Below are positions 1 through 64,000 of a stretch of DNA of 64,000 nucleotides, piece after piece. Under the pieces are notes generated by a model. The model was given only the letters and a program-made list of their open reading frames with translations. It did no database searches and was not told the DNA's origin. The position numbers and the translations under genes were made by a program. The stretch's first letter is position 1. Every line of letters begins with the position of its first letter. This stretch comes from Indolivaga alginatilytica (GTDB lineage Bacteria > Bacteroidota > Bacteroidia > Bacteroidales > Dysgonomonadaceae): assembly GCF_003201355.1 (NCBI RefSeq), contig NZ_QICL01000001.1, forward strand, positions 62,001-126,000, given 5' to 3'.

Positions 1-26
1 TTTAATTTAAAACTCGAACAAAAACG

Positions 27-1250
27 ATGAATGTAGTCGACAGATTTATCAAATATGTGAAATTTGACACCGAATCAAATACAGAAACTCTTACCACTCC
101 CAGTACTCCGGGACAATTAGTACTAGCCGAGGAGCTGAAAAAAGAACTGATAGAAATAGGACTCGAAGATATATCATTAGACGGTAATGGATATTTGATG
201 GCAACCTTACCTGCTAATTCGGATAAAAAAATACCGACTATCGGTTTTGTTGCACATATGGATACAAGTCCCGATCTAACAGGAAAGAATGTCAATCCAC
301 GTATTGTAAAATCGTACGACGGCAAAGATATTATTCTCAACAAAGATCTTAATATCGTGCTTTCGCCAAACGACTTCCCCGAACTGTTGAAATTTACGGA
401 TCAGGATATTATCGTAACCGATGGAACTACTTTATTAGGTGCTGATGATAAAGCAGGTATCGCTGAAATTATAACGGCAATGAAATACCTGAAAGACCAT
501 CCCGAAATTAAACATGGAAAAATACGCATCTGCTTTACCCCTGACGAAGAAATAGGAGCAGGAGCTGATGACTTTGACGTAGAAAAATTCGGAGCCGAAT
601 GGGCTTACACGATGGATGGTGGAGAGTTGGGCGAACTTGAATACGAAAACTTCAATGCAACCGGCGTAAAAATAAACATACAAGGACGCAGTGTACATCC
701 CGGATCAGCTAAAAACAAGATGGTTAATGCACTTATTGTAGCCAATAAACTGGTATCGCTTATTCCTGCAAATGAAAGACCGGAACACACTTCTCATTAC
801 GAAGGTTTCTTTCACCTGATGGGAATGTCTGGTTCGGTTGATTCTGCCTCGGTATCATTCATTATTCGCGACCATGACAAAGCATTGTTTGAAAACAGAA
901 AGAAAATAATGACAGATGCTGTTGAATACCTTCAAAAGCTATACCCAAGCAGTACTATTTCACTTGAGATAAAAGATCAGTACTATAACATGCGCGAGAA
1001 AGTAGAACCTGTGATACAGATTGTAAACTACGCTTTCAATGCAATGCAGGAACTGGGTATAACACCTCTTGTAAAACCTATCAGAGGAGGCACAGATGGC
1101 GCCAGACTTTCATTTATGGGACTACCCTGCCCTAACATATTCGCAGGAGGATTAAATTTTCATGGACGCTACGAATACATACCTATCCCCTCTTTAGAAA
1201 AAGCGGTACAAGTAATCGTAAAGATTGCCGAATTAGTAGCTAAGGGTTAA
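27..1250 (+). CDS. pepT: Peptidase T (tripeptide aminopeptidase, M20B)
   Basis: Cytosolic zinc aminopeptidase that removes the N-terminal residue from tripeptides. The 407 aa length is normal for the family. Visible metal and catalytic motifs are AHMDTSPD (His77, Asp79), the bridging Asp140 in LLGADDKAG, and the Glu pair 174-175 in TPDEEIGAG. The dimerisation region [10 protein letters not shown] and the C-terminal [17 protein letters not shown] segment are also typical of PepT. The ATG at 27 follows an A-rich leader. The stop codon runs directly into a copy of the dispersed GGTC element. mgsA follows on the same strand. Confidence 0.95.
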
Positions 1251-1362
1251 GACCTCTTTATTACTGCTTTTTCTTAAAATGACAAATTATTATTCTGTAT
1301 ATTTACCAAAACAACAAAAAGGTCTGCGACCTTAAAGCATTATTGCTTTAAAACAAAAAAAT

Positions 1363-1842
1363 ATGAGAAAACGATTGACTATAGCTCTAGTTGCACACGA
1401 CCATCGCAAAGCCGATATGGTAGACTGGTGTTACTATAATTCAGATTTCCTATCAAGCCACCACTTGGTATGTACAGGAACAACAGGGCATCTTATCCGA
1501 CAGGCTTTCAGCGAAAAAGGTATCGATGCCGAAATAACCTGTATGAACTCGGGGCCTCTGGGGGGCGATGCCGAAATAGCGGCAATGGTAGTACGTCAGG
1601 AAATCAACATGGCCGTTTTCCTTATCGATGACTTGAATCCTCAACCTCACGAAGCAGACATTATGATGCTGTTGCGCCAGTGTCGCGTACATAACGTACC
1701 GATCGCCTGTAATCGTTACAGTGCCGACCTGATGATCACCAGTACTCTTTGGGACAATGAAGACTATACACCCACCAAACCTCGCTATGAACGTTTCGAT
1801 CGTGAAAAATTTGACGAGATATATGGCAAACTAAAAGGTTGA
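1363..1842 (+). CDS. mgsA: Methylglyoxal synthase
   Basis: Converts dihydroxyacetone phosphate to methylglyoxal and phosphate, a bypass that relieves sugar-phosphate stress. The 159 aa protein has all family landmarks: AHDHRKADM (11-19), the phosphate-binding TGTTGHLI (38-45), SGPLGGDAEIA with the catalytic Asp69 (equivalent of E. coli Asp71), and LNPQPHEADI with His96 (equivalent of His98). The Asp101-equivalent lies just after it. The TGA stop lies inside an AAGGT-tgaa-GACCTT palindrome. A strong terminator follows at 1868-1895. Confidence 0.96.
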   Translation: MRKRLTIALVAHDHRKADMVDWCYYNSDFLSSHHLVCTGTTGHLIRQAFSEKGIDAEITCMNSGPLGGDAEIAAMVVRQEINMAVFLIDDLNPQPHEADIMMLLRQCRVHNVPIACNRYSADLMITSTLWDNEDYTPTKPRYERFDREKFDEIYGKLKG

Positions 1843-1914
1843 AGACCTTTTTATTTAGTATAAAAAAAGAGAGACAGCTTACTGTCTCTCTTTTTCATAT
1901 AATCCCTATGTAGT

Positions 1915-2319
1915 TTATTTATAATCTTCCGGAGTTATTTTGAAACGATATATCGTATTACCATCCAGACCTCTGTAAATATATTCGGTTGTAATTCCAT
2001 ATCCGCGAATATCTTCCATTCCAGGATCGTTCTTTGTCATTTCCTTCACCGAAGCTACGATTTCATCTTCAAACTGAAGTGTATCAAAAGCTGCTGTATC
2101 GGTATAAGTATAATAGTGCTGCAAATCATTATTTTTCAGCAGTACAGTACTATCTATACGGATTGTAGTATTAACCATCTGGGGAAATTGCTTATTCAAA
2201 GCATCAACCTCAGTTTTCAATTGTTCATGAATTTTATCGCTACCGGATGTACATTGCACAAAAGACAATGCGATTAGAGATAATCCGGTACTAACTTTCA
2301 ATAGTGTAGTAAGTTTCAT
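1915..2319 (-). CDS. Putative lipoprotein, function unknown
   Basis: A 134 aa protein with an N-terminal signal sequence (hydrophobic residues 11-21) ending at Cys23 in the lipobox-like FVQC, followed by a Ser/Gly/Asp-rich linker. The remainder is hydrophilic, with no catalytic motif I recognise. It starts 12 nt downstream of menG on the same strand, so the two are probably co-transcribed, although there is no evident functional link. The start ATG is immediately followed by K and a hydrophobic stretch, which supports the chosen start. Confidence 0.75.
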   Translation of the reverse strand: MKLTTLLKVSTGLSLIALSFVQCTSGSDKIHEQLKTEVDALNKQFPQMVNTTIRIDSTVLLKNNDLQHYYTYTDTAAFDTLQFEDEIVASVKEMTKNDPGMEDIRGYGITTEYIYRGLDGNTIYRFKITPEDYK

Positions 2320-2331
2320 TATAAATATTTT

Positions 2332-3069
2332 TTATTTTTCACCCAAATACATGGAACAGACTCCCAATGTATAAGTTTTGCACTTTGCATTACGGAAACC
2401 GTTTTTACTAAGTACTCCCACCATCTCTTTACCTTGAACAAAGGCTTCAATAGATTTGGGTAGATATGAATATGCAGTTTTGTCTTTTGAGATAAACCGA
2501 CCGACAGTCGGAATAAACAATCGGGAATATAGCCAGTAGGCTTGTTTCATCGGGAAGTGTTCGGGACTCGACAACTCGAGTATCATTAATCTTCCTCCCG
2601 GTTTTAAAATTCGATGTATTTCTTTCAACCCCTTATCCAGATCTTCGAAATTGCGTATTCCAAATGCAACAATTGCCGCATCATATGAATTATCTGCAAT
2701 ATCTAATGACATGCAATCTTGCTTCTCGAAAGTAATTTTGTCTGATAAGCCTAGTTTAGCCACCTTCTGGCGACCAACCTCCATCATCCCTTCGGAGATA
2801 TCTATACCTGTGATTTTTTCCGATCCAAGCAACCTATATGCTTCTATCGCTAAATCGCCTGTACCTGTGGCAATATCTAAAATAGATTGGGGTTTGAGAT
2901 CTTTTAGAGTCAAAAGACCTTTCTTTCGCCATCCACGGTCTATACCCATAGATAACGTATGATTCAGTGTATCGTAGTTTTCTGCAATAGAATCAAACAT
3001 ACGTTCGACCTGAGCTCCTTTATTTTCGGAACTCTCATAAGGAACTACTTTTTCTGCCTGATATGTCAT
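2332..3069 (-). CDS. menG: Demethylmenaquinone methyltransferase
   Basis: SAM-dependent C-methyltransferase (UbiE/MenG) catalysing the last step of menaquinone synthesis. Visible motifs are VERMFDSIAENYDTLNHTLS near the N-terminus, the SAM motif LDIATGTGDLA (about 64-74), IVAFGIRNFEDL, and LKPGGRLMILELS. The C-terminal MYLGEK is complete. The frame is open to a GTG at 3087, but that codon lies inside a dispersed-repeat core. I place the start at the ATG at 3069 (MTYQAEK, 245 aa), as in other Bacteroidales. Because this lineage uses menaquinone, menG is the better name than ubiE. Confidence 0.94.
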   Translation of the reverse strand: MTYQAEKVVPYESSENKGAQVERMFDSIAENYDTLNHTLSMGIDRGWRKKGLLTLKDLKPQSILDIATGTGDLAIEAYRLLGSEKITGIDISEGMMEVGRQKVAKLGLSDKITFEKQDCMSLDIADNSYDAAIVAFGIRNFEDLDKGLKEIHRILKPGGRLMILELSSPEHFPMKQAYWLYSRLFIPTVGRFISKDKTAYSYLPKSIEAFVQGKEMVGVLSKNGFRNAKCKTYTLGVCSMYLGEK

Positions 3070-3078
3070 GTGTAAGTT

Positions 3079-3165
3079 TAAGGTCACCGACCTTTTTTGC
3101 TTTGGATATGAAGACGAATCTCATTCGCCCATTATATTAAAAGATAGAGCAAACCCTATCCCTTG
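3079..3165 (+). repeat. Dispersed GGTC element (core left, tail right)
   Basis: The core TAAGGTCaccGACCTT is followed by TTTTGCTTTGG and an AT-rich tail. The core lies 10 nt upstream of the menG ATG and creates a spurious GTG start. The end of the tail is approximate. Confidence 0.7.
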
Positions 3166-3200
3166 TAAATCAAAGTTCAGCAATAAATTGCCTAGAATAC

Positions 3201-3383
3201 TTAAATGATGCCTGCTGATTCAGCTTCGTTGCTCAATTTTCGAGCTCTGACTTTAACGATTTTTCCGTTTTTAGAAAAGATGAGATTACCATCTTCAATT
3301 TGTTTTTTTTCAATTAAACGAGTATAAGAAAGACTAAGACCAACCAATAATTTGCTTCTCAAAGCCAATTCGTTACGAGTCAT
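3201..3383 (-). CDS. Small protein coupled to zeta-toxin-like gene
   Basis: A 60 aa, strongly basic protein (MTRNELALRSKLL...). Its ATG overlaps the stop codon of the upstream P-loop gene in an ATGA arrangement (3380-3383), so translation of the two is probably coupled. The N-terminal half looks helical and the middle reads like a short beta element (GNLIFSKNGKIVKVRAR). I recognise no family. The position suggests an accessory or antitoxin-like partner, with the order toxin-then-partner. That role is inference only. Confidence 0.6.
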   Translation of the reverse strand: MTRNELALRSKLLVGLSLSYTRLIEKKQIEDGNLIFSKNGKIVKVRARKLSNEAESAGII

Positions 3384-3946
3384 ATATTTTTTATTTTGTT
3401 TAAAATATCTTCATTATGTTTCTCTATCATGTCTGATCTTTTACCTTCAGCCACCAGACAAAACGGATTTTCCGAATTGTTTACTACCAACCAATAATCA
3501 GCGATTGGAGTATATAAAGTAAACAGATTTTGCGCTCCCGCCCTGTATCTCCGACGAACTACATCCTGAGGCACATGATGCCCTCCGGCTTTAACTCGGT
3601 CTTCGACTCTTTTAATAGCTAATTCAGGAGAACTGAGCCAAAAATACAACAATGTTACGAAATAACCTACTTTTTGTGCTTTTTTAATAAATGATACATA
3701 CGATTTGGTTGCGAGCGTCGTTTCTATCGCAAAATCCTGTTGCAGCCTCAACATCTCCTCCATTCTGCGTATCATTATACGCCCTGCTTCGATGGATGCT
3801 TTCTCGGGTTGAAAGGGTGAAAGCCCCTTTGCAATCTCATCGGCATTGATAAATTCTTTACACTCGAGCATCTCGGGTAACATAGTATATGAAGCCGTAG
3901 TTTTTCCGGCACCATTACAACCGGATATGATATAGAGATTTGGCAT
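3380..3946 (-). CDS. Zeta-toxin-like P-loop kinase
   Basis: A 188 aa P-loop protein with Walker A SGCNGAGKTTAS (about 8-19), a following INADEIAKGLSP segment (zeta toxins have NxDxx(R/K) here, contacting the UDP-sugar substrate), and FAIETTLATKSY, the zeta-family ExT motif with a Thr. The arginine-rich VVRRRYRAGAQN is lid-like. Zeta toxins phosphorylate UDP-N-acetylglucosamine and block murein synthesis, but many chromosomal homologues are uncharacterised. The gene overlaps a 60 aa downstream ORF by 4 nt. An upstream epsilon-type antitoxin is not seen. Kinase fold is secure; toxicity is not. Confidence 0.8.
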   Translation of the reverse strand: MPNLYIISGCNGAGKTTASYTMLPEMLECKEFINADEIAKGLSPFQPEKASIEAGRIMIRRMEEMLRLQQDFAIETTLATKSYVSFIKKAQKVGYFVTLLYFWLSSPELAIKRVEDRVKAGGHHVPQDVVRRRYRAGAQNLFTLYTPIADYWLVVNNSENPFCLVAEGKRSDMIEKHNEDILNKIKNI

Positions 3947-3964
3947 AAATCAAAGTTTTCTTGT

Positions 3965-4060
3965 TAAGGTCACAGACCCTATTTTTCTTTCAGCAGTTTA
4001 TCCACCAAAATTAATCATAATTGAAAATATAGCAATAAATATTTAGCAGTACTTAAGCAG
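3965..4060 (+). repeat. Dispersed GGTC element (core left, tail right)
   Basis: The core TAAGGTCacaGACCC is 19 nt upstream of the zeta-like gene start. It is followed by a T-rich stretch and, about 60-85 nt away, the distal box AATAAATATTTAGCAGTAC. Confidence 0.7.
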
Positions 4061-4109
4061 TATTCAATTGCTTTTAAATAAAGGTAACAATTTACTGCCA
4101 AATACCAAA

Positions 4110-4138
4110 TAAGGTTTGAAACCTTTTTACCGCTTTAA
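4110..4138 (+). repeat. Dispersed GGTC element, short copy
   Basis: TAAGGTTtgAAACCTTTTTACCGCTTTAAT, a diverged core and tail in the middle of the 3947-4306 spacer. That spacer is 360 bp long and has no credible gene. Confidence 0.6.
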
Positions 4139-4208
4139 TAAAATGGACGCAACTGATAAGCTCTACTTTGAGATACTACAAAAAATATACCAGATATCTA
4201 ATAGAAAA

Positions 4209-4256
4209 CGTCTGTCAGGATATTTCCAAAAACGATTGGCTTATATCCGACAGACG
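4209..4256. other. Bulged hairpin of unknown role
   Basis: Arms 4209-4223 and 4243-4256 pair perfectly over 14 bp (CGTCTGTC/GACAGACG plus GGATAT/ATATCC) with one unpaired A. The loop is 19 nt. No T-run follows on either strand, so it is not a classic terminator. It lies between the zeta-like gene and purC. Confidence 0.6.
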
Positions 4257-4283
4257 ACTTATTTCAGAAACCCTCCGATTAAA

Positions 4284-4309
4284 TAATAATAAAAAGGTCT
4301 GAGACCTTA
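4284..4309 (-). repeat. Dispersed GGTC element at the purC stop
   Basis: On the minus strand the purC TAA stop (4307-4309) is the first three bases of TAAGGTCtcaGACCTTTTTATTATT. This is the mini-hairpin plus T-run arrangement. Confidence 0.75.
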
Positions 4310-5251
4310 TTTTTTCAAATAAGCAGTTATATTTTTCTCTATACGACCTTCAACATCGGCAATATCAGCTTTTACAAAAGGCTCGCCAACGATCTTTTCA
4401 TATAGCTCGATATATCTTTCTGAGACCGAGTTGCAATATTCTTCAGTCATTTCGGGAATTTGCTGTCCTTCTTTCCCTTGAAATCCGTTCTCCATTAGCC
4501 ATTTACGAACAAACTCTTTAGACAACTGACGTTGTTCTTGACCTTTTGCAAACAAATCCTGATAAGTATCCGCATAAAAATAACGAGACGAATCGGGTGT
4601 ATGTATTTCATCAATCAGATAAATTTTACCGTCTTTTTTTCCGAATTCGTATTTGGTATCTACAAGGATCAGTCCTTTTTGAGCAGCCATCTCTGTACCT
4701 CTTTGGAAAAGAGCAAAAGTATATTTTTCAAGTTGCTCGTATTCTTCTCTCGAAACCAATCCTTGAGCAATTATCTCTTCTTTCGAAATATTTTCGTCAT
4801 GCCCCTCATCCGCTTTAGTTGTCGGAGTAATGATCGGTGTTGTGAATTTTTGATCCTCCTTCATGCCATCGGGCAAAGGTAAACCGCAAAGTGTACGGGC
4901 TCCACTCTTATATTCACGCCATGCGCTTCCTGTAAGATAACCACGAATCACCATTTCCACCTTATAAGTTTCGCAACGCAAACCTACTGTTACCATAGGA
5001 TCGGGTGTTGCCTGCTTCCAATTAGGAACTATGTCTGCGGTTGCATCCAAAAACTTGGCTGCTATTTGATTCAAAACCTGCCCTTTGTATGGTATACCTT
5101 GTGGTAATACAACATCAAATGCCGAAATACGATCGGTAGCAATCATGACCAATGTATCTTTTCCTATTGAATACACATCACGTACTTTACCGTGATAAAC
5201 ATTTGTTTGATCTGAAAAATGATAATCAGTAGTAACTAAAGTATTCTTCAT
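4307..5251 (-). CDS. purC: SAICAR synthase (phosphoribosylaminoimidazole-succinocarboxamide synthase)
   Basis: Joins CAIR and aspartate with ATP to give SAICAR in de novo purine synthesis. At 314 aa it is the longer form of the family. Motifs are [26 protein letters not shown] near the N-terminus, [17 protein letters not shown] in the centre, and LVDTKYEFG...[15 protein letters not shown] in the nucleotide-binding lobe. It is monocistronic by spacing. A candidate -7 element lies 38 nt upstream and an 18-bp palindrome lies further upstream at 5335-5352. Confidence 0.96.
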
Positions 5252-5288
5252 TATCTGGATATATTTTATTTTTATAAATTGGGTTCGA

Positions 5289-5296
5289 CAAATTTA
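5289..5296 (-). promoter_or_regulatory. Candidate -7 element for purC
   Basis: Reads TAAATTTG on the minus strand (TAnnTTTG), 38 nt before the purC ATG. No clear -33 TTTG is visible. Confidence 0.5.
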
Positions 5297-5334
5297 CCAA
5301 CAAAATCTTACTTTCTGACCTTTTTCGAAAAGAG

Positions 5335-5352
5335 AGTAGAAAATTTTCTACT
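5335..5352. promoter_or_regulatory. 18-bp perfect palindrome upstream of purC
   Basis: AGTAGAAAATTTTCTACT is its own reverse complement. It sits about 40 bp upstream of the candidate purC -7 element. This is a plausible operator for a dimeric regulator, but no regulator is identified. Confidence 0.4.
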
Positions 5353-5508
5353 TCTATCAACAAATAAATGTAAGCTTTGTTTCCTTTCTTTTTTACTTCT
5401 ATAGTAATTATCTCTGTTTAGTAATAAAGTAACACTCTTTATTACCCTATTTTTAAATAGAACTGCTGACTGAAAAAAATTATCACAATTCAAAAAAAAC
5501 ATAAAAAT

Positions 5509-5539
5509 AAAGGCTGAATAATTAAATTACTCAGCCTTT
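5509..5539 (-). terminator. Intrinsic terminator after the PhzF-like gene
   Basis: Arms AAAGGCTGA (5509-5517) and TCAGCCTTT (5531-5539). On the minus strand it is followed by TATTTTTATG. Confidence 0.8.
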
Positions 5540-5543
5540 GTTT

Positions 5544-6440
5544 TTATTGAATTATATATTTCCCTTCCATTCTCGTTACTGCACCACCTCCGAAAAAAAC
5601 TCTTATATCGCCTTTCCCATCAGTTTGTTTCTGAAGCTTTACAATATTATACTGATCTTTAAAACTATTCTGTTCAATAATAATAGTTTCGGTCTCCCAC
5701 AGTTTACACCCCAAAAGGTAGTTACCAAAAGCGGAATTGCCCGAACCTGTCGCAGGATCTTCGAGATACCCGAATGTGGGAGCAAAAACCCTCGTCCTAA
5801 AATTATTTGATTTATTAGAAACATCTTTCGTAAACACCTCAATAATATCAATCTCCGATTTAATACAAAACTCTTTCAATTCGTCTATATCGGGAAAAAT
5901 ATTGAGAATAGATACCTGTGTCTTTATAGGTACTAATAATGTCGTTAATCCTGCATTAATTATTGAAACAGAAAAGTCCGGATCAATTTCATTAATCTCT
6001 ATCTTTAAATTCTTAGCGATGTCTTTACTATCTGGTAACAGTGCTTTTTCAAAAGGCTCAGGAGCTTGAATAAAGACTGCATCCTGTTCCTTTATCTTGT
6101 TTTCAACAGTTAGCACTCCCCTATTTGTCTTTATTTTAAGTGAATCGAACTGTTGTAAATCAATGTCATTCTTCAAAAGGTCGTACATGATAGCAATAGT
6201 GGCATGACCACAAAAATCGACTTCACGTTCCGCAGAATAATATTTCAATTCAAATTCATCGGCAGAAGTTTTCACAATATAGCCGACTTCATTTACAAAG
6301 CCTTTCAACTCTTTGGCTATTTGCAGCATCTCCTTATCGGTAATATCCGAGAAAGAATCAAGTGAAATATATCCCGCAGGATTACCCATTGAGTTTACTG
6401 TCGCAAAGGCATCTATTTTCTTAAACTTAAATTCTTTCAT
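5544..6440 (-). CDS. PhzF family isomerase/epimerase-like protein
   Basis: A 298 aa member of the PhzF/YddE fold family. It shows DAFATVNSMGNPAGYI at the N-terminus, the conserved acid in FVNEVGYIV (Glu51, in the position of the PhzF catalytic Glu), FCGHATIAIMYDLL, and the C-terminal PATGSGNSAFGNYLLG. PhzF itself isomerises dihydro-hydroxyanthranilate, but there are no phenazine genes here and the true substrate is unknown. It lies 31 nt downstream of phoH on the same strand and ends in a clear terminator. Confidence 0.88.
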   Translation of the reverse strand: MKEFKFKKIDAFATVNSMGNPAGYISLDSFSDITDKEMLQIAKELKGFVNEVGYIVKTSADEFELKYYSAEREVDFCGHATIAIMYDLLKNDIDLQQFDSLKIKTNRGVLTVENKIKEQDAVFIQAPEPFEKALLPDSKDIAKNLKIEINEIDPDFSVSIINAGLTTLLVPIKTQVSILNIFPDIDELKEFCIKSEIDIIEVFTKDVSNKSNNFRTRVFAPTFGYLEDPATGSGNSAFGNYLLGCKLWETETIIIEQNSFKDQYNIVKLQKQTDGKGDIRVFFGGGAVTRMEGKYIIQ

Positions 6441-6471
6441 TGTTACAGGTATAAGAAGTTTACAACTTCAA

Positions 6472-7440
6472 TTACTCCTTAGACTCCGGGAACTCTTTTC
6501 GGCGTCTCTCGTCTTCTTTTTCATAAGCATCTACAATCAACTGAACCAGTTTGTGACGAACAATGTCTTCTTTCGTGAATTCTATTTTTGCTACACCTTT
6601 CACTCCATCTAACACTCGTAAGGCATGTTTCAGCCCCGACAATTGCGATGGAGGTAAATCGATCTGAGTGACATCACCCGTTATTATCATTTTCGCATTC
6701 ATCCCCAAACGGGTAAGAAACATCTTGATCTGATGTATACTTGTATTTTGAGCCTCATCCAGAATAATTACTGCATCGCTCAAAGTGCGTCCACGCATAA
6801 ATGCCAGAGGTGCTATCTGGATAACTTTATTTTCGATATACTCCTTCAATTTAGCAGGAGTTATCATATCTTCCAGAGCATCATAAAGAGGTTGTAAATA
6901 AGGATCGATCTTATCCTTCATATCTCCGGGAAGAAAGCCTAGCTTTTCACCGGCTTCTACAGCAGGACGGCTCAATATTATACGTTTTACTTCTTTGTTT
7001 TTGAGGGCTTTTACGGCAAGCGCAATAGCCACATAGGTTTTACCCGAACCTGCCGGCCCGAGAGCAAATACCAGATCGTTTTTCAGAAAACCGTTTACCA
7101 GTTTCTGTTGATTCTCATTACGTGAATAAATAGGTTTACCATTCATCCCGAATATAATCAGATTGTCCTGCTTGGCAACCTGTGGCGACTTTCCCTTGAT
7201 AACATCAATAATATTTTCTTCGGTAAGCATATTGTGGTCTACACAAAACAATTCGAGTTCCCTCATCTTCTCCTCAAAGAAGGGGATTTCTTCAGCATTA
7301 CCAATCACTTTGATTATATTACCGCGGGCGATTATTCGCAGTTTGGGAAAGAGTGTTTTTAGTAATTGCAGATTACTATTGTTGGTGCCGAAAAAAACGG
7401 CAGCATCTGCATTATCGAGTACAATTATTTGTTCTATCAT
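6472..7440 (-). CDS. phoH: PhoH-family ATPase
   Basis: A 322 aa cytosolic P-loop ATPase with Walker A LGPAGSGKTYVA (about 127-138), Walker B VIILDEAQNT, the sensor-like MIITGDVTQIDLP, and a basic C-terminal tail (YEKEDERRRKEFPESKE). PhoH-like proteins are linked to RNA metabolism and phosphate starvation in other bacteria, but the precise role is unsettled. The N-terminal 90 residues resemble the KH-like region of the PhoH1 class. A TATTTTTG -7 box is 20 nt upstream. The PhzF-like gene follows in the same transcript. Confidence 0.92.
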   Translation of the reverse strand: MIEQIIVLDNADAAVFFGTNNSNLQLLKTLFPKLRIIARGNIIKVIGNAEEIPFFEEKMRELELFCVDHNMLTEENIIDVIKGKSPQVAKQDNLIIFGMNGKPIYSRNENQQKLVNGFLKNDLVFALGPAGSGKTYVAIALAVKALKNKEVKRIILSRPAVEAGEKLGFLPGDMKDKIDPYLQPLYDALEDMITPAKLKEYIENKVIQIAPLAFMRGRTLSDAVIILDEAQNTSIHQIKMFLTRLGMNAKMIITGDVTQIDLPPSQLSGLKHALRVLDGVKGVAKIEFTKEDIVRHKLVQLIVDAYEKEDERRRKEFPESKE

Positions 7441-7460
7441 CTAATTTTTATTCAATTTGA

Positions 7461-7468
7461 CAAAAATA
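7461..7468 (-). promoter_or_regulatory. Candidate -7 element for phoH
   Basis: TATTTTTG on the minus strand, with ATTG at about the -33 position (plus strand 7490-7493). Confidence 0.55.
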
Positions 7469-7540
7469 CAATTCTTTCTTTTTATATCGCAATTTATCCA
7501 AACTATTATTTCGCTTTAGATCAAGACATACATATGCATA

Positions 7541-7575
7541 AAAAGAGCCTTTACTAATAAAGGCTCTTTTTATTT
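7541..7575. terminator. Strong hairpin terminator
   Basis: Arms AAAAGAGCCTTT (7541-7552) and AAAGGCTCTTTT (7559-7570) with flanking A and T tracts. It ends the susD transcript (minus) and insulates the phoH promoter region. Confidence 0.85.
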
Positions 7576-7586
7576 AAGCTGTTCTA

Positions 7587-7619
7587 CTCGCCAAAGGAGT
7601 AAAAAGATCTGCGACCTTA
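7587..7619 (-). repeat. Dispersed GGTC element at the susD stop
   Basis: The minus strand reads TAAGGTCgcaGATCTTTTTA then CTCCTTTGG. The TAA is the susD stop. Confidence 0.7.
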
Positions 7620-9458
7620 ATATCCCGGATTCTGATAATAACCTCCGCCCCCTTCGAGTGTAGAAGTAAATGTAGTCGAGATAGGACGTAGTGCATACTC
7701 TGTATGGAAAAACTTCGCTACATCGGGATGAGTACTTTTCAGGTAACTATCATCCTTTAGCATACCCGTACGTTTCAAATCGTAGAAACGGCTGTCTTCG
7801 CCGCAAAGTTCACGAGCACGCTCATCCAGTATCGTACGGATAGTTGGTGTTGCTATCAACAGCTTTGCTCCTGCACGAGAACGGATCTTATTAATATATT
7901 TAGCGGCATTGGCTCCACCCGATGCATAAAGATCTGCTTCGGCAGCGATAAGATATACCTCAGCCATACGTATAATGAAAACAGCATTGAGATTACCATT
8001 ACGTCTTTGTGAAGCATTGGCTACAAAATAGTTACTGCTGTTATGCTTGGTAAGAGACGGATAAAAATAATTAAATAAGTTTTCAGACGTTCCGTTAGCA
8101 GTATAACCTGCCGATGGATTTTTATAAGAATACGTCATATTGATATTCTTATTCGCATCATTATACATATCCTTATAATCGACTAATAAGTAAGGCACTT
8201 TGTGTTTTGTGGCAACTTCCGAAGTATAGTCTGCATCCTGAGGCATAACAAATTTGATAGCCAGACTACCTAAGGCGAGAGAATTACCCAATACAGAAGC
8301 TTCTTTATCGTATTTATTGACCGATCCCTGATCCCAGCTATATTTTTGATTGGTCTTCCATTCCGTTTGAAAAGAGTTGTGGAATCGGGGATCAAGCGTT
8401 CCATCTTCCTGTACATATAGGCTCAACAGATGTTGCGTAGGCATGAATATTCCCGATTGGTTTCCTCCCCACTTCAAACGGGTTTCCTGATCGTCTACCA
8501 TCGCTCCGAAATTAGTAACCTTACAATAAAAATATTCATTGTTACGGTTCAACCTGTAATTACCATTACTCGAGCCATGACCGTCTGCTCCCGCATACCA
8601 TCTGTGTTTCCACAAAGCCTCTTTGTTTGTCCAATTATTTGCTTCCTTAAATACATCTTCATACGACGGATACAGGTAGGCATTGTACTGACCTCCCCCC
8701 GATTCTGCGTCGTCTATCAACATTTGGGCATATTTTAAAGCATCGGCAGCATATCCTTTAGTTGCGTCATATTCCACCGTTTGTAAGCAAGCCTTAGCCA
8801 GAAAACCCAGTGCTGCTTTTTTGGTAGGTCGGGAAGTGGTTGAATGGTCTCCAACAGGTAACCATTTAAAAGCAAATTCAAGATCGGGTATAATGATTTC
8901 TTTATAAATGGTTAAAGGGTCGGTTCTTTCGGGATGAAAATCGATCCCCTTTGCCGGTTCTGTAATTGCTGTTACACTGCCAAATTGCTCTACGGCATTA
9001 AAATAATATACTGCACGAAGAAAATAAGCTTCCGCAACAACAGCATTGCGTATTTCTTCGGTCTTGTAAGGAGGTTTATTTGCATACGCAATAGCAATAT
9101 TACATGATCCTATTCCGTCATAAGTACCATTCCACCAACTATTAGTATAGGTTGTATTGGGTGATGCTCCCGCAAAATACCAAAACCATTGGGTGTAAGA
9201 TGTCGATTTATTGGCTTGATAAGTCCATAAATCAGTACCGCCTTCCATCAGTGTCACCCAATTATCCGTACCGTAAAAATAACGCTGCATCGAAAAATAG
9301 CACTGGTTAATCAGCGTTTCATATCCTTCAATAGATTCCGCTGTTTTTTCCATCGTAAATCCCCCCGGATTTTCCTCATCCAACGAACAGGACGACAAAA
9401 ACAGATTGGATAACAGGAATAGCGAGAGCAAGGTTTTTATATCAAATATTTTTTTCAT
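7617..9458 (-). CDS. SusD/RagB family outer-membrane nutrient-binding lipoprotein
   Basis: A 613 aa lipoprotein with lipobox LSSC (Cys24). The body is typical of SusD: the early aromatic-rich region, a helical TPR-like core (AVVAEAYFLRAVYYFNAVEQFG), and the C-terminal EVYLIAAEADLYA...INKIRSRAG...LDERARELCGEDSRFYDLKRTGML block. It acts at the cell surface as the lid and ligand receptor of the SusC transporter encoded just upstream. No glycoside hydrolase or peptidase is adjacent, so the ligand cannot be named. The 152-nt spacer to susC carries a dispersed element. Confidence 0.94.
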   Translation of the reverse strand: MKKIFDIKTLLSLFLLSNLFLSSCSLDEENPGGFTMEKTAESIEGYETLINQCYFSMQRYFYGTDNWVTLMEGGTDLWTYQANKSTSYTQWFWYFAGASPNTTYTNSWWNGTYDGIGSCNIAIAYANKPPYKTEEIRNAVVAEAYFLRAVYYFNAVEQFGSVTAITEPAKGIDFHPERTDPLTIYKEIIIPDLEFAFKWLPVGDHSTTSRPTKKAALGFLAKACLQTVEYDATKGYAADALKYAQMLIDDAESGGGQYNAYLYPSYEDVFKEANNWTNKEALWKHRWYAGADGHGSSNGNYRLNRNNEYFYCKVTNFGAMVDDQETRLKWGGNQSGIFMPTQHLLSLYVQEDGTLDPRFHNSFQTEWKTNQKYSWDQGSVNKYDKEASVLGNSLALGSLAIKFVMPQDADYTSEVATKHKVPYLLVDYKDMYNDANKNINMTYSYKNPSAGYTANGTSENLFNYFYPSLTKHNSSNYFVANASQRRNGNLNAVFIIRMAEVYLIAAEADLYASGGANAAKYINKIRSRAGAKLLIATPTIRTILDERARELCGEDSRFYDLKRTGMLKDDSYLKSTHPDVAKFFHTEYALRPISTTFTSTLEGGGGYYQNPGY

Positions 9459-9483
9459 AATAATTTATCTTTTACAAGTTACT

Positions 9484-9613
9484 TAAGTAACATTAAATAT
9501 TGATTGATGCAAGCTTACCAGTTGTGAGTAAACAAGTTTACAAACGTTGTACATTTGTTTACTTGTACACTTATTAACCAGTCAACTATTTTCATAAAAA
9601 GTCTGAGACTTTA
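9484..9613 (-). repeat. Dispersed GGTC element filling the susC-susD spacer
   Basis: The core AAAGTCtcaGACTTT abuts the susC TAA. The distal TAAGTAACATTAAATATT box (9484-9501) sits 26 nt before the susD ATG. The element spans nearly the whole spacer. Confidence 0.65.
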
Positions 9614-12600
9614 AAATGATATATTCACTCCAAATACAAATTGTTTGTAGAGAGGAAATGAGTCAGATCCGTTAGTTTCGGGATCTGTTCCCCTTAATTG
9701 CTTGTCTTTTACATATAAAAAGGTATTATATGCAGTTGCATAGAAACGACACCTTTCGATATTGAACAGCTTGGGCAAGGTATATCCGACTGTAATATTT
9801 TTGACTTTGATAAACGAACCGTCCCTGTATTTAAGAGCAGGCATCACTGTTTGCTCGCTGCCACTTCCTGCCACGGGATAATAGGCATTCTGATTGTTTT
9901 CAGTCCAGTAATCAGCTCCCGAAATCTGGTTATTCGAACTGCCTGTTTTTGCCGAATACCACCCCAACAAATCACTGGTTATAGTTTGTCCGTAACGGGC
10001 GGTTGCAAAAATACTAAAATCAAAACTCTTATATCTGAAAGTATTGTTCAGTCCTACGATAAAATCGGGATTCGAATGCCCTAATACTTGCCTGTCTTTT
10101 TCACTGTATTTATGCACACCTTCATCATTTACCTCTTCACCGTTAACGGTAGTTGTCTGTGGTACAGTTTCTATTTTTACCCACCCCGGTTTTACACCGT
10201 ATTTAGCCAGTTCTTCGGCTGAGGTGCTTGTACCCCAGATGCCTGTATACTTGTAGCCGTAAACAGCTTTTATGGGTTGTCCGATAAACAGGTTTTCACT
10301 TATGAGGTCTCCGCTTGGTAGAGATTCTATTTTTTCTTTACTCCATGTAAAAGTTACGGTCGAATTCCATACAAAATCACGGGTTTGAATATTTCGGGTA
10401 TTAAGAGTCACTTCTATACCCTCATTACTTGTCTCGGCAATATTTTCCCAACTCGCTAGAGGTGCACCCCATCCCGTACTTCCACTGGTAATAGGCATTG
10501 TTCGTTTAAACAGCAAATTTTTGGTACGTGTACTGAACCAATCTATAGATCCGTCAATTCTATTTTTCAAAATAGCAAAATCCAATCCGATGTTCCAGTT
10601 ATACGATTTTTCCCAGCCTAAGTTTGAGTTACCGTAGATTCCCGAATATTGAGTAAAAGGTACTATTTTACCATCAAGACTGATACCTGCCGAAGAATAT
10701 GCATACGCATTCGTTGCCGAACTGTAGGCTCCAATACCTCCGTCATTACCCGTTACACCATATGCTACTCTTAGTTTGAGATTATCCAGCCACGTTTTCG
10801 CACCGCTCATAAAAGCCTCATCCGAAATACGCCATGCTAAAGCCCCTGCGGGAAAACTATCCCATTTATTCTCTTGTGAGAACCACGAAACACCATCCCA
10901 GCGATTAGAAAATGTCACTAAATAACGTCCCTTGTAAGAATAATTAAGACGCATGGCATAAGACATCTTCATATTCTGACTATAATCAGATTCAACCCGA
11001 GCCGAAGTACCTGCCAAGAGCCTGTAAAAGCTCCATGAATCAAGGAACTGTCCGCTGGCTGCCGCTTTATTGCTTTCATCCTCATTTTTAAGCCACGAAG
11101 ACAATACGGTTGCCGTTACATTATGATCGGTAAGGAATGTTTTATTGTAAGTAATTATATTATCCCACATATATCTGTAACGGTAGCTATTGGTAATTTC
11201 GGCATGTGGAGAACCGGCATAAGAAGGACGCAGCGCATTTGCCCTGGCACCCCAGAATTGCCCCCTGCGGGAATTATCCAATGTACCGTTTATGACCGTT
11301 CTGAAATTCAACTCTTTTACAGGTGTAATATCAAGGTACGCATTGGCATTAATATAAGTGTTGCGTGTATTATCCGCAAACTGGTTTGGGATAAAATCTC
11401 CCAGAGGCGAATACTCATCCTTAGCATATTCATAATTGATATCACCGTTTTCCTCATAGGCATCCCCCAATGGAAAAGCCGAAATAGCTTTCGTAAAAGT
11501 ATTCTTTACGCCATTGTTCCGATTGGTGTAAACCATATTAGAGGTTACCCCGATTTTAGCCCATTTAGCAATTTCCTGATCAATATTTAACCGCATAGCA
11601 TATCTGTTCAGGTTTTCATTTTTCAGCAGACCTTCCTGACTGTCATACGATAAGGAAGTAAAAACCTTAGTTTTAGCACTACCTGCCGACACCGACACGT
11701 TATACTTCTGATTTACTACCGAATTGCCCGAAGCTTCGTCTACCCAGTCGATCCATTTATTATCGTTATAAGCAGCCAGTTTAGTGGCATCGGTCAAGAC
11801 AGAAGACATATCTGTAGGATACTGGCCGTTTAAATATTTATAGGCTTCCCTTTGATAATTAGTCCATTCATCGCCCTTCATGCCATGATGGAATTTTGCA
11901 TCTCCGCTAAAGCCGATAAATCCGTCAAAGTTTACAGCTACTTTTCCTTCTTTACCTCTTTTGGTAGTAATCATTACTACCCCGTTTGCTCCTGCCGAAC
12001 CAAAGATTGCTGTCGACGAAGCATCTTTCAGCACATCAAAGCTTTCAATATCCATAGGGTTTACCTGTTCGTAGCTTCCAATAACACCATCTATAATAAA
12101 TAAGGGTGTATTATTACCATAGATAGAACGGTTTCCACGCAGTAAGACCTGCACATTTCCTCCTACCTGACCTGTTGTTTTCAGAATATCCATCCCTGCA
12201 ATCCGACCTTGCAGAGCTTCCATCACATTATTGGTTGGAGAGATGGTTATATCCTCATTCTTTACGGACGCTACAGACCCTGTAAGATCTCTTTTCTTTA
12301 CCGTTCCATAACCGATAACAACCACTTCATCCAACAATTTTTCGTCAGAGACCATTACAACATCTAACTTACGAGTACTTCCGACCTGAATATTCTGAGT
12401 CTCATAACCGATAAATGAGAAAACAAGTATAGCCTTGCTATCAGGTACAGCAACAGTATAACTGCCGTCTATATCCGTAAACACTCCGGCTGTAGCGCCT
12501 TTCACGGTAACACTTACACCGGGCAACCCTCCCGTATCGTCCTTCACTGTTCCCGAAACAGTTATGCCACTCTGTGCATAAACCGTATTCCCGATAAAAG

Positions 12601-12670
12601 AGAAGAATACAAAGAGAAGTAAAAACTTTAAACAGAAAAGTTTCTTAGACTTTTTCACACATCTTTTCAT
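9611..12670 (-). CDS. SusC/RagA family TonB-dependent outer-membrane transporter
   Basis: 1019 aa. A signal peptide (about 1-33, ending VYAQ) is followed by a CarboxypepD_reg-like domain (36-107, VSGTVKD...GVFTDIDGSYTV...VFSFIGYE). The DEVVVIGYGTVKKRDLTGSV segment (about 114-133) and a TonB plug (GNRSIYGNNTPLFIIDGV) come next. A 22-strand barrel ends with FVFGVNISF, whose terminal aromatic residue is the usual Bam signal. It imports the ligand captured by the adjacent SusD. No anti-sigma STN domain and no ECF sigma/anti-sigma genes are present, so regulation is not the hybrid transenvelope type. Confidence 0.95.
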   Translation of the reverse strand: MKRCVKKSKKLFCLKFLLLFVFFSFIGNTVYAQSGITVSGTVKDDTGGLPGVSVTVKGATAGVFTDIDGSYTVAVPDSKAILVFSFIGYETQNIQVGSTRKLDVVMVSDEKLLDEVVVIGYGTVKKRDLTGSVASVKNEDITISPTNNVMEALQGRIAGMDILKTTGQVGGNVQVLLRGNRSIYGNNTPLFIIDGVIGSYEQVNPMDIESFDVLKDASSTAIFGSAGANGVVMITTKRGKEGKVAVNFDGFIGFSGDAKFHHGMKGDEWTNYQREAYKYLNGQYPTDMSSVLTDATKLAAYNDNKWIDWVDEASGNSVVNQKYNVSVSAGSAKTKVFTSLSYDSQEGLLKNENLNRYAMRLNIDQEIAKWAKIGVTSNMVYTNRNNGVKNTFTKAISAFPLGDAYEENGDINYEYAKDEYSPLGDFIPNQFADNTRNTYINANAYLDITPVKELNFRTVINGTLDNSRRGQFWGARANALRPSYAGSPHAEITNSYRYRYMWDNIITYNKTFLTDHNVTATVLSSWLKNEDESNKAAASGQFLDSWSFYRLLAGTSARVESDYSQNMKMSYAMRLNYSYKGRYLVTFSNRWDGVSWFSQENKWDSFPAGALAWRISDEAFMSGAKTWLDNLKLRVAYGVTGNDGGIGAYSSATNAYAYSSAGISLDGKIVPFTQYSGIYGNSNLGWEKSYNWNIGLDFAILKNRIDGSIDWFSTRTKNLLFKRTMPITSGSTGWGAPLASWENIAETSNEGIEVTLNTRNIQTRDFVWNSTVTFTWSKEKIESLPSGDLISENLFIGQPIKAVYGYKYTGIWGTSTSAEELAKYGVKPGWVKIETVPQTTTVNGEEVNDEGVHKYSEKDRQVLGHSNPDFIVGLNNTFRYKSFDFSIFATARYGQTITSDLLGWYSAKTGSSNNQISGADYWTENNQNAYYPVAGSGSEQTVMPALKYRDGSFIKVKNITVGYTLPKLFNIERCRFYATAYNTFLYVKDKQLRGTDPETNGSDSFPLYKQFVFGVNISF

Positions 12671-12696
12671 GATATTAAAAATTTACAGTTAAGAAT

Positions 12697-12785
12697 TAAG
12701 GTCACCGACTGACCTATTTATTACTTTGGAACACAAAAACAATAACCTGTTACGATTAGAAAGTATATCATTAAATACTCTCATT
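12697..12785 (+). repeat. Dispersed GGTC element upstream of susC
   Basis: TAAGGTCaccgactGACC is followed by TATTTATTACTTTGG, and the distal TATATCATTAAATACTC box is about 70 nt away. The core lies 27 nt from the susC ATG. Confidence 0.7.
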
Positions 12786-12936
12786 TACCAAGAGTCTGTT
12801 TTGATAAAATAAAAATTAAAGTTAAACGTTTTAGCAAAATAGTATTTCAATACATGTTAAGTCACATTTTTTAATTACGATTATTTATAACTATACGAGC
12901 TTATATTCAACATATTCCCTGCCGGTTCTTAGACAC

Positions 12937-12977
12937 AGAAACGCCTGCCAGAGAATATTTCTCAGACAGGCGTTTCT
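12937..12977. terminator. Solitary GC-rich hairpin
   Basis: Arms AGAAACGCCTG (12937-12947) and CAGGCGTTTCT (12967-12977). The tail is only weakly T-rich on the plus strand. It may be a terminator or the structured 3' end of an unannotated RNA, and it is far from both flanking genes. Confidence 0.45.
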
Positions 12978-13343
12978 TCCTTATACCATTTATAGTAATT
13001 CCTTCCTCTATATTATAAAGATATAAGGATATTACATGATTTTTTCTTATTTTATAGCTCTCTCTCATAAAATAGAGGTATCCACCAAATTTTCAGGGAT
13101 AAAAATCAGCGAAGAAGTGAATATTTGTTGAGATAAGTTTAGCATGAAAAATCAGATCTAAGGTTCGGGTTAATAAGACTATTCTTTTTATGATTCCAAT
13201 ATCAGTCACAAAAGAATATTTGGATTATTGCTACAAATATATACCATCCCCGATCTTTTCAATTATACATATTGAGATTAATCATTAGGAATTTGATCGA
13301 AGTAACAGGGCACTATATTTAGAGCCTGTTAATTTACCTCTAA

Positions 13344-14726
13344 TTATTTAGCCTTTGCAACAGACGAGGCATAAACTCCAAACAGACATAATACCGAGCA
13401 AATTATGAAAGTGATCCGCATACTATACATTAATTCGGTATGCACATCAGAAGAAAACTTTATATTTCCAATTTGTACCGAAATAGCCATCATGGCAATT
13501 CCCATACTCAGAGATTGTCCCACTAACCGCATTGTACCCGACGTAGCAGAAGCAAATCCATAATACTGCTTATCGACCGAACTCATTAAGATATTCATAT
13601 TAGGAGAAGAGAAAATACCAAACCCAAAACCGATTAAAACCAGAAGCCCTATAATAAAATAGAAACTGGTTGTCTCTCCAATAAAACACAAGCCTATCAA
13701 CCCTACAGAAATGACAAACATACCCAATGTCGCCAAAAATGAAGGAGACATTTTATCTGATAATTTACCCGATGTGTATGAAAACACAGCCATCATTAGA
13801 GATTGTACAATAAGGATAAGTCCGGCATCTTGCGGTGATAATCCCCTTACATATTGAAGGTAAAGGCTCAACATAAAAGAGATCGCAAAGGTTGCCGAAT
13901 AGTTTATCAATGCTGATATGGATGAATATTTGAAAACTTTATTTTCTAAAAACACTCTGATATTAAATACGGGATTGATTTGTTTTTTCTCATATGCCGC
14001 AAAAAACAGCATAATCAATATTCCGACAACAAGTAATATAAATCCCGATGCATGAGGCAAACTGGCAAAACCATATATAACAGCAGATAATCCCAATGCA
14101 TACAATATGGAACCCATGGTATCGAATTTCTGCTTTTTATCCTCTTTCCAATCCTCTTTAATCGCAAAAAAAGCTCCGATTAATACAAGAAAGGCTATAA
14201 ACGACGACACATAAAAAATACTCTGCCAACCCCAATATTGAGTCAATATACCTCCAAGAAAGGGGCCTGCCGCCAGAGAAAAATAAACAGTAGCTGCATT
14301 AATCCCCAAAGCTTGTCCCCGCTTTTCCAATGGAATCGCCGACATCAGAATTGCTGCACTTGTACCAAATATCATAGCACTCCCAATTCCCGACAAAAAG
14401 CGATATATAATCAGGCTTTCTACCGAAAAAGCCAATCCACTCAGTACAGAAAAAAGAATAAACAGGATAAGCCCCCATATAAATACTGTCCGCCGCCCGA
14501 TCATATCCGCCAATTTTGCACAGGGAATCTGAAAGATAGCGGTCGAAAGCATATAGCTTGTCGGAATCCAGCCCGAAAGGGAAGCTTTGATCGAGAAATC
14601 ATCATTAATATAAGGCAGTGCTAAATTTAAAGCCGATCCCATAAAAGGAACTAATGATGAAGAAAGGCAAATAACTAATAATATCGCATTAATATTCGTC
14701 TTCGATTGTATATTTTGTGAAGTCAT
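13344..14726 (-). CDS. MFS drug-efflux transporter, DHA2 (14-helix) type
   Basis: A 460 aa inner-membrane protein with about 14 hydrophobic segments. It has motif A CAKLADMIGRRTVFIWG after helix 2 and motif C-like ALGINAATVYFSLAAGPFLGGIL in helix 5, as in EmrB/QacA-type proton-driven multidrug exporters. No membrane-fusion protein or outer-membrane factor is adjacent, so it probably acts alone in the inner membrane. The substrate is unknown. It is divergent from the TonB-like gene, 78 bp away. Confidence 0.87.
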   Translation of the reverse strand: MTSQNIQSKTNINAILLVICLSSSLVPFMGSALNLALPYINDDFSIKASLSGWIPTSYMLSTAIFQIPCAKLADMIGRRTVFIWGLILFILFSVLSGLAFSVESLIIYRFLSGIGSAMIFGTSAAILMSAIPLEKRGQALGINAATVYFSLAAGPFLGGILTQYWGWQSIFYVSSFIAFLVLIGAFFAIKEDWKEDKKQKFDTMGSILYALGLSAVIYGFASLPHASGFILLVVGILIMLFFAAYEKKQINPVFNIRVFLENKVFKYSSISALINYSATFAISFMLSLYLQYVRGLSPQDAGLILIVQSLMMAVFSYTSGKLSDKMSPSFLATLGMFVISVGLIGLCFIGETTSFYFIIGLLVLIGFGFGIFSSPNMNILMSSVDKQYYGFASATSGTMRLVGQSLSMGIAMMAISVQIGNIKFSSDVHTELMYSMRITFIICSVLCLFGVYASSVAKAK

Positions 14727-14804
14727 AATAGGTATCTCTTATGGAATTTACATTCGATTTGCCATCTATATAGCAGAAAGCCTTAATCCGAAAAGAGTAC
14801 AAAT

Positions 14805-15602
14805 ATGAGCAAAAATATCAATATAAACTCTCGTGAATGGTGTGATTTTGTTTTCAAGAATCGCAATAAAACCTATGGAGCCTATAAAATGCGGAAATCT
14901 TCGTCCAGAGATCACAGTATAGCATTTGGTCTTACAATAGTATTCATGGCTATAATCAGTCTTTTCTCTTTGATTGATAGTAATATCATAAATAACCCGC
15001 CTGACGGAGGTTGCCCACCTATATACGATGTTGATATTGTAGAAATCATGTTACCTGCTCCACCTAAAATGAAACCTGAGAAATGGATATTTATACCCCC
15101 TACAGTAACCCCGGACAATAAGATCATCAAAGTTACAGGAGATGACAAAAATGGTATTCTTTACGAAAATGGTAATTATCAGTATATACCTCCTGTCATT
15201 GATATAAAGAGCGAAACCGAGCCAATACTTTGTGCAGAAATACCCATAGAGTCAATTATAGAATGTAATTTTGATGACGTACATGCAGACCCTCATCCGG
15301 GTGGGGACATACTCCCTCAATTTCCGGGAGGAAATAATGAACTGTATAAGTTTCTCGAAAAAAATCTCAGATACCCTTCCTTAGCATTAGAAATGGGCAT
15401 ACAAGGCAGAGTCATAGTCGGTTTTACAGTCAGTAAAACAGGAGATATTATTAATCCCCAAATTTACAGGAGCCTGTTTTCCTCTTGTGACAAAGAAGCC
15501 ATAAGACTAATAGAAAAGATGCCTAGATGGCTACCCGGGAAATCAAGGGGAAGACCTGTCAACGTAAGCTATATATTACCTATAAAATTTAGCTTGATCT
15601 GA
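14805..15602 (+). CDS. TonB family energy-transducer protein
   Basis: 265 aa. The N-terminal SREWCDFVFKNRNKTYGAYKMR signature of Bacteroidetes TonB proteins precedes one membrane helix (about 39-58). A proline-rich periplasmic linker (LPAPPKMKPEKWIFIPP) follows. The C-terminal TonB domain (about 170-265) has FPGGNNELYKFLEKNLRYP, GIQGRVIVGFTVSKTGDI and AIRLIEKMPRWLPGKSRGRPVNV. It transmits proton-motive force to TonB-dependent receptors. ExbB/ExbD are not nearby. The pump and SusCD genes are close, but a dedicated pairing cannot be shown. Confidence 0.88.
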   Translation: MSKNININSREWCDFVFKNRNKTYGAYKMRKSSSRDHSIAFGLTIVFMAIISLFSLIDSNIINNPPDGGCPPIYDVDIVEIMLPAPPKMKPEKWIFIPPTVTPDNKIIKVTGDDKNGILYENGNYQYIPPVIDIKSETEPILCAEIPIESIIECNFDDVHADPHPGGDILPQFPGGNNELYKFLEKNLRYPSLALEMGIQGRVIVGFTVSKTGDIINPQIYRSLFSSCDKEAIRLIEKMPRWLPGKSRGRPVNVSYILPIKFSLI

Positions 15603-15665
15603 AAAAATGAAAGTAACTAACAGCATAGTTATCAAATAATAGTTCAAGGTATATTATCTTTTTAC

Positions 15666-15673
15666 TACCTTTG
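15666..15673 (+). promoter_or_regulatory. Candidate -7 element for hflX
   Basis: TACCTTTG, a perfect TAnnTTTG, 177 nt before the hflX start. It predicts a long 5' leader. Confidence 0.55.
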
Positions 15674-15849
15674 CAGACTGTATTCACTAATAATAATTGA
15701 CAATGAAGTTTAATTTTCCAATTTAGTAGAAGTAATCCACCCAAGAGGTTACACAAGTATGAGATGCGAATCTTGTTGCTACACAGCTTTAGATATGAAA
15801 ATATCCACCATAAAAACAGTCAATTAACCACGTAAATTAAGTAAGATAG

Positions 15850-17073
15850 ATGATCGATTCAATGATATTAAGTGTAAAGAATCAAAAGGCGATTCTTGTA
15901 GGTCTTATCACACAACAACAAACCGAAGAACAAGTAAACGAATACTTGGACGAACTGGCGTTTTTGGCTGAGACCGCAGGAGCCGAACCTGTGAAGAAAT
16001 TTACACAAAAACTGGAACATGCAAATGCTGTAACTTTTGTAGGAACAGGTAAACTACAAGAAATTAAGCAATATATGGAAGATAACGAAATCGGATTGGT
16101 AATTTTCGATGACGAACTTTCAGCAAAACAAATTCGCAACATCGAGCAGGAATTACAAGTTAAGATTCTGGACAGAACCAGCCTTATCCTCGATATTTTT
16201 GCGATGCGTGCACAAACAGCTTATGCTAAAACTCAGGTAGAACTGGCACAATACCAATATCTCCTACCCCGTCTGACTCGTATGTGGTCTCACTTAGACA
16301 GACAACGAGGCGGTGGAGCTATGATGCGTGGTGTGGGTGAAACCCAGTTGGAAAGTGACCGCCGTATTGTTCAGGACAAGATTGCCGATTTGAAGGAGCA
16401 ATTGAAATCCATAGACAAACAAATGATAGTTCAACGTAAAAACAGGGGAAAGATGGTACGTGTGGCTCTCGTAGGTTATACCAACGTCGGTAAATCTACT
16501 ATGATGACCATGCTTAGCAAATCGGAAGTTTTTGCAGAAAACAAACTGTTCGCCACATTAGATACAACAGTTCGTAAAGTAATTATTGATAACCTACCTT
16601 TCTTGTTATCGGATACGGTCGGATTTATCCGCAAGCTGCCAACTCACTTGGTAGAATCGTTCAAATCAACTTTGGATGAAGTTCGCGAAGCTGATCTTCT
16701 GGTACATGTAGTGGATATATCGCATCCTAATTTTGAAGAACAAATAGAAATTGTAGAAAAGACTCTGCTCGAAATAGACAAAGAGGAAAAAGCTACTATT
16801 CTTGTATTCAACAAAATTGATGCCTTCACTTATGTAAAAAAGGATGAAGATGATCTGATGCCCTCTACCCGAGAAAATATATCCCTGGAAGAACTGCGCA
16901 AAACGTGGATGGCTAAATTAAACAACAATTGCATATTTATATCGGCAACCAATAAAACAAATGTCGATGAATTGAAGCAAATGTTATATGACCGGATCAA
17001 AGAAATTCATATAGAACGTTATCCTTACAACGACTTCTTATTTCAGAAGTACGATGAAGAGGATATGGAATAA
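15850..17073 (+). CDS. hflX: GTPase HflX
   Basis: A 407 aa ribosome-associated GTPase that splits or rescues stalled 70S ribosomes, for example after heat stress. The N-terminal HflX domain (10-105) has the VTFVGTGKLQEI motif. A glycine-rich linker segment RQRGGGAMMRGVGETQLESDRR (about 151-172) follows. The G domain has G1 GYTNVGKST (209-217), G3 DTVGFIRKLPTHL and G4 NKID. The first ATG at 15850 fits the usual N-terminus; ATG 15862 (M5) is an alternative. It is preceded by a 177-nt leader and followed by a strong terminator. Confidence 0.94.
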   Translation: MIDSMILSVKNQKAILVGLITQQQTEEQVNEYLDELAFLAETAGAEPVKKFTQKLEHANAVTFVGTGKLQEIKQYMEDNEIGLVIFDDELSAKQIRNIEQELQVKILDRTSLILDIFAMRAQTAYAKTQVELAQYQYLLPRLTRMWSHLDRQRGGGAMMRGVGETQLESDRRIVQDKIADLKEQLKSIDKQMIVQRKNRGKMVRVALVGYTNVGKSTMMTMLSKSEVFAENKLFATLDTTVRKVIIDNLPFLLSDTVGFIRKLPTHLVESFKSTLDEVREADLLVHVVDISHPNFEEQIEIVEKTLLEIDKEEKATILVFNKIDAFTYVKKDEDDLMPSTRENISLEELRKTWMAKLNNNCIFISATNKTNVDELKQMLYDRIKEIHIERYPYNDFLFQKYDEEDME

Positions 17074-17094
17074 TTCTGTTCACTAAACAGAATC

Positions 17095-17135
17095 AAACAG
17101 GTAGTCATTTCAAAAAATAGCTACCTGTTTTTTTA
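17095..17135 (+). terminator. Terminator of hflX
   Basis: Arms AAACAGGTAG (17095-17104) and CTACCTGTTT (17121-17130), followed by TTTTATA. Confidence 0.85.
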
Positions 17136-17612
17136 TAATACCAATACTTCATCCTAAAAGAAAGAAGCAGCAGAGTGTAATCGCTACACCCCACTGCGTA
17201 CATAGTTATGCCCTGGTAAATAATATTAAAACTTAAACAAAACAACGACGATAGAATTATTTACCACACAACCACCTTATTTAATACTAAATGCTGTATT
17301 TATTTTAATTGTATTCTTCAAGTATTACATATATCATATCCATAGAAACCACTTTTTAGTGATTAAAAAGAGACTATTACACTAATCATAGTCAAAAAAG
17401 CAATCTTTTCAGAAGGTTTCAGAACTATAAAACCTCAAAAAAAATATTTTATTACTATAATTTACTACCCCTTATTTGCAAAAATATGCTTTTTTGAATT
17501 ATAATACAACATTTTTAGTAGATATAATGACACAATAAGCCAAGCATTCCACAAAACAACAAACAAACACTTAATATACAGATACATGAACATAACACAA
17601 ATCACTAACTTA

Positions 17613-17626
17613 TTAGTAATTACTAA
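17613..17626. promoter_or_regulatory. 14-bp perfect palindrome, possible operator
   Basis: TTAGTAATTACTAA lies about 140 bp upstream of the promoter of an S24-type repressor-like gene. It is a plausible autoregulatory site, but this was not tested. Confidence 0.3.
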
Positions 17627-17766
17627 AGGTAAAAGAAACACAATAATAGATTAATTTCGAATACAAGAGTTCAAATGATAACAAATACTAAAATAAGTGT
17701 AAAAACAGCGATAATAACTGTTAACATAATATGCAGTACACATTTCTTAGTTAAAATATTTTTCAC

Positions 17767-17774
17767 TAGTTTTG
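17767..17774 (+). promoter_or_regulatory. -7 element of the S24-type regulator gene
   Basis: TAGTTTTG (TAnnTTTG), 42 nt before the ATG at 17817. The transcript would also contain ATG 17803, which opens a seven-codon frame (MKTPVCI) overlapping the regulator start. Confidence 0.55.
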
Positions 17775-17816
17775 CAGAGGTGTTAATATCACAACAAATA
17801 AAATGAAAACTCCCGT

Positions 17817-18512
17817 ATGCATTTAACAACTAAAGACAGAGTCCTTCAATTTATTGACTACAAAGGAATAAGCAAAGCTATATTTCTTAATGAAACCTCT
17901 ATAAAACGGGGATTCCTTGATAAAGACAAGCTAAGTGCTAGTGTTTCAGACATATTACTTGAAAAAATAATCCAAACTTATCCGGAGATAGATTTGGTAT
18001 GGTTAATAACCGGAAAAGGGAATATGTTAAAGAAAGGGCTTGTACATGGCAAAGAAACTATTAGCAGCTTCGAGTCGCAAAGCTATAACGAATATCCACC
18101 TGTTCCTGTATATACTTTAGATGCTGTAACCAATTCGAGCCATCCTGTATATAATGGACCGAAAGATGCAGAATCTGTATTATTAATACCTCACATGCCC
18201 AATTGTGATGCAGCCTTATATATTCATACAGATACAATGTATCCCATATTAAGAACGGGTGACATTGTCTGCTACAAAAGGGTTTCGGATGTAAATAACA
18301 TATATTGGGGCGAAATGTATGTGATGGACATATCAAGACAAGAGGACGAAAATTATCTGACTCTAAAATACATACATAAATCAGACTTGGGAGACGATTA
18401 TATAAGCCTTTGCAGTCACAACCCTATATATCCGCCTCAGGATATCCTGAAAAAGAATATAAATAGAATGGGACTCGTTAAAGTCTGTATACGCTACAAC
18501 TGTCTCGTTTAA
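17817..18512 (+). CDS. HTH regulator with LexA/CI-like S24 domain
   Basis: 231 aa. The N-terminal XRE-type DNA-binding region (about 5-70) ends in PEIDLVWLITGKGNML, the typical tail of Bacteroidetes CI-like repressors. The C-terminal half is S24-like: LYIHTDTMYPILRTGDIVCYKRV (135-157) and LTLKYIHK with Lys184 in the catalytic-Lys position. The usual Ser-Met nucleophile pair reads Thr140-Met141, so self-cleavage may be altered or lost. No phage or SOS genes are adjacent. It is convergent with fba, with a shared terminator between them. Confidence 0.82.
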   Translation: MHLTTKDRVLQFIDYKGISKAIFLNETSIKRGFLDKDKLSASVSDILLEKIIQTYPEIDLVWLITGKGNMLKKGLVHGKETISSFESQSYNEYPPVPVYTLDAVTNSSHPVYNGPKDAESVLLIPHMPNCDAALYIHTDTMYPILRTGDIVCYKRVSDVNNIYWGEMYVMDISRQEDENYLTLKYIHKSDLGDDYISLCSHNPIYPPQDILKKNINRMGLVKVCIRYNCLV

Positions 18513-18563
18513 GAATAAGATAACGACAAACAAACACTCCAATTAAGACCGTACCTAAAAAAC

Positions 18564-18600
18564 GAAAGGGTTTCAAATAAATTTGAAACCCTTTCTCTAT
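18564..18600. terminator. Bidirectional terminator
   Basis: A near-perfect palindrome, arms GAAAGGGTTTCAAAT (18564-18578) and ATTTGAAACCCTTTC (18581-18595), between convergent genes. Confidence 0.88.
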
Positions 18601-18619
18601 TTTAAATGTACTTCTACAA

Positions 18620-19615
18620 TTATGCTTTACCTGCACTACCTAGTACAGCTTCGATTTTGTGTTTGTACAATTTCTTCATATTATCACGAGCTGGTCCAAG
18701 ATATTTACGTGGATCAAATTCTTCTGGTTTAGTAGCAAAAACTTCACGAACAGCAGCAGTCAAAGCAAGACGGCTATCTGAGTCGATATTGATTTTACAT
18801 ACAGCAGAAGCAGCCGCTTTACGCAATTGTTCTTCCGGAATACCGATAGTATCTTTCAATGCACCACCGTATTTGTTGATAAGAGCAACTTGATCTTGTG
18901 GAACCGAAGATGCACCGTGTAATACGATAGGGAAACCTGGAAGTTCTTTTTCACAAGCTTCAAGTACATCAAAACGTAAGGGAGGTGGAATTAATACACC
19001 ATTAGCGTCTTTAGTACATTGTGCCGGAGTAAATTTGTTAGCTCCGTGAGAAGTACCAATTGAAATAGCTAAAGAATCGCAACCTGTTTTAGAAACAAAG
19101 TCAACAACTTCTTCTGGTTTTGTATATGTATGGTGTTCTGCAACAACATCATCTTCAACACCTGCTAATATACCAAGTTCACCTTCAACAGTTACGTCAA
19201 ATTGGTGAGCGTATTCTACTACTCTTTTAGTAAGAGCAACGTTTTCGTCATATGGAAGGTGTGAACCATCGATCATTACTGAAGAGAAACCTGAATCGAT
19301 ACAGTCTTTACAAGTTTCGAAAGTATCACCATGGTCAAGGTGAAGTACGATTTGAGGTTTTTCCCAACCTAAACTTTTTGCGTACTCAACAGCTCCTTGA
19401 AGCATGTAACGCAATAAAATAGGATTAGCGTACTGACGTGCACCTTTAGACGCCTGAACGATAACTGGCGATTTTGTTTCAGCTGCAGCCTGAACGATAG
19501 CCTGCAACTGCTCCATATTATTAACATTGAACGCAGGAATTGCATATCCGCCTTTTACTGCTTTTGCGAACATGTCTCTTGTGTTAACAAGACCTAATTC
19601 TTTGTAACTTACCAT
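18620..19615 (-). CDS. fba: Class II fructose-1,6-bisphosphate aldolase
   Basis: 331 aa, a zinc-dependent aldolase of glycolysis and gluconeogenesis. Motifs are YAIPAFNVNNMEQLQAI, VILHLDHGDTFE-type zinc region (IVLHLDHGDTFETCKDCID), SVMIDGSHLPYDENV, VEGELGILAGVEDDV, SLAISIGTSHGANKF, IVLHGASSVP and CKINIDSDSR. The frame is open further upstream, but the conserved start is MVSYKELGLVNTRDMFAKA at 19615. Codon choice appears cleaner than in the neighbours, consistent with high expression. Confidence 0.95.
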   Translation of the reverse strand: MVSYKELGLVNTRDMFAKAVKGGYAIPAFNVNNMEQLQAIVQAAAETKSPVIVQASKGARQYANPILLRYMLQGAVEYAKSLGWEKPQIVLHLDHGDTFETCKDCIDSGFSSVMIDGSHLPYDENVALTKRVVEYAHQFDVTVEGELGILAGVEDDVVAEHHTYTKPEEVVDFVSKTGCDSLAISIGTSHGANKFTPAQCTKDANGVLIPPPLRFDVLEACEKELPGFPIVLHGASSVPQDQVALINKYGGALKDTIGIPEEQLRKAAASAVCKINIDSDSRLALTAAVREVFATKPEEFDPRKYLGPARDNMKKLYKHKIEAVLGSAGKA

Positions 19616-19665
19616 TGTTTTAATTTTATTATAATAATTATTGATAGAATATTTATTCTTTAATA

Positions 19666-19673
19666 CAAAAGTA
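19666..19673 (-). promoter_or_regulatory. -7 element of fba
   Basis: TACTTTTG on the minus strand, 50 nt before the ATG at 19615. It lies inside the upstream open frame, which supports the downstream start. Confidence 0.55.
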
Positions 19674-20099
19674 AAAAATAAATATGAATAAACTAGCTTT
19701 ACACGAATCAAAAATTGAGATTTAGATACCTGCTTAACCTATATTTAATACTCTTTTCGGAACCTGATAATATACCACATTAATGGTATTGGGGTTTTAT
19801 ATAACAATCTTCATCTTTGCATCAATCTATCATTATAACATAAAATCGAAGGCAAAGTTCAACAGCACTACGATTGCCGAGCAGAGTCCTTTGATCATAA
19901 ACAAGTTAACCTGATTCATTATATCCACAGGTATAAAAACTAAGTTCTCACATCTCAACTTAGAATAGTTATAAATTAGCTATAAAATACATATAATTGA
20001 ATTCTGCTAATCACCTGAATTAGTAGGACTTATTTTTCCATATAGAAAACAAGCTTTCCAATATAAAAAAGTGCGCTTTTTTGTTCCATCCTAAATTGG

Positions 20100-20107
20100 T
20101 AAATTTG
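20100..20107 (+). promoter_or_regulatory. Candidate -7 element of rbr
   Basis: TAAATTTG with an upstream TTTG at 20080-20083 (spacing 16, a little short). It predicts a leader of about 110 nt. Confidence 0.5.
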
Positions 20108-20226
20108 TAAGTATCAACTAGAAAGATCCAAGAATGTTTATGATAATTAATAATATCATAATACCAACTGTACACCTTAAATAAGAGATACAACAGATCA
20201 ACTAAATAAATTAAACTATCAAAATC

Positions 20227-20805
20227 ATGGAAAAAAGTATCAAAGGTACAGAAACTGAGAAATGTCTTTTAACCTCGTTTGCAGGTGAGTCTCAAGCCAG
20301 AATGCGTTACACCATGTTCGCAAAAGCGGCTAAAAATGAGGGATTCGAACAAATTGCAGCTATCTTCATGGAAACAGCCGAACAAGAAAAAGAACATGCC
20401 GAACGTATGTTCAACTACCTTGAAGGCGGAATGGTAGAGATCACTGCCTCTTATCCGGCAGGAAAGATCGGTACTACTGCCGAAAACCTGATAGAAGCTG
20501 CTGCCGGAGAACATGACGAGTGGGCATCAGAATACCCTAAATTTGCAGATATAGCAGAAGCCGAAGGTTTCAAACAAATAGCTGTAATGTATCGCATGAT
20601 CGCCAAGGTTGAAAACATGCACGAAGACCGTTACAAAGCTCTTCTGACAAGAGTAGAAAGCGGAGAAGTGTTTATGCGTGAAGAGCCTATCGAATGGCAA
20701 TGTATCAATTGCGGTTTTGTGATTAAGAGCAAAACTGCTCCTAAACAATGTCCTGCCTGTTTGCATCCGCAAGCATATTTCGAACCGCTTAAGTGGAACT
20801 TCTAA
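20227..20805 (+). CDS. rbr: Rubrerythrin
   Basis: A 192 aa cytosolic peroxidase that detoxifies hydrogen peroxide in anaerobes. The diiron ferritin-like domain supplies Glu21, the E54-K-E-H57 motif, Glu95 and E129-N-M-H132. The C-terminal rubredoxin domain has CxxC pairs Cys159/162 and Cys175/178. The family-typical end is PLKWNF. It is monocistronic, with a hairpin terminator at 20921-20962. Its stop codon is the first codon of a dispersed element. Confidence 0.96.
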   Translation: MEKSIKGTETEKCLLTSFAGESQARMRYTMFAKAAKNEGFEQIAAIFMETAEQEKEHAERMFNYLEGGMVEITASYPAGKIGTTAENLIEAAAGEHDEWASEYPKFADIAEAEGFKQIAVMYRMIAKVENMHEDRYKALLTRVESGEVFMREEPIEWQCINCGFVIKSKTAPKQCPACLHPQAYFEPLKWNF

Positions 20806-20903
20806 GGTCGCAGACCTCTCTATAGCTTTGGCTGGTATAATAATTAAAGGTAGTTATGGCTACGAAATGTAGCAATAAATAGTTGGATTACTTAATTTAA
20901 GTA
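20803..20903 (+). repeat. Dispersed GGTC element at the rbr stop
   Basis: TAAGGTCgcaGACCTC, then CTATAGCTTTGGCTGG. The distal box GCAATAAATAGTTGGATTACTTAA lies about 70 nt downstream. One of the most complete copies; the first TAA is the rbr stop. Confidence 0.75.
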
Positions 20904-20920
20904 GCCTTATAAAGAAACAT

Positions 20921-20962
20921 AAAAGTTTGCACTTATAGAAGTAGTGCAAACTTTTTCTTTTT
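20921..20962 (+). terminator. Terminator downstream of rbr
   Basis: Arms AAAAGTTTGCAC (20921-20932) and GTGCAAACTTTT (20944-20955), followed by TCTTTTT. Confidence 0.87.
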
Positions 20963-20991
20963 AGAATCAATTACAATATTGTTATAAAAAC

Positions 20992-20999
20992 TATATTTG
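20992..20999 (+). promoter_or_regulatory. -7 element of the transglutaminase operon
   Basis: TATATTTG, 59 nt before ATG 21058. A dispersed-element core (21011-21026) would lie in the 5' leader. Confidence 0.5.
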
Positions 21000-21010
21000 C
21001 AAACAGAATT

Positions 21011-21045
21011 CAAGGTCTAAGACCTTTTTATTGCGACATTACTTA
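21011..21045 (+). repeat. Dispersed GGTC element in a 5' leader
   Basis: CAAGGTCtaaGACCTTTTTATTGC. Its TTG at 21031 is a spurious in-frame start for the next gene. Confidence 0.7.
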
Positions 21046-21057
21046 ATATTAGCTCAT

Positions 21058-22896
21058 ATGCGGTTAATTTTGACCTTATCCTTACTAATACTATTCATAC
21101 ATACAGCTCTCGCTGATGAAACTCCTTCGAGCGAAATCATTAATTCGGTATCTCACAGGCAAGTGAAAGATGGTAAATTAACAGTCAGCGACACCCTCAC
21201 CATCCAGATAAACAATCGTGATGGAGACGATCATGCAGAAATCCTGATACCTTACTCTAAAGGCGACAAACTTTCCATTGGCGATGCATGGATTGAGGAT
21301 ATGTCGGGTAATATTATCAGAAAACTCAAAGGCAAAGAAATTTTAGACCGGAGTTTTATTTCCAATATATCGCTTTATGAAGACGATTTCGTGAAGGAAT
21401 TCGAACTCAAACACAATCAATATCCCTACAAAATTGTATACTCCTATAAAATGACCTTTAATAAGTTCTTTCAGATAGCATCGTATGACTACAGAAACAA
21501 AAGTCGAAAAATAAGAAATTCGACAATTATAGTTGAAACAACCGAAGATCAGCCCATTAAATACAAACAAAAAAACATTAATAACCCTAAAATAGAAACA
21601 ACGGCTAAAACAATACGCTATATATGGCAATTTAGCTACGATCCGTTGAAAGGAGAAGTCAATGCATCCATCAACAATAGCAAGGCTCCTTTATTGGAAA
21701 TCATACCTCTCCACTTCACATATGGAGTAAGCGGGAGTTTAGAGAATTGGCAAACCTTCGGAAACTGGGTATACCGTTTAAATGCAGGTAAGGATATTTT
21801 ACCCGAATCCGAAACAAAAAAGATAGACGAACTCCTCAACGGAGTAAAAAACGACCGGGAAAAAGCGAAAATACTATACCGTTATTTACAGGATTACAAT
21901 CGCTACATCAATGTAAAATTGAATGTAGGCGGATTGCAAACGCACTCGGCAGAATATGTAGCAATCAATCGGTATGGAGATTGCAAGGCTCTGACTAATT
22001 ACATGCAGGCAATACTAAAATACGCGGGAATAAAATCTTATTATACCCTCATCAATGCGGATGACCGTGTAGAAGATATTGACCCCGACTTTGCCTCTCA
22101 GGCTTTCAACCATGTCATACTTACCATTCCATTCGGTAATGATACTACGTTTTTAGAATGCACCAGTAATAATCTGCCATTCGGATACATTCATGCATCT
22201 ATTCAAAACAGAAAAGCATTACTCATATCCGAGAAAAATAGCCGGCTTATTACAACTCCGGCACAAAGTCCGAAAGATGTGCTATGCAATCGCAATATAA
22301 TAACGCGGTTAAATACCGATAATTCGGCAAGAACTGAGATTTTAATAACCCAACGGGGAGTAGAATATGAAGCAGCTAATTATATATCTACAAATATCAA
22401 CAAAAATACAGTCGATAAATACATACGCAATAATATACTCGAAGGATCGTTTGATTTAATCAATTTCAACTTCATAAAAGCATCGCGCGACAGTGCCAAA
22501 ATACAATTGCAGGTCGAATGCAAGATGCACAGTCTTTATAAAAAATTCGGGAATAATATTTCCATAACTCCCTATTCTCTAAAAATACCTTATTACGAAA
22601 ATGCGGATAAAAGGATTCAGGATGTACAAATAGACCTTCCTCAGTATTATGAAGATAGTCTTGTTTATGAGATTCCGAATGCTACCATAAATAAAACTCC
22701 GCCAAATGTACAGATAATAACTCCCTACGGACATTATCTTTTACAGTTCGAGGCAAAAGACAATCAATTTTCAGTTTATAAATCAATACTGATAAAAGCC
22801 GGTAACTACCCTTTAGCCGAATACGGTAAATTCCATGAGTTTATCCAGCAACTCAGAAATCTCGAAATAAAAAATTATTATATAGAAGTACTATGA
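21058..22896 (+). CDS. Secreted DUF3857/transglutaminase-like protein
   Basis: 612 aa. A signal peptide (MRLILTLSLLILFIHTALA) is followed by a DUF3857 beta-rich domain (about 20-220) and a transglutaminase-like papain-fold domain. The latter has the catalytic triad candidates Cys309 in YGDCKALTNYM, His352 in FNHVI and an acid in LECT. These proteins are periplasmic and of unknown substrate. I use the ATG at 21058 rather than an in-frame TTG within the repeat. The stop overlaps the next gene in ATGA, so the two are translationally coupled. Confidence 0.83.
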   Translation: MRLILTLSLLILFIHTALADETPSSEIINSVSHRQVKDGKLTVSDTLTIQINNRDGDDHAEILIPYSKGDKLSIGDAWIEDMSGNIIRKLKGKEILDRSFISNISLYEDDFVKEFELKHNQYPYKIVYSYKMTFNKFFQIASYDYRNKSRKIRNSTIIVETTEDQPIKYKQKNINNPKIETTAKTIRYIWQFSYDPLKGEVNASINNSKAPLLEIIPLHFTYGVSGSLENWQTFGNWVYRLNAGKDILPESETKKIDELLNGVKNDREKAKILYRYLQDYNRYINVKLNVGGLQTHSAEYVAINRYGDCKALTNYMQAILKYAGIKSYYTLINADDRVEDIDPDFASQAFNHVILTIPFGNDTTFLECTSNNLPFGYIHASIQNRKALLISEKNSRLITTPAQSPKDVLCNRNIITRLNTDNSARTEILITQRGVEYEAANYISTNINKNTVDKYIRNNILEGSFDLINFNFIKASRDSAKIQLQVECKMHSLYKKFGNNISITPYSLKIPYYENADKRIQDVQIDLPQYYEDSLVYEIPNATINKTPPNVQIITPYGHYLLQFEAKDNQFSVYKSILIKAGNYPLAEYGKFHEFIQQLRNLEIKNYYIEVL

Positions 22897-24854
22897 AAAC
22901 AATAATCCTATGTGTTCTTGTGGCTCTAGCTCCACTAATCGGCAATGCTCAGGAGAACTATTCGGAAGAATACGGCAAGGTTACCCAGTACGAAATTTCG
23001 ATGACTGAATATGCCGCCGACCCCGAAGCAGAAGCCGTAGTAATATACGACATCGGCACTAATTATTTTCAAGGAGATGATAATCGTGGTTTCCTTCTTC
23101 ATATGGAGAAGAAAACCAAAATAAAAGTATTGAAAGCCGCCGGAACGGAGTATGCTAAAATAGAAATTCCTTTTTATACGGATAACCGAAACGGAGAATC
23201 TGTAATAGATATAGAAGCAACAATATATAATCTGGACAATGGAAAACCGACAAAAAGCTTCCTCGATCCAAAAAAAATATTCGAAGAAAAGATCAACGAT
23301 GATGTATCGGTAAAAAAAATCGCCCTTCCTGATGTAAGGGAAGGCTCGGTCATAGAGTTTAAATATCATATTGTCACCCCGTTTTTCTTTCACATGCGTA
23401 AATGGGATTTTCAGCAAAAAATACCCGTCATACATAGTCAGCTTATTTATAAAGCAATTCCTTACTATGAATACACCTACATTGTAAGGGGTACAAAAAA
23501 GTTTGACGAATTCGATTCAGTAACAAAAAATCACGATATACGGTTTGGTTCACTGCTATATCAAGAAAAAATCTACACATTTGGCATGAAAAACCTTCCG
23601 GCTTTTAGAGACGAAGAATTTATCAGTGCCGAAGAAGATTATATGGTCAGCATAAATTTCCAGATTTCTAAAATTTATTTTGCCCAAGGAGGTAATCAAA
23701 ACTATATATCGACATGGCCTGCCCTATGTGATGACTTTTTGAAAAGAGACGATTTTGGAAAATATATAAAAAACAGCGAGAAGGAAGGTAAAAAACTTCT
23801 CCCTACGCTCGACCTTGCCAATAAATCGCAACTCGATCAGGCAATTGAGATTTCCCAATATGTAAAGACCATGTTCAAATGGGATGAAGTAAACAGTAAA
23901 TTTGCAGCAGATAACTTATCCGGCTTCTTAAAATCGAAAAGCGGTAATGCGGCAAACATCAATTTATACCTTATCGGTCTTCTTAAAGCGGCAAATATAA
24001 CCGTTAACCCACTTGTTTTAAGTACACGGAATCATGGAGCAGTAAGTAAAAGCCATCCGTTTCAACAGTTTCTCAATTATGTAATTGCTCAGGTCGAAAT
24101 AGATGGAAAAACCTATTTTATAGATGCAACTGAACCCTTGCGTTATTTCGATGAATTGCCCATCCGCTGCACCAATGTCGAAGCATTAGTGGTTAAGCCT
24201 AAAACAGAAGAATGGATTGTTACTACTCAGAAAGAAATTTCCCGTACAAGTAAAGCGTTCAAAATTAACGTTATGCCTGAACTACAGACACTGGATGTGA
24301 ATATACAATATACACTTTCGGGACAGGATGCATACCAATTTCGCAATATATACGATGGCAAAGATGATAACCTAGTGAACTACTTTAAGAAAAACAACAA
24401 TGTAAATATCTCAGATAGTCTGACTATAACTAATTACAAGGAGATGGATAAGCCTTTCAGTTTCTCTTTTCAGTCAAATACAGGATTCGAAAAAGCATCG
24501 GATAAACTATTTATACACCCCTTCTGTAATTTGTCGGTTTCAGACAATATGTTTAAGCAGGAAAGCCGCACACTTCCTATCGACTTGATCTACCTGCGTA
24601 ATGTCGATTATAAGTCCGAAATAGAAATACCCGAGGGATATAAAGTAGAATACCTGCCTAAAGAACTGAAACACGACAGCCGATTGATGTCGATCAACTA
24701 CTCAGCTAAAAAGGTAGATAATAAAATAGAAGTCACTGCCGGATATTTCTTTAATACGAATCTTTATGATGCGAAAGATTATGTACGCCTCAAATATTCG
24801 TATGCAGAAATAATCAAACAGTTTACAGATATGATTGTATTGGCAAAAGAATAA
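22893..24854 (+). CDS. DUF3857/transglutaminase-like protein, active-site Cys and His missing
   Basis: 653 aa with a signal peptide (residues 1-19, ending GNAQ) and the same two-domain plan as the upstream gene. In the transglutaminase region the Cys position reads GNAANINLYL (Ala353) and the His position reads LNYVI (Tyr396), while the Asp in FIDATEP (Asp411) is kept. This suggests a non-catalytic partner or scaffold. The 4-nt overlap with the upstream gene implies matched expression and possibly a complex. The C-terminal region is beta-rich and unrecognised. Confidence 0.8.
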   Translation: MKTIILCVLVALAPLIGNAQENYSEEYGKVTQYEISMTEYAADPEAEAVVIYDIGTNYFQGDDNRGFLLHMEKKTKIKVLKAAGTEYAKIEIPFYTDNRNGESVIDIEATIYNLDNGKPTKSFLDPKKIFEEKINDDVSVKKIALPDVREGSVIEFKYHIVTPFFFHMRKWDFQQKIPVIHSQLIYKAIPYYEYTYIVRGTKKFDEFDSVTKNHDIRFGSLLYQEKIYTFGMKNLPAFRDEEFISAEEDYMVSINFQISKIYFAQGGNQNYISTWPALCDDFLKRDDFGKYIKNSEKEGKKLLPTLDLANKSQLDQAIEISQYVKTMFKWDEVNSKFAADNLSGFLKSKSGNAANINLYLIGLLKAANITVNPLVLSTRNHGAVSKSHPFQQFLNYVIAQVEIDGKTYFIDATEPLRYFDELPIRCTNVEALVVKPKTEEWIVTTQKEISRTSKAFKINVMPELQTLDVNIQYTLSGQDAYQFRNIYDGKDDNLVNYFKKNNNVNISDSLTITNYKEMDKPFSFSFQSNTGFEKASDKLFIHPFCNLSVSDNMFKQESRTLPIDLIYLRNVDYKSEIEIPEGYKVEYLPKELKHDSRLMSINYSAKKVDNKIEVTAGYFFNTNLYDAKDYVRLKYSYAEIIKQFTDMIVLAKE

Positions 24855-24876
24855 AAATTATAACATACAGTAAAAA

Positions 24877-25344
24877 ATGATCATTATAAGAAAGAGAATA
24901 GTTTTTAGTAGAAATGATAAGACAAAACTTTGCATTATCCTGCTAAGTCTAATAGTTTTTATCGCTTCATTGACTCAAACTGCATTCACTTACGATGATT
25001 ATGATGGAGTGAAAACGCATTCTTCCATTTCCTTACTAATTATGGGAGGAATTGTAGTTGTGGGGGGTGGCTTGCTCGAATGGTTTATCTGGCTTGCAAA
25101 CCCACTATACTTGTTTGGGCTTTTTTATTTCTATACAAATAATCGGAAATGTATCTATTTTTTGGTCTCCGCATCAATCCTATCCCTATCATTTACAACA
25201 TGGAATGAAATCTTAGCAGCAGAGAATGGGCGTTTAGCAACGATAAAATCACTTGAATTAGGATACTGGCTCTGGGTAATAAGTATTTTGGTGTCTACAA
25301 TCGCAATAGCCATTTTTAAGATCAGACACAAAGTGGACAAATAG
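24877..25344 (+). CDS. Small integral membrane protein
   Basis: 155 aa with about four predicted transmembrane helices (roughly 20-36, 52-88 in one or two spans, 92-108, 125-145) and a basic N-terminus (MIIIRKRIVFSRNDKTK). No domain is recognised. It lies 22 nt after the second transglutaminase-like gene on the same strand and before a terminator, so it is probably the third gene of that operon. A role in the same periplasmic process is inference. Confidence 0.65.
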   Translation: MIIIRKRIVFSRNDKTKLCIILLSLIVFIASLTQTAFTYDDYDGVKTHSSISLLIMGGIVVVGGGLLEWFIWLANPLYLFGLFYFYTNNRKCIYFLVSASILSLSFTTWNEILAAENGRLATIKSLELGYWLWVISILVSTIAIAIFKIRHKVDK

Positions 25345-25370
25345 CTTGCAAATGATAAATTGGAAATAGA

Positions 25371-25407
25371 AAAGAGAGGAACTTGAAAAATTCCTCTCTT
25401 TTTTTAT
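25371..25407. terminator. Terminator between convergent genes
   Basis: Arms AAAGAGAGGAA (25371-25381) and TTCCTCTCTTT (25391-25401), then TTTTTATT. Confidence 0.87.
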
Positions 25408-25421
25408 TATCACTTCAAGTA

Positions 25422-26744
25422 TTAATCAGAAAGAGCCTCTGCACCCTCCCCATCTTTGTACCAATCGATTTTACGTGATACAAACATCACTATAGCCAAA
25501 GCTATAAACAGTCCGATACTGCCTAATAAAAGAGCCATATCTTCTAATTGAATAACCACATATAAGAATATATACAAGCCACTTAAAAATAATCCCATAA
25601 ACACAGTCTGCTTTTTCGATTTAAATATAGAATACGAATATGCCGTAATAAGAGTAACAATAGCCACAGCCGACACCAGATACGACCAATCGAAACCAAT
25701 ATGTTCCGACAATGCCAGTAACAAACTATAGAATAAAACCAAAGCAAAACTTACCAACAAATATTGAACAGGGTGTATTCGCCTCTTACTCAACAGCTCA
25801 ACCATGAAGAATACAAGAAAAGTAAGAGCTATAAACATAATGGCATACTTTACGGCACGCATCGTTTTCTGATAATGATCGACAGGTAGCAGAAGATCCA
25901 AACCTAACTTAGTACTACCGAAAGAATCATTCTTGCCCACCCACATTTGAGTATAGCTGCGATTGTAATCGAAAACATTCCATTGGGCATCAATTCCGTC
26001 TTTTATATCTGCCTTTTCGGTAGGTACATAATCGCCTGTATAAGCTACTGATTTCCAAGTAGAATTAAGATGCACGTTCGTTTGCTTTCCTATGGGCAGA
26101 AAATGCAAACCATCTGTACCGTTAAGTACCAAATCGAAGTCGAAATTGTAACTTTTCCCCATATCGGCAGGCGACAAAGGCATTTTAACCATTACTCCCG
26201 ACTTAATAAGATCGTTATCCGGCACACTCGGTAAAATCTCTTGCGGATGCCCGTTCAGATTAAATACAATCTTGTTTTTTACCCCTTGAAGATTCGATAT
26301 ACCCATAACGATATATGCTTCGTCCCACAAGATCTGAGACTCGTTTATATTCAGCTTAGTGTAATCGGGGAATATAAACTTGCCGTCAAAATGCATTGCA
26401 GATTGATAACTCAGAATTTTTTGTATTCCACGGGTTCGTTCTTCGGGCTTAATTTCTCCTGTCACATTATACTCTTCGGGCAGGCAATAAATAAAATTAG
26501 CTCCTGTCCCCTTTTCAACCAAACTCTGCTTATAAGGTAATACCAACACAGGGCCTGTTAATAATTGCCTGCCCCCCCATCTGTCGCTCATCTCTGTTTG
26601 TTCCGCAATCTTATTACCTTCACGCTCTTTGATAAGAGATTTCACCATTCCGATCGGAATCAACATCAATAAAGTCAATACAACTACTATTACAATTTTT
26701 GTAGTTAGAGTCTTTTTTCCAAAAAAATTCTGCATTGTTTCCAT
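25422..26744 (-). CDS. creD: CreD-like inner-membrane protein
   Basis: 440 aa. One N-terminal membrane helix (about 15-33) is followed by the family hallmark SDRWGGRQLLTGPVLVLPY, a large periplasmic domain (about 55-300), and a C-terminal bundle of about five or six helices. CreD is known as a membrane protein under CreBC control in enterobacteria, with an effect on envelope and beta-lactam/colicin phenotypes. Its biochemistry is unknown. Here it is the last gene of an operon with a winged-helix regulator and a small membrane protein, not CreBC. Confidence 0.88.
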   Translation of the reverse strand: METMQNFFGKKTLTTKIVIVVVLTLLMLIPIGMVKSLIKEREGNKIAEQTEMSDRWGGRQLLTGPVLVLPYKQSLVEKGTGANFIYCLPEEYNVTGEIKPEERTRGIQKILSYQSAMHFDGKFIFPDYTKLNINESQILWDEAYIVMGISNLQGVKNKIVFNLNGHPQEILPSVPDNDLIKSGVMVKMPLSPADMGKSYNFDFDLVLNGTDGLHFLPIGKQTNVHLNSTWKSVAYTGDYVPTEKADIKDGIDAQWNVFDYNRSYTQMWVGKNDSFGSTKLGLDLLLPVDHYQKTMRAVKYAIMFIALTFLVFFMVELLSKRRIHPVQYLLVSFALVLFYSLLLALSEHIGFDWSYLVSAVAIVTLITAYSYSIFKSKKQTVFMGLFLSGLYIFLYVVIQLEDMALLLGSIGLFIALAIVMFVSRKIDWYKDGEGAEALSD

Positions 26745-26795
26745 ATTTTCTATTTTAAAAGAACTTTGAAATTCAAAGTTTAAGATTAAAAAAAA

Positions 26796-27098
26796 TTATG
26801 ATAGAGGATTAATTAGTTTTTCGAGTGCATCAATATGTTCCTGAAATAGTTTTCGCCCCTGATCGGTGACGCTATAAGAGGTATTCGGCTTTCGTCCTAT
26901 AAACTGTTTCTTTACAACAATTACTTCTTCTTTCTCCAAAGCTTTAAGATGACTGGCCAGATTGCCGTCGGTCACATCAAGCAACTCCTTGATAGTATTA
27001 AAGTCGAGACTGTCATTAACAACCAATACCGACATAATACCCAGACGTATCCGACTGTCGAATATCTTATTTAGACCTGATATTATATCTTTCATCAT
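26796..27098 (-). CDS. Winged-helix transcriptional regulator of the creD operon
   Basis: A 100 aa single-domain winged HTH. It has the helix-turn-helix FNTIKELLDVTDGNLASHLKALEKEEVIVVKKQFIGRKPNTSYSVTDQGRKLF, typical of ArsR/PadR-like regulators that act as dimers. There is no metal-binding Cys set. ATGA overlap with the upstream membrane-protein gene couples translation, and creD follows 51 nt later. A regulator-membrane protein-CreD cluster is common in Bacteroidetes as I recall it. Local autoregulation is inferred. Confidence 0.83.
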   Translation of the reverse strand: MMKDIISGLNKIFDSRIRLGIMSVLVVNDSLDFNTIKELLDVTDGNLASHLKALEKEEVIVVKKQFIGRKPNTSYSVTDQGRKLFQEHIDALEKLINPLS

Positions 27099-27703
27099 CC
27101 ATTAGCTTTATCTGATTTAGCATCATACTTCATGTACATCACTATGCCATATACAATATGCAATACACCAAATCCAATTGCCCACAATAATAATCCGTTT
27201 CCGATCAAAATCCCTGCCAATAATCCGAGAACTATCTCACAAAAGCCTAATATCTTAATATCATCGTAGGTTTTTGCTCCTGCATTGACCAGTGCAATAC
27301 CATAAAAGATAAGCATAGTAGCAGCAGTCATCCCAAAATATCCATTATAGACCAATATAAGGCTAAACAAACCTCCCGTTACAAGTGGTAAGCCTGCATC
27401 TTTTATTAACTGAAAAGTTACAGGTGTCCAAAACTTAGCACCTGTTTTTTTCGCCTTTCTCATCGAAAAATATACCCCGACCGAACATGCAGTAACTAAA
27501 ACAATAGCTGCCAGAATAAGAAGATCGAACAGAACAATACCTGTCACAGAAAGCTCCCCTCTCATTATAAGATAAGCAAGATAAGCGCCGCATAAAGCCA
27601 CTAAACCTGCCACCACTCCCGAAATCCCGCTCAATGAAAGGAATTTGGTAGAACGTTCCATAGTAGAACGGATATATCTTAAATCATCAACATTGCGATC
27701 CAT
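27095..27703 (-). CDS. Membrane protein of the creD operon
   Basis: 202 aa with about six hydrophobic helices and a charged cytosolic N-terminus (MDRNVDDLRYIRSTMERSTKFLSLSG). It is the first gene of the three-gene operon. It resembles the uncharacterised multi-spanning proteins that accompany CreD and its winged-helix regulator in this phylum. No transport or enzymatic motif is visible. It may serve as the membrane sensor for the downstream regulator, but that is speculation. Confidence 0.7.
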   Translation of the reverse strand: MDRNVDDLRYIRSTMERSTKFLSLSGISGVVAGLVALCGAYLAYLIMRGELSVTGIVLFDLLILAAIVLVTACSVGVYFSMRKAKKTGAKFWTPVTFQLIKDAGLPLVTGGLFSLILVYNGYFGMTAATMLIFYGIALVNAGAKTYDDIKILGFCEIVLGLLAGILIGNGLLLWAIGFGVLHIVYGIVMYMKYDAKSDKANG

Positions 27704-27779
27704 ATATTTTTCACTTTGAATTACAAAGTAGGTTCTTTATTTTGAATTCTGCAACAAAAAGGAGTTCTTTTTTTACTTT

Positions 27780-27919
27780 AGAGTCTGTTTAAAAATTAAT
27801 AAAGAATATGTGTAGGGGAAAAAACCTTTCACGCGATGTTTGACGGGCGTATAACTATACGTCTCGACGGTTGTTTCAAATGCTTATTCAATGTCATCCC
27901 CGAAATTTAAACAGGCTCT
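27780..27919. mobile_element. MITE-like element with GAG(T/C)CTGTTTAAA inverted ends
   Basis: Terminal inverted repeats GAGTCTGTTTAAA (27781-27793) and TTTAAACAGGCTC (about 27906-27918, one mismatch), flanked on both sides by TTA, a likely 3-bp target duplication. The interior (about 110 bp) has no ORF but contains the inner palindrome CGTATAacTATACG. The ends and TNA-type duplication resemble IS5-family (IS1031-type) elements. Confidence 0.65.
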
Positions 27920-27979
27920 TAATAACTCCAACTATTTATTGCCGTATTTTATCATTACAACGATCTCGAGTTGCCGTAC

Positions 27980-28012
27980 TTGCCCAAGTAATAAAAAAGG
28001 TCTTAGACCTTA
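27980..28012 (-). repeat. Dispersed GGTC element
   Basis: CCCAAGTAATAAAAAAGGTCttaGACCTT. The 15-nt core palindrome is perfect. It sits between the MITE-like element and the MerR gene; the rest of the 378-bp spacer shows no gene. Confidence 0.68.
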
Positions 28013-28081
28013 AAAAAGAAAAGCAGCAGAAATTTCGATTTCCACTGCTTTCTTAATATTGTAAAAGGCATAAAACCTTAA

Positions 28082-28423
28082 CTAGATGCTATCTAATCCC
28101 TCTTTCAGCTCATTAAGCTCTTTTTTGATATCCTCCAGCCGATGAATTAAATCAATGCGGCGACTTTCCTCATCCTTCTTCAATTTAAGCGTCTGGCGTG
28201 CCCCTTCCAAAGTCAAACCTTTATTTTTGACTAAAGAATATACCAATTCGATAGCTTCAATATCTTCTCTCGTATACTGACGTACACCTCCCGGAGTTTT
28301 ACGAGGCTTAATCTCTTTAAACTCTGTTTCCCAGAAACGAAGAAGCGATTCATTTACACCGAAATGATGTGCTACTTCTTTTATGGTAAAATATAATTTC
28401 TTACTGTTACTAAAGTCTATCAT
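28082..28423 (-). CDS. MerR family transcriptional regulator
   Basis: 113 aa. The N-terminal winged helix YFTIKEVAHHFGVNESLLRFWETEFKEIKPRKTPGGVRQYTREDIEAIELVYSLVKNKGLTLEGAR covers residues 10-75. A short C-terminal coiled coil (about 78-113) serves dimerisation. There is no effector domain, as in the short MerR proteins found beside M23 peptidases in Bacteroidales. It lies 89 nt downstream of the M23 gene on the same strand, with a heptamer-repeat hairpin in the spacer. Confidence 0.88.
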   Translation of the reverse strand: MIDFSNSKKLYFTIKEVAHHFGVNESLLRFWETEFKEIKPRKTPGGVRQYTREDIEAIELVYSLVKNKGLTLEGARQTLKLKKDEESRRIDLIHRLEDIKKELNELKEGLDSI

Positions 28424-28431
28424 AAGAGTTA

Positions 28432-28514
28432 TCAGTTATCAGTTATCAGTTATCGGTTATCAGCTACGAGTTACAAACAACTGTTAACTGATAATTGTTG
28501 ACTGATGACTGATT
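28432..28514. repeat. Heptamer-repeat hairpin
   Basis: The left half is four to five tandem copies of AGTTATC (about 28437-28471). The right half (about 28478-28514) is a diverged inverted version, so the region can fold into a long imperfect hairpin. It directly abuts the TAA of the M23 gene. Confidence 0.65.
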
Positions 28515-29487
28515 AATCCATTACCTGACCGTGGTTAGCAGCAATCTGCAACATCTGATCATATTCTTCAGGAGTTAAGTCCATAAAGTAGTACTTCGCA
28601 GGATTGTCGGGCTTACCTTTTACGTGTACCTCATAGTGCAAGTGAGGTCCTGTGGATTTACCTGTACTACCTATCTTACCGATAAGCTCGCCACGTTTCA
28701 CCTTCTGTCCTCGCTTAGCCACATACGAACTCATGTGCCCATACAATGTCTCGAAACCGTAACCATGATCTATCATGATACAATTTCCGTAACCCTGTCT
28801 CCACTCTGCCCACGTAACAACCCCATCACCCGTAGCATAAATATCGGTTCCTTCCTTCGCCGTAAAGTCCATACCTGCATGGAATCTCAACGTACCATAT
28901 ACAGGATCGATACGGGTACCGTAACCCGAGGCTACACGAGACATATCTTTATTAGAGACAGGCTGTATACTGGGTATATGTTGCAAGCGGTCTTTTTGCT
29001 GTCTCGACAAATCGAGTATTTCATCAAAAGATTTCGACTGCACATAAAGTTGTTTCGAAATTAAGTCTATTTTTTTAGATGTCTGCACAATCAGATCGGG
29101 ATTCGACAATTCCATCAGATAATCATACCTGCCGATTCCCCCTGCCGTAGAGTTACGTATAGCAGAAGCAATAGGCTCTGCATGGAAAATAGCCCTGTAC
29201 ATATTATCATCCCGTTGTTGGATATCCTTTAACACTTCGGACACATTATCCATTCGCTTTGACAATACATTGTATTGAGTGCGTATCAATCGGTTTTCCT
29301 TCTTTAATTCCATCTCCTTGGGTGAGTCCAAAACGTAATACATTAAAGCCCAGAAACCTAAAGCTCCTAAAACAATACCTCCCAAAAGATTACGAATGAT
29401 AATAAAGATTTTTTTCCCAAGGCTCGGATACACTCGCTCGTAGGTCAGCGATTGTGGATTATATATGTAAAATACCTTTTTTGCCAT
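28513..29487 (-). CDS. M23 (LytM-type) peptidoglycan endopeptidase
   Basis: 324 aa. A membrane anchor (about 28-53) precedes a coiled coil (58-95) and a C-terminal M23 domain. The zinc ligands are His203 and Asp207 (RFHAGMDFTA) and His284 (PHLHYEVH), with His282 as the catalytic base candidate. The protein is probably anchored in the inner membrane and cleaves or regulates cleavage of peptide cross-links in the periplasm. It is divergent from alaS with interlocked promoters in a 125-bp gap. Confidence 0.92.
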   Translation of the reverse strand: MAKKVFYIYNPQSLTYERVYPSLGKKIFIIIRNLLGGIVLGALGFWALMYYVLDSPKEMELKKENRLIRTQYNVLSKRMDNVSEVLKDIQQRDDNMYRAIFHAEPIASAIRNSTAGGIGRYDYLMELSNPDLIVQTSKKIDLISKQLYVQSKSFDEILDLSRQQKDRLQHIPSIQPVSNKDMSRVASGYGTRIDPVYGTLRFHAGMDFTAKEGTDIYATGDGVVTWAEWRQGYGNCIMIDHGYGFETLYGHMSSYVAKRGQKVKRGELIGKIGSTGKSTGPHLHYEVHVKGKPDNPAKYYFMDLTPEEYDQMLQIAANHGQVMD

Positions 29488-29531
29488 TCTTTAAGATCAA
29501 TTCACCTCAATTTTATTCGCTGAGATGGGCA

Positions 29532-29539
29532 CAAAAGTA
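29532..29539 (-). promoter_or_regulatory. Promoter of the M23 gene
   Basis: The minus strand reads CTTG (29563-29560), 20 nt, then TACTTTTG (29539-29532). This is consensus spacing. It overlaps the alaS promoter. Confidence 0.62.
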
Positions 29540-29551
29540 AAGTTTTTAGCT

Positions 29552-29559
29552 TATTTTTG
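29552..29559 (+). promoter_or_regulatory. -7 element of alaS
   Basis: TATTTTTG, 53 nt before ATG 29613. It lies between the -33 and -7 boxes of the divergent M23 promoter, so the two cannot be occupied at once. Confidence 0.55.
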
Positions 29560-29612
29560 CAAGCTATTATTTATTAAGAATCTGTAAAACAAAATACATA
29601 GTTATAAATATC

Positions 29613-32222
29613 ATGACTTCTAAAGAAATCCGTAATTCGTTCAAAGAATTTTTTAGGTCTAAAGGACATCAAATTGTTTCTTCTGCTCCTATGGTGATTA
29701 AAGACGATCCCACATTGATGTTCACCAATGCCGGTATGAATCAATTTAAAGACATCATTCTGGGCAATACACCTATTAAATATCCTAGAGTAGCGGATTC
29801 TCAAAAATGTTTACGTGTAAGCGGAAAGCATAACGACTTGGAAGAAGTAGGACACGATACTTATCACCACACCATGTTCGAAATGCTTGGCAACTGGTCG
29901 TTTGGCGATTACTTCAAAGAAGAAGCTATTGCATGGGCATGGGAATATCTGACAGATGTTCTGAAACTGGACAAAGAAAGATTATATGTAACCGTATTTG
30001 AGGGAGCACCCGAAGACGGACTTTCCCGCGATGATGAAGCAGCCGATTTCTGGCTTCAATATCTACCGAAAGAAAGAATCATCAACGGAAACAAAAAAGA
30101 TAACTTCTGGGAAATGGGAGATACAGGTCCCTGCGGTCCTTGTTCCGAAATACACATAGATATACGTTCGGATGAAGAACGCGCAAAAGTAGACGGCGCA
30201 ACATTAGTAAATATAGACCCTGATGTTATCGAGATATGGAATCTTGTTTTCATGCAGTTCAACCGTAAGGCTGATAAATCACTGGAAGAACTTCCCGCAA
30301 AGGTAATAGATACAGGAATGGGATTCGAGCGTCTTTGTATGGCTGTTCAGGGAAAAACTTCGAACTACGACACAGATGTATTCCAACCGTTGATCAAAGC
30401 GATTGGCGAGTTAACTAACAGCACTTACGGAAAAGACGTGAAAAAGGACATAGCAATGCGTGTTATTGCCGACCATATCCGTACAATTGCCTTTTCTATT
30501 GCTGACGGACAATTACCATCGAATGCAAAAGCAGGATATGTAATCCGTCGTATTCTTCGCCGAGCAGTTCGTTACGGATATACGTTCCTAGATCAGCATA
30601 AAGCATTCATGTATAAGCTGATCCCCACCCTTATCGAATCGATGAGCGAAGCTTATCCTGAGCTATATCAACAAAAGACATTAATTATCAGAGACATACA
30701 GGAAGAAGAAGAATCATTCCTGCGTACTTTAGATACAGGTATAAAACTATTAGACAGACAAATAGCTGAAACCAGAGCTAACAATTCGACAGTTTTAAAA
30801 GGTCTTGATGCCTTTACACTATACGACACATACGGATTCCCTCTTGATTTAACTGAACTTATATTGCGTGAAAATAATATGAGTGTGGATGAAGAAGGAT
30901 TTAAAGCCGAAATGCAGAAACAAAAAGACCGTGCACGTAATGCTGCGGCTGTAGAAACGGGCGACTGGATTATTATACGTGAAGGTGAACCCGAATTTAT
31001 CGGATACGATTATACTCAATGTGAAGCAGAGATACTTCGCTATCGTCAGATCAAACAAAAGAATAACGAATTTTATCAGATAGTGCTCGATCGTACTCCC
31101 TTTTACTCCGAAATGGGTGGACAGGTGGGCGATACCGGCTGGTTAATTGATGATGATGAAACAATCGAGATTATTGATACTAAACGTGAAAACAATCTGG
31201 CAGAACACATCACCAAGAAATTGCCTAAAGATGTTACGGCTCATTTTGTCGCTCGTATCAATACCGAAAGACGTACGGCTGTGGAATGTAACCACACAGC
31301 GACTCACCTTTTACACGAAGGTTTACGTGAAATATTAGGTACACACGTAGAACAAAAAGGATCTTTTGTATCACCGGCAATTCTTCGATTTGACTTTTCT
31401 CATTTCCAAAAACTGACAGATGAAGAAATTCGCAAAGTAGAACGCTTTGTAACTTCTAAGATAAGAGAAAATATTGCTCTGAAAGAAGCCCGTAACATTC
31501 CGATCTCCGAAGCCCAAGCAATGGGAGCAATGGCTCTGTTCGGTGAAAAATACGGTGAAGAGGTTCGTGTAATCCGTTTTGGCGATTCTGTGGAACTTTG
31601 CGGTGGTACTCACATCTCATCGACAGGACGAATCGGTTCGTTCCGCATCATCAACGAAAGTTCTATTGCCGCAGGCATCAGACGTATAGAAGCAATTACA
31701 GGCGAAGCTTGCGAAGAATATTTCTATGCTCAACAAGATATTATCACAGAGCTAAAAGCATTAATGCACAATGCTCCTAACCTGACTCAGGCGTTCCAGA
31801 AATTCTTTAGTGAAAGTACAGAAATGAGAAAACGCATTGAGGAATTTATGAAAGAAAAAGCTGTTCAGGTAAAAGAGAGTATTATCAAAAGCAGACAAAT
31901 TGTTAATGGCATCGAGATATTCACATTAAGAGGACATTTCCCTGCTGAGATAGTAAAAGATATAGCATTCCAAATCAGAGGACAGTTCCCTGAGCATGCC
32001 GCATTCATTGGGGCGACTGACATAGACAATAAGCCGAATCTTACACTTATGCTCTCTGACGACCTTGTTGAACATGGTTTAAATGCATCGGTAATTGTAC
32101 GCGAGGCTGCCAAGAATATACAAGGTGGCGGTGGTGGTCAACCTCACTTTGCTACGGCAGGCGGTAAAAATTCGGATGGTTTAGCAAAAGCTGTAGACGA
32201 AATTCTGGAAAAGCTGAAATAG
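29613..32222 (+). CDS. alaS: Alanyl-tRNA synthetase
   Basis: 869 aa, full length. The N-terminal class II catalytic domain has the start [32 protein letters not shown] and DTGMGFERL. The editing domain contains the zinc motif H561-x3-H565 ([10 protein letters not shown]) and C663-x3-H667 (CGGTH). The C-terminal C-Ala domain ends [27 protein letters not shown], with the glycine-rich motif characteristic of AlaRS. A terminator follows directly. Confidence 0.97.
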
Positions 32223-32242
32223 ACTAAGATTCAAAAAATAAG

Positions 32243-32284
32243 ACGATTCAATATAAAATAAATTAGTATTGAATCGTTTTATTT
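32243..32284 (+). terminator. Terminator of alaS
   Basis: Arms ACGATTCAATA (32243-32253) and TATTGAATCGT (32267-32277), then TTTATTTTAT. It contains the in-frame TTG 32269 that could be mistaken for the next gene start. Confidence 0.85.
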
Positions 32285-32316
32285 TATCGAAATATCACTC
32301 TTACAAAGTGAATCAT

Positions 32317-33354
32317 ATGGAGAAGAAACCAGTTGGTATTAAAAATCGTGAATCGAATATCGAACTATTGCGCATAGTTCTGATGCTCATGATAATCACA
32401 CATCACCTCATTGTACATAGTGGTTTAGCCAAGAATGCATTATTTATATCTATGGATGTATTCACCATTATTGCAGTAAATTGCTTTGTATTCATTTCCG
32501 GCTATTATGGCATCAAATTCAAAGCAAAAACATTACTCTCATTTATTGTACAGGCAGTATTCTATTCGGTAGCTACGTATCTCATCTATCATGCTTTCAT
32601 ATCAACGGAAGATTACTCAACCAAAGAACTTATACATAGTTTCTTTCCTGTAACATATGTACGATGGTGGTTCTTAAGTGCTTTTCTGGGAGTTTATATA
32701 TTATCACCTTTTATCAATAAAGGAATAGATTCACTAAATATATATCAGTCAGGTTTTATTCTTATTGCTCTCTTATATCTTAATTGCAGTTATCCCGTAA
32801 CTAAATACAATTTCTATTCCGGAGACGGATGCACTTTCTTCAATCTGCTATGCATATATATTCTTGCACGCTTTTGCAGTAAATACATTAAGGACATTAA
32901 GAAACCTTTGATTCTCTATATTTGTACTTACCTTCTGACTCTTTTGCTTATTTATATTCTTCTCGCAAACAGTTATGCGGATATTGCGTGGAGACTGATA
33001 GCATATAGCTCTCCTCTTGTTATCCTTGGCGCAGTTCTCTTTTTTTATACTTTCAGAAAAATAAAAATAAAAAGCAATGTAATAAATAAGATAGCACCCT
33101 TATGTTTTGGTGTATATCTTATACACGATACGGCAGATACCCGCTCACTAATTAAAGGATTCATAGAACAAATAAATAATGCTGTAACAAATCCGCTAAT
33201 TATGGGATTAACGGTAATCGGAATAGCAATTCTCATATTTATAGTATGTGCATCTATCGAAAAAATAAGGCAGATTATCTTCAATCCTATCATAGATGCT
33301 ATAGATAAAAAACGGTCTGTATTGTTCTTGAAGATTGAAAAGTATAACGTATAA
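32317..33354 (+). CDS. Acyltransferase family 3 membrane protein
   Basis: 345 aa with about ten transmembrane helices. The N-terminal signature RESNIELLRIVLMLMIITHHLIVHSG carries the conserved Arg and the His-His pair of acyltransferase-3 (OafA/WecH-like) proteins, which O-acylate cell-surface glycans from the cytosolic side. The substrate is unknown, with no glycan cluster nearby. I chose ATG 32317 because the upstream in-frame TTG lies in the alaS terminator. The next gene starts 19 nt after its stop. Confidence 0.85.
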   Translation: MEKKPVGIKNRESNIELLRIVLMLMIITHHLIVHSGLAKNALFISMDVFTIIAVNCFVFISGYYGIKFKAKTLLSFIVQAVFYSVATYLIYHAFISTEDYSTKELIHSFFPVTYVRWWFLSAFLGVYILSPFINKGIDSLNIYQSGFILIALLYLNCSYPVTKYNFYSGDGCTFFNLLCIYILARFCSKYIKDIKKPLILYICTYLLTLLLIYILLANSYADIAWRLIAYSSPLVILGAVLFFYTFRKIKIKSNVINKIAPLCFGVYLIHDTADTRSLIKGFIEQINNAVTNPLIMGLTVIGIAILIFIVCASIEKIRQIIFNPIIDAIDKKRSVLFLKIEKYNV

Positions 33355-33373
33355 AACAATAAAAACAACACTA

Positions 33374-34210
33374 ATGAAACATTTATTATTCACAGCTCTT
33401 CTTATTATTGGTTTCGGGATAAGCAATAATTCTTCTGCACAAAATCAAATTCAACTAGCAGATATCGAACTGACCAATTTAGGTGATGGTCAGATGTACG
33501 GTCATTCCCGGGACGAAGAGAAAACACCCATTAACGGTAAATCCCGAATCATAACCGGCTTTACAACCGAATATATTGATGCCGAATTTGCAAAAGGTTA
33601 TGCTATCGGAAAATGGGAATATTATAAAGACAATAAGCTGTCGGTCTATGTGACCTATGACAATGGCTATATGGATGGAGAATATGCAGAACTATTTCCC
33701 AGTGGAACACCTAAACTGGAAGGTAAGTTTGTAAAAGGGAAAAAAGAAGGAGAATGGCAAACCTACAATAGCGATGGTGATAAAAAGCTCACTGAAGTAT
33801 ATAAAGCAAATGAATTGGAGAAGAAAATCACCTATTACACCAACGGCAATATCGATACCGAACGCAATTATAAAAATGGAAAAGAAGACGGCGCAGTTAA
33901 ACAATATACATTGGAAGGAGTTCTCAAATCGGAGAAAAATTTTGTAAATGGAAAGCAGGTAGGTAAACAAATACAATATTATGCGAGTAATAACGGCGAT
34001 TATATAGAAACAAGTAATTATTCTCCTGACGGAAAAAAAGAAGGTGAATACTCAGAAGTTTATGCTGACTCAAAAAGTTTTAAAGTAAAAGGGCAATACT
34101 CAAAAAATCAAAAAGACGGAAAATGGGTATTTGAAAACAAAGCCGGAAAAAGAGTCAGAGAAGAAGTATATGAAAACGGCGTTCTGAAAACCTCTACCAA
34201 GATCGAATAG
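33374..34210 (+). CDS. Secreted MORN-repeat protein
   Basis: 278 aa. A signal peptide (MKHLLFTALLIIGFGISNNSSAQ) is followed by at least six copies of a MORN_2-type repeat (YDNGYMDGEYAELFPSGTPKLEGKFVKGKKEGEWQ and relatives), each with a G-x-x-x-G-x-W/Y turn pattern. Such proteins (often labelled YwqK-like) form extended beta surfaces and are probably periplasmic or surface located. The in-frame TTG at 33335 lies within the previous gene, so ATG 33374 is preferred. A terminator follows. Confidence 0.82.
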   Translation: MKHLLFTALLIIGFGISNNSSAQNQIQLADIELTNLGDGQMYGHSRDEEKTPINGKSRIITGFTTEYIDAEFAKGYAIGKWEYYKDNKLSVYVTYDNGYMDGEYAELFPSGTPKLEGKFVKGKKEGEWQTYNSDGDKKLTEVYKANELEKKITYYTNGNIDTERNYKNGKEDGAVKQYTLEGVLKSEKNFVNGKQVGKQIQYYASNNGDYIETSNYSPDGKKEGEYSEVYADSKSFKVKGQYSKNQKDGKWVFENKAGKRVREEVYENGVLKTSTKIE

Positions 34211-34243
34211 AGAATAATATATAATAAACGTCACAGCAATACA

Positions 34244-34285
34244 AAAGAGTCCGATAGAAGTTGTTCTTACGGACTCTTTCTTTTG
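34244..34285 (+). terminator. Terminator of the MORN-repeat gene
   Basis: Arms AAAGAGTCCG (34244-34253) and CGGACTCTTT (34270-34279), then CTTTTG. Its T-tract overlaps the -33 box of the next promoter. Confidence 0.85.
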
Positions 34286-34313
34286 CTAAAAATAAGCTTT
34301 TACATTATATTTG
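34282..34313 (+). promoter_or_regulatory. Consensus promoter of the DUF1287 gene
   Basis: TTTG (34282-34285), 20 nt, TATATTTG (34306-34313). A perfect match to the Bacteroidetes sigma-ABfr pattern, 70 nt before the ATG. Confidence 0.72.
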
Positions 34314-34339
34314 TCACATTCTCCATAACTATATTAGAC

Positions 34340-34366
34340 CTGAGAGGAAAATAAATAGGTCTCAGT
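34340..34366 (+). repeat. Possible diverged GGTC element
   Basis: AGACCTGAG and TAGGTCTCAG half-sites flank a short A-rich spacer in the 5' leader of the DUF1287 gene. Weak copy. Confidence 0.4.
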
Positions 34367-34382
34367 CGTAAAAATATTAATA

Positions 34383-34970
34383 ATGAAAGTATTATTTCTT
34401 ACAATTACATTTTTATACAGTTGTCTTTTAGTGTCGGCACAAGAAAATGATTTCTACAACCGGCTATCAGATGCTGCTATAGAATTAACCGGATCGAAAG
34501 TCAAGTATGACCCTGCCTATTTTAGTATACCTTATCCAAACGGTGATGTTCCGGCAGATAAAGGAGTATGCACCGATGTTATTATAAGAGCATATCGGAA
34601 AGTGAATATCGATTTACAGAAGAAGGTGCATGAAGATATGAAAGCCAATTTCAGCAAATACCCCAGTCAGAAGAAATGGGGATTAAAAAAGACAGATACC
34701 AATATCGATCACCGTCGGGTCTATAATCTGGAAACATTTTTCACGAGGAATGGTACAACAAAACCTATAACAACAAAGCCTGAAGATTACCAACCCGGAG
34801 ATATTGTATCATGGACACTCAACAATGGATTGGCACACATAGGAATAGTCGTAGACAGAAAATCAAAAGATGGAAAACGAAATCTCATTGTACACAATAT
34901 AGGAGGTGGACAAGTTATGGAAGACTGTTTATTCGCTTGGAAAATTGTGGGTCATTACAGATACAAATAA
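34383..34970 (+). CDS. DUF1287 family secreted protein (NlpC/P60-like fold)
   Basis: 195 aa with a signal peptide (1-19, LLVSAQ). The DUF1287 core shows YDPAYFSIPYPNGDVPADKGVCTDVIIRAYRKVNIDLQKKVHEDM, with Cys63 as the candidate nucleophile, followed by DTNIDHRRVYNLETFF and QPGDIVSWTLNNGLAHIGIVVDR, with the candidate catalytic His. Likely a periplasmic amidase or peptidase; the substrate is unproven. The TAA stop is the first part of a dispersed element. Confidence 0.85.
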   Translation: MKVLFLTITFLYSCLLVSAQENDFYNRLSDAAIELTGSKVKYDPAYFSIPYPNGDVPADKGVCTDVIIRAYRKVNIDLQKKVHEDMKANFSKYPSQKKWGLKKTDTNIDHRRVYNLETFFTRNGTTKPITTKPEDYQPGDIVSWTLNNGLAHIGIVVDRKSKDGKRNLIVHNIGGGQVMEDCLFAWKIVGHYRYK

Positions 34971-35055
34971 GGTCTCAAACCTTTTTGTTGCGTTGGTAAA
35001 CATAACAGCAATAGGTTACTACAATTTAAAAGTACATCATTAAATAGTTTCATCT
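34968..35055 (+). repeat. Dispersed GGTC element filling a spacer
   Basis: TAAGGTCtcaAACCTTTTTGTTGCGTTGG, then the distal CATCATTAAATAGTTTCATCTACTTA about 60 nt on. It occupies nearly all of the 106-nt gap between two genes and starts with the DUF1287 stop codon. Confidence 0.75.
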
Positions 35056-35076
35056 ACTTAAAAAAACAGCACAGAT

Positions 35077-35856
35077 ATGAAATATGCTATCTATTTAAAT
35101 ACAGCCTTGCCTATTCGCTCCGAAGCCAGCGAAGCGTCCGAGATGGTCACCCAGTTACTATTTGGTGATACTTGTGAAATACTCGAAGAATCGGGCTCTT
35201 TTGTCAAAATTAAAAACTCTGGGGATGATTACCAAGGATGGGCAGACTCTAAATCACTGACTGAAGTTGATCAAGAAACATATAAAAAGATAATCAATCA
35301 TCCGGTATTTAGAACCTGCGTACCTATTGCCGACATATTCTGTATGACCGATAAAACTATATACCGCTTATCGGCAGGAAGCCTTCTTCCTCTTTATAGT
35401 CCGGAGAGGAGTAACTTTGAGATTGGTGGAAAAGTATTTCAGATTCACCCGACATTTGTAACTTATCTACCCGAAAGCAATAAGAACAACATCATTGAAT
35501 CTGCTATGCTCTTTCTCAACACACCATATTTATGGGGGGGTAAAAACATATTAGGGATAGACTGCTCCGGCTTCGTGCAGACAGTATATGCTATGAATGG
35601 ATTTACATTGCCTCGTGATGCAGGTATGCAGGCTTTAGAAGGTCTAAAAGTTGAAACTTTAGAAGAAACACAACCCAATGACCTATTGTTTTTCGAGAAA
35701 GAAGGGCGCATAACCCATGTCGGGATATATCTCGGAAACAATAAGATTATACATGCCTCTGGTAAAGTAAAAATAGAAAGAGTTGACAAACAAGGTATCT
35801 ATAACGAAGAGTCAGACAAGTACACCCATAGTCTATCAACAATAAAACGAGTATAA
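35077..35856 (+). CDS. NlpC/P60 (C40) cell-wall peptidase with SH3-like region
   Basis: 259 aa. An SH3-like N-terminal part (RSEASEASEMVTQLLFGDTCEILEESGSFVKIKN) and a second SH3-like segment (about 80-130) precede the C40 domain. The catalytic set is Cys163 (GIDCSGFVQTVY), His214 (RITHVGIYLG) and His226 (IIHASG). The architecture matches YkfC-type gamma-D-glutamyl-diamino acid endopeptidases that recycle murein peptides. No signal peptide is visible, so it may be cytosolic. Confidence 0.9.
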   Translation: MKYAIYLNTALPIRSEASEASEMVTQLLFGDTCEILEESGSFVKIKNSGDDYQGWADSKSLTEVDQETYKKIINHPVFRTCVPIADIFCMTDKTIYRLSAGSLLPLYSPERSNFEIGGKVFQIHPTFVTYLPESNKNNIIESAMLFLNTPYLWGGKNILGIDCSGFVQTVYAMNGFTLPRDAGMQALEGLKVETLEETQPNDLLFFEKEGRITHVGIYLGNNKIIHASGKVKIERVDKQGIYNEESDKYTHSLSTIKRV

Positions 35857-35877
35857 CTCACTTTCGGTAAAAAATCT

Positions 35878-35885
35878 TATCTTTG
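35878..35885 (+). promoter_or_regulatory. -7 element before the GNAT-like gene
   Basis: TATCTTTG, 118 nt before ATG 36003. The dispersed element 35905-35980 would lie in the transcribed leader. Confidence 0.5.
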
Positions 35886-35904
35886 CCACAAAGTCAAAAA
35901 GTAG

Positions 35905-35980
35905 TAAGGTCTTAGACCATTTTATTACTTTGTTAAGCATAATAGCTAGAGACAGCTATAAAATAAATATATAGTGTTAC
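35905..35980 (+). repeat. Dispersed GGTC element
   Basis: TAAGGTCttaGACCATTTTATTACTTTG. The distal AAATATATAGTGTTACTT box ends about 25 nt before the next ATG. Confidence 0.72.
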
Positions 35981-36002
35981 TTGATTATTAATAAAAACAA
36001 GA

Positions 36003-37133
36003 ATGTCGGTAAAAATTGTGCCAATAAGCGATAAAGCTTCTAAAAAGAAATTTATCAAGTTCCCTATCAACCTCTATAAAGACTGTCCCTACTATGTACC
36101 ATCATTGGTATTAGACGAATTAGGAACATTGGATTCTGAAAAAAACCCTGCATTTGATTTCTGCGAACAACAGCTATTTCTAGCTTATAGAGACAATAAA
36201 ATTGTAGGGCGTATTGCTGCAATTATCAATCACAGATCGAATGAAATATGGAACCAAAAGCATGCACGTTTTGGTTTTGTCGATTTCATAGATGACAACG
36301 AAGTAGTGGATGCACTCTTTGGAACAGCCGAAGAATGGGCTCGCAAAAAAGGTATGAACGCCATACAGGGACCAATGGGTTTTACTGATCTCGACCACGA
36401 AGGATTGCTAGTCTTCGGTTATGACAGAATCAGCACTATGGCTACCACCTATAGCTATCCTTATTACAAGGATCAGATAGAACGTATGGGATACGAAAAA
36501 GATGTGGACTGGCACGAATTCTATATTCCTGTACCCGAAGCCGTACCCGAAAGACACCAACGCATCGCCAATATAATTGCCAATAAATATGGGCTAAAAC
36601 TTCTTAAGTTTAAAAATCTAAAGCAAATCACACCGTATGTAGATAAACTCTTCAATCTTCTGAATGAGGCTTATGCTCCACTTTACGGATTTGTACCGTT
36701 GACTCAGAAGCAAATCGATTATTATGTAAAGATGTATGTTCCATTATTGAGATGGGATATTGTGTCGCTTATAATCAAAGAAGATACCGACGAACTTGTT
36801 GCTTTTGGAATCGGAATGCCCAGCTTATCATTAGCATTGCAAAAATCGGGAGGAAAATTATTCCCCACAGGATGGTATCATTTACTTAAGGCTCTTAAGT
36901 TTAAGAGTAATAAAGTGATCGACCTTTTACTCATCGGCATCGCACCCGAATATCAGGGAAAAGGAGTGAACGCTATGATATTCAACGACTTTATACCATC
37001 GGCCCATAAAAGTGGATTCCATTTTGCGGAGAGTAATCCCGAATTGGAACAAAACAACAAGGTATCAGCACTATGGGATGGCTTTAATGCCGAACATCAT
37101 AAAACAAGAAGAGCTTTTATGAAAAAGATATAA
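36003..37133 (+). CDS. GNAT-fold acetyltransferase-like protein
   Basis: 376 aa. The N-terminal SVKIVPISDKASKKKFIKFPINLYKDCPYYVPSLVLDE and the central QQLFLAYRDNKIVGRIAAIINHRSNE are typical of a conserved Bacteroidetes family assigned to the N-acetyltransferase superfamily. The C-terminal half has LLLIGIAPEYQGKGVNAMIF, the acetyl-CoA pyrophosphate loop (Q/R-x-x-G-x-G). The substrate is unknown. It is followed by a terminator that overlaps the parE promoter. Confidence 0.78.
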   Translation: MSVKIVPISDKASKKKFIKFPINLYKDCPYYVPSLVLDELGTLDSEKNPAFDFCEQQLFLAYRDNKIVGRIAAIINHRSNEIWNQKHARFGFVDFIDDNEVVDALFGTAEEWARKKGMNAIQGPMGFTDLDHEGLLVFGYDRISTMATTYSYPYYKDQIERMGYEKDVDWHEFYIPVPEAVPERHQRIANIIANKYGLKLLKFKNLKQITPYVDKLFNLLNEAYAPLYGFVPLTQKQIDYYVKMYVPLLRWDIVSLIIKEDTDELVAFGIGMPSLSLALQKSGGKLFPTGWYHLLKALKFKSNKVIDLLLIGIAPEYQGKGVNAMIFNDFIPSAHKSGFHFAESNPELEQNNKVSALWDGFNAEHHKTRRAFMKKI

Positions 37134-37183
37134 GCTGATAAAGCTATTTATCTCAAGATTTGCAATCAAATAATTACAAATAA

Positions 37184-37226
37184 CATCAAGCGGACTTTTT
37201 AATAATAAAGTTCGCTTGATTCATTT
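37184..37226 (+). terminator. Terminator of the GNAT-like gene
   Basis: Arms ATCAAGCGGACTTT (37184-37197) and AAAGTTCGCTTGAT (37207-37220), pairing with one G-U. The right arm contains the TTG used as the parE -33 box. Confidence 0.82.
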
Positions 37227-37247
37227 TCTAAAAATTCACTATCTTTG
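37216..37247 (+). promoter_or_regulatory. Promoter of parE
   Basis: TTG (37216-37218) about 21 nt before TATCTTTG (37240-37247). The ATG is at 37280, giving a leader of about 25 nt. Confidence 0.62.
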
Positions 37248-37279
37248 CTAGAAAGCTGATTTTTGACACACGAATATCT

Positions 37280-39139
37280 ATGGAAGAAGAAGAATTAGAG
37301 ATCAATTTACCTCAGGAAAATTATTCTGATGACGACATAAAAACTCTTGATTGGCAAGAGCATATACGTCGCCGTCCGGGTATGTATATCGGAAAACTGG
37401 GCGACGGAACTTCTCCCGACGACGGAATATATGTACTTCTGAAGGAAGTACTCGACAACTCTATTGACGAATACATGATGGGGTTCGGAAAAACGATAGA
37501 AGTAACCATCAAAGACGGGGAAGTATTTATCCGTGACCATGGTCGTGGAGTACCTCTGGGTAAAGTGAAGGATGTATCATCTAAAATGAATACCGGTGCT
37601 AAATACGACTCTAAAGCATTTAAAAAATCGGTAGGTTTAAATGGAGTCGGTATCAAGGCGGTAAATGCTTTGTCATCCTATTTTAAGATTCAAGCTTTCA
37701 GAGAAAAACAAACCGTTTGGGTTGAGTTCAGTAAAGCCATAGTAACCAACGAAGCATCTATAGAACCAACTACACAAAACAACGGTACTCTTGTAGAGTT
37801 TATTCCCGATACTACCATATTCGGCGAATACCTGTACAGAGACGAGTATGTAGAAAGCTTATTGAAGAACTACGTCTATCTGAATACCGGATTGACAATA
37901 ATATACAATGGCAAAAAATTCTTATCGAAAAATGGTCTGGTAGATCTTTTGAACGAAAATATGACTTCTGAAGCCCTCTACCCTATCATGCATTTCAAAG
38001 ATACAGATATAGAGATTGCGATCACCCATACCAATCAATATGGTGAGGAATACTATTCGTTTGTAAACGGGCAGCATACCACACAGGGTGGAACTCATCA
38101 ATCGGTTTTCAGAGAAACTGTTTCGCGTGTTATCAAAGAGTATTACGCTAAAAATTTCGACTATGCCGATATACGAAGCGGAATAGTTGCCGCAGTCAGC
38201 ATAAAGGTTGAAGAACCCGTTTTTGAATCGCAAACAAAAACAAAATTGGGTTCGAGAGACATGGGGCCTAAAGGACCGACAGTCCAAAAATTCATTGGTG
38301 ATTTCATCAAAAAAGAACTGGATAATTATCTTCACAAGAATTCCGAAACATCGGAAACGCTGTTGAAGAAGATTCTCGATTCGGAGAAAGAGCGTAAAGC
38401 AATAGCCGGTGTTACAAAATTGGCTCGTGAGCGTGCAAAAAAATCCAATCTTCATAATAAAAAGCTTCGTGACTGCCGTATTCATTACAATGATACAAAG
38501 GGTGATAGCATGGACGAATCGTCTATCTTTATCACCGAGGGGGATTCGGCTAGTGGATCTATTACCAAGAGCCGCAACCCTAATCTTCAGGCAGTATTCA
38601 GTTTGAGAGGTAAACCTCTGAATAGCTTTGGACTGACTAAGAAAATTGTATATGAGAATGAGGAGTTCAACCTGCTTCAAGCTGCCCTAAATATAGAAGA
38701 CGGGCTGGACGGACTTCGTTATAATAAAGTAATCATAGCAACCGATGCCGATACCGATGGTATGCACATCCGATTGCTGTTACTTACATTCTTTTTGCAG
38801 TTCTTCCCCGATTTAGTGAAAAAGAACCACGTATATATCCTGCAAACTCCTTTGTTCAGGGTACGTAACAAAAAGGAAACTATCTACTGTTACAGCGATG
38901 AAGAACGCATTGCAGCCATCAATAAACTAGGTATAAATCCGGAAATTACCCGATTCAAAGGTCTTGGAGAGATTTCGCCCGACGAATTCCAACACTTCAT
39001 AGGAAAGGACATACGTCTCGATAAAGTGACAATGAAGAAGGAAGATTTAGTGAAAGATATGCTAAACTTTTACATGGGTAAGAATACTCCCGAAAGACAA
39101 GTATTTATTATAGATAATCTGGTTCAGGCAGAAGATTAA
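37280..39139 (+). CDS. parE: DNA topoisomerase IV subunit B
   Basis: A 619 aa type IIA topoisomerase ATPase subunit. The GHKL ATPase has [39 protein letters not shown] and [14 protein letters not shown]. The Toprim domain has [34 protein letters not shown] and [14 protein letters not shown] separate, clear gyrB occurs at 60557, so this paralogue, with [10 protein letters not shown] instead of the gyrase [12 protein letters not shown], is ParE. parC is not adjacent. Confidence 0.92.
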
Positions 39140-39146
39140 TAATAAT

Positions 39147-39210
39147 CGGTCAACAGTGATCAGTGAACCAGCTTTGTGCATTTGTTCAATGATCACTGTT
39201 GACCGGTAAC
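39147..39210. repeat. Heptamer-like inverted-repeat hairpin
   Basis: The arms are 21 nt with one mismatch: GGTCAACAGTGATCAGTGAAC on the left and its complement ending GATCACTGTTGACC on the right. The loop is about 15 nt. The arms are built from (T)CAGTGA-like 7-mers, as in the 28432 element. It begins 7 nt after the parE stop. Confidence 0.75.
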
Positions 39211-39227
39211 ATCGTAACTAAAAAATA

Positions 39228-40088
39228 ATGAAAGATTCTCGTGCTACTATTCTGATATATTCACCCGATCAGCCGGGTTTAGTGGCTGCTGTTACCGATT
39301 TTATCTGTGTAAATGGAGGAAACATTATCCAACTCGAACAGCATGTCGACAAGCAAGAGGATATCTTCTTTATGCGCGTTGAATGGGATATAACAAAGTT
39401 CCTGATCCCGAAAGATAAAATTGGCGAATACTTTCAAACGATGTATGCCAATAAATTTGAAATGACATTCAGATTATACTTCAATGATTATACGCCTAAA
39501 ATGGCTGTCTTTGTATCCAAAATGTCACACTGTCTATTCGATATACTGGCACGTTATACAGCAGGAGAATGGAATGTGGAAATACCATTAATCATAAGTA
39601 ATCACGAAGATCTCAGATGGGTTGCCGAACGATTCGGAATAGAGTATCAGGTAATCAAAATCACCAAAGAAAACAAAGATGAGATGGAAGCCAAACAAAA
39701 GGCTCTACTCAAAGAAAAAGGTGTTGATTTCATCGTTCTGGCACGTTATATGCAGATTCTTACAGACGAATTTATTAAAGAATACCCTAATAAGATTATC
39801 AATATACACCATTCGTTCTTACCCGCTTTCGTTGGAGCAAAACCTTATCATGCAGCTTACGAAAGAGGTGTGAAAATTATTGGAGCAACAAGCCATTATG
39901 TAACCACCGAATTGGATGCAGGTCCTATCATAGAGCAGGATATAACACGTATATCGCATCGCGACAGTATATCCGATTTAGTACGTAAAGGGCAAGATTT
40001 AGAAAAGATTGTTCTGTCTCATGGTATCGAATACCACATCAATCGTAGAGTATTGGTTTACAAGAACAAAACTATACTATTCTCATAA
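39228..40088 (+). CDS. purU: Formyltetrahydrofolate deformylase
   Basis: 286 aa. It hydrolyses 10-formyl-THF to THF and formate, balancing the one-carbon pool and supplying formate for purine synthesis. The N-terminal ACT domain (about 6-85, ILIYSPDQPGLVAAVTDFICVNGGNI) is followed by a formyltransferase domain with VDFIVLARYMQIL, INIHHSFLPAFVGAKPYHAAYERGVKIIGATSHYV and TELDAGPIIEQD, which includes the catalytic Asn/His/Asp set. The stop codon starts a dispersed element. Confidence 0.95.
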   Translation: MKDSRATILIYSPDQPGLVAAVTDFICVNGGNIIQLEQHVDKQEDIFFMRVEWDITKFLIPKDKIGEYFQTMYANKFEMTFRLYFNDYTPKMAVFVSKMSHCLFDILARYTAGEWNVEIPLIISNHEDLRWVAERFGIEYQVIKITKENKDEMEAKQKALLKEKGVDFIVLARYMQILTDEFIKEYPNKIINIHHSFLPAFVGAKPYHAAYERGVKIIGATSHYVTTELDAGPIIEQDITRISHRDSISDLVRKGQDLEKIVLSHGIEYHINRRVLVYKNKTILFS

Positions 40089-40165
40089 GGTCACAGACCT
40101 TTTTATTGCTTTGGCTGGGTTATAGATTAACGTTCGTTAGAACTACTATAAAATGATGCAATAAA
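40086..40165 (+). repeat. Dispersed GGTC element at the purU stop
   Basis: TAAGGTCacaGACCTTTTTATTGCTTTGGCTGGG is the cleanest core and tail in the window. It fills the spacer up to the convergent LuxR-type gene, and the first TAA is the purU stop. Confidence 0.78.
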
Positions 40166-40177
40166 ACTGTATATCAA

Positions 40178-41059
40178 TTACAATTCTATTTCGTCAGCAG
40201 AAATATATCCGTGACTGATACAGTAGAAAATAAGTCCCGAAACGGTTTTAATACCTAATTTCGCCGTAATATTTTTACGGTGAGAAAGGACTGTGTTTAA
40301 ACTGATATTAAGACGATCAGCTATCTCCTTATTCAATAAGCCAAGAGCTATCAGTTTTAAAACCTCCAATTCGCGAGGAGAAATTGTATGCGATTCATCC
40401 GATAGTTGATGCGATTTAGGTTTGCCTATTAAACTTTGCCAATCATCGATACCCGCCTCAGCCAACTCTGCAATCATCGGTTTTAATATCTTCTCTCTTA
40501 TTCGATTGTGTTTAGTCAAATCGTTCAGTAAACTATCAACAGAAAACACAACAGCATAACAAAGGTTCTCATTAAAACTACCTGATATATGCTTTATCAG
40601 AATATTCTTCAAGTCTAATAGTAAAGCCTGAGAAGTATCATCATCCAGCAAACCATTGTTGATACGATGAATCAACGCTTCTTTAAAACGAATGAAAAGT
40701 TTACGTATAAGTTCGAGCTGCTTATTATTAGGATCGCTTGTCGCAATCAACGCATTTAGATGCTTTTCGATATTAGTTATCTGACCATGAATATAATACA
40801 TATCAGTCCGTTTCAGATAATCAGTAACAAGATCTATCTCGAACTCCTTCAATTTCTTTTCAGGAAAATAATCTTCATTGAGGTATGTATTCAGAATAGT
40901 CAGAAAAAAGTCGATATTCTGATTGTATTCCTCACTAATAGTCTTAACCGATTTATCTCCTAATCCTAACTTAATACCAAAGCGATTGATAACGGGTATC
41001 AATAAATAATTAACGCTCACAATTTCGGATAAAATAGAAGAAGGAGTCAGAAAAGCCAT
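40178..41059 (-). CDS. LuxR-type regulator with hemerythrin-like sensor region
   Basis: 293 aa. The C-terminal LuxR HTH (ISPRELEVLKLIALGLLNKEIADRLNISLNTVLSHRKNITAKLG, 227-269) is clear. There is no receiver domain. The N-terminus (LIPVINRFGIKLGLGDKSVKTISEEYNQNIDFFLTILN) resembles the ScdA/Ric N-terminal domain. The helical centre has spaced His residues (91, 131, 157, 184) and ends KHNRIREKILKPMIAELAE, a hemerythrin-like last helix. A role as an oxygen or nitric-oxide responsive regulator is inferred from this architecture. Confidence 0.75.
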   Translation of the reverse strand: MAFLTPSSILSEIVSVNYLLIPVINRFGIKLGLGDKSVKTISEEYNQNIDFFLTILNTYLNEDYFPEKKLKEFEIDLVTDYLKRTDMYYIHGQITNIEKHLNALIATSDPNNKQLELIRKLFIRFKEALIHRINNGLLDDDTSQALLLDLKNILIKHISGSFNENLCYAVVFSVDSLLNDLTKHNRIREKILKPMIAELAEAGIDDWQSLIGKPKSHQLSDESHTISPRELEVLKLIALGLLNKEIADRLNISLNTVLSHRKNITAKLGIKTVSGLIFYCISHGYISADEIEL

Positions 41060-41074
41060 AATAATTTGATTATA

Positions 41075-41161
41075 AGAAATGCAAATATTTAATATTACAT
41101 AAAAAAAGATAGCTAACTCTAGTTTTTGTACTTACCAAAGCAACAAAAAGGTCTACGACCT
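41075..41161 (-). repeat. Dispersed GGTC element
   Basis: The distal box AAATATTTAATATTACATAA begins about 15-20 nt upstream of the luxR-like ATG. The tail CTTACCAAAGCAACAAAAAGG and core GGTCtacGACC are at the right. Confidence 0.72.
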
Positions 41162-41228
41162 CAAATTTACAGAAATAATCCGACATCTCCCTCACGTTAC
41201 GTTAAATTTAAGATTGCGGACTACTGAG

Positions 41229-41260
41229 TTTGTTCAATCCGTTTTTGTTGAGTACTTTTG
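41229..41260 (+). promoter_or_regulatory. Consensus promoter of the HAD/symporter operon
   Basis: TTTG (41229-41232), 20 nt, TACTTTTG (41253-41260). Perfect spacing, 31 nt before ATG 41291. Confidence 0.75.
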
Positions 41261-41290
41261 AACCGAATTATAACCACATATTATATATAA

Positions 41291-41923
41291 ATGAAGCCTG
41301 ATAGTTTAATTTTTGACATGGACGGTACTCTTTGGGATGCCGTAGATACTTATGCTTATAGCTGGACACAAGTTTTGAAAGAAATGGGAATAATAGATAA
41401 GCCCCTAACAAAACAAGATATACAAGGCTATATGGGCATGGAAGCAAAGCAAATATACAAAGTGATGTTCCCCGAATTGCCAGAAGAAACTATTGAGCAA
41501 ATCTATCAGAATATTATCGTAAAGACAGATGAATTACTACCCAAAATGGGCGGCAATATCTATCCCGATGTATTGGAGGGTATTGAACAATTATCAAGAA
41601 AATATAAATTGTTTATGTTGAGTAATTGTCAGAAAGGAAGCATTCGCGACTTTATGATATATACTGAAACTAAGCAATACTTTTGCGATTATATAGAATA
41701 CGGGTCTAACCATCAGCCTAAACATATCAATATGAAAACTTTGATTGACAGGTATAATTTGAAAGCTCCCATGTATATAGGTGATACCGATTCGGACAGA
41801 AAACAATCTGATTTGGCATATGTTCCTTTCATATTTGTATCGTGGGGATTTGGTAAAACAGATTCTTATGCACACAAGTTTGACAGCATGAAGGAACTAA
41901 CCGAATATTTTATGAACTTATAA
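41291..41923 (+). CDS. HAD-superfamily phosphatase
   Basis: 210 aa. Motif I LIFDMDGTLWDAVDTYAYSW (nucleophile Asp9 and acid Asp11), a C1 helical cap (about 20-90), motif II FMLSNCQKG, motif III Lys in HQPKHINMKTLIDRY, and motif IV YIGDTDSDRKQSDLAYVPFIFVSWGFG. The pattern matches phosphoglycolate phosphatase/beta-phosphoglucomutase-like enzymes. The specific substrate is unknown. It lies 17 nt upstream of a sodium:solute symporter, so it may act on the phosphorylated product of the imported solute. Confidence 0.87.
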   Translation: MKPDSLIFDMDGTLWDAVDTYAYSWTQVLKEMGIIDKPLTKQDIQGYMGMEAKQIYKVMFPELPEETIEQIYQNIIVKTDELLPKMGGNIYPDVLEGIEQLSRKYKLFMLSNCQKGSIRDFMIYTETKQYFCDYIEYGSNHQPKHINMKTLIDRYNLKAPMYIGDTDSDRKQSDLAYVPFIFVSWGFGKTDSYAHKFDSMKELTEYFMNL

Positions 41924-41940
41924 TAGTTTACCACAAGGCT

Positions 41941-43398
41941 ATGATAGGTACAACCATTTTAATCATATTTGCCGCCTACTTCGGAATATTATACCTCATA
42001 TCAGTTCTCATCAGCAGGGGAAGCTCAGATAACGATGCCTTCTTTGTAGCTAACCGAAAATCACCATGGTATATCGTTGCTATCGGAATGATAGGAACAA
42101 GCGTATCGGGTGTCACTTTTGTTTCGGTTCCGGGGATGGTCGGAGCATTTAATATGTCGTATATGCAAATGGTATTCGGATTCTTTTTCGGATATCTTGT
42201 TGTTGCTTATCTCCTTCTGCCTCTCTATTACAAACTCAATCTCACGTCTATTTATACCTATCTCGATCAACGATTTGGAAATTACTCCTACAAAACGGGA
42301 GCTTCATTTTTCATTCTTTCTCGTATTATAGGTTCTGCGGCAAAGTTATATCTGGTAGCACTGATATTACAGACTCTTGTATTCGATCACTGGCATATTC
42401 CTTTTTGGATGACCGTAAGCGGCATCATACTTTTCATCTGGATATATACCCGAAAGAGTGGAATCAAAACAATTGTCTGGACAGATACATTGCAAACTCT
42501 GAGCTTTATTATAGCTGCAATACTCATCATATGGCAAGTATCGTCGTTATTAAAGTTAGACTTAGGAGAAGCTATCAGCACTATATCAAACAGTCCACAT
42601 TCTAAAATATTTCATTTTGAATGGAAAAGCCCATTAAACTTTTTCAAACAGTTTTTTAGTGGAATATTTATAGTCATCGTTATGACGGGGCTCGATCAGG
42701 ATAATATGCAAAAGAACCTGACTTGTAAAAACCTGAAAGATGCACGAAAGAACATGCTGACTTACGGTTTTTTATTCACGCCTATCAATTTTCTATTTCT
42801 GTCATTGGGTATTCTTCTTTTGGTTTTTGCCTCACAACAAGGTATTGCATTACCAACCGTGTCGGACGAAATACTGCCCTATTTGGTTAGTAATTATCTG
42901 GGCTTACCTTGCCTTATTTTCTTTACGATTGGCATTATAGGAGCTTCGTTTGCCAATGCCGATTCGGCTCTTGCTTCGCTTACAACCTCTTTTTGTGTAG
43001 ATATTCTGGGTATAAACCAAAAGAACGATAAAGAAGCTAATACAACCCGAAAACGAGTTCATATCGGCATGAGTATTGTATTTATTCTTGTAATTCTTTT
43101 TATTCATCACATCGGGCAAGACAATGTACTGAATACTATTTATAAAGTAGCATCGTATACTTACGGTCCGCTCTTGGGGTTATTCGGACTGGGCTTGTTT
43201 TCAAAAGTGCAGATTAAGGATAAATATGCACCCATAGTATGCATTCTCGCCCCTATTATATGCTATCTCATTGAAGAAACATTAGCTACTTCTTTCAGGT
43301 ACAAAGTAGGATACGAAATACTGATGCTAAACGGATTACTAACGGTCATCGGATTATTAATCATTTCGGAACGAAAAACAACACCGAAACCCATATAA
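41941..43398 (+). CDS. Sodium:solute symporter (SSS family)
   Basis: A 485 aa inner-membrane protein with about 13 helices. It shows the SSS-type start (ILIIFAAYFGILYLISVLISRGSSDNDAFFVANRKSPWYIVAIGMIGTSVSG), GFFFGYLVVAYLLLPLYYKLNLTSIYTYLDQRFG and TRKSGIKTIVWTDTLQT, which are hallmarks of SGLT/PutP-like transporters. It couples Na+ entry to import of a sugar, acid or amino acid; the substrate is unknown. It is the second gene of an operon with a HAD phosphatase. Confidence 0.9.
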   Translation: MIGTTILIIFAAYFGILYLISVLISRGSSDNDAFFVANRKSPWYIVAIGMIGTSVSGVTFVSVPGMVGAFNMSYMQMVFGFFFGYLVVAYLLLPLYYKLNLTSIYTYLDQRFGNYSYKTGASFFILSRIIGSAAKLYLVALILQTLVFDHWHIPFWMTVSGIILFIWIYTRKSGIKTIVWTDTLQTLSFIIAAILIIWQVSSLLKLDLGEAISTISNSPHSKIFHFEWKSPLNFFKQFFSGIFIVIVMTGLDQDNMQKNLTCKNLKDARKNMLTYGFLFTPINFLFLSLGILLLVFASQQGIALPTVSDEILPYLVSNYLGLPCLIFFTIGIIGASFANADSALASLTTSFCVDILGINQKNDKEANTTRKRVHIGMSIVFILVILFIHHIGQDNVLNTIYKVASYTYGPLLGLFGLGLFSKVQIKDKYAPIVCILAPIICYLIEETLATSFRYKVGYEILMLNGLLTVIGLLIISERKTTPKPI

Positions 43399-43405
43399 TA
43401 CAAAA

Positions 43406-43430
43406 CAGATACCATTTGAAATGATATCTG
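43406..43430. terminator. Hairpin between convergent genes
   Basis: Arms CAGATACCATTT and AAATGATATCTG with a one-nt loop. A G-U forms in the minus-strand RNA. T-rich sequence follows in the plus direction only weakly. Confidence 0.55.
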
Positions 43431-43460
43431 CTTTAATACTTTATAGAGAGTTATCTCAAA

Positions 43461-44243
43461 TCAATGCGTCCATGGCATTAAATGCACTCCTCCTAAACTA
43501 GCCTCTTCATATTTTTCTCTATTGAAAGAGTATAAGTAAGGAGCTTTATGAGCACCGTTTTTACGTTTTTCATCCAATCTGTTTATCAAACCTACGGATA
43601 ACATCTTACGCTGGAAGTTTCTCCTATCGAGCTCATAACCCAAGATAGCTTCATAAATTAAACGAAGCTCAGGCATTGTAAACTTTTCGGGCAATAATTC
43701 ATAGCCAATCGGTACAATACCAATTTGTATGCGAATTGTATTAATTGCTTTTTCAACTATTGCACCATGGTCTGCATAAAGTTCGGGCAACTTATCCAAA
43801 TCGTACCATCCTACTTCTTCAACTGATTCATCTATACTTATCGACGCCTTACTATACTCTACAAGAGCATAATAACCCATCGAAACAAAGCGTTTCAGAA
43901 ACCAGTGCCCATTTTCGGGTGTTATTCCCCAAGAATCCAGCATCTTTAAGCTTTCTTCTTTTCTTGTTCTATCGCAATTGCCAAAGAGATGAAATTGTTT
44001 TAAATAAAGGTCTGCAATACCCACTCTAAATTTCAAAATACGATTTGCTGCATCATCCACATTTTCATCGATATGAACAAATCCACCAGGCAACATCCAC
44101 TTGTCGCTTATCTTAAATTTATTGAGAAGTACTTTTAAACTACCTTGATGAAAAGCTAAAATCACACAGTCGACAGAAACACTGTCCAAGAAAGTATCAT
44201 TAGCCTGTGCAAGAACTTCTGCTGTCGGATACCGTTTTGTCAT
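43461..44243 (-). CDS. NUDIX-domain transcriptional regulator (NrtR/AraR-like), NUDIX box degenerate
   Basis: 260 aa. The N-terminal NUDIX fold (about 22-165) has WMLPGGFVHIDENVDDAANRILKFRVGI. In G-x5-E-x7-REUxEExGU terms the catalytic Glu residues read Ile69, Phe72 and Arg73, so hydrolysis is not expected. The C-terminal part (about 185-250) is a winged helix (LPEKFTMPELRLIYEAILGYELDRRNFQRKMLSVGLI). This is the layout of sugar- or NAD-responsive NUDIX repressors. It is convergent with the symporter gene, so the target is not evident. Confidence 0.86.
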   Translation of the reverse strand: MTKRYPTAEVLAQANDTFLDSVSVDCVILAFHQGSLKVLLNKFKISDKWMLPGGFVHIDENVDDAANRILKFRVGIADLYLKQFHLFGNCDRTRKEESLKMLDSWGITPENGHWFLKRFVSMGYYALVEYSKASISIDESVEEVGWYDLDKLPELYADHGAIVEKAINTIRIQIGIVPIGYELLPEKFTMPELRLIYEAILGYELDRRNFQRKMLSVGLINRLDEKRKNGAHKAPYLYSFNREKYEEASLGGVHLMPWTH

Positions 44244-44316
44244 TTTTAATTATGTTTTTTGTCTACTATTAATAAATAATTCTAATAAAAATCAGATTTC
44301 TATTGTGTTATATCTA

Positions 44317-44324
44317 CAAAGATA
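44317..44324 (-). promoter_or_regulatory. -7 element of the NUDIX regulator gene
   Basis: TATCTTTG on the minus strand, 74 nt before the ATG. Confidence 0.5.
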
Positions 44325-44346
44325 ATATTTTCATCATTAAATTAAC

Positions 44347-44772
44347 TTATTTATCAACAAAAACTCCATCTTCCATCCTTCTAGGATCAGCAAAAAGCAT
44401 CATTCCTGTCTTCATTTTCTTAAAACCAAGCTTTCTGTAAAAATCTTCTTTTCCGGGCGAAGCGTACAAAACAAAATTACAATCGGGAGTCGCATTCACC
44501 AATATATCAATTACTTTACGACCAATTCCACAACCTTGGTAAGTAGGATCGATTGCAATATCATATAGAGCCGACTGACGAACTCCATCTGAAATGCTCC
44601 GTCCAATACCAACCATTTTTTTCTTATCAAAAACAAAGACTACAGCAAAGCTATTTTCGAACGAAATACGATGTCTTTCGACATCAACAAATGACATTCC
44701 AACTTTTTCGAGCAATTGAGGAACTTCTTCCCAATTTATATTTTCACAGTTTTCCTGATATATTAATTCCAT
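44347..44772 (-). CDS. GNAT family N-acetyltransferase
   Basis: 141 aa. Typical GNAT core: FENSFAVVFVFDKKKMVGIGRSISDG (beta 2-3), ALYDIAIDPTYQGCGIGRKVIDIL (beta 4, acetyl-CoA loop Q-x-x-G-I-G), NFVLYASPGKEDFYRKLGFKKMKTGMMLF (beta 5 and C-terminal lobe). Small size and lack of extra domains fit enzymes that acetylate small amines or protein N-termini; the substrate is unknown. It lies upstream of the NUDIX gene and downstream of the helicase on the same strand. Confidence 0.88.
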   Translation of the reverse strand: MELIYQENCENINWEEVPQLLEKVGMSFVDVERHRISFENSFAVVFVFDKKKMVGIGRSISDGVRQSALYDIAIDPTYQGCGIGRKVIDILVNATPDCNFVLYASPGKEDFYRKLGFKKMKTGMMLFADPRRMEDGVFVDK

Positions 44773-44779
44773 AAGAACA

Positions 44780-44829
44780 TATTAATATGATTATAACCTC
44801 GTAAAATAATAAAAAATTCTGAGACCTTA
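44780..44829 (-). repeat. Dispersed GGTC element at the helicase stop
   Basis: The minus strand reads TAAGGTCtcaGAATTTTTTATTATT. The TAA (44829-44827) is the helicase stop. The spacer to the GNAT ATG is only 54 nt. Confidence 0.65.
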
Positions 44830-46842
44830 ATCTTCATCGGGATCTATACCCTTTATTTCTCGGGCAATCATCAGATGTTTAATAGACAATTCCTCATTAC
44901 CGATTGATGAATAACACTGAGCCAAATATTCATGGCAAGGTGCGTGGTCACGTTTAATCACCGAAGCACGATCCAAGTCAGTAATAGCCAATTCGTATTC
45001 CTCCATAGCTATTCTATTCTTACCTCTATTATACAGAGCTTTAAATGACATAGGACTAAGACTTACCGCTTTATTGAAACAGACATCGGCTTCATAATAG
45101 TCAGTCAAATCGTATAGAGTAACACCTTTGCGTACCCAAGCATCTACGTATGTGGGATCTAAATCCAATGCCTTATTGAAGTTAGCCAAAGCAGCTCTTG
45201 TATCTTTATAAGAAACAATACATTCGTTACCCAACAAATAATATTCTTCGGCATACTTATGCAAAGCTGTTCTTTGTTCGAGCATCTTACTTATAAGTAA
45301 TTTATTTTGCTGTTCGAGTTCGTTGATAACATTCAGTTTACGACGGATAAATCGTTTCGATAGAGGTTTTTCAATATCATAACGGGCACGTATTGCTCTA
45401 AAGAAAGTATCGATACACTCTTCGAAATTACGATCTTCGAATTCACTCACCGTCTTACCATACAGATAATCGGCATCAGATTCTTTCAAAGCTTTTTCGA
45501 TCAACTGTTGATTATTGAACTGGCGACTGAATTCTATAATCTCGGGACGAACAAATACATCTGATCTGCTTATCATCTTCCGCAGAACCATACCTTCCAA
45601 TGAGGTACATCTACTTAAAGCAACATAAGCCTGACCTCCTGCAAAAACTCCCCCGTTGAAATCGACAATCACCCGGCTAAAGGTCAATCCCTGACTTTTA
45701 TGCACAGTGATAGCCCAAGCCGCTTTAAGTGGCAACTGAGTAAAAGTACCTATTATTTCTTCTTCTATTTTTTTCTCTGCTTCATTATACTTGTATCTGT
45801 AGTTTCGCCAGGTTTCGAGATCGACTAATACTTCTTTGCCGTCTTCCAACAAGACATAGACATTATCCATTTCATCGATATTGGATACTACTCCCAAGGT
45901 CCCGTTCACCCAACGCCGTGGCCATTGAACGTCGTTATGAATGAACATTACTTGTGCATGTTCCTTTAACAGCAAGTTCTTAGCAGTTGGCAAACTCGAT
46001 TCGGGAAAGTCTCCGTCTATTGTACCATTACTGATAAACTCGGGAGTTTCCAATTCAGCCATTTTCTTTTCGTTAATGTAATCAACATTGTCACGGCGTG
46101 TAGCCAATGTGATATACATTTCATCCTCAGAAGGATTAAATGAGGGCTGAAACCTTGTATTCAAGGTTTGCATTTCTGCTGAACCTACTACTCCCGTTCT
46201 TATTTTATCGAGAATAGAAATAAAGACACGATCGGTTTGACGATATATCTTAGTAAACTCAATAGGAACCAATTTAGCTTCGGAAAACACTTTAGCCGAA
46301 AAGAAGTAGGGATTAGGATAAAACCTACTCAGAATATCTTTAGAATCGCTTGTTACGACAGGCTCCAACTGAAAAACATCGCCCACAAAAACCAATTGCT
46401 TACCCCCAAAAGGTGTACGCATATTATTGGAATAGACGCGTAAAATACGATCAATACAATCGATCATATCAGCACGTACCATCGAAATCTCATCAATAAT
46501 GATAAGCTCAACCTCTTGAATCAGCTTTCTATGATCTTTCTTGTATTTAAAGAATTCAAATATACGTCCATTCACCAAACTCAAATCCTGATCGTCGAGT
46601 AACATCGGACGGAAAGGTAATTTGAAGAATGAATGAATCGTAGATCCATTGGCATTAATGGCTGCGATACCCGTTGGGGCAAGCACTACATACTTTTTCT
46701 TCGTTATATCACACAAATGTTTTAAGAACGTAGATTTTCCTGTACCTGCTTTTCCTGTCAAAAAAACAGATTGACGGGTACGGGTTATCAAGTCTAATGC
46801 ATTCTTAAATTCGGGATTGGATGTATCTATAGATGGCGTCAA
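44827..46842 (-). CDS. Pif1-like SF1B helicase with C-terminal TPRs
   Basis: 671 aa from the preferred start. Walker A LTGKAGTGKSTFLKHL, then VLAPTGIAAINANGSTIHSFF, Walker B LIIIDEISMVRADM, LVFVGDVFQLEPV, and C-terminal AWAITVHKSQGLTFSRVIVDF and AYVALSRCTSLEGM cover the Pif1/RecD2 helicase motifs. Residues about 540-660 are TPR repeats (ALANFNKALDLDPTYVDAWVRKGVTLYDLTDYYEADVCFNKAVSL). The frame is open to a TTG at 46869, but that codon is in the -7 box. TTG 46842 has AAGGAG upstream and lies about 19 nt after the predicted transcription start. Confidence 0.85.
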   Translation of the reverse strand: MTPSIDTSNPEFKNALDLITRTRQSVFLTGKAGTGKSTFLKHLCDITKKKYVVLAPTGIAAINANGSTIHSFFKLPFRPMLLDDQDLSLVNGRIFEFFKYKKDHRKLIQEVELIIIDEISMVRADMIDCIDRILRVYSNNMRTPFGGKQLVFVGDVFQLEPVVTSDSKDILSRFYPNPYFFSAKVFSEAKLVPIEFTKIYRQTDRVFISILDKIRTGVVGSAEMQTLNTRFQPSFNPSEDEMYITLATRRDNVDYINEKKMAELETPEFISNGTIDGDFPESSLPTAKNLLLKEHAQVMFIHNDVQWPRRWVNGTLGVVSNIDEMDNVYVLLEDGKEVLVDLETWRNYRYKYNEAEKKIEEEIIGTFTQLPLKAAWAITVHKSQGLTFSRVIVDFNGGVFAGGQAYVALSRCTSLEGMVLRKMISRSDVFVRPEIIEFSRQFNNQQLIEKALKESDADYLYGKTVSEFEDRNFEECIDTFFRAIRARYDIEKPLSKRFIRRKLNVINELEQQNKLLISKMLEQRTALHKYAEEYYLLGNECIVSYKDTRAALANFNKALDLDPTYVDAWVRKGVTLYDLTDYYEADVCFNKAVSLSPMSFKALYNRGKNRIAMEEYELAITDLDRASVIKRDHAPCHEYLAQCYSSIGNEELSIKHLMIAREIKGIDPDED

Positions 46843-46866
46843 AATTTTCTCCTTTTTCTTGTAATA

Positions 46867-46874
46867 CAAAAATA
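46867..46874 (-). promoter_or_regulatory. -7 element of the helicase gene, abutting a terminator
   Basis: TATTTTTG on the minus strand, directly after the T-run of the M16 terminator. Confidence 0.6.
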
Positions 46875-46875
46875 C

Positions 46876-46912
46876 AAAAAAAGCCTTGAATCGGCATCCC
46901 GAATCAAGGCTT
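46876..46912 (-). terminator. Terminator of the M16 operon
   Basis: Arms 46881-46894 and 46899-46912 pair over 14 bp with one mismatch and a 4-nt loop. On the minus strand it is followed by TTTTTTT and then the helicase -7 box. Confidence 0.87.
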
Positions 46913-46940
46913 CTATTTATTATATTAAGTACTCTTAAGT

Positions 46941-46962
46941 ATTTAAGACCTCAGTCTTTTTT
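46941..46962 (+). repeat. Short GGTC-like element
   Basis: TTTAAGACCTCAGTCTTTTTTGTCA, a half-degenerate core 20-30 nt beyond the M16 stop. Confidence 0.45.
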
Positions 46963-46980
46963 GTCATTCTATGAAGTGAA

Positions 46981-49026
46981 TTATTGAAAATCGGTATCAG
47001 AAACACCTTCATTCACCTTCACATCCACAACATTGAGTTCTATTTCAACACCAACATTCATGGTTGATTTGTAAGGTATCTTCACTCCCGAAATCTCTCT
47101 GTAATCACTATAAAAACCGATTTGATCGACTTCCTGACCTGGAGCAACTTCTTTCTTCACACCTTCTGCAATCTTCAATCCACTATTTACATCATAGTAG
47201 TAGCTGATAGAACCATCAACTAATTTATAGGCATCCGCCCCGTTTAGATTTTCGATTCCTGCGACTTCAATAGTAGAAGATTGAACCATCAACAATTCAG
47301 GGAAAATAGCAGAATATTTTAGATCAGCCAAATCTTCGGCAGACATATCTTTGCGTTGTCCCTGTACTTCTACAAATCCTGTTTTGCCATCATATACAGT
47401 TTTTAGCAAAGTCATTCCCATACCGGTTATCATTTGAAGCGATTTTCCATCCGCAGTCGTTTTCTTCAACAAAGTTATCTCTTGTCCCTGTATACTGGCT
47501 GTTGATGTATACGAAAGAGTTTTTATTGCCTTAAGAGCCTCTTCTCCTCCTATCGCATTTATATACTTAGCTAATATATCTTTTACAGTAACACCCTCTT
47601 CTACTTTCTTCTCTTCGGGTCTGGTAGTCGGATTTCCGTATTTATCAAAAAACTCAACAGGAATACCCAATCTCTCTAAGCCAGGCAATACATCCGAAGC
47701 TTTACCTGCAATAACTATACGTGCAGCATCGTCCGAAAAATACTTTTTAGCAGCAGCCTGCACTTGCTCTAAGGTAACCGCATCAATATTCTTGATATAG
47801 TTTTCAAAAAAATCGGCTGGCAACGATTGTGTTCTTTCACGAAGTGCGAAACTTGCAATAGTTGTTGGTTTCTCCGCATTCATTACAAAATTACCAACGT
47901 ATTTAGCCTTTGCCAGTTCCAGCTCTTTCTCTGTAGGTAGAGTTGTACGTATTCTCTTGATTTCATTCAACATTTCCACCAAAGCACTATCTGTTACAGC
48001 ATTACGAACCGCAGCAGATGCAGAAAAATCAGAGGTATGTTTATCGCCCGAAAGACTCGAATAAGCTCCGTAAGTCCAGCCATGACCTTCTCTAAGGTTC
48101 ATGAACAAATAACCGTCACTAGCTCCTCCCAGAATATAATTAGCCAAAAGGGCAGCAAAATAATCGGGATCGGTCATTTTCAGGTTTACAATATTATTAA
48201 CCGAAATTTCAGACTGAACAGCATTCGGAACATCTACAAATCCTATTTTAGTTTCTGTCAGATTCACCGGTTCAGTATAAACACTCTTAGGAGCAGAGGC
48301 TTTTTTCCAAGAAGAGAAATTTTCTGTAACCAGTTTCTTTACCTCATCAAACTGCACATCTCCCACTATTACCAAATAAGCATTTTCGGGTACAAAATAT
48401 TGTTGATAGTATTTATTCACATCTGCCAATGTTATCTTATTGATAGATTCCTCGGTCAGATACTCTCCCTTAGGATGATTTCTACCATACAACAATACAT
48501 CTTGCACTCGTGCGGCAATAGCACTTGCACTCTTCTCCTGAACTTTAATATTATCGAGTAATTTAGCTCTTTCACTTTCAAGTTCTTCCTCCGTAAATAA
48601 AGGACCAAGTGCCCCCTTAGATGCTAATGTAAGCACCTCGGGGAAATACTTCGACAAGGTTGTACCTCCAATATTATGAACACTAAATCCTATGGATGCA
48701 CCATAAAAATCGAGTTGTTCGTTATACTCATCCTTACTTATTTTTGATGTACCGTTGCCCATCAAAGAACTGGTCAGGTTGTCAACACCTTTGATAGCAC
48801 CTTCAACTGATGGCGGATTATCTAACGACAAAGAGAATGTTACTCTTGGTAATTTATGATTTTCGACCACCAATACTTTCAATCCGTTTAGCAATGTAAA
48901 GGTTTGAGGTTTTCCCAGATTAATCGTGGGTGCGGGACCCGGTTTGGGCTGTACCGATCTGTCTATCTGTGCTTGCAAAGACAGAGATATTACAAGTGCA
49001 ACAACTATATATATTATTTTTTTCAT
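46981..49026 (-). CDS. M16 peptidase-like subunit lacking the HxxEH motif, with extra C-terminal domain
   Basis: 681 aa with a signal peptide (1-19, ISLSLQAQ). The M16 halves are recognisable (FTLLNGLKVLVVENHKLPRVTFSLSLDN; FVPENAYLVIVGDVQFDEVKKLV), but the position of the zinc motif reads NLTSSLMGNG, so it cannot bind zinc in the normal way. Residues about 490-681 form a separate beta-rich domain resembling LolA-type lipid-binding folds (YINAIGGEEALKAIKTLSYTSTASIQGQ...YKSTMNV). It is probably the non-catalytic partner of the upstream M16 gene in a periplasmic heterodimer. Confidence 0.86.
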   Translation of the reverse strand: MKKIIYIVVALVISLSLQAQIDRSVQPKPGPAPTINLGKPQTFTLLNGLKVLVVENHKLPRVTFSLSLDNPPSVEGAIKGVDNLTSSLMGNGTSKISKDEYNEQLDFYGASIGFSVHNIGGTTLSKYFPEVLTLASKGALGPLFTEEELESERAKLLDNIKVQEKSASAIAARVQDVLLYGRNHPKGEYLTEESINKITLADVNKYYQQYFVPENAYLVIVGDVQFDEVKKLVTENFSSWKKASAPKSVYTEPVNLTETKIGFVDVPNAVQSEISVNNIVNLKMTDPDYFAALLANYILGGASDGYLFMNLREGHGWTYGAYSSLSGDKHTSDFSASAAVRNAVTDSALVEMLNEIKRIRTTLPTEKELELAKAKYVGNFVMNAEKPTTIASFALRERTQSLPADFFENYIKNIDAVTLEQVQAAAKKYFSDDAARIVIAGKASDVLPGLERLGIPVEFFDKYGNPTTRPEEKKVEEGVTVKDILAKYINAIGGEEALKAIKTLSYTSTASIQGQEITLLKKTTADGKSLQMITGMGMTLLKTVYDGKTGFVEVQGQRKDMSAEDLADLKYSAIFPELLMVQSSTIEVAGIENLNGADAYKLVDGSISYYYDVNSGLKIAEGVKKEVAPGQEVDQIGFYSDYREISGVKIPYKSTMNVGVEIELNVVDVKVNEGVSDTDFQ

Positions 49027-49038
49027 CTTTTATTCTTT

Positions 49039-49130
49039 TAAGTAATGCTAAATATTTAATACTATGTTTTATCAGCAAACCGCCTCCGGTTGTTGTGCCG
49101 AGACAAAGCAATAAAAAGGTCTGAGACCTT
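49039..49130 (-). repeat. Dispersed GGTC element, complete copy A
   Basis: From TAAGTAATGCTAAATATT (13 nt from an M16 ATG) through GACAAAGCAATAAAAAGG to core GGTCtgaGACCTT. It is about three quarters identical by eye to copy B at 54690-54782 along its full length. Confidence 0.82.
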
Positions 49131-49156
49131 TGCTTGGCTTTAGCTAGAATGAAACT

Positions 49157-50467
49157 TTATTTTTTAGGAAGATAATCAAGTACCAATCGTTGATTTGGCT
49201 GCAAGTATTTATTAGCCACATCTCTGATTTCCTCTCTTGTTATCGATCTGTAAATATCAATTTCGCTGTTGATAAGTTTAACATCGCCATATAACAAATA
49301 ATATTCGGCTAAGCTATGTGCTACACCTTCGCTCGTTGCATTTTGACTCACATAAGCATTCTCGAACTGATTCTGCAATTTTTGATATTCCCTTTCCGAG
49401 ATAAGCTCAGTACGCAATTTAGCTACCTCTTCATCTATAACCACTTGAATTTCGGGCAATGTTTTACCTGTCATTGGCAACGCATATACAATATATGCAC
49501 TGTAATCTTCTTCTGCCAGATTAAATGAGCCAGCCTCCAAAGCCAGTTTATCTTTATCTACAAGTCTTTTATAAAGTCTCGAACTTTTACCACCACTCAA
49601 CACCGAAGATATCATCTCTAAAACGCGAGCATCGCGCTCCTTCATCGAAGGTATGCGATATGCATTAAGCAACATCGGAATCTGAATATTGGCGTCTTCG
49701 TGAGTAGCATTAATTTGTGTAGTAATAGGATCTTCTACAAATTGTTGTTTAATAACATCCGCTCCTCTTGGAATAGTTCCGAAATAGTCGGTAATCCATT
49801 CTTTTGCTTGTTTGGTATCAAAATCTCCGGCTACTACCAATACAGCATTGTTTGGAACATAGTATTTTTTGAAGAAAGCTTTAAACTCGTCCAAGGTCGC
49901 AGCATCTAAATGTTCCATCGAACCAATTGGAGCCCAACGATAAGGATGTTTTGTAAACAAATTCTTCTTGATTACTTCCCAAAGCCCTCCATAAGGTGCG
50001 TTGTCCATTCTCATTCGTTTCTCTTCTTTCACCACTTCGCGTTGAGTATCTACTCCTATCTGGTTGATTACAGGGTGAAACATACGTTCCGACTCCATCC
50101 ACAAAGCCAATTGTAAATTGTTGGAAGGAAAAGTTTCATAATAATACGTTCTATCGTCATCGGTATTGGCATTTCCCTGCCCACCGTTTGCACCCAGAAT
50201 TTTATCCCACTGTCCGCGAGGAATATTCTCTGTACCTTCAAACAACAGATGCTCAAAGAAGTGAGCAAAACCTGTACGATCGGGATTTTCATCCTTAGCA
50301 CCCACATGATACATTACGGACGTAGTCACTACGGGAGCCGATTTATCTTGCTGCAAAATAACATGTAATCCATTATCCAGAGTAAACTCCTCAAACTCGA
50401 TATGTTGTGCCATAACAGCAACTCCCGAGATAAGAAATAGTCCGAATGCTATAAAAACTTTCTTCAT
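49157..50467 (-). CDS. M16 zinc peptidase (insulinase/pitrilysin family)
   Basis: 436 aa with a signal peptide (MKKVFIAFGLFLISGVAVMAQ). The inverted zinc motif is intact: FAHFFEHLLFEGTENIPRG (HxxEH), with the distal Glu about 75 residues later in REVVKEEKRMR. The second half carries the R/Y substrate-binding segment LVDKDKLALEAGSF. It probably degrades or processes peptides in the periplasm with the HxxEH-less partner encoded next. The in-frame TTG at 50482 is not used here because MKKVFIA is an ordinary signal start. Confidence 0.92.
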   Translation of the reverse strand: MKKVFIAFGLFLISGVAVMAQHIEFEEFTLDNGLHVILQQDKSAPVVTTSVMYHVGAKDENPDRTGFAHFFEHLLFEGTENIPRGQWDKILGANGGQGNANTDDDRTYYYETFPSNNLQLALWMESERMFHPVINQIGVDTQREVVKEEKRMRMDNAPYGGLWEVIKKNLFTKHPYRWAPIGSMEHLDAATLDEFKAFFKKYYVPNNAVLVVAGDFDTKQAKEWITDYFGTIPRGADVIKQQFVEDPITTQINATHEDANIQIPMLLNAYRIPSMKERDARVLEMISSVLSGGKSSRLYKRLVDKDKLALEAGSFNLAEEDYSAYIVYALPMTGKTLPEIQVVIDEEVAKLRTELISEREYQKLQNQFENAYVSQNATSEGVAHSLAEYYLLYGDVKLINSEIDIYRSITREEIRDVANKYLQPNQRLVLDYLPKK

Positions 50468-50505
50468 ACCTTCAATTTTCAACTATTTATATTCAGTAAT
50501 GTGAG

Positions 50506-51837
50506 CTATTCTCTTTTCAAATCAAACTCTGCACCACCTTGTTTTAAAATCATTTTATTTTCGTCAGGATAAAATTCTATTTTAAGTTTTGCCTGATCGA
50601 ATTTGAATTTATTTACGTCAAAACACTCTAACGCAAATGCAGGCTGCCCTGTACCTTGTCCCTTCAGAATATTTCCTTCTTTACTTATTGTTAGTTTTAT
50701 AGGGAAATTCGGGGCAGAATATACTCCCAGATATTTATCCAAATCTTCCGATTTTAGAGCAACTGCTTTTTTAAATACCGGAAGTTTATATTCTTTATTC
50801 CAATAAATACTTAATGCTCCGAGTAGTATATCATTTAATGGAAAATCTACGGCATTAGAAGTTAAAGAAATTGAAACCTTTTGCTCTGGAAAGTAGAACA
50901 CATTTGCCTGAAAGCCATCTATCCCACCGGTATGTCCAAAGCCTTTCAGATCATAAAAAGGAACTTGAAATAATCCTATTCCAAATCCATCTTTAATAGT
51001 CTTCATTAACTCCAAACTTTTTTGATCAACTATTTTTCCTTCAAAAAGCTTATTGTAAAAAGTATTTAAATCCGTAGGAGTCGAAATTAAAGCTCCTGCA
51101 CCTAACACAAAACTCAAATCAGTCTCTTTTTCAAGTCTCCACTCTCCGAGTTTGGTATATGAGTCAGCTTCATTCTTCGTTTTGTTTATTTTTGATCCAA
51201 TCGAAGTATTTTTCAAACCACATGGTTTTATTATATATTCATTTAGCAAGTCCGAAAATGTTTTATGACTAACATCCTCAGCAACAAAAGTCAGCAAAAC
51301 ATAATTGGAGTTCGAATATTCGGCTTTTTCATTTGGTTTAAACGAGTTCTCATAAGAAACCATCTTATCCAAAAGTTGCTCTTTAGACAGTGGAATCGTA
51401 TGCCATTCTAAATAATCGGCAGCACTCGTAAAGTTAAATATGCCGCTTCTATGTCGTAATAAATCTTCAATTGTAATATCGTCGGCATTTATGATCTGAG
51501 GATAGAATTTACTTAATTTAGTATCTAGCGTCAACTTGTTATCTTCCACTAATTTCATTATTATAGTGGCTGTAAACGTTTTCGACACAGACCCTACCCT
51601 ATACTTAGTATCAGAGTTTGCACTAATCTTATTTTCGATATTAGAATACCCGTAACTCTTACTATAAACTTCCTTACCGTCGTGAAAGATAGAAATACTA
51701 CCCATCCCTTTGTCATTATTCTCTATAACAGAAAAAAGGCTGTCCATTTTCGATTTCTCAAATGAAAACACAGCAGGAATTACACCCAAGAATAGGGCTA
51801 ACGTAAAAAACATCAATCTCATTTTGTTATTATTCAT
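50506..51837 (-). CDS. Serine beta-lactamase-like hydrolase
   Basis: 443 aa with a signal peptide (about 1-26). The active-site motifs of class C/DD-peptidase-like enzymes are present: Ser83-x-x-Lys86 (VGSVSKTFTA), Tyr174-Ser-Asn176 (AEYSNSNYVLL) and HTGG in KGFGHTGGIDGFQ. A C-terminal lipocalin-like segment (about 350-443, LDKYLGVYSAPNFPIKLTISKEGN) follows. Such enzymes include esterases and D-aminopeptidases; lactamase activity is not implied. It is spaced 38 nt from the M16 gene downstream. Confidence 0.9.
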   Translation of the reverse strand: MNNNKMRLMFFTLALFLGVIPAVFSFEKSKMDSLFSVIENNDKGMGSISIFHDGKEVYSKSYGYSNIENKISANSDTKYRVGSVSKTFTATIIMKLVEDNKLTLDTKLSKFYPQIINADDITIEDLLRHRSGIFNFTSAADYLEWHTIPLSKEQLLDKMVSYENSFKPNEKAEYSNSNYVLLTFVAEDVSHKTFSDLLNEYIIKPCGLKNTSIGSKINKTKNEADSYTKLGEWRLEKETDLSFVLGAGALISTPTDLNTFYNKLFEGKIVDQKSLELMKTIKDGFGIGLFQVPFYDLKGFGHTGGIDGFQANVFYFPEQKVSISLTSNAVDFPLNDILLGALSIYWNKEYKLPVFKKAVALKSEDLDKYLGVYSAPNFPIKLTISKEGNILKGQGTGQPAFALECFDVNKFKFDQAKLKIEFYPDENKMILKQGGAEFDLKRE

Positions 51838-51925
51838 ATTAAGATTTTAGACCTTTTATTACTTTGGTAAATACAACGGAAATAGGCTTGTTATAAATAA
51901 GGAGTATATCACTAAATACTTTTTC
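51838..51925 (+). repeat. Dispersed GGTC element upstream of the serine hydrolase
   Basis: The degenerate core TAAGATtttaGACC is followed by TTTTATTACTTTGGTAAATA. The distal TATATCACTAAATACTTTT lies about 65 nt away. The core is about 2-4 nt from the gene start. Confidence 0.66.
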
Positions 51926-51999
51926 CTGCCTATTTGTCGACATTTGTGAAAAATAATCACACAATATTAATGATTTCATCACAAATAAAGGCTTATTTT

Positions 52000-54540
52000 T
52001 TAGTTTTGTTTTGGATACAAACTATCCCACCAAGAAGAATCGTCTTGCAACCATTTAGAGAACCAAGCATAGATCGAATTATTCCATTCAATACGCTTTT
52101 TGTAATCTCTTATACCATGGTTTTCACCTTTTACTTGTATAAATTCAACAGGCTTTCCTAATATTTTAAGTGCTGTGTACATCTGAATGCTTTCGCCAAT
52201 AGGCACATTAGTATCTTCTGTACCATGCAGTAACAAAATAGGAGTCTTCACTTTATCGGCTTGAAACAATGGACTTTGTCCTACATACATCTCTGGGTTA
52301 TTCCATGGGTAACTATGTGCACTTGCTCCCGAGCTATATGTATATCCCCAAAAGCCTTCGCCCCAATAGCTGGCAATAGAACTTATACCAGCATGAGATA
52401 TGGCAGCCGCAAACAAATCGGTTTGAGTTTGTAAATACATAGTCATAAAGCCTCCATAAGAAGCCCCTATACAGCCAATTTTATTGCCATTTACAAACGG
52501 ATGCTCTTCTACAAACTTTTTGGTTCCCTCTATAATATCATCAGCAGTTCGTTTTCCCCATGCATTTACATGACGTGCCGCAAACTCTTGCCCATATCCT
52601 GTTGTTCCACTTGGTTGAAGCACATATACCACATACCCTAAAGCGGCATATACCTGCGATGGATAAGGTGATTCCAGAGTTCGTGGTGTTGGCATTGTAC
52701 CTCCATAGTAATAAACAATCATTGGATATTTCTTTGTCGGATCGAAGTTAGGCGGTAAGTAATACCTGCCATCAATAGTTGTACCATCCGAAGCGGTAAA
52801 AGTCCAATCTTCTGTTTTTCCTAAACTTAATTGACTTAATGTCTTGTTATATGGATCGGCAATAAGTGTTGATCTCTGATTTTTCAGATCTAAAGCATAA
52901 GCACGGGTAGAATTAGAAAGACCTACACCAAAATAAGTTGCAGATGTACTACTTTCAGCAAAAGAAATAGATCTGATCACATCCTCACTTAAAGGTAAAA
53001 GTGTGAATTGTTTTTGTTTGGGATCGTATTTATAGATTCGTTCATAATCTTTATCTGTCACCGAGAAATAAATCATACCATCCGATACATTCCAAAACGA
53101 TCTATTGATGCTTGGCGTAAAATCGCGGCTGATAGCTTCTACTTTACGTGTTGCAATATCCATAATAAAAGCCAGATTATTATAGCTATTTGCAATTTGC
53201 CCTTCTTTTATATTTTGACTAATTCCTCCAAAAGCTTCACCCGAACCTCCGATAAGAATACTCTTTCCATCGGGAGAAAAAGAAGCTGAGTTTGCAAAAC
53301 CTTCATTAGTCCACAAAGTGTCTACGGCTAATGTTTGCACATCAAGCCTATACATGGATGTCTGAAAGAACGGGCGAATGGTTGGAGTATATTCCGTTAC
53401 AGAATAAAGCAGATAGCGTGAATCTTTACTTATATCATTCAGACTTGTAGAATGTTTACCGAATGTCAACCTTTGTTTTATTCCTGTAGAAAGGTCGTAA
53501 AGAGAAAGAAAATACCGATCATAATTATTAGGCTGTCTGCTCTCAGGGGCTGTTAATAGAATAAGATCACCCTTTGGAGCATCGGCAGCCTCACGGTCTG
53601 TATATATCAAATATTGCTCATTGTAGGCTATTTGGAAATCGCCCGTAGGTATATTGTTAGACAATACTTGTTCAACCATTGTTTCGGGATCAACCACTAT
53701 CAGTTTTACTTCGCCACTTGCATTATCAGTGTAGTAGAACTTATTTGTGGTAGGCATCCACTCATATTTATTGCTGTTCGCCAACGCTACCCTCTTATTG
53801 GTTTTAAGAGACAGAAGTTCCTTAGTAGAGAATGTTTTCCCATCACTCTTGGTAGTTGTATAGCCCAATAAAATATACTGTCCGTTAGGAGAAATCGAGG
53901 TAGACGACACACGCTCACCATCCAAAAGGTCTTTTATCGTGATGTTTCTTTTATCTCCATTGTCGAAAGTGTAATTTACAGTAGATTTTTTGTCTTCGGG
54001 CTCTATCGTTACCTTGATTCCTTCGGCACTTTTATTAGTTGCCAAACTCATATACTTAATAAGTACGGTATATGTACCGGGCAAAGCGGGGAAGTTCAGT
54101 TTTATCGTTTTAGAAGTCGAGAGCGTATCCTCTATCGAAGTTTTAGAAGTCTCTTTGTTCCCATTGATATATGCCTCAAACATACTGGGAGCAGTTATTC
54201 TTATGTTCGTTTTTGCATACTTATCCACATTTACCCGAAAAGAGAGTAAATGAAAGCGTGCACCTCGTTGAGCTTTAGTCACAAAAAAGTAATTAGACAA
54301 ATCAGGTTTCAGTTCCTCTGTAAAAGCACTCTGATCGGGAAACGAAATAAAAGATTCCAACAAATCTTTATTATCAAACTTACTCCCTTTCAAATTAACG
54401 GAATCGATCATTACAGGATTTTCAACATTATATGGTTTGCCAGTCGAAAACAACCTTTTCAAAGTAATGGTTTGCTGTGCAAATGCGGTATGGCAAATTA
54501 GCAGACAACAGAGGATAAAATAATACTTTGGCTTTGTCAT
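52000..54540 (-). CDS. S9 family prolyl oligopeptidase-like peptidase
   Basis: 846 aa with a signal peptide (ending TAFAQQ). A long N-terminal region with beta-propeller repeats (SPNGQYILLGYTTT, SPDGKSILIGGSG) precedes the alpha/beta-hydrolase domain, which has GCIGASYGGFMTMYLQTQTDLF (nucleophile Ser in GxSxGG), HGTEDTNVP (Asp) and KGENHGIRDYKKR (His). It is exported to the periplasm or surface and releases peptides from polypeptide N-termini. Closest in style to the glutamyl/dipeptidyl S9 enzymes of asaccharolytic Bacteroidales; exact specificity unknown. Confidence 0.9.
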   Translation of the reverse strand: MTKPKYYFILCCLLICHTAFAQQTITLKRLFSTGKPYNVENPVMIDSVNLKGSKFDNKDLLESFISFPDQSAFTEELKPDLSNYFFVTKAQRGARFHLLSFRVNVDKYAKTNIRITAPSMFEAYINGNKETSKTSIEDTLSTSKTIKLNFPALPGTYTVLIKYMSLATNKSAEGIKVTIEPEDKKSTVNYTFDNGDKRNITIKDLLDGERVSSTSISPNGQYILLGYTTTKSDGKTFSTKELLSLKTNKRVALANSNKYEWMPTTNKFYYTDNASGEVKLIVVDPETMVEQVLSNNIPTGDFQIAYNEQYLIYTDREAADAPKGDLILLTAPESRQPNNYDRYFLSLYDLSTGIKQRLTFGKHSTSLNDISKDSRYLLYSVTEYTPTIRPFFQTSMYRLDVQTLAVDTLWTNEGFANSASFSPDGKSILIGGSGEAFGGISQNIKEGQIANSYNNLAFIMDIATRKVEAISRDFTPSINRSFWNVSDGMIYFSVTDKDYERIYKYDPKQKQFTLLPLSEDVIRSISFAESSTSATYFGVGLSNSTRAYALDLKNQRSTLIADPYNKTLSQLSLGKTEDWTFTASDGTTIDGRYYLPPNFDPTKKYPMIVYYYGGTMPTPRTLESPYPSQVYAALGYVVYVLQPSGTTGYGQEFAARHVNAWGKRTADDIIEGTKKFVEEHPFVNGNKIGCIGASYGGFMTMYLQTQTDLFAAAISHAGISSIASYWGEGFWGYTYSSGASAHSYPWNNPEMYVGQSPLFQADKVKTPILLLHGTEDTNVPIGESIQMYTALKILGKPVEFIQVKGENHGIRDYKKRIEWNNSIYAWFSKWLQDDSSWWDSLYPKQN

Positions 54541-54583
54541 AATTACAATATTTAATCCTGCTCTAACAAGATTTTGTTTATGT

Positions 54584-54665
54584 TTTGGTCTCAGACCTAT
54601 TTATTTGTGTACTTTATTCAGTAAATATACACAGAATAATGATTTAAATAATAGCTCTATTTAAT
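54584..54665 (+). repeat. Dispersed GGTC element upstream of the S9 gene
   Basis: GGTCtcaGACC with TATTTATTTGTGTACTTTATT to the right. A TTTAATGATATATTC box follows about 60 nt on. Its partner element at 54690-54782 points the opposite way, so together they make up most of the 283-bp spacer. Confidence 0.62.
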
Positions 54666-54689
54666 GATATATTCTCATGTTACCAGTTT

Positions 54690-54782
54690 TAAGTAACGTT
54701 TAATATTTAATGCGATGTTTTATCAGTATAACTATCTCTGGTTGTTATGCCTGCCAAAGCAATAAAAAGGTCTGTGACCTTA
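54690..54782 (-). repeat. Dispersed GGTC element, complete copy B
   Basis: TAAGTAACGTTTAATATT at the left, CCAAAGCAATAAAAAGG and GGTCtgtGACCTT at the right. Aligns end to end with copy A (49039-49130). Confidence 0.82.
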
Positions 54783-54823
54783 TAACTGTTTTAGCTACAA
54801 ATACAATAAGAGTACACGCAACT

Positions 54824-56227
54824 TTAGTTTTTTCGTCCAAAATTAAATAATGGAGATTCAGTACGTGCATTATCCATCAGAAGTACAAGTTCACTCAGTT
54901 TCTCGGGTTTAAGAGTTGCCAGATTCTGATCTTCATGAATATCTTTATCCAAATCATACAACTCCAATATAGTTTCGCCTACTATTGGTTGACGGATAAG
55001 TTTCCAATTTCCACTGCGGAGAGCTTCACGTCCATTCATTTCGTGAAATTCCCAATACAAATATTCATGTTGTTTCTGATCAGTAGTCGAAAATAATGTT
55101 GGAAGAAAAGATATTCCATCACCTTTTTCGGGCAAGGTAACATTTGTCAGTTCAGCCAAAGTAGGCATCACATCCCAAAAAGCACTTATATGATCGGTTT
55201 TTACGCCTCCCTTTATTTTAGAGGGAGACCACACAATCATAGGCACACGTATTCCACCCTCATATACATCACGCTTCACGCCTTTTAAAGGACCATAACT
55301 TTTAAAGTAATCGGGATTAGCTCCACCTTCACGGTGAGGGCCATTGTCGCTGGTGAAAATAATGATTGTATTTTTATCCAATCCTAAATCTTTCAACTGG
55401 GCAACAACTTCTCCCACATACATATCGAGCCTCGAAACCATAGCAGCAAAAGAAGCATAAGGTTTTTCACTTGCATAATAACCTGCACTTCCATCATAAG
55501 GAACTTCCTCAAAAGCATTTTCGTACATTTGATAGAGTGAGTCATGAGGTAAATTCAATTCGGCATGTGGCAGTGTATACGTCAGCATAGCGAAAAAGGG
55601 TTTGTCTTTATTCGCTTGTATAAATTGCATGGCTTGTTGATGGATTAAATCCTGAGAATAAACTTTCCTGCCATTATTTTCATTTTCAGAAAGCAGAACA
55701 ATATTATCGTTATGCCACAAATGTTCGGGGTAATATGTGTGAGCTTCGCGTTGGCAGTTATAACCATAGAATTCATCGAATCCCATTTTCGAAGGAACAG
55801 AGGCTGAACCGGGATAGCCTAATCCCCATTTACCAAAGATACCGGTAGCATATCCGGCAGACTTCATTAAAGTACCCAGCGTATAAGTACCTTCCTGCAT
55901 CGGTTGTTGACCTTCGGGTTTGATTTCTTTATTTCCACGTATTTGCGAATGTCCCGTATGCAATCCTGTCATTAGCGAACCTCTCGAAGGTGCACTCACC
56001 GTACAGCCTGCATAATGTTGGGTAAATAACATCCCTTCGCCCGCCAGTTGATCAATATTAGGGGTCTTTATTTTCTCCTGACCATAACATCCGATATCGC
56101 CATATCCCAAATCGTCTGCCAGAATGTATATCACATTCATAGGTGCCTGATCTTTAAGAGTCTCGCTTTTACATGCAGTTTGTACTGACAAAAATGCACT
56201 TGACAGAAACAACAATTGAACTTTCAT
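54824..56227 (-). CDS. Serine-type sulfatase (arylsulfatase family)
   Basis: 467 aa with a lipobox-like VQTAC (Cys19). The metal site is ILADDLGYGDIGCYG. The signature CTVSAPSRGSLMTG supplies Ser78-Ala-Pro-Ser-Arg82, so formylglycine would have to be made from Ser78 by an anaerobic sulfatase-maturating radical SAM enzyme, which is not encoded in this window. Further motifs: TGIFGKWGLG, FFAMLTYTLPHAELNLP, and TSDNGPHREGG. It is probably surface-anchored and removes sulfate from host or algal glycans. Confidence 0.93.
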   Translation of the reverse strand: MKVQLLFLSSAFLSVQTACKSETLKDQAPMNVIYILADDLGYGDIGCYGQEKIKTPNIDQLAGEGMLFTQHYAGCTVSAPSRGSLMTGLHTGHSQIRGNKEIKPEGQQPMQEGTYTLGTLMKSAGYATGIFGKWGLGYPGSASVPSKMGFDEFYGYNCQREAHTYYPEHLWHNDNIVLLSENENNGRKVYSQDLIHQQAMQFIQANKDKPFFAMLTYTLPHAELNLPHDSLYQMYENAFEEVPYDGSAGYYASEKPYASFAAMVSRLDMYVGEVVAQLKDLGLDKNTIIIFTSDNGPHREGGANPDYFKSYGPLKGVKRDVYEGGIRVPMIVWSPSKIKGGVKTDHISAFWDVMPTLAELTNVTLPEKGDGISFLPTLFSTTDQKQHEYLYWEFHEMNGREALRSGNWKLIRQPIVGETILELYDLDKDIHEDQNLATLKPEKLSELVLLMDNARTESPLFNFGRKN

Positions 56228-56282
56228 AGCTTATAATTATATTAGAATTAGGTTATTCATCAGGAAACTATATCAAACACAA

Positions 56283-56325
56283 TTTCTGTTATTGCCATCT
56301 ACTGAGAGAGTAACAATAACAGAAA
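56283..56325 (-). terminator. Hairpin downstream of sufE
   Basis: Arms TTTCTGTTATTG (56283-56294) and CAATAACAGAAA (56314-56325) with a 19-nt loop, 55 nt after the sufE stop. T-run weak on both strands, so the call is moderate. Confidence 0.5.
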
Positions 56326-56380
56326 CTAGTCGGATATTTATCACAGACAGGGCAACTCCCTATCTCTGTAATCTATTCAA

Positions 56381-56812
56381 TTAAGCGTTTTTAGCTTTGA
56401 ATGCCATAGCGTAAAACCTCATTTGCTTTACCATCGACACCAATCCATTCGAACGGGTTGGGGAAAGATGCTCATTCAAGCCTATTTTATTTATGAAATA
56501 CAAATCTGCATTTATAATTTCGTCCGGTGTATGATTAGTCAGAACCCGTATCAATAAGGCTATAATTCCTTTTACAATCACCGCATCACTTTCAGCTTTG
56601 AATGTTACAATACCATTTTCGCATTCAGCTTGTAACCAAACACGGCTTTGACAACCTTCTATCAGGTTTAGTTCTACTTTATACTTTTCGTCTAAAGGTT
56701 CTAATGAATTTCCCAATTCGATCAGGTAGGCATATTTATCCATCCAATCTTCGAATATCGAAAATTCTTCTATTATTTCGTCTTGAATATCGTTTATTTT
56801 TGCTTGATTCAT
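56381..56812 (-). CDS. sufE: SufE-like sulfur acceptor
   Basis: 143 aa. It accepts persulfide sulfur from a SufS cysteine desulfurase for Fe-S cluster assembly. The active-site Cys54 lies in LIEGCQSRVWL. The rest matches the SufE fold (IVTFKAESDAVIVKGIIALLIRVLTNHTPDEI, GLNEHLSPTRSNGLVSMVKQM). The other suf genes are not in the window. It sits between the glutaminyl cyclase gene (50 nt upstream) and the sulfatase, with hairpins after it. Confidence 0.95.
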   Translation of the reverse strand: MNQAKINDIQDEIIEEFSIFEDWMDKYAYLIELGNSLEPLDEKYKVELNLIEGCQSRVWLQAECENGIVTFKAESDAVIVKGIIALLIRVLTNHTPDEIINADLYFINKIGLNEHLSPTRSNGLVSMVKQMRFYAMAFKAKNA

Positions 56813-56862
56813 TTCTATTAATGTACAATGAAATATTAAAAAACAGATAGGTTTTTTAAACC

Positions 56863-57855
56863 TTATTTCTCTTTATAGACTACTTCCAATACTGTCTGTC
56901 CGACAGCCTTAAGCGTCTCTTTACTGATATTGCTCATATCGTCTTTTGTTGTATGGTGATACCATCCAAAACCCGAATCGGTACTCAAATCATATTGAAT
57001 AATATCGATGCTGGGTATGCCTCTATTCTCATTTACAGGCAGATGATCATCAGTAATACCTCCACCGTCTTTATCTACAAAATGTTTTCCGTATCCTAAA
57101 TCACGAGCTGTACCCCATACCTTTTCAACAATGCCTCGGGCATATTGCCTTGATATTGATTCTTTATAAAAAGTAGCATCAGGAGCACCAACCATATCCA
57201 GAAGAATACCAAAACGTGCTTTATATCCGGGCACATGAGGGTTGTTAGACCAATATTCCGAACCCAAACACCATCCTTCTCCTGAGGGAATATCATGAAC
57301 AAAATTAGGTGTACCATAATCCTCGGCATCAAAAAAGATGATATCAACACCTAAATCAGGAGCCTTTTCCTGCAATATACGGGCAACTTCGAGTAAGACT
57401 CCCACTCCACTTGCTCCATCATTAGCACCTAGTACGGGCGTATGATAATTCTTCTCATCAGGATCTTTATCCGAGAAAGGACGTGTATCCCAGTGTGCAA
57501 ATAATAATATACGGTCTGTTTTTTCGGGGTTAAATGCACCTATTATATTGCGTGCATGTAGTATCGTTCCGTCAAAAGCCTTTAAATCTACTTTTTGCTC
57601 AATCACCTTAGCCCCAAACCGCTCCAACTGAGACACCAGATAATCACCACACGCTCTATGAGCTTCGGTGTTAGGCACACGTGGTCCGAAGGCTACTTGT
57701 TTATCCACAAAATAAAAAGCACTGTCCGAATTAAAATCGGGAGATACTTGTTCATAACGTTCCGACACTGTTGTGTTATTTACGGTTTTCTGTCCACACG
57801 AACAAGCCAATAGGCCCACCATAAAACAGGTTAAAGTTACATTTCTAAAAATCAT
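56863..57855 (-). CDS. Glutaminyl-peptide cyclotransferase (M28-like)
   Basis: 330 aa lipoprotein (lipobox LLAC, Cys18). It converts N-terminal Gln to pyroglutamate on exported proteins. The M28 fold has LLFAHWDTRPFSD, the metal residues Asp146 (LGANDGASGVGV) and the acidic pair in FFDAEDYG (177-180), and the late His in WYHHTTKDDMSNIS. Overall it resembles the type II QC of Porphyromonas, which caps secreted proteins after signal cleavage. Aminopeptidase activity is the main alternative, but the single-zinc QC pattern is favoured. Confidence 0.85.
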   Translation of the reverse strand: MIFRNVTLTCFMVGLLACSCGQKTVNNTTVSERYEQVSPDFNSDSAFYFVDKQVAFGPRVPNTEAHRACGDYLVSQLERFGAKVIEQKVDLKAFDGTILHARNIIGAFNPEKTDRILLFAHWDTRPFSDKDPDEKNYHTPVLGANDGASGVGVLLEVARILQEKAPDLGVDIIFFDAEDYGTPNFVHDIPSGEGWCLGSEYWSNNPHVPGYKARFGILLDMVGAPDATFYKESISRQYARGIVEKVWGTARDLGYGKHFVDKDGGGITDDHLPVNENRGIPSIDIIQYDLSTDSGFGWYHHTTKDDMSNISKETLKAVGQTVLEVVYKEK

Positions 57856-57863
57856 AAGTTATA

Positions 57864-57955
57864 TAAGTAACGTAAATATTCATGGTTCCTCATGGGTGAT
57901 ATCTTGATCCTTTTATCTTTACAACAAAAAATCACAAAGGTCTCACACCTTACTT
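57864..57955 (-). repeat. Dispersed GGTC element
   Basis: TAAGTAACGTAAATATT begins 9 nt from the glutaminyl cyclase ATG. TTTACAACAAAAAATC and core AGGTCtcaCACC follow. Confidence 0.66.
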
Positions 57956-57959
57956 TCTT

Positions 57960-58004
57960 ACAAAGATATGTAATGATAGCAATAAATAGGTCTGTAAACC
58001 TCAA
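57960..58004 (-). repeat. Dispersed GGTC element, tandem short copy
   Basis: GCAATAAATAGGTCTGTAAACC, 6 nt from the antiporter stop. It follows another copy in the same orientation. A TATCTTTG -7-like box (57968-57961, minus) lies between them. Confidence 0.55.
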
Positions 58005-58008
58005 TTTA

Positions 58009-59517
58009 TTATTTATGATAACCACCCGACAACCCCATATTCTGATATGTCTGAGTCAAGGTTTCCTCGCTATTCATCATCACCAAAAGCTTATCGCCCA
58101 CATGCAATTCGGTCTTACCCTTTGGTACAAAATATTTGTCATTACGCTTTACCATCACCACCAATGCATCGTCTGGTAAAGGCATATTCATCAATCTATT
58201 TCCATCTTTAACAGCATGCTCCGTAACTTCTATCTCAATGGAAAGAGAGCCTATTTCTTCGGGTAAATCCATGTCGAAGTCGTCATGACGACGGCGTACT
58301 TTAATTGGCCCTAAGAGCCCTAACCATTTTGCCATCTGAGTCAGGAAAGTACCTTGCAATAAAATAGACAATAAGGTTATGAAAAACACTATATTGAAAA
58401 TAAATTGAGCATGTGGTACGCCTGCGGTAAGAGGAAAAATAGCAAAGATAATAGGTACAGCACCTCTTAATCCGACCCATGAAACAAATATTTTATCCTT
58501 AAAACCAACCTTTCGGAAAGGCAGCATACTAATAAAAACACTGACAGGACGTGCTACAAACATCATAAACAAACCGATAAGGAGAGCAGGCACAGCAATA
58601 GGAAGCAACTCTGTTGGGTTTACTAATAATCCCAGAGTTAAGAACATCAGAATCTGGCTCAACCACGATATAGCATCAAACATTTTGAAGGTTGTTCGCT
58701 TCGTAACAAACTTAGAATTACCAATAATCAGCCCTCCTATATATACAGCCAAATAGCCGTTGCCATTCACAAAATGTGTAAATGAAAAGATAAATATACA
58801 AAACGTCAGTACGATAATAGGATAATAAACCTCATTACCAATCTTTATTCTATTGAGAACATATACCGCAAACCGTCCTACAAAATACCCAACAGTAGCT
58901 CCTACAAGTATTTGCATAATTATAGACAGAACTATCATCAGTATATTGGGCTCTCCTCCTGCTTTTATCAACCCTATAAGTGTAATTGTCAGCATATAAG
59001 CCATAGGATCGTTACTACCACTTTCAAATTCGAGAGTTGGTCTCAAGTTATGTTTCAATTGCACATTTTTCGAGCCGAGTATTGCAAATACCGCTGCCGA
59101 ATCGGTAGACGACATCACCGATGCCAGTAATACCGCTGTTAATAGAGAAATACCAACAGACGGTAATAACTCACCACATAACCACCATGCAAACAATCCT
59201 GTAAGAGCTGCAGTAACTACCACACCTACGGTTGCCAGCATTATACTTTGTCCTATGATAGGTTTTATTTCCTTGAATTTGGTGTTTAAACCACCCGAAA
59301 ACAATATGATACAAAGAGCTACAGTACCTATAGCCTCCGCCAAGTATAAATTATCAAAAATAATTCCTACTCCATCAGAACCAAAAATCATGCCTACAGC
59401 AAGAAACAAAACAAGTACCGGAATCCCCAAACGCCCTCCTATTCTACCAACTACTATGCTTATAAAAAGGAGTACCGACAATATCAACAAAACAGTCTCT
59501 AACATTATATGATCCAT
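58009..59517 (-). CDS. Potassium/proton antiporter (NhaP2/CPA1 type) with TrkA-C domain
   Basis: 502 aa. About 12-13 transmembrane helices with the acidic helix patch VLLASVMSSTDSAAVFAILGSKNVQLKHNLRPTLEFESGSNDPMAYML, the CPA1 ion-translocation motif (S-T-D and N-D). The C-terminal cytosolic TrkA-C domain (about 420-490, MPLPDDALVVMVKRNDKYFVPKGKTELHVGDKLLVMM) binds nucleotide ligands. It exports K+ or Na+ in exchange for protons. ATG 59517 overlaps the upstream gene by 13 nt; an alternative ATG at 59505 would give a TAATG junction. Confidence 0.9.
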   Translation of the reverse strand: MDHIMLETVLLILSVLLFISIVVGRIGGRLGIPVLVLFLAVGMIFGSDGVGIIFDNLYLAEAIGTVALCIILFSGGLNTKFKEIKPIIGQSIMLATVGVVVTAALTGLFAWWLCGELLPSVGISLLTAVLLASVMSSTDSAAVFAILGSKNVQLKHNLRPTLEFESGSNDPMAYMLTITLIGLIKAGGEPNILMIVLSIIMQILVGATVGYFVGRFAVYVLNRIKIGNEVYYPIIVLTFCIFIFSFTHFVNGNGYLAVYIGGLIIGNSKFVTKRTTFKMFDAISWLSQILMFLTLGLLVNPTELLPIAVPALLIGLFMMFVARPVSVFISMLPFRKVGFKDKIFVSWVGLRGAVPIIFAIFPLTAGVPHAQFIFNIVFFITLLSILLQGTFLTQMAKWLGLLGPIKVRRRHDDFDMDLPEEIGSLSIEIEVTEHAVKDGNRLMNMPLPDDALVVMVKRNDKYFVPKGKTELHVGDKLLVMMNSEETLTQTYQNMGLSGGYHK

Positions 59518-60413
59518 TTCATTGTTATTTTATCTTCTTTCACTTCTATTTTTGCCATTCCTCCATGTAAAAGCGGATAATTTTCTTTGACATGACCTAC
59601 AGGAAAATCAAAAACAACCGGATAATTATAATCATCAACTGTACTTCTGATCGACTCATAAATGGTAGAACCCATCGCTGTATCTTCGGGGCAATCCGTA
59701 AACTGACCGACTATCAATCCTGATAAGCGACTCAGTATTCCCGACAGTTTCAATTGCCACATCATACGATCTATTTTATAAGGAGCCTCTCCGATATCTT
59801 CTATAAATAGTATTCCGTTTTCAGGAACATCCACATAAGGCGTACCTATCAAGCTACTTAGCACAGCCAGATTTCCACCAAACAATTTCCCCTCCATAAT
59901 GCCTTCCCTGTTTAATAGATGAGAAGTTATTGTATAGTCGGGCATCCCCCGAAATAATGTCTCTTTCAGAAAACAACTTGCGGTATCATTGCTGTCTTCA
60001 CTCAAATGACGAGCCATAGGAGCATGAAGCGAAACTATTCCTTTTTGAAGTAAAGCCAAATGTAAAGCGGTAATATCACTATATCCTACAATCCATTTGG
60101 GATGCTCTTTTATCCCTTCTAAGTTGAGTTTATCCAGCAATTGGACAACTCCATAACCTCCCCGGGAACAAAAAATTAATTTTATATCCTCATCATCCAC
60201 AGCCTCTTGCAAATCAGAAAGCCGTTCTTCTATCGTACCGCCATATCGTCCGTATTGCCCTCTTGCATGAGGAGCAATTTCGACCATTAAGCCCCAACCT
60301 TGTAATACCTGATAAGCACTATCTATATATTGAGAATCTATACTTCCTGAGGGAGATATTATTATTGCTTTGTCAAGTGTATTTAAGAAGGGCGGACATA
60401 TTATTTTCTTCAT
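59505..60413 (-). CDS. LD-carboxypeptidase (S66 family)
   Basis: 302 aa cytosolic serine peptidase (LdcA/MccF-like) that trims tetrapeptide murein stems to tripeptides during recycling. Motifs are FCSRGGYGVVQLLDKL with the nucleophilic Ser, WIVGYSDITALHLALLQKGIVSLHAPMA, GGNLAVLSSLIGTPY, and the late FPVGHVKENYPLLHGG with the catalytic His. The Glu in LFIEDIGEAPYKIDRMMWQL completes the triad. It overlaps the antiporter gene downstream. Confidence 0.92.
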   Translation of the reverse strand: MKKIICPPFLNTLDKAIIISPSGSIDSQYIDSAYQVLQGWGLMVEIAPHARGQYGRYGGTIEERLSDLQEAVDDEDIKLIFCSRGGYGVVQLLDKLNLEGIKEHPKWIVGYSDITALHLALLQKGIVSLHAPMARHLSEDSNDTASCFLKETLFRGMPDYTITSHLLNREGIMEGKLFGGNLAVLSSLIGTPYVDVPENGILFIEDIGEAPYKIDRMMWQLKLSGILSRLSGLIVGQFTDCPEDTAMGSTIYESIRSTVDDYNYPVVFDFPVGHVKENYPLLHGGMAKIEVKEDKITMKWII

Positions 60414-60434
60414 CCTAAAACATTTCCTTTATAA

Positions 60435-60463
60435 CAAATGTAGTAATTATTAAGAAAAACAAA
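60435..60463 (-). promoter_or_regulatory. Promoter of the S66-antiporter operon
   Basis: On the minus strand TTTG (60463-60460), 17 nt, then TACATTTG (60442-60435), 22 nt before the S66 ATG. Confidence 0.6.
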
Positions 60464-60502
60464 TCGAAAAACAATCTTTTTATGAACCGAAACCACACAA
60501 AA

Positions 60503-60535
60503 AAAGGATACAATATATATTGTATCCTTTTCCTA
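60503..60535. terminator. Terminator between gyrB and the S66 promoter
   Basis: Arms AAAGGATACAATA (60503-60515) and TATTGTATCCTTT (60518-60530), two-nt loop, flanked by A and T tracts on either strand. Confidence 0.87.
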
Positions 60536-60556
60536 TTTTATATTATAAGCTATTTC

Positions 60557-62521
<1,965 letters not shown>

Positions 62522-62586
62522 TCATTTAGCTTGCATCTTTCAGGAAGGTTTGAACAGAAGTGCACGAACCCTTCAAAAAAAGCAAA

Positions 62587-62618
62587 CAAATATACAAAAA
62601 ATTACCCTTATAAACAAG
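62587..62618 (-). promoter_or_regulatory. Promoter of gyrB
   Basis: On the minus strand CTTG (62618-62615), 20 nt, TATATTTG (62594-62587), about 72 nt before the ATG. Confidence 0.6.
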
Positions 62619-62675
62619 TCGATTAGCATATCATAATCTCAAAAAAACATAACATAAAAACATTTACATTTCTAC

Positions 62676-62715
62676 AAAAAAACACGCTCGCAATCAACGA
62701 TATGACTACGAGCGT
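62676..62715 (-). terminator. Terminator of the small secreted protein gene
   Basis: Arms ACGCTCG (62684-62690) and CGAGCGT (62709-62715). On the minus strand TGTTTTTTT follows. Confidence 0.75.
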
Positions 62716-62749
62716 ACTCCTCAGACAAAAGTCCGATTTTTATTCTATT

Positions 62750-62962
62750 TTACTTCTTCTTGGCTGTTGAAGAAGATTCTTTCTTGTCAGTTTTTTCTGT
62801 GCAAGTGCCTTTTTTGTCGGCATCTTTCTTCTTTGAGCAGCAAGATTTTGTTTCTTCTGTTTTAGGCTTGTCAGCTTTTGCTGGTTTTGCATCCTGAGCC
62901 ATAACTGCGCTTGAAGCCAACAACGCACAAGACATTACTAATGATAAAGCTATTTTTTTCAT
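62750..62962 (-). CDS. Small secreted Lys/Cys-rich protein
   Basis: 70 aa. A signal peptide (MKKIALSLVMSCALLASSAVMAQ) is followed by a 47-residue mature part with 19 Lys and three Cys (SCCSKKK and GTCTEK). The Lys/Asp/Glu richness suggests a disordered, strongly charged secreted peptide. I recognise no family. It has its own promoter (63013-63020) and terminator, so it is a deliberate single-gene unit and not an artefact. A metal-binding or envelope-charge role is possible but unproven. Confidence 0.72.
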   Translation of the reverse strand: MKKIALSLVMSCALLASSAVMAQDAKPAKADKPKTEETKSCCSKKKDADKKGTCTEKTDKKESSSTAKKK

Positions 62963-63012
62963 AATTCAAAACAATTTAATTGTGTTATACTTTTCTAAAC
63001 ATTAGAAAGACA

Positions 63013-63020
63013 CAAATATA
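63013..63020 (-). promoter_or_regulatory. -7 element of the small secreted protein gene
   Basis: TATATTTG on the minus strand, 51 nt before the ATG, with ATTG 22 nt further upstream. Confidence 0.55.
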
Positions 63021-63134
63021 GTATATATCACAGAAAATGGGTCAATCTGCTCAACTTTTAGTTTAAATTAATCTTTTGGAACATTTCACAACAAAACACC
63101 TCCAACAGATCATAACAGAGGGTTAAACAAATAG

Positions 63135-63166
63135 CAAAAAGGCCAAACTTAAAAGTTCGACCTTTT
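63135..63166 (-). terminator. Terminator of rpsT
   Basis: Arms 63137-63150 and 63153-63166 pair over about 13 bp with two G-U. On the minus strand TTTTTGC follows. Confidence 0.82.
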
Positions 63167-63189
63167 GTATTATTTTCAGATATAATTTC

Positions 63190-63441
63190 TTATAAAGAAT
63201 TCATATAATGAGCAAGCTTAGATTTCAAATTAGCTGCTTTATTCTTATGAATAACATTCTTTTTAGCTAATTTATCAAGCATTGAAGATACAGATGGATA
63301 TAATTTTCTAGCTTCATCTTTATCAGTCAAAGCACGAAACTTTTTCACCGAACTACGAGTTGTTCTAGCCACATATCTATTACGCAGACGTTTTACATCT
63401 GTTTGTCTTATTCTTTTTATCGAAGATTTATGATTTGCCAT
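63190..63441 (-). CDS. rpsT: 30S ribosomal protein S20
   Basis: 83 aa, basic, helical. It has the S20 start [35 protein letters not shown] and the core [29 protein letters not shown]. It binds the 5' domain of 16S rRNA. It lies 43 nt downstream of tRNA-Glu on the same strand and probably shares its promoter. Confidence 0.96.
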
Positions 63442-63483
63442 TTGACTAATCTATTTCCTTGTTTAATTTCTATTTCTTTTTTG

Positions 63484-63555
63484 TAGTCCATAGGGGAGTC
63501 GAACCCCTCTTTCCAGGATGAAAACCTGGCGTCCTAACCGATAGACGAATGGACC
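63484..63555 (-). tRNA. trnE: tRNA-Glu (anticodon TTC)
   Basis: 72 nt. The acceptor stem is GGTCCAT / ATGGACT with discriminator A. The D-arm contains TCTATCGGTTAGGA. The anticodon stem-loop is CCAGG-TTTTCAT-CCTGG with anticodon TTC. The T-arm is GAGGGGTTCGACTCCCCT. There is no encoded CCA (the next bases are CAA). Confidence 0.95.
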
Positions 63556-63610
63556 AATTTGTGAGTTACAGCTTGACTTTTCAAGTGTCGTTATCTCTCG
63601 ATTGCGGATG

Positions 63611-63641
63611 CAAAGGTAGTGGATATTTCTATTCCTGCAAA
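63611..63641 (-). promoter_or_regulatory. Promoter of tRNA-Glu and rpsT
   Basis: On the minus strand TTTG (63641-63638), 19 nt, then TACCTTTG (63618-63611). The tRNA 5' end is about 56 nt downstream of the -7 box. Confidence 0.65.
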
Positions 63642-63727
63642 CATTCTCAATACTTTTTTTCGAAAAAATTAGCCATAAAACCCTAAAATTTTAAGAATCA
63701 AGAACATAAAAGTACATCTTTTTTTCA

Positions 63728-64000
63728 TTATTTCAAAGCCCGATATGCTTTTCCTATATATTCGATCATATCACTAGGCAACATTCCTTGCTGAGATTTT
63801 GACTTTGCTGCTAAATCTCCTGCCAACCCATGTAAATACACTCCCAAAATTGCCGCATTCAGGGGCAAATATTTTTGAGCAAGTAAAGAAGTTATCATTC
63901 CGGTCAACACATCACCACTTCCGCCGGTCGCCATTCCGGGATTTCCGGTCGAATTAAAGTACACCTTTCGTTCAGGTGTTATAATTGCAGAGTATGCACC
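63728..64000 (-). CDS. nnrD: ADP-dependent NAD(P)H-hydrate dehydratase, partial
   Basis: The gene continues past the right edge. Visible are its last 90 or so residues, including ITPERKVYFNSTGNPGMATGGSGDVLTGMITSLLAQKYLPLNAAILGVYLHGLAGDLAAK. The NSTGNPGMATGGSGDVLTG stretch is the nucleotide-binding signature of YjeF C-terminal/Nnr dehydratases. It repairs damaged (hydrated) NADH/NADPH. The fused N-terminal epimerase domain common to Nnr, if present, lies outside the window. Confidence 0.92.
   Translation of the reverse strand, partial: GAYSAIITPERKVYFNSTGNPGMATGGSGDVLTGMITSLLAQKYLPLNAAILGVYLHGLAGDLAAKSKSQQGMLPSDMIEYIGKAYRALK

Follow-up and report, generated by a model that had tools for sequence, protein, structure and literature searches.

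The question raised by this locus is what kind of element accounts for the structure with a GGTC-N3-GACC core that recurs in the spacers of the window (the whole stretch of 64,000 nucleotides analyzed here, from Indolivaga alginatilytica, a relative of Dysgonomonas). A sequence-only reading had proposed a mobile repeat of the REP, ERIC or RUP kind, a family of RNA processing or termination elements, or both. Our analysis confirmed that the repeat family is real. The motif GGTCNNNGACC, with at most one mismatch, occurs 22 times in the window as against 7.7 ± 2.6 times in shuffles, and AAGGTCNNNGACCTT is found at 289 exact sites across the 5.12-Mb genome, while its backward control has none. The full model gave 17 matches at E ≤ 0.01 in the window; in 464 kb of this genome it gave 92, 89 of them intergenic and 3 coding. 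The enrichment over shuffled spacers by which the family was proposed to be judged was found as well, since ten second-order shuffles of 74.6 kb of spacer yielded no match at E ≤ 10. A chance origin was rejected on these shuffles and on the backward control. With 20 left ends above 12 bits in the window, the earlier estimate of about two dozen copies is approximately right. Eleven of its twelve example coordinates fall on a model match and the twelfth, 57864, does not, but looks like a degenerate copy; the three-quarters identity assigned by eye to the copies at 49039 and 54690 was an underestimate (78 of 95 positions, 82%).

Extrapolation gives a copy number of approximately 740–1,000 for the genome. 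Identity to the nearest copy lies below 0.90 in 49 of 56 own copies from the 464 kb, as computed from local alignments that may extend into the flanks. Four genomes of the same genus carry the repeat, and it is abundant in G004 and G005; the counts obtained with model R1, which are limited by how many candidates were scored, are lower bounds in copy-rich genomes. No Rfam family matched the repeat at the gathering score, tRNA being the only match in the window, and no match was found in plasmids and phages (one query copy each) or in viral contigs (one exact pattern). None of the papers listed in the literature searches describes this repeat, or repeats in Dysgonomonas.

The consensus of approximately 90 bp reads AGGTC-NNN-GACCTTTTTATTGC ... 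GCAWTAAATATT-NNNN-TTACT (coordinates in the window are given in the table). The distal box noted earlier corresponds to the right end, where TTACT precedes TA. Both ends start with AG... and carry an inner TTTAWTGC box. They share an imperfect, rather poor inverted repeat in which 13 of 24 consensus positions match in register and 7–8 when slid by one; the left end and the reverse-complemented right end share on average 10.4 of 24 bases, as compared with 7.1 ± 2.1 for internal control stretches. An alignment of 44 copies was drawn from 54 near-full copies, leaving aside six that contain a foreign palindrome, three that are heavily truncated, and L007:13861-13942. In this alignment, conservation extends past the left hairpin to the right end and the inner boxes, as the sequence-only reading had expected for the tail. 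The left end constitutes a self-complementary hairpin with a stem of 5–7 bp, followed by a T run. Its stem columns 5/17 covary (GC 35, CG 4, UA 2, GU 1 in the 44 copies), and 90 of 95 left ends of G001 are complementary there, 30 of them as T-A, subfamily copies being non-independent. Paired changes from AU to GC occur in five copies at columns 78/93 of the right part. A conserved RNA fold of three hairpins was rejected: the first hairpin is solid, with 93.5% of cells paired as against 67–78% for the remaining hairpins, and RNAalifold predicts the first alone. Inspection by eye established no Bacteroides-type promoter within the element.

Table. Copies and remnants of the repeat in the window.
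Feature	Position	Strand	Score (bits)	Remarks
Near full-length element	54689..54782	-	99.1	G005 allele empty, AACAGTTA-TA-AAAG
Near full-length element	49038..49131	-	81.5	G005 has a copy too; not seen in spacers of G001 or G003 (empty junction there not clean)
Element in TAA stop codon of gene 39228-40088	40086..40181	+		G001 allele empty, with TAA there; junction off by about 2 bases
Element, left end on stop codon of gene 34383-34970	34968..35061	+		Hairpin absent from the G005 copy
Element, left end on stop codon of gene 20227-20805	20803..20895	+	80.1	G005 empty, with a single TA belonging to a TAA
Element	27918..28012	-	76.0	
Element, diverged	41071..41163	-	60.0	
Element	12697..12792	+	59.8	Hairpin with 4 extra bases
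Element, diverged hairpin	51840..51933	+	53.8	
Element	35905..35982	+	48.4	Present in G001, absent from G005 and G003
Element, diverged	3965..4056	+	45.9	
Element, right end decayed	1257..1336	-	38.5	
Left-end remnant on stop codon of gene 7617-9458	7577..7619	-	33.3	
Left-end remnant (core only), stop codon of gene 4307-5251	4288..4309	-	23.0	
Left-end remnant (core only)	21011..21034	+	17.7	
Left-end remnant	3079..3106	+	16.7	
Left-end remnant, weak	4100..4136	+	13.4	
Left-end remnant, weak	54584..54605	+	16.3	Left-end model
Left-end remnant, weak	57978..58004	-	14.7	Left-end model

A comparison of orthologous spacers indicates that the repeat is MITE-like and is accompanied by a duplication of TA. 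In an ungapped test, 51 two-ended elements of the own genome, G001 and G005 were compared with the other genomes, and at five sites 39 or more of the 50 flank bases matched; rows below this value (30/35) scattered over all spacings and represent noise. The empty junction measures exactly two bases at four of the five strong sites, being TA at 20805, 54780 and 400453 and TG at 201589 of the own sequence, and five bases at the other (own 109266). Four more two-base junctions were recognized by eye among 39 pairs with a gap of at least 35, filtered from 53 short-distance pairs. They are G005 90714 and G001 137193, which have TA throughout, own 106492, with TG in the empty allele, and G001 396708, with TG on the left. 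In four of the eight two-base sites all three places read TA, and in the other four there is one substitution. At own 411602, own 40072 and G005 95535 the junction length is off by one or two bases by eye, and the remaining pairs of this set have badly matching flanks, are partly deleted or carry gaps in the wrong place. The flanks of the ends agree with these junctions, with T at 0.89 and A at 0.92 on the left (99 left ends above 18 bits) and both at 0.91 on the right (54 right ends above 14 bits); past the flanking TA, there is a weak base preference. Empty sites run in both directions between three genomes. The filled and empty pairs thus display the target-site duplication of a MITE, and the element is likewise short (too small to encode a transposase), multicopy and mainly intergenic. 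These empty sites in the spacers of relatives support the earlier mobile, RUP-like reading.

We further searched for a mobilizing enzyme among four transposase families. An IS630-type parent was rejected because DDE_3 has no match at E ≤ 0.001 in any of four genomes; the TA duplication of IS630/Tc1-mariner elements is present here, but their DDE_3 transposase was not found in these four genomes. DDE_Tnp_1 is represented in four genomes by one C-terminal fragment, which lies near a contig end and has a different terminus by eye, and an IS4/IS5-type parent was rejected on this basis. Seven rve matches occur in three of five genomes, with none in G000 and G003; a parent of this type (IS3/IS21/IS30) was rejected as well, because the seven loci give one weak single end and no left-right pair. 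An autonomous partner was sought in a 1.2-Mb set and at places with unpaired ends in G001 (contigs C67-C73 of G000 read N), and none was seen there. The 17 left-right pairs lying 160–4,000 bp apart in the 1.2-Mb set enclose ordinary open reading frames (at 120 aa or more in one reading), none of them transposase-like by eye. At seven places in G001 most of the unpaired ends have a partner of their own, and a 2.4-kb candidate near 1.74 Mb of that genome contains ordinary genes. One version of the MITE reading names the enzyme, and holds that the repeat is a deletion derivative of an IS5/IS427- or IS30-type element whose parent lies in unsampled sequence. We regard this as possible, if tentative, since duplications of 2–4 bp are known in both groups. 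The IS5-type ends of Porphyromonas gingivalis MITEs, such as GAGACCTTTGCA, partly resemble the left end in its inner half; however, GAGACC is outermost in the P. gingivalis table (PMC4596501), whereas the empty sites place AGGTC outside it here, and matches to PF01609 and PF00665 are few in the genomes searched.

The fourth family, Y1, has one match each in G000, G001 and G003. A single-strand element derived from REP/RAYT or IS200/IS605 could make use of such an HUH enzyme, which recognizes hairpins as single-stranded DNA, and the TA would then be part of the site it cleaves and no duplication. The covarying left hairpin, the paired changes at columns 78/93 and the asymmetry of the ends are in keeping with this. 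Yet the copy-rich G004 and G005 have no Y1 match, which leaves two of the four repeat-bearing genomes of the genus without one, and the hairpins around the sole Y1 gene of G000 are different from the repeat. Furthermore, only two flanking bases are strongly conserved, as against the four or five used by such elements. The REP reading is accordingly unsupported, and we consider a single-strand origin very unlikely.

With respect to the position of genes, the two ends differ. In the pooled sequence, where a locus orthologous between genomes counts each time, 28 of 157 left ends but 2 of 75 right ends lie exactly on a stop codon (Fisher p 0.0007); in the own sequence, stop codons represent 3.9% of available TA sites and 1.9% of site-and-side pairs. 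The contrast is 7 left against 2 right ends in 41 paired own copies, and 8 of 70 against 0 of 27 outside the own genome; among the 20 own left ends that coincide with a stop codon, 13 lack a detected right end. The relative's allele retains a stop at the same place in the five cases examined (TAA at 40072, 151784 and 137541 in G001; TAA at 20805 and TAG at 74467 in G005). Because both ends start with A on the entered strand, the sequence shows that an element entering a TAA or TAG stop codon at its TA rebuilds TAA. The earlier claim that the core is the gene-proximal end holds in part: left ends are favored on stop codons, and within 1–30 nt before a start codon there are 38 of 157 left and 21 of 75 right ends, as judged with a hexamer-based gene caller whose start codons are crude. 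Spacers that had been described as running tail to tail are read by us as two separate insertions.

Self-complementarity, together with the T run behind it, would allow the left end to act as an intrinsic terminator where it follows a gene in sense. The proposal of termination elements is favored indirectly by the stop-codon bias of the left ends; neither the quality of the hairpins nor the proportion of convergent spacers lends it support. A perfect 5-bp stem is equally frequent behind genes (32/47) and elsewhere (76/110), the energies of five hairpins range from −3.0 to −6.0 kcal/mol, a consensus scan calls three of six left ends between 34 and 54 kb, and convergent spacers, with 4 of 66 elements as compared with 20 of 238 spacers longer than 100 nt, are not enriched. 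The left end is terminator-like and may have been co-opted as such, and the small hairpin may end transcription at the insertion site. Another view takes the repeats as immobile, vertically inherited terminators or RNA processing signals, with deletion accounting for presence and absence. The divergence of most sampled copies, the left ends on stop codons and the lack of a transposase partner in the searches above would suit it; nevertheless, it is most improbable in view of the single TA at empty sites, which occur in either direction among three genomes, the conservation of the right end and inner boxes, and the occurrence of either orientation in co-directional spacers (32 sense, 19 antisense).

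The closest analogues of a MITE-like repeat with these properties are the pneumococcal RUP and SPRITE. The target duplication of RUP is TA. Like the present repeat, RUP is short, AT-rich and multicopy (107 bp, 110 copies per genome), with inverted repeats and duplications, and its ends resemble a resident IS thought to mobilize it, according to the sections of PMC3049150 on these repeats. The ends of RUP resemble IS630-Spn1, whereas here no IS630-type protein was found in four genomes. SPRITE is described there as a mobile-looking hairpin with a uridine-rich tract, enriched near gene 3' ends and proposed to be a co-opted terminator (PMC3049150), and is alike in these hairpins near gene 3' ends; it differs in its 18-bp stem, its AAAA/TTTT ends and a duplication that is not established, as opposed to a 5–7 bp stem and a TA duplication here. 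BOX resembles the repeat in that it supplies the stop codon of a gene, in 36 cases and without strong evidence for truncation, but is modular and 67–637 bp long (PMC3049150, same sections). In another Bacteroidales species, P. gingivalis, the likewise non-autonomous MITE239, MITE464/PgRS, MITE700 and BrickBuilt differ in having approximately 10–20 copies each and IS5-type ends common to resident IS elements, BrickBuilt duplications being CT, GAAA and AAAAA (PMC4596501, in the part on these families); a Cardinium MITE has a resident IS982 parent (PMC9769881, in the passage on that element). REP/RAYT systems share the many palindromic intergenic copies, but here there is no linkage to a Y1 gene and TA flanks both sides of the insertion.

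Taken together, the repeats are in all likelihood short, non-autonomous, MITE-like elements that spread in Dysgonomonas and a few relatives while duplicating TA, and whose left end may serve as a terminator. A trans-acting enzyme would join both element ends to a TA dinucleotide and duplicate it, and TAA would be restored where the TA so used belongs to a stop codon. Copies behind genes in sense were presumably retained preferentially, and many of them may have decayed to the hairpin alone. The mobilizing enzyme was not recognized in the genomes tested and may be lost there, most sampled copies having diverged. A bolder extension, which we think rather unlikely, is that of an orphan MITE family, in genomes poor in the searched transposase families, that owes its amplification to an enzyme of no known IS family, perhaps one domesticated by the host, and that rebuilt hundreds of gene 3' ends by providing a new TAA and a terminator at once. 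The repeat shapes many spacers and has to be considered before terminators or promoters are annotated in these bacteria. It also raises a concrete question, namely which enzyme moved it where the searched transposase families are few, and a comparison of filled with empty sites offers a way to measure what the gain of a stop-plus-hairpin cassette does.

The sequence-only reading had proposed a recurrent intergenic element with a GGTC-N3-GACC core in this window (G+C content, 37%), and the wider genome bears this out. An exact pattern count over the whole 5.12-Mb draft genome returned 289 occurrences of the core AAGGTCNNNGACCTT and none of its backward control. A profile made with 54 near-full copies gave 92 matches at E <= 0.01 in a 464-kb sample (the window and 20 adjoining stretches), 89 of which are intergenic, and zero matches in ten shuffles of the spacers; the element is thus enriched over shuffled spacers. 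Extrapolation to the genome yields ~1,000 copies when scaled by the length of the sample, and ~740 when scaled by exact cores, 36 of the 289 being inside the sample.

The alignment of copies spans ~94 nt, flanking TA included, with the layout TA-[AGGTC NNN GACCTTTTTATTGCTTTGG - variable middle - GCAWTAAATATT NNNN TTACT]-TA. Read from the outside inward, both ends begin with AG (positions 1-2) and carry a TTTAWTGC box (positions 15-22) at an equal distance from the outside; together they constitute an imperfect terminal inverted repeat. Columns 5/17 of the hairpin stem covary (GC 35, CG 4, UA 2, GU 1; n=44 copies), and a subfamily in G001, a complete genome of the same genus, displays T-A at these columns in 30 of 95 left ends (manual count). 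One copy is shortened to ~60 bp, and 6 of the 54 copies have a foreign palindrome, GTAGGGG...CCCCTAC, instead of the usual middle; this would be an insertion nested in the element or a module that was shuffled. This second palindromic repeat (GTAGGGG...GACAGACACATAGGTCTGCCCCTAC) is found, for example, at 6822-6961 of stretch L007 and 15243-15372 of stretch L020.

Presence or absence in orthologous spacers was examined by comparing the 464 kb with parts of two genomes of the genus, G001 (420 kb) and G005 (180 kb), using 250-bp flanks with the two sides searched separately. The 105 flank comparisons comprise 53 short, 46 occupied and 6 between, and 39 alignments with a gap >= 35 remained after filters. 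Because gaps were otherwise judged by eye, an ungapped junction test was run on 51 elements with both ends located, taking 25 bases per flank and junction lengths of -4 to 8. Five strong empty sites (>= 39/50 flank bases) were obtained, and the junction is exactly two bases at four of them; rows below 39/50 scatter over junction lengths. The five-base junction at the remaining site may reflect either imprecise excision or a later change. Filled as well as empty alleles exist, and insertions run both ways, as filled copies were seen in the source genome, G005 and G001.

Empty sites and their junctions (source: the 464-kb sample)
Site	Compared with	Junction	Basis
source 20805	G005	TA	ungapped test
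source 54780	G005	TA	ungapped test
source 400453	G001	TA	ungapped test
source 201589	G001	TG	ungapped test
source 109266 (L003 near 5266)	G001	five bases, otherwise good	ungapped test
G005 90714		two bases	by eye
G001 137193		two bases	by eye
source 106492		two bases	by eye
G001 396708		two bases	by eye
source 411602		one or two bases off	by eye
source 40072		one or two bases off	by eye
G005 95535		one or two bases off	by eye

Over all good ends, TA is kept at ~0.9 on each side, with a weak T before and A after. We conclude that the element duplicates a TA target at a symmetric target site. Two loci differ in other ways. The G005 copy corresponding to window 34968-35061 lacks the hairpin and T run (~25 bp), the remainder being recognisable, and would represent a naturally occurring loss of the terminator-like part. 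At window 27777-28011, ~230 bp missing in G005 cover the element (27918-28012) and sequence next to it, which may reflect more than one insertion.

By size, copy number and duplication the element is a MITE, with weak inverted repeats. It resembles the pneumococcal repeat RUP in working as a short MITE, and carries a SPRITE-like end (PMC3049150). A search of the literature and Rfam found no named family matching it, as the sequence-only reading had likewise stated. The element is not filed under IS630, because the IS630-type transposase (DDE_3) was searched for in four genomes and not found, and a REP/RAYT assignment was not adopted. DDE_Tnp_1 gave one match, a fragment; rve matched in three of five genomes, and Y1 in the source genome and five of seven others. 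In the loci read, none of these matches is linked to a left-right end pair, and candidate end pairs enclose ordinary genes. A parent element could have been missed, since the search covered four transposase families, the sequence read amounts to about a tenth of the source genome, and the smallest contigs of that genome read as N. In stretch L021, a row of similar small genes (286-3082; MKTDLYTK... proteins, 83-104 aa) surrounds the only Y1 match of the source genome, and GGATTTGCAATCC hairpins lie on both sides of this match. Few copies have a nearest-copy identity >= 0.90 (7 of 56 in the source genome, 2 of 12 in G001), and the sampled family is therefore mainly old with some later activity.

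Across the bacterial family, matches at E <= 1e-4 occur in 25 of the 101 genomes, spread over 4 of the 15 genera, per-genome numbers being lower bounds: five of six genomes of the source genus, 18 in a second genus (where at least seven others have none), one genome of a third with at least 18 matches, and one of a fourth with a single match. At E <= 0.001, 16 genomes sampled outside the family but within the order gave no match. Plasmids, phages and viral contigs (one query each) gave none either. Among the matches listed for the exact pattern in named genomes, 37 of 41 stretches are from Dysgonomonas; of the remainder, three carry the label Prevotella sp. TD116_bin59 and one the label Bacteroides sp. 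UBA939. The source genome is accordingly placed as a relative of Dysgonomonas. A stretch of D. capnocytophagoides (L080, 1638-7059) contains nine left ends in 8 kb, one of which (2205) lies on a stop codon.

Terminators inside MITEs are called conceivable, with SPRITE named, in a review of MITEs (PMC10969869). For a terminator role of the present element several results are neutral or contrary: its hairpins have modest predicted energies, stem quality behind genes is no better than elsewhere, and convergent spacers show no enrichment of elements. Both ends are enriched two- to three-fold 1-30 nt before called start codons (left 38/157, right 21/75, versus 9% expected; source genome, G001, G005 and G004, a further genome of the genus). 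Stop codons distinguish the ends. Whichever strand is read, the insert (AGGTC or AGTAA) has A as its first base, and a TAA or TAG codon that receives it therefore ends up as TAA. In the source sequence 20 of 87 left ends versus 2 of 48 right ends are placed exactly on stop codons, and in the same four genomes pooled 28/157 versus 2/75 (p 0.0007), against about 2-4% expected by chance; most pooled cases come from the source genome, with left ends at 5/41 in G001, 1/22 in G005 and 2/7 in G004, and right ends at 0/27 in these three. Within 41 paired source copies the contrast, 7 left versus 2 right, also falls among the neutral or contrary results. In five inspected cases the full element is missing from the relative, whose allele has a stop at the matching place (four TAA, one TAG), and the gene was therefore not shortened by the insertion. 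The asymmetry goes beyond insertion preference alone, because a right end would preserve the stop too. As the T run follows the left-end hairpin in the sense direction only, the simplest inference is that the left-end bias on stop codons arises because a terminator there is selected for or tolerated.
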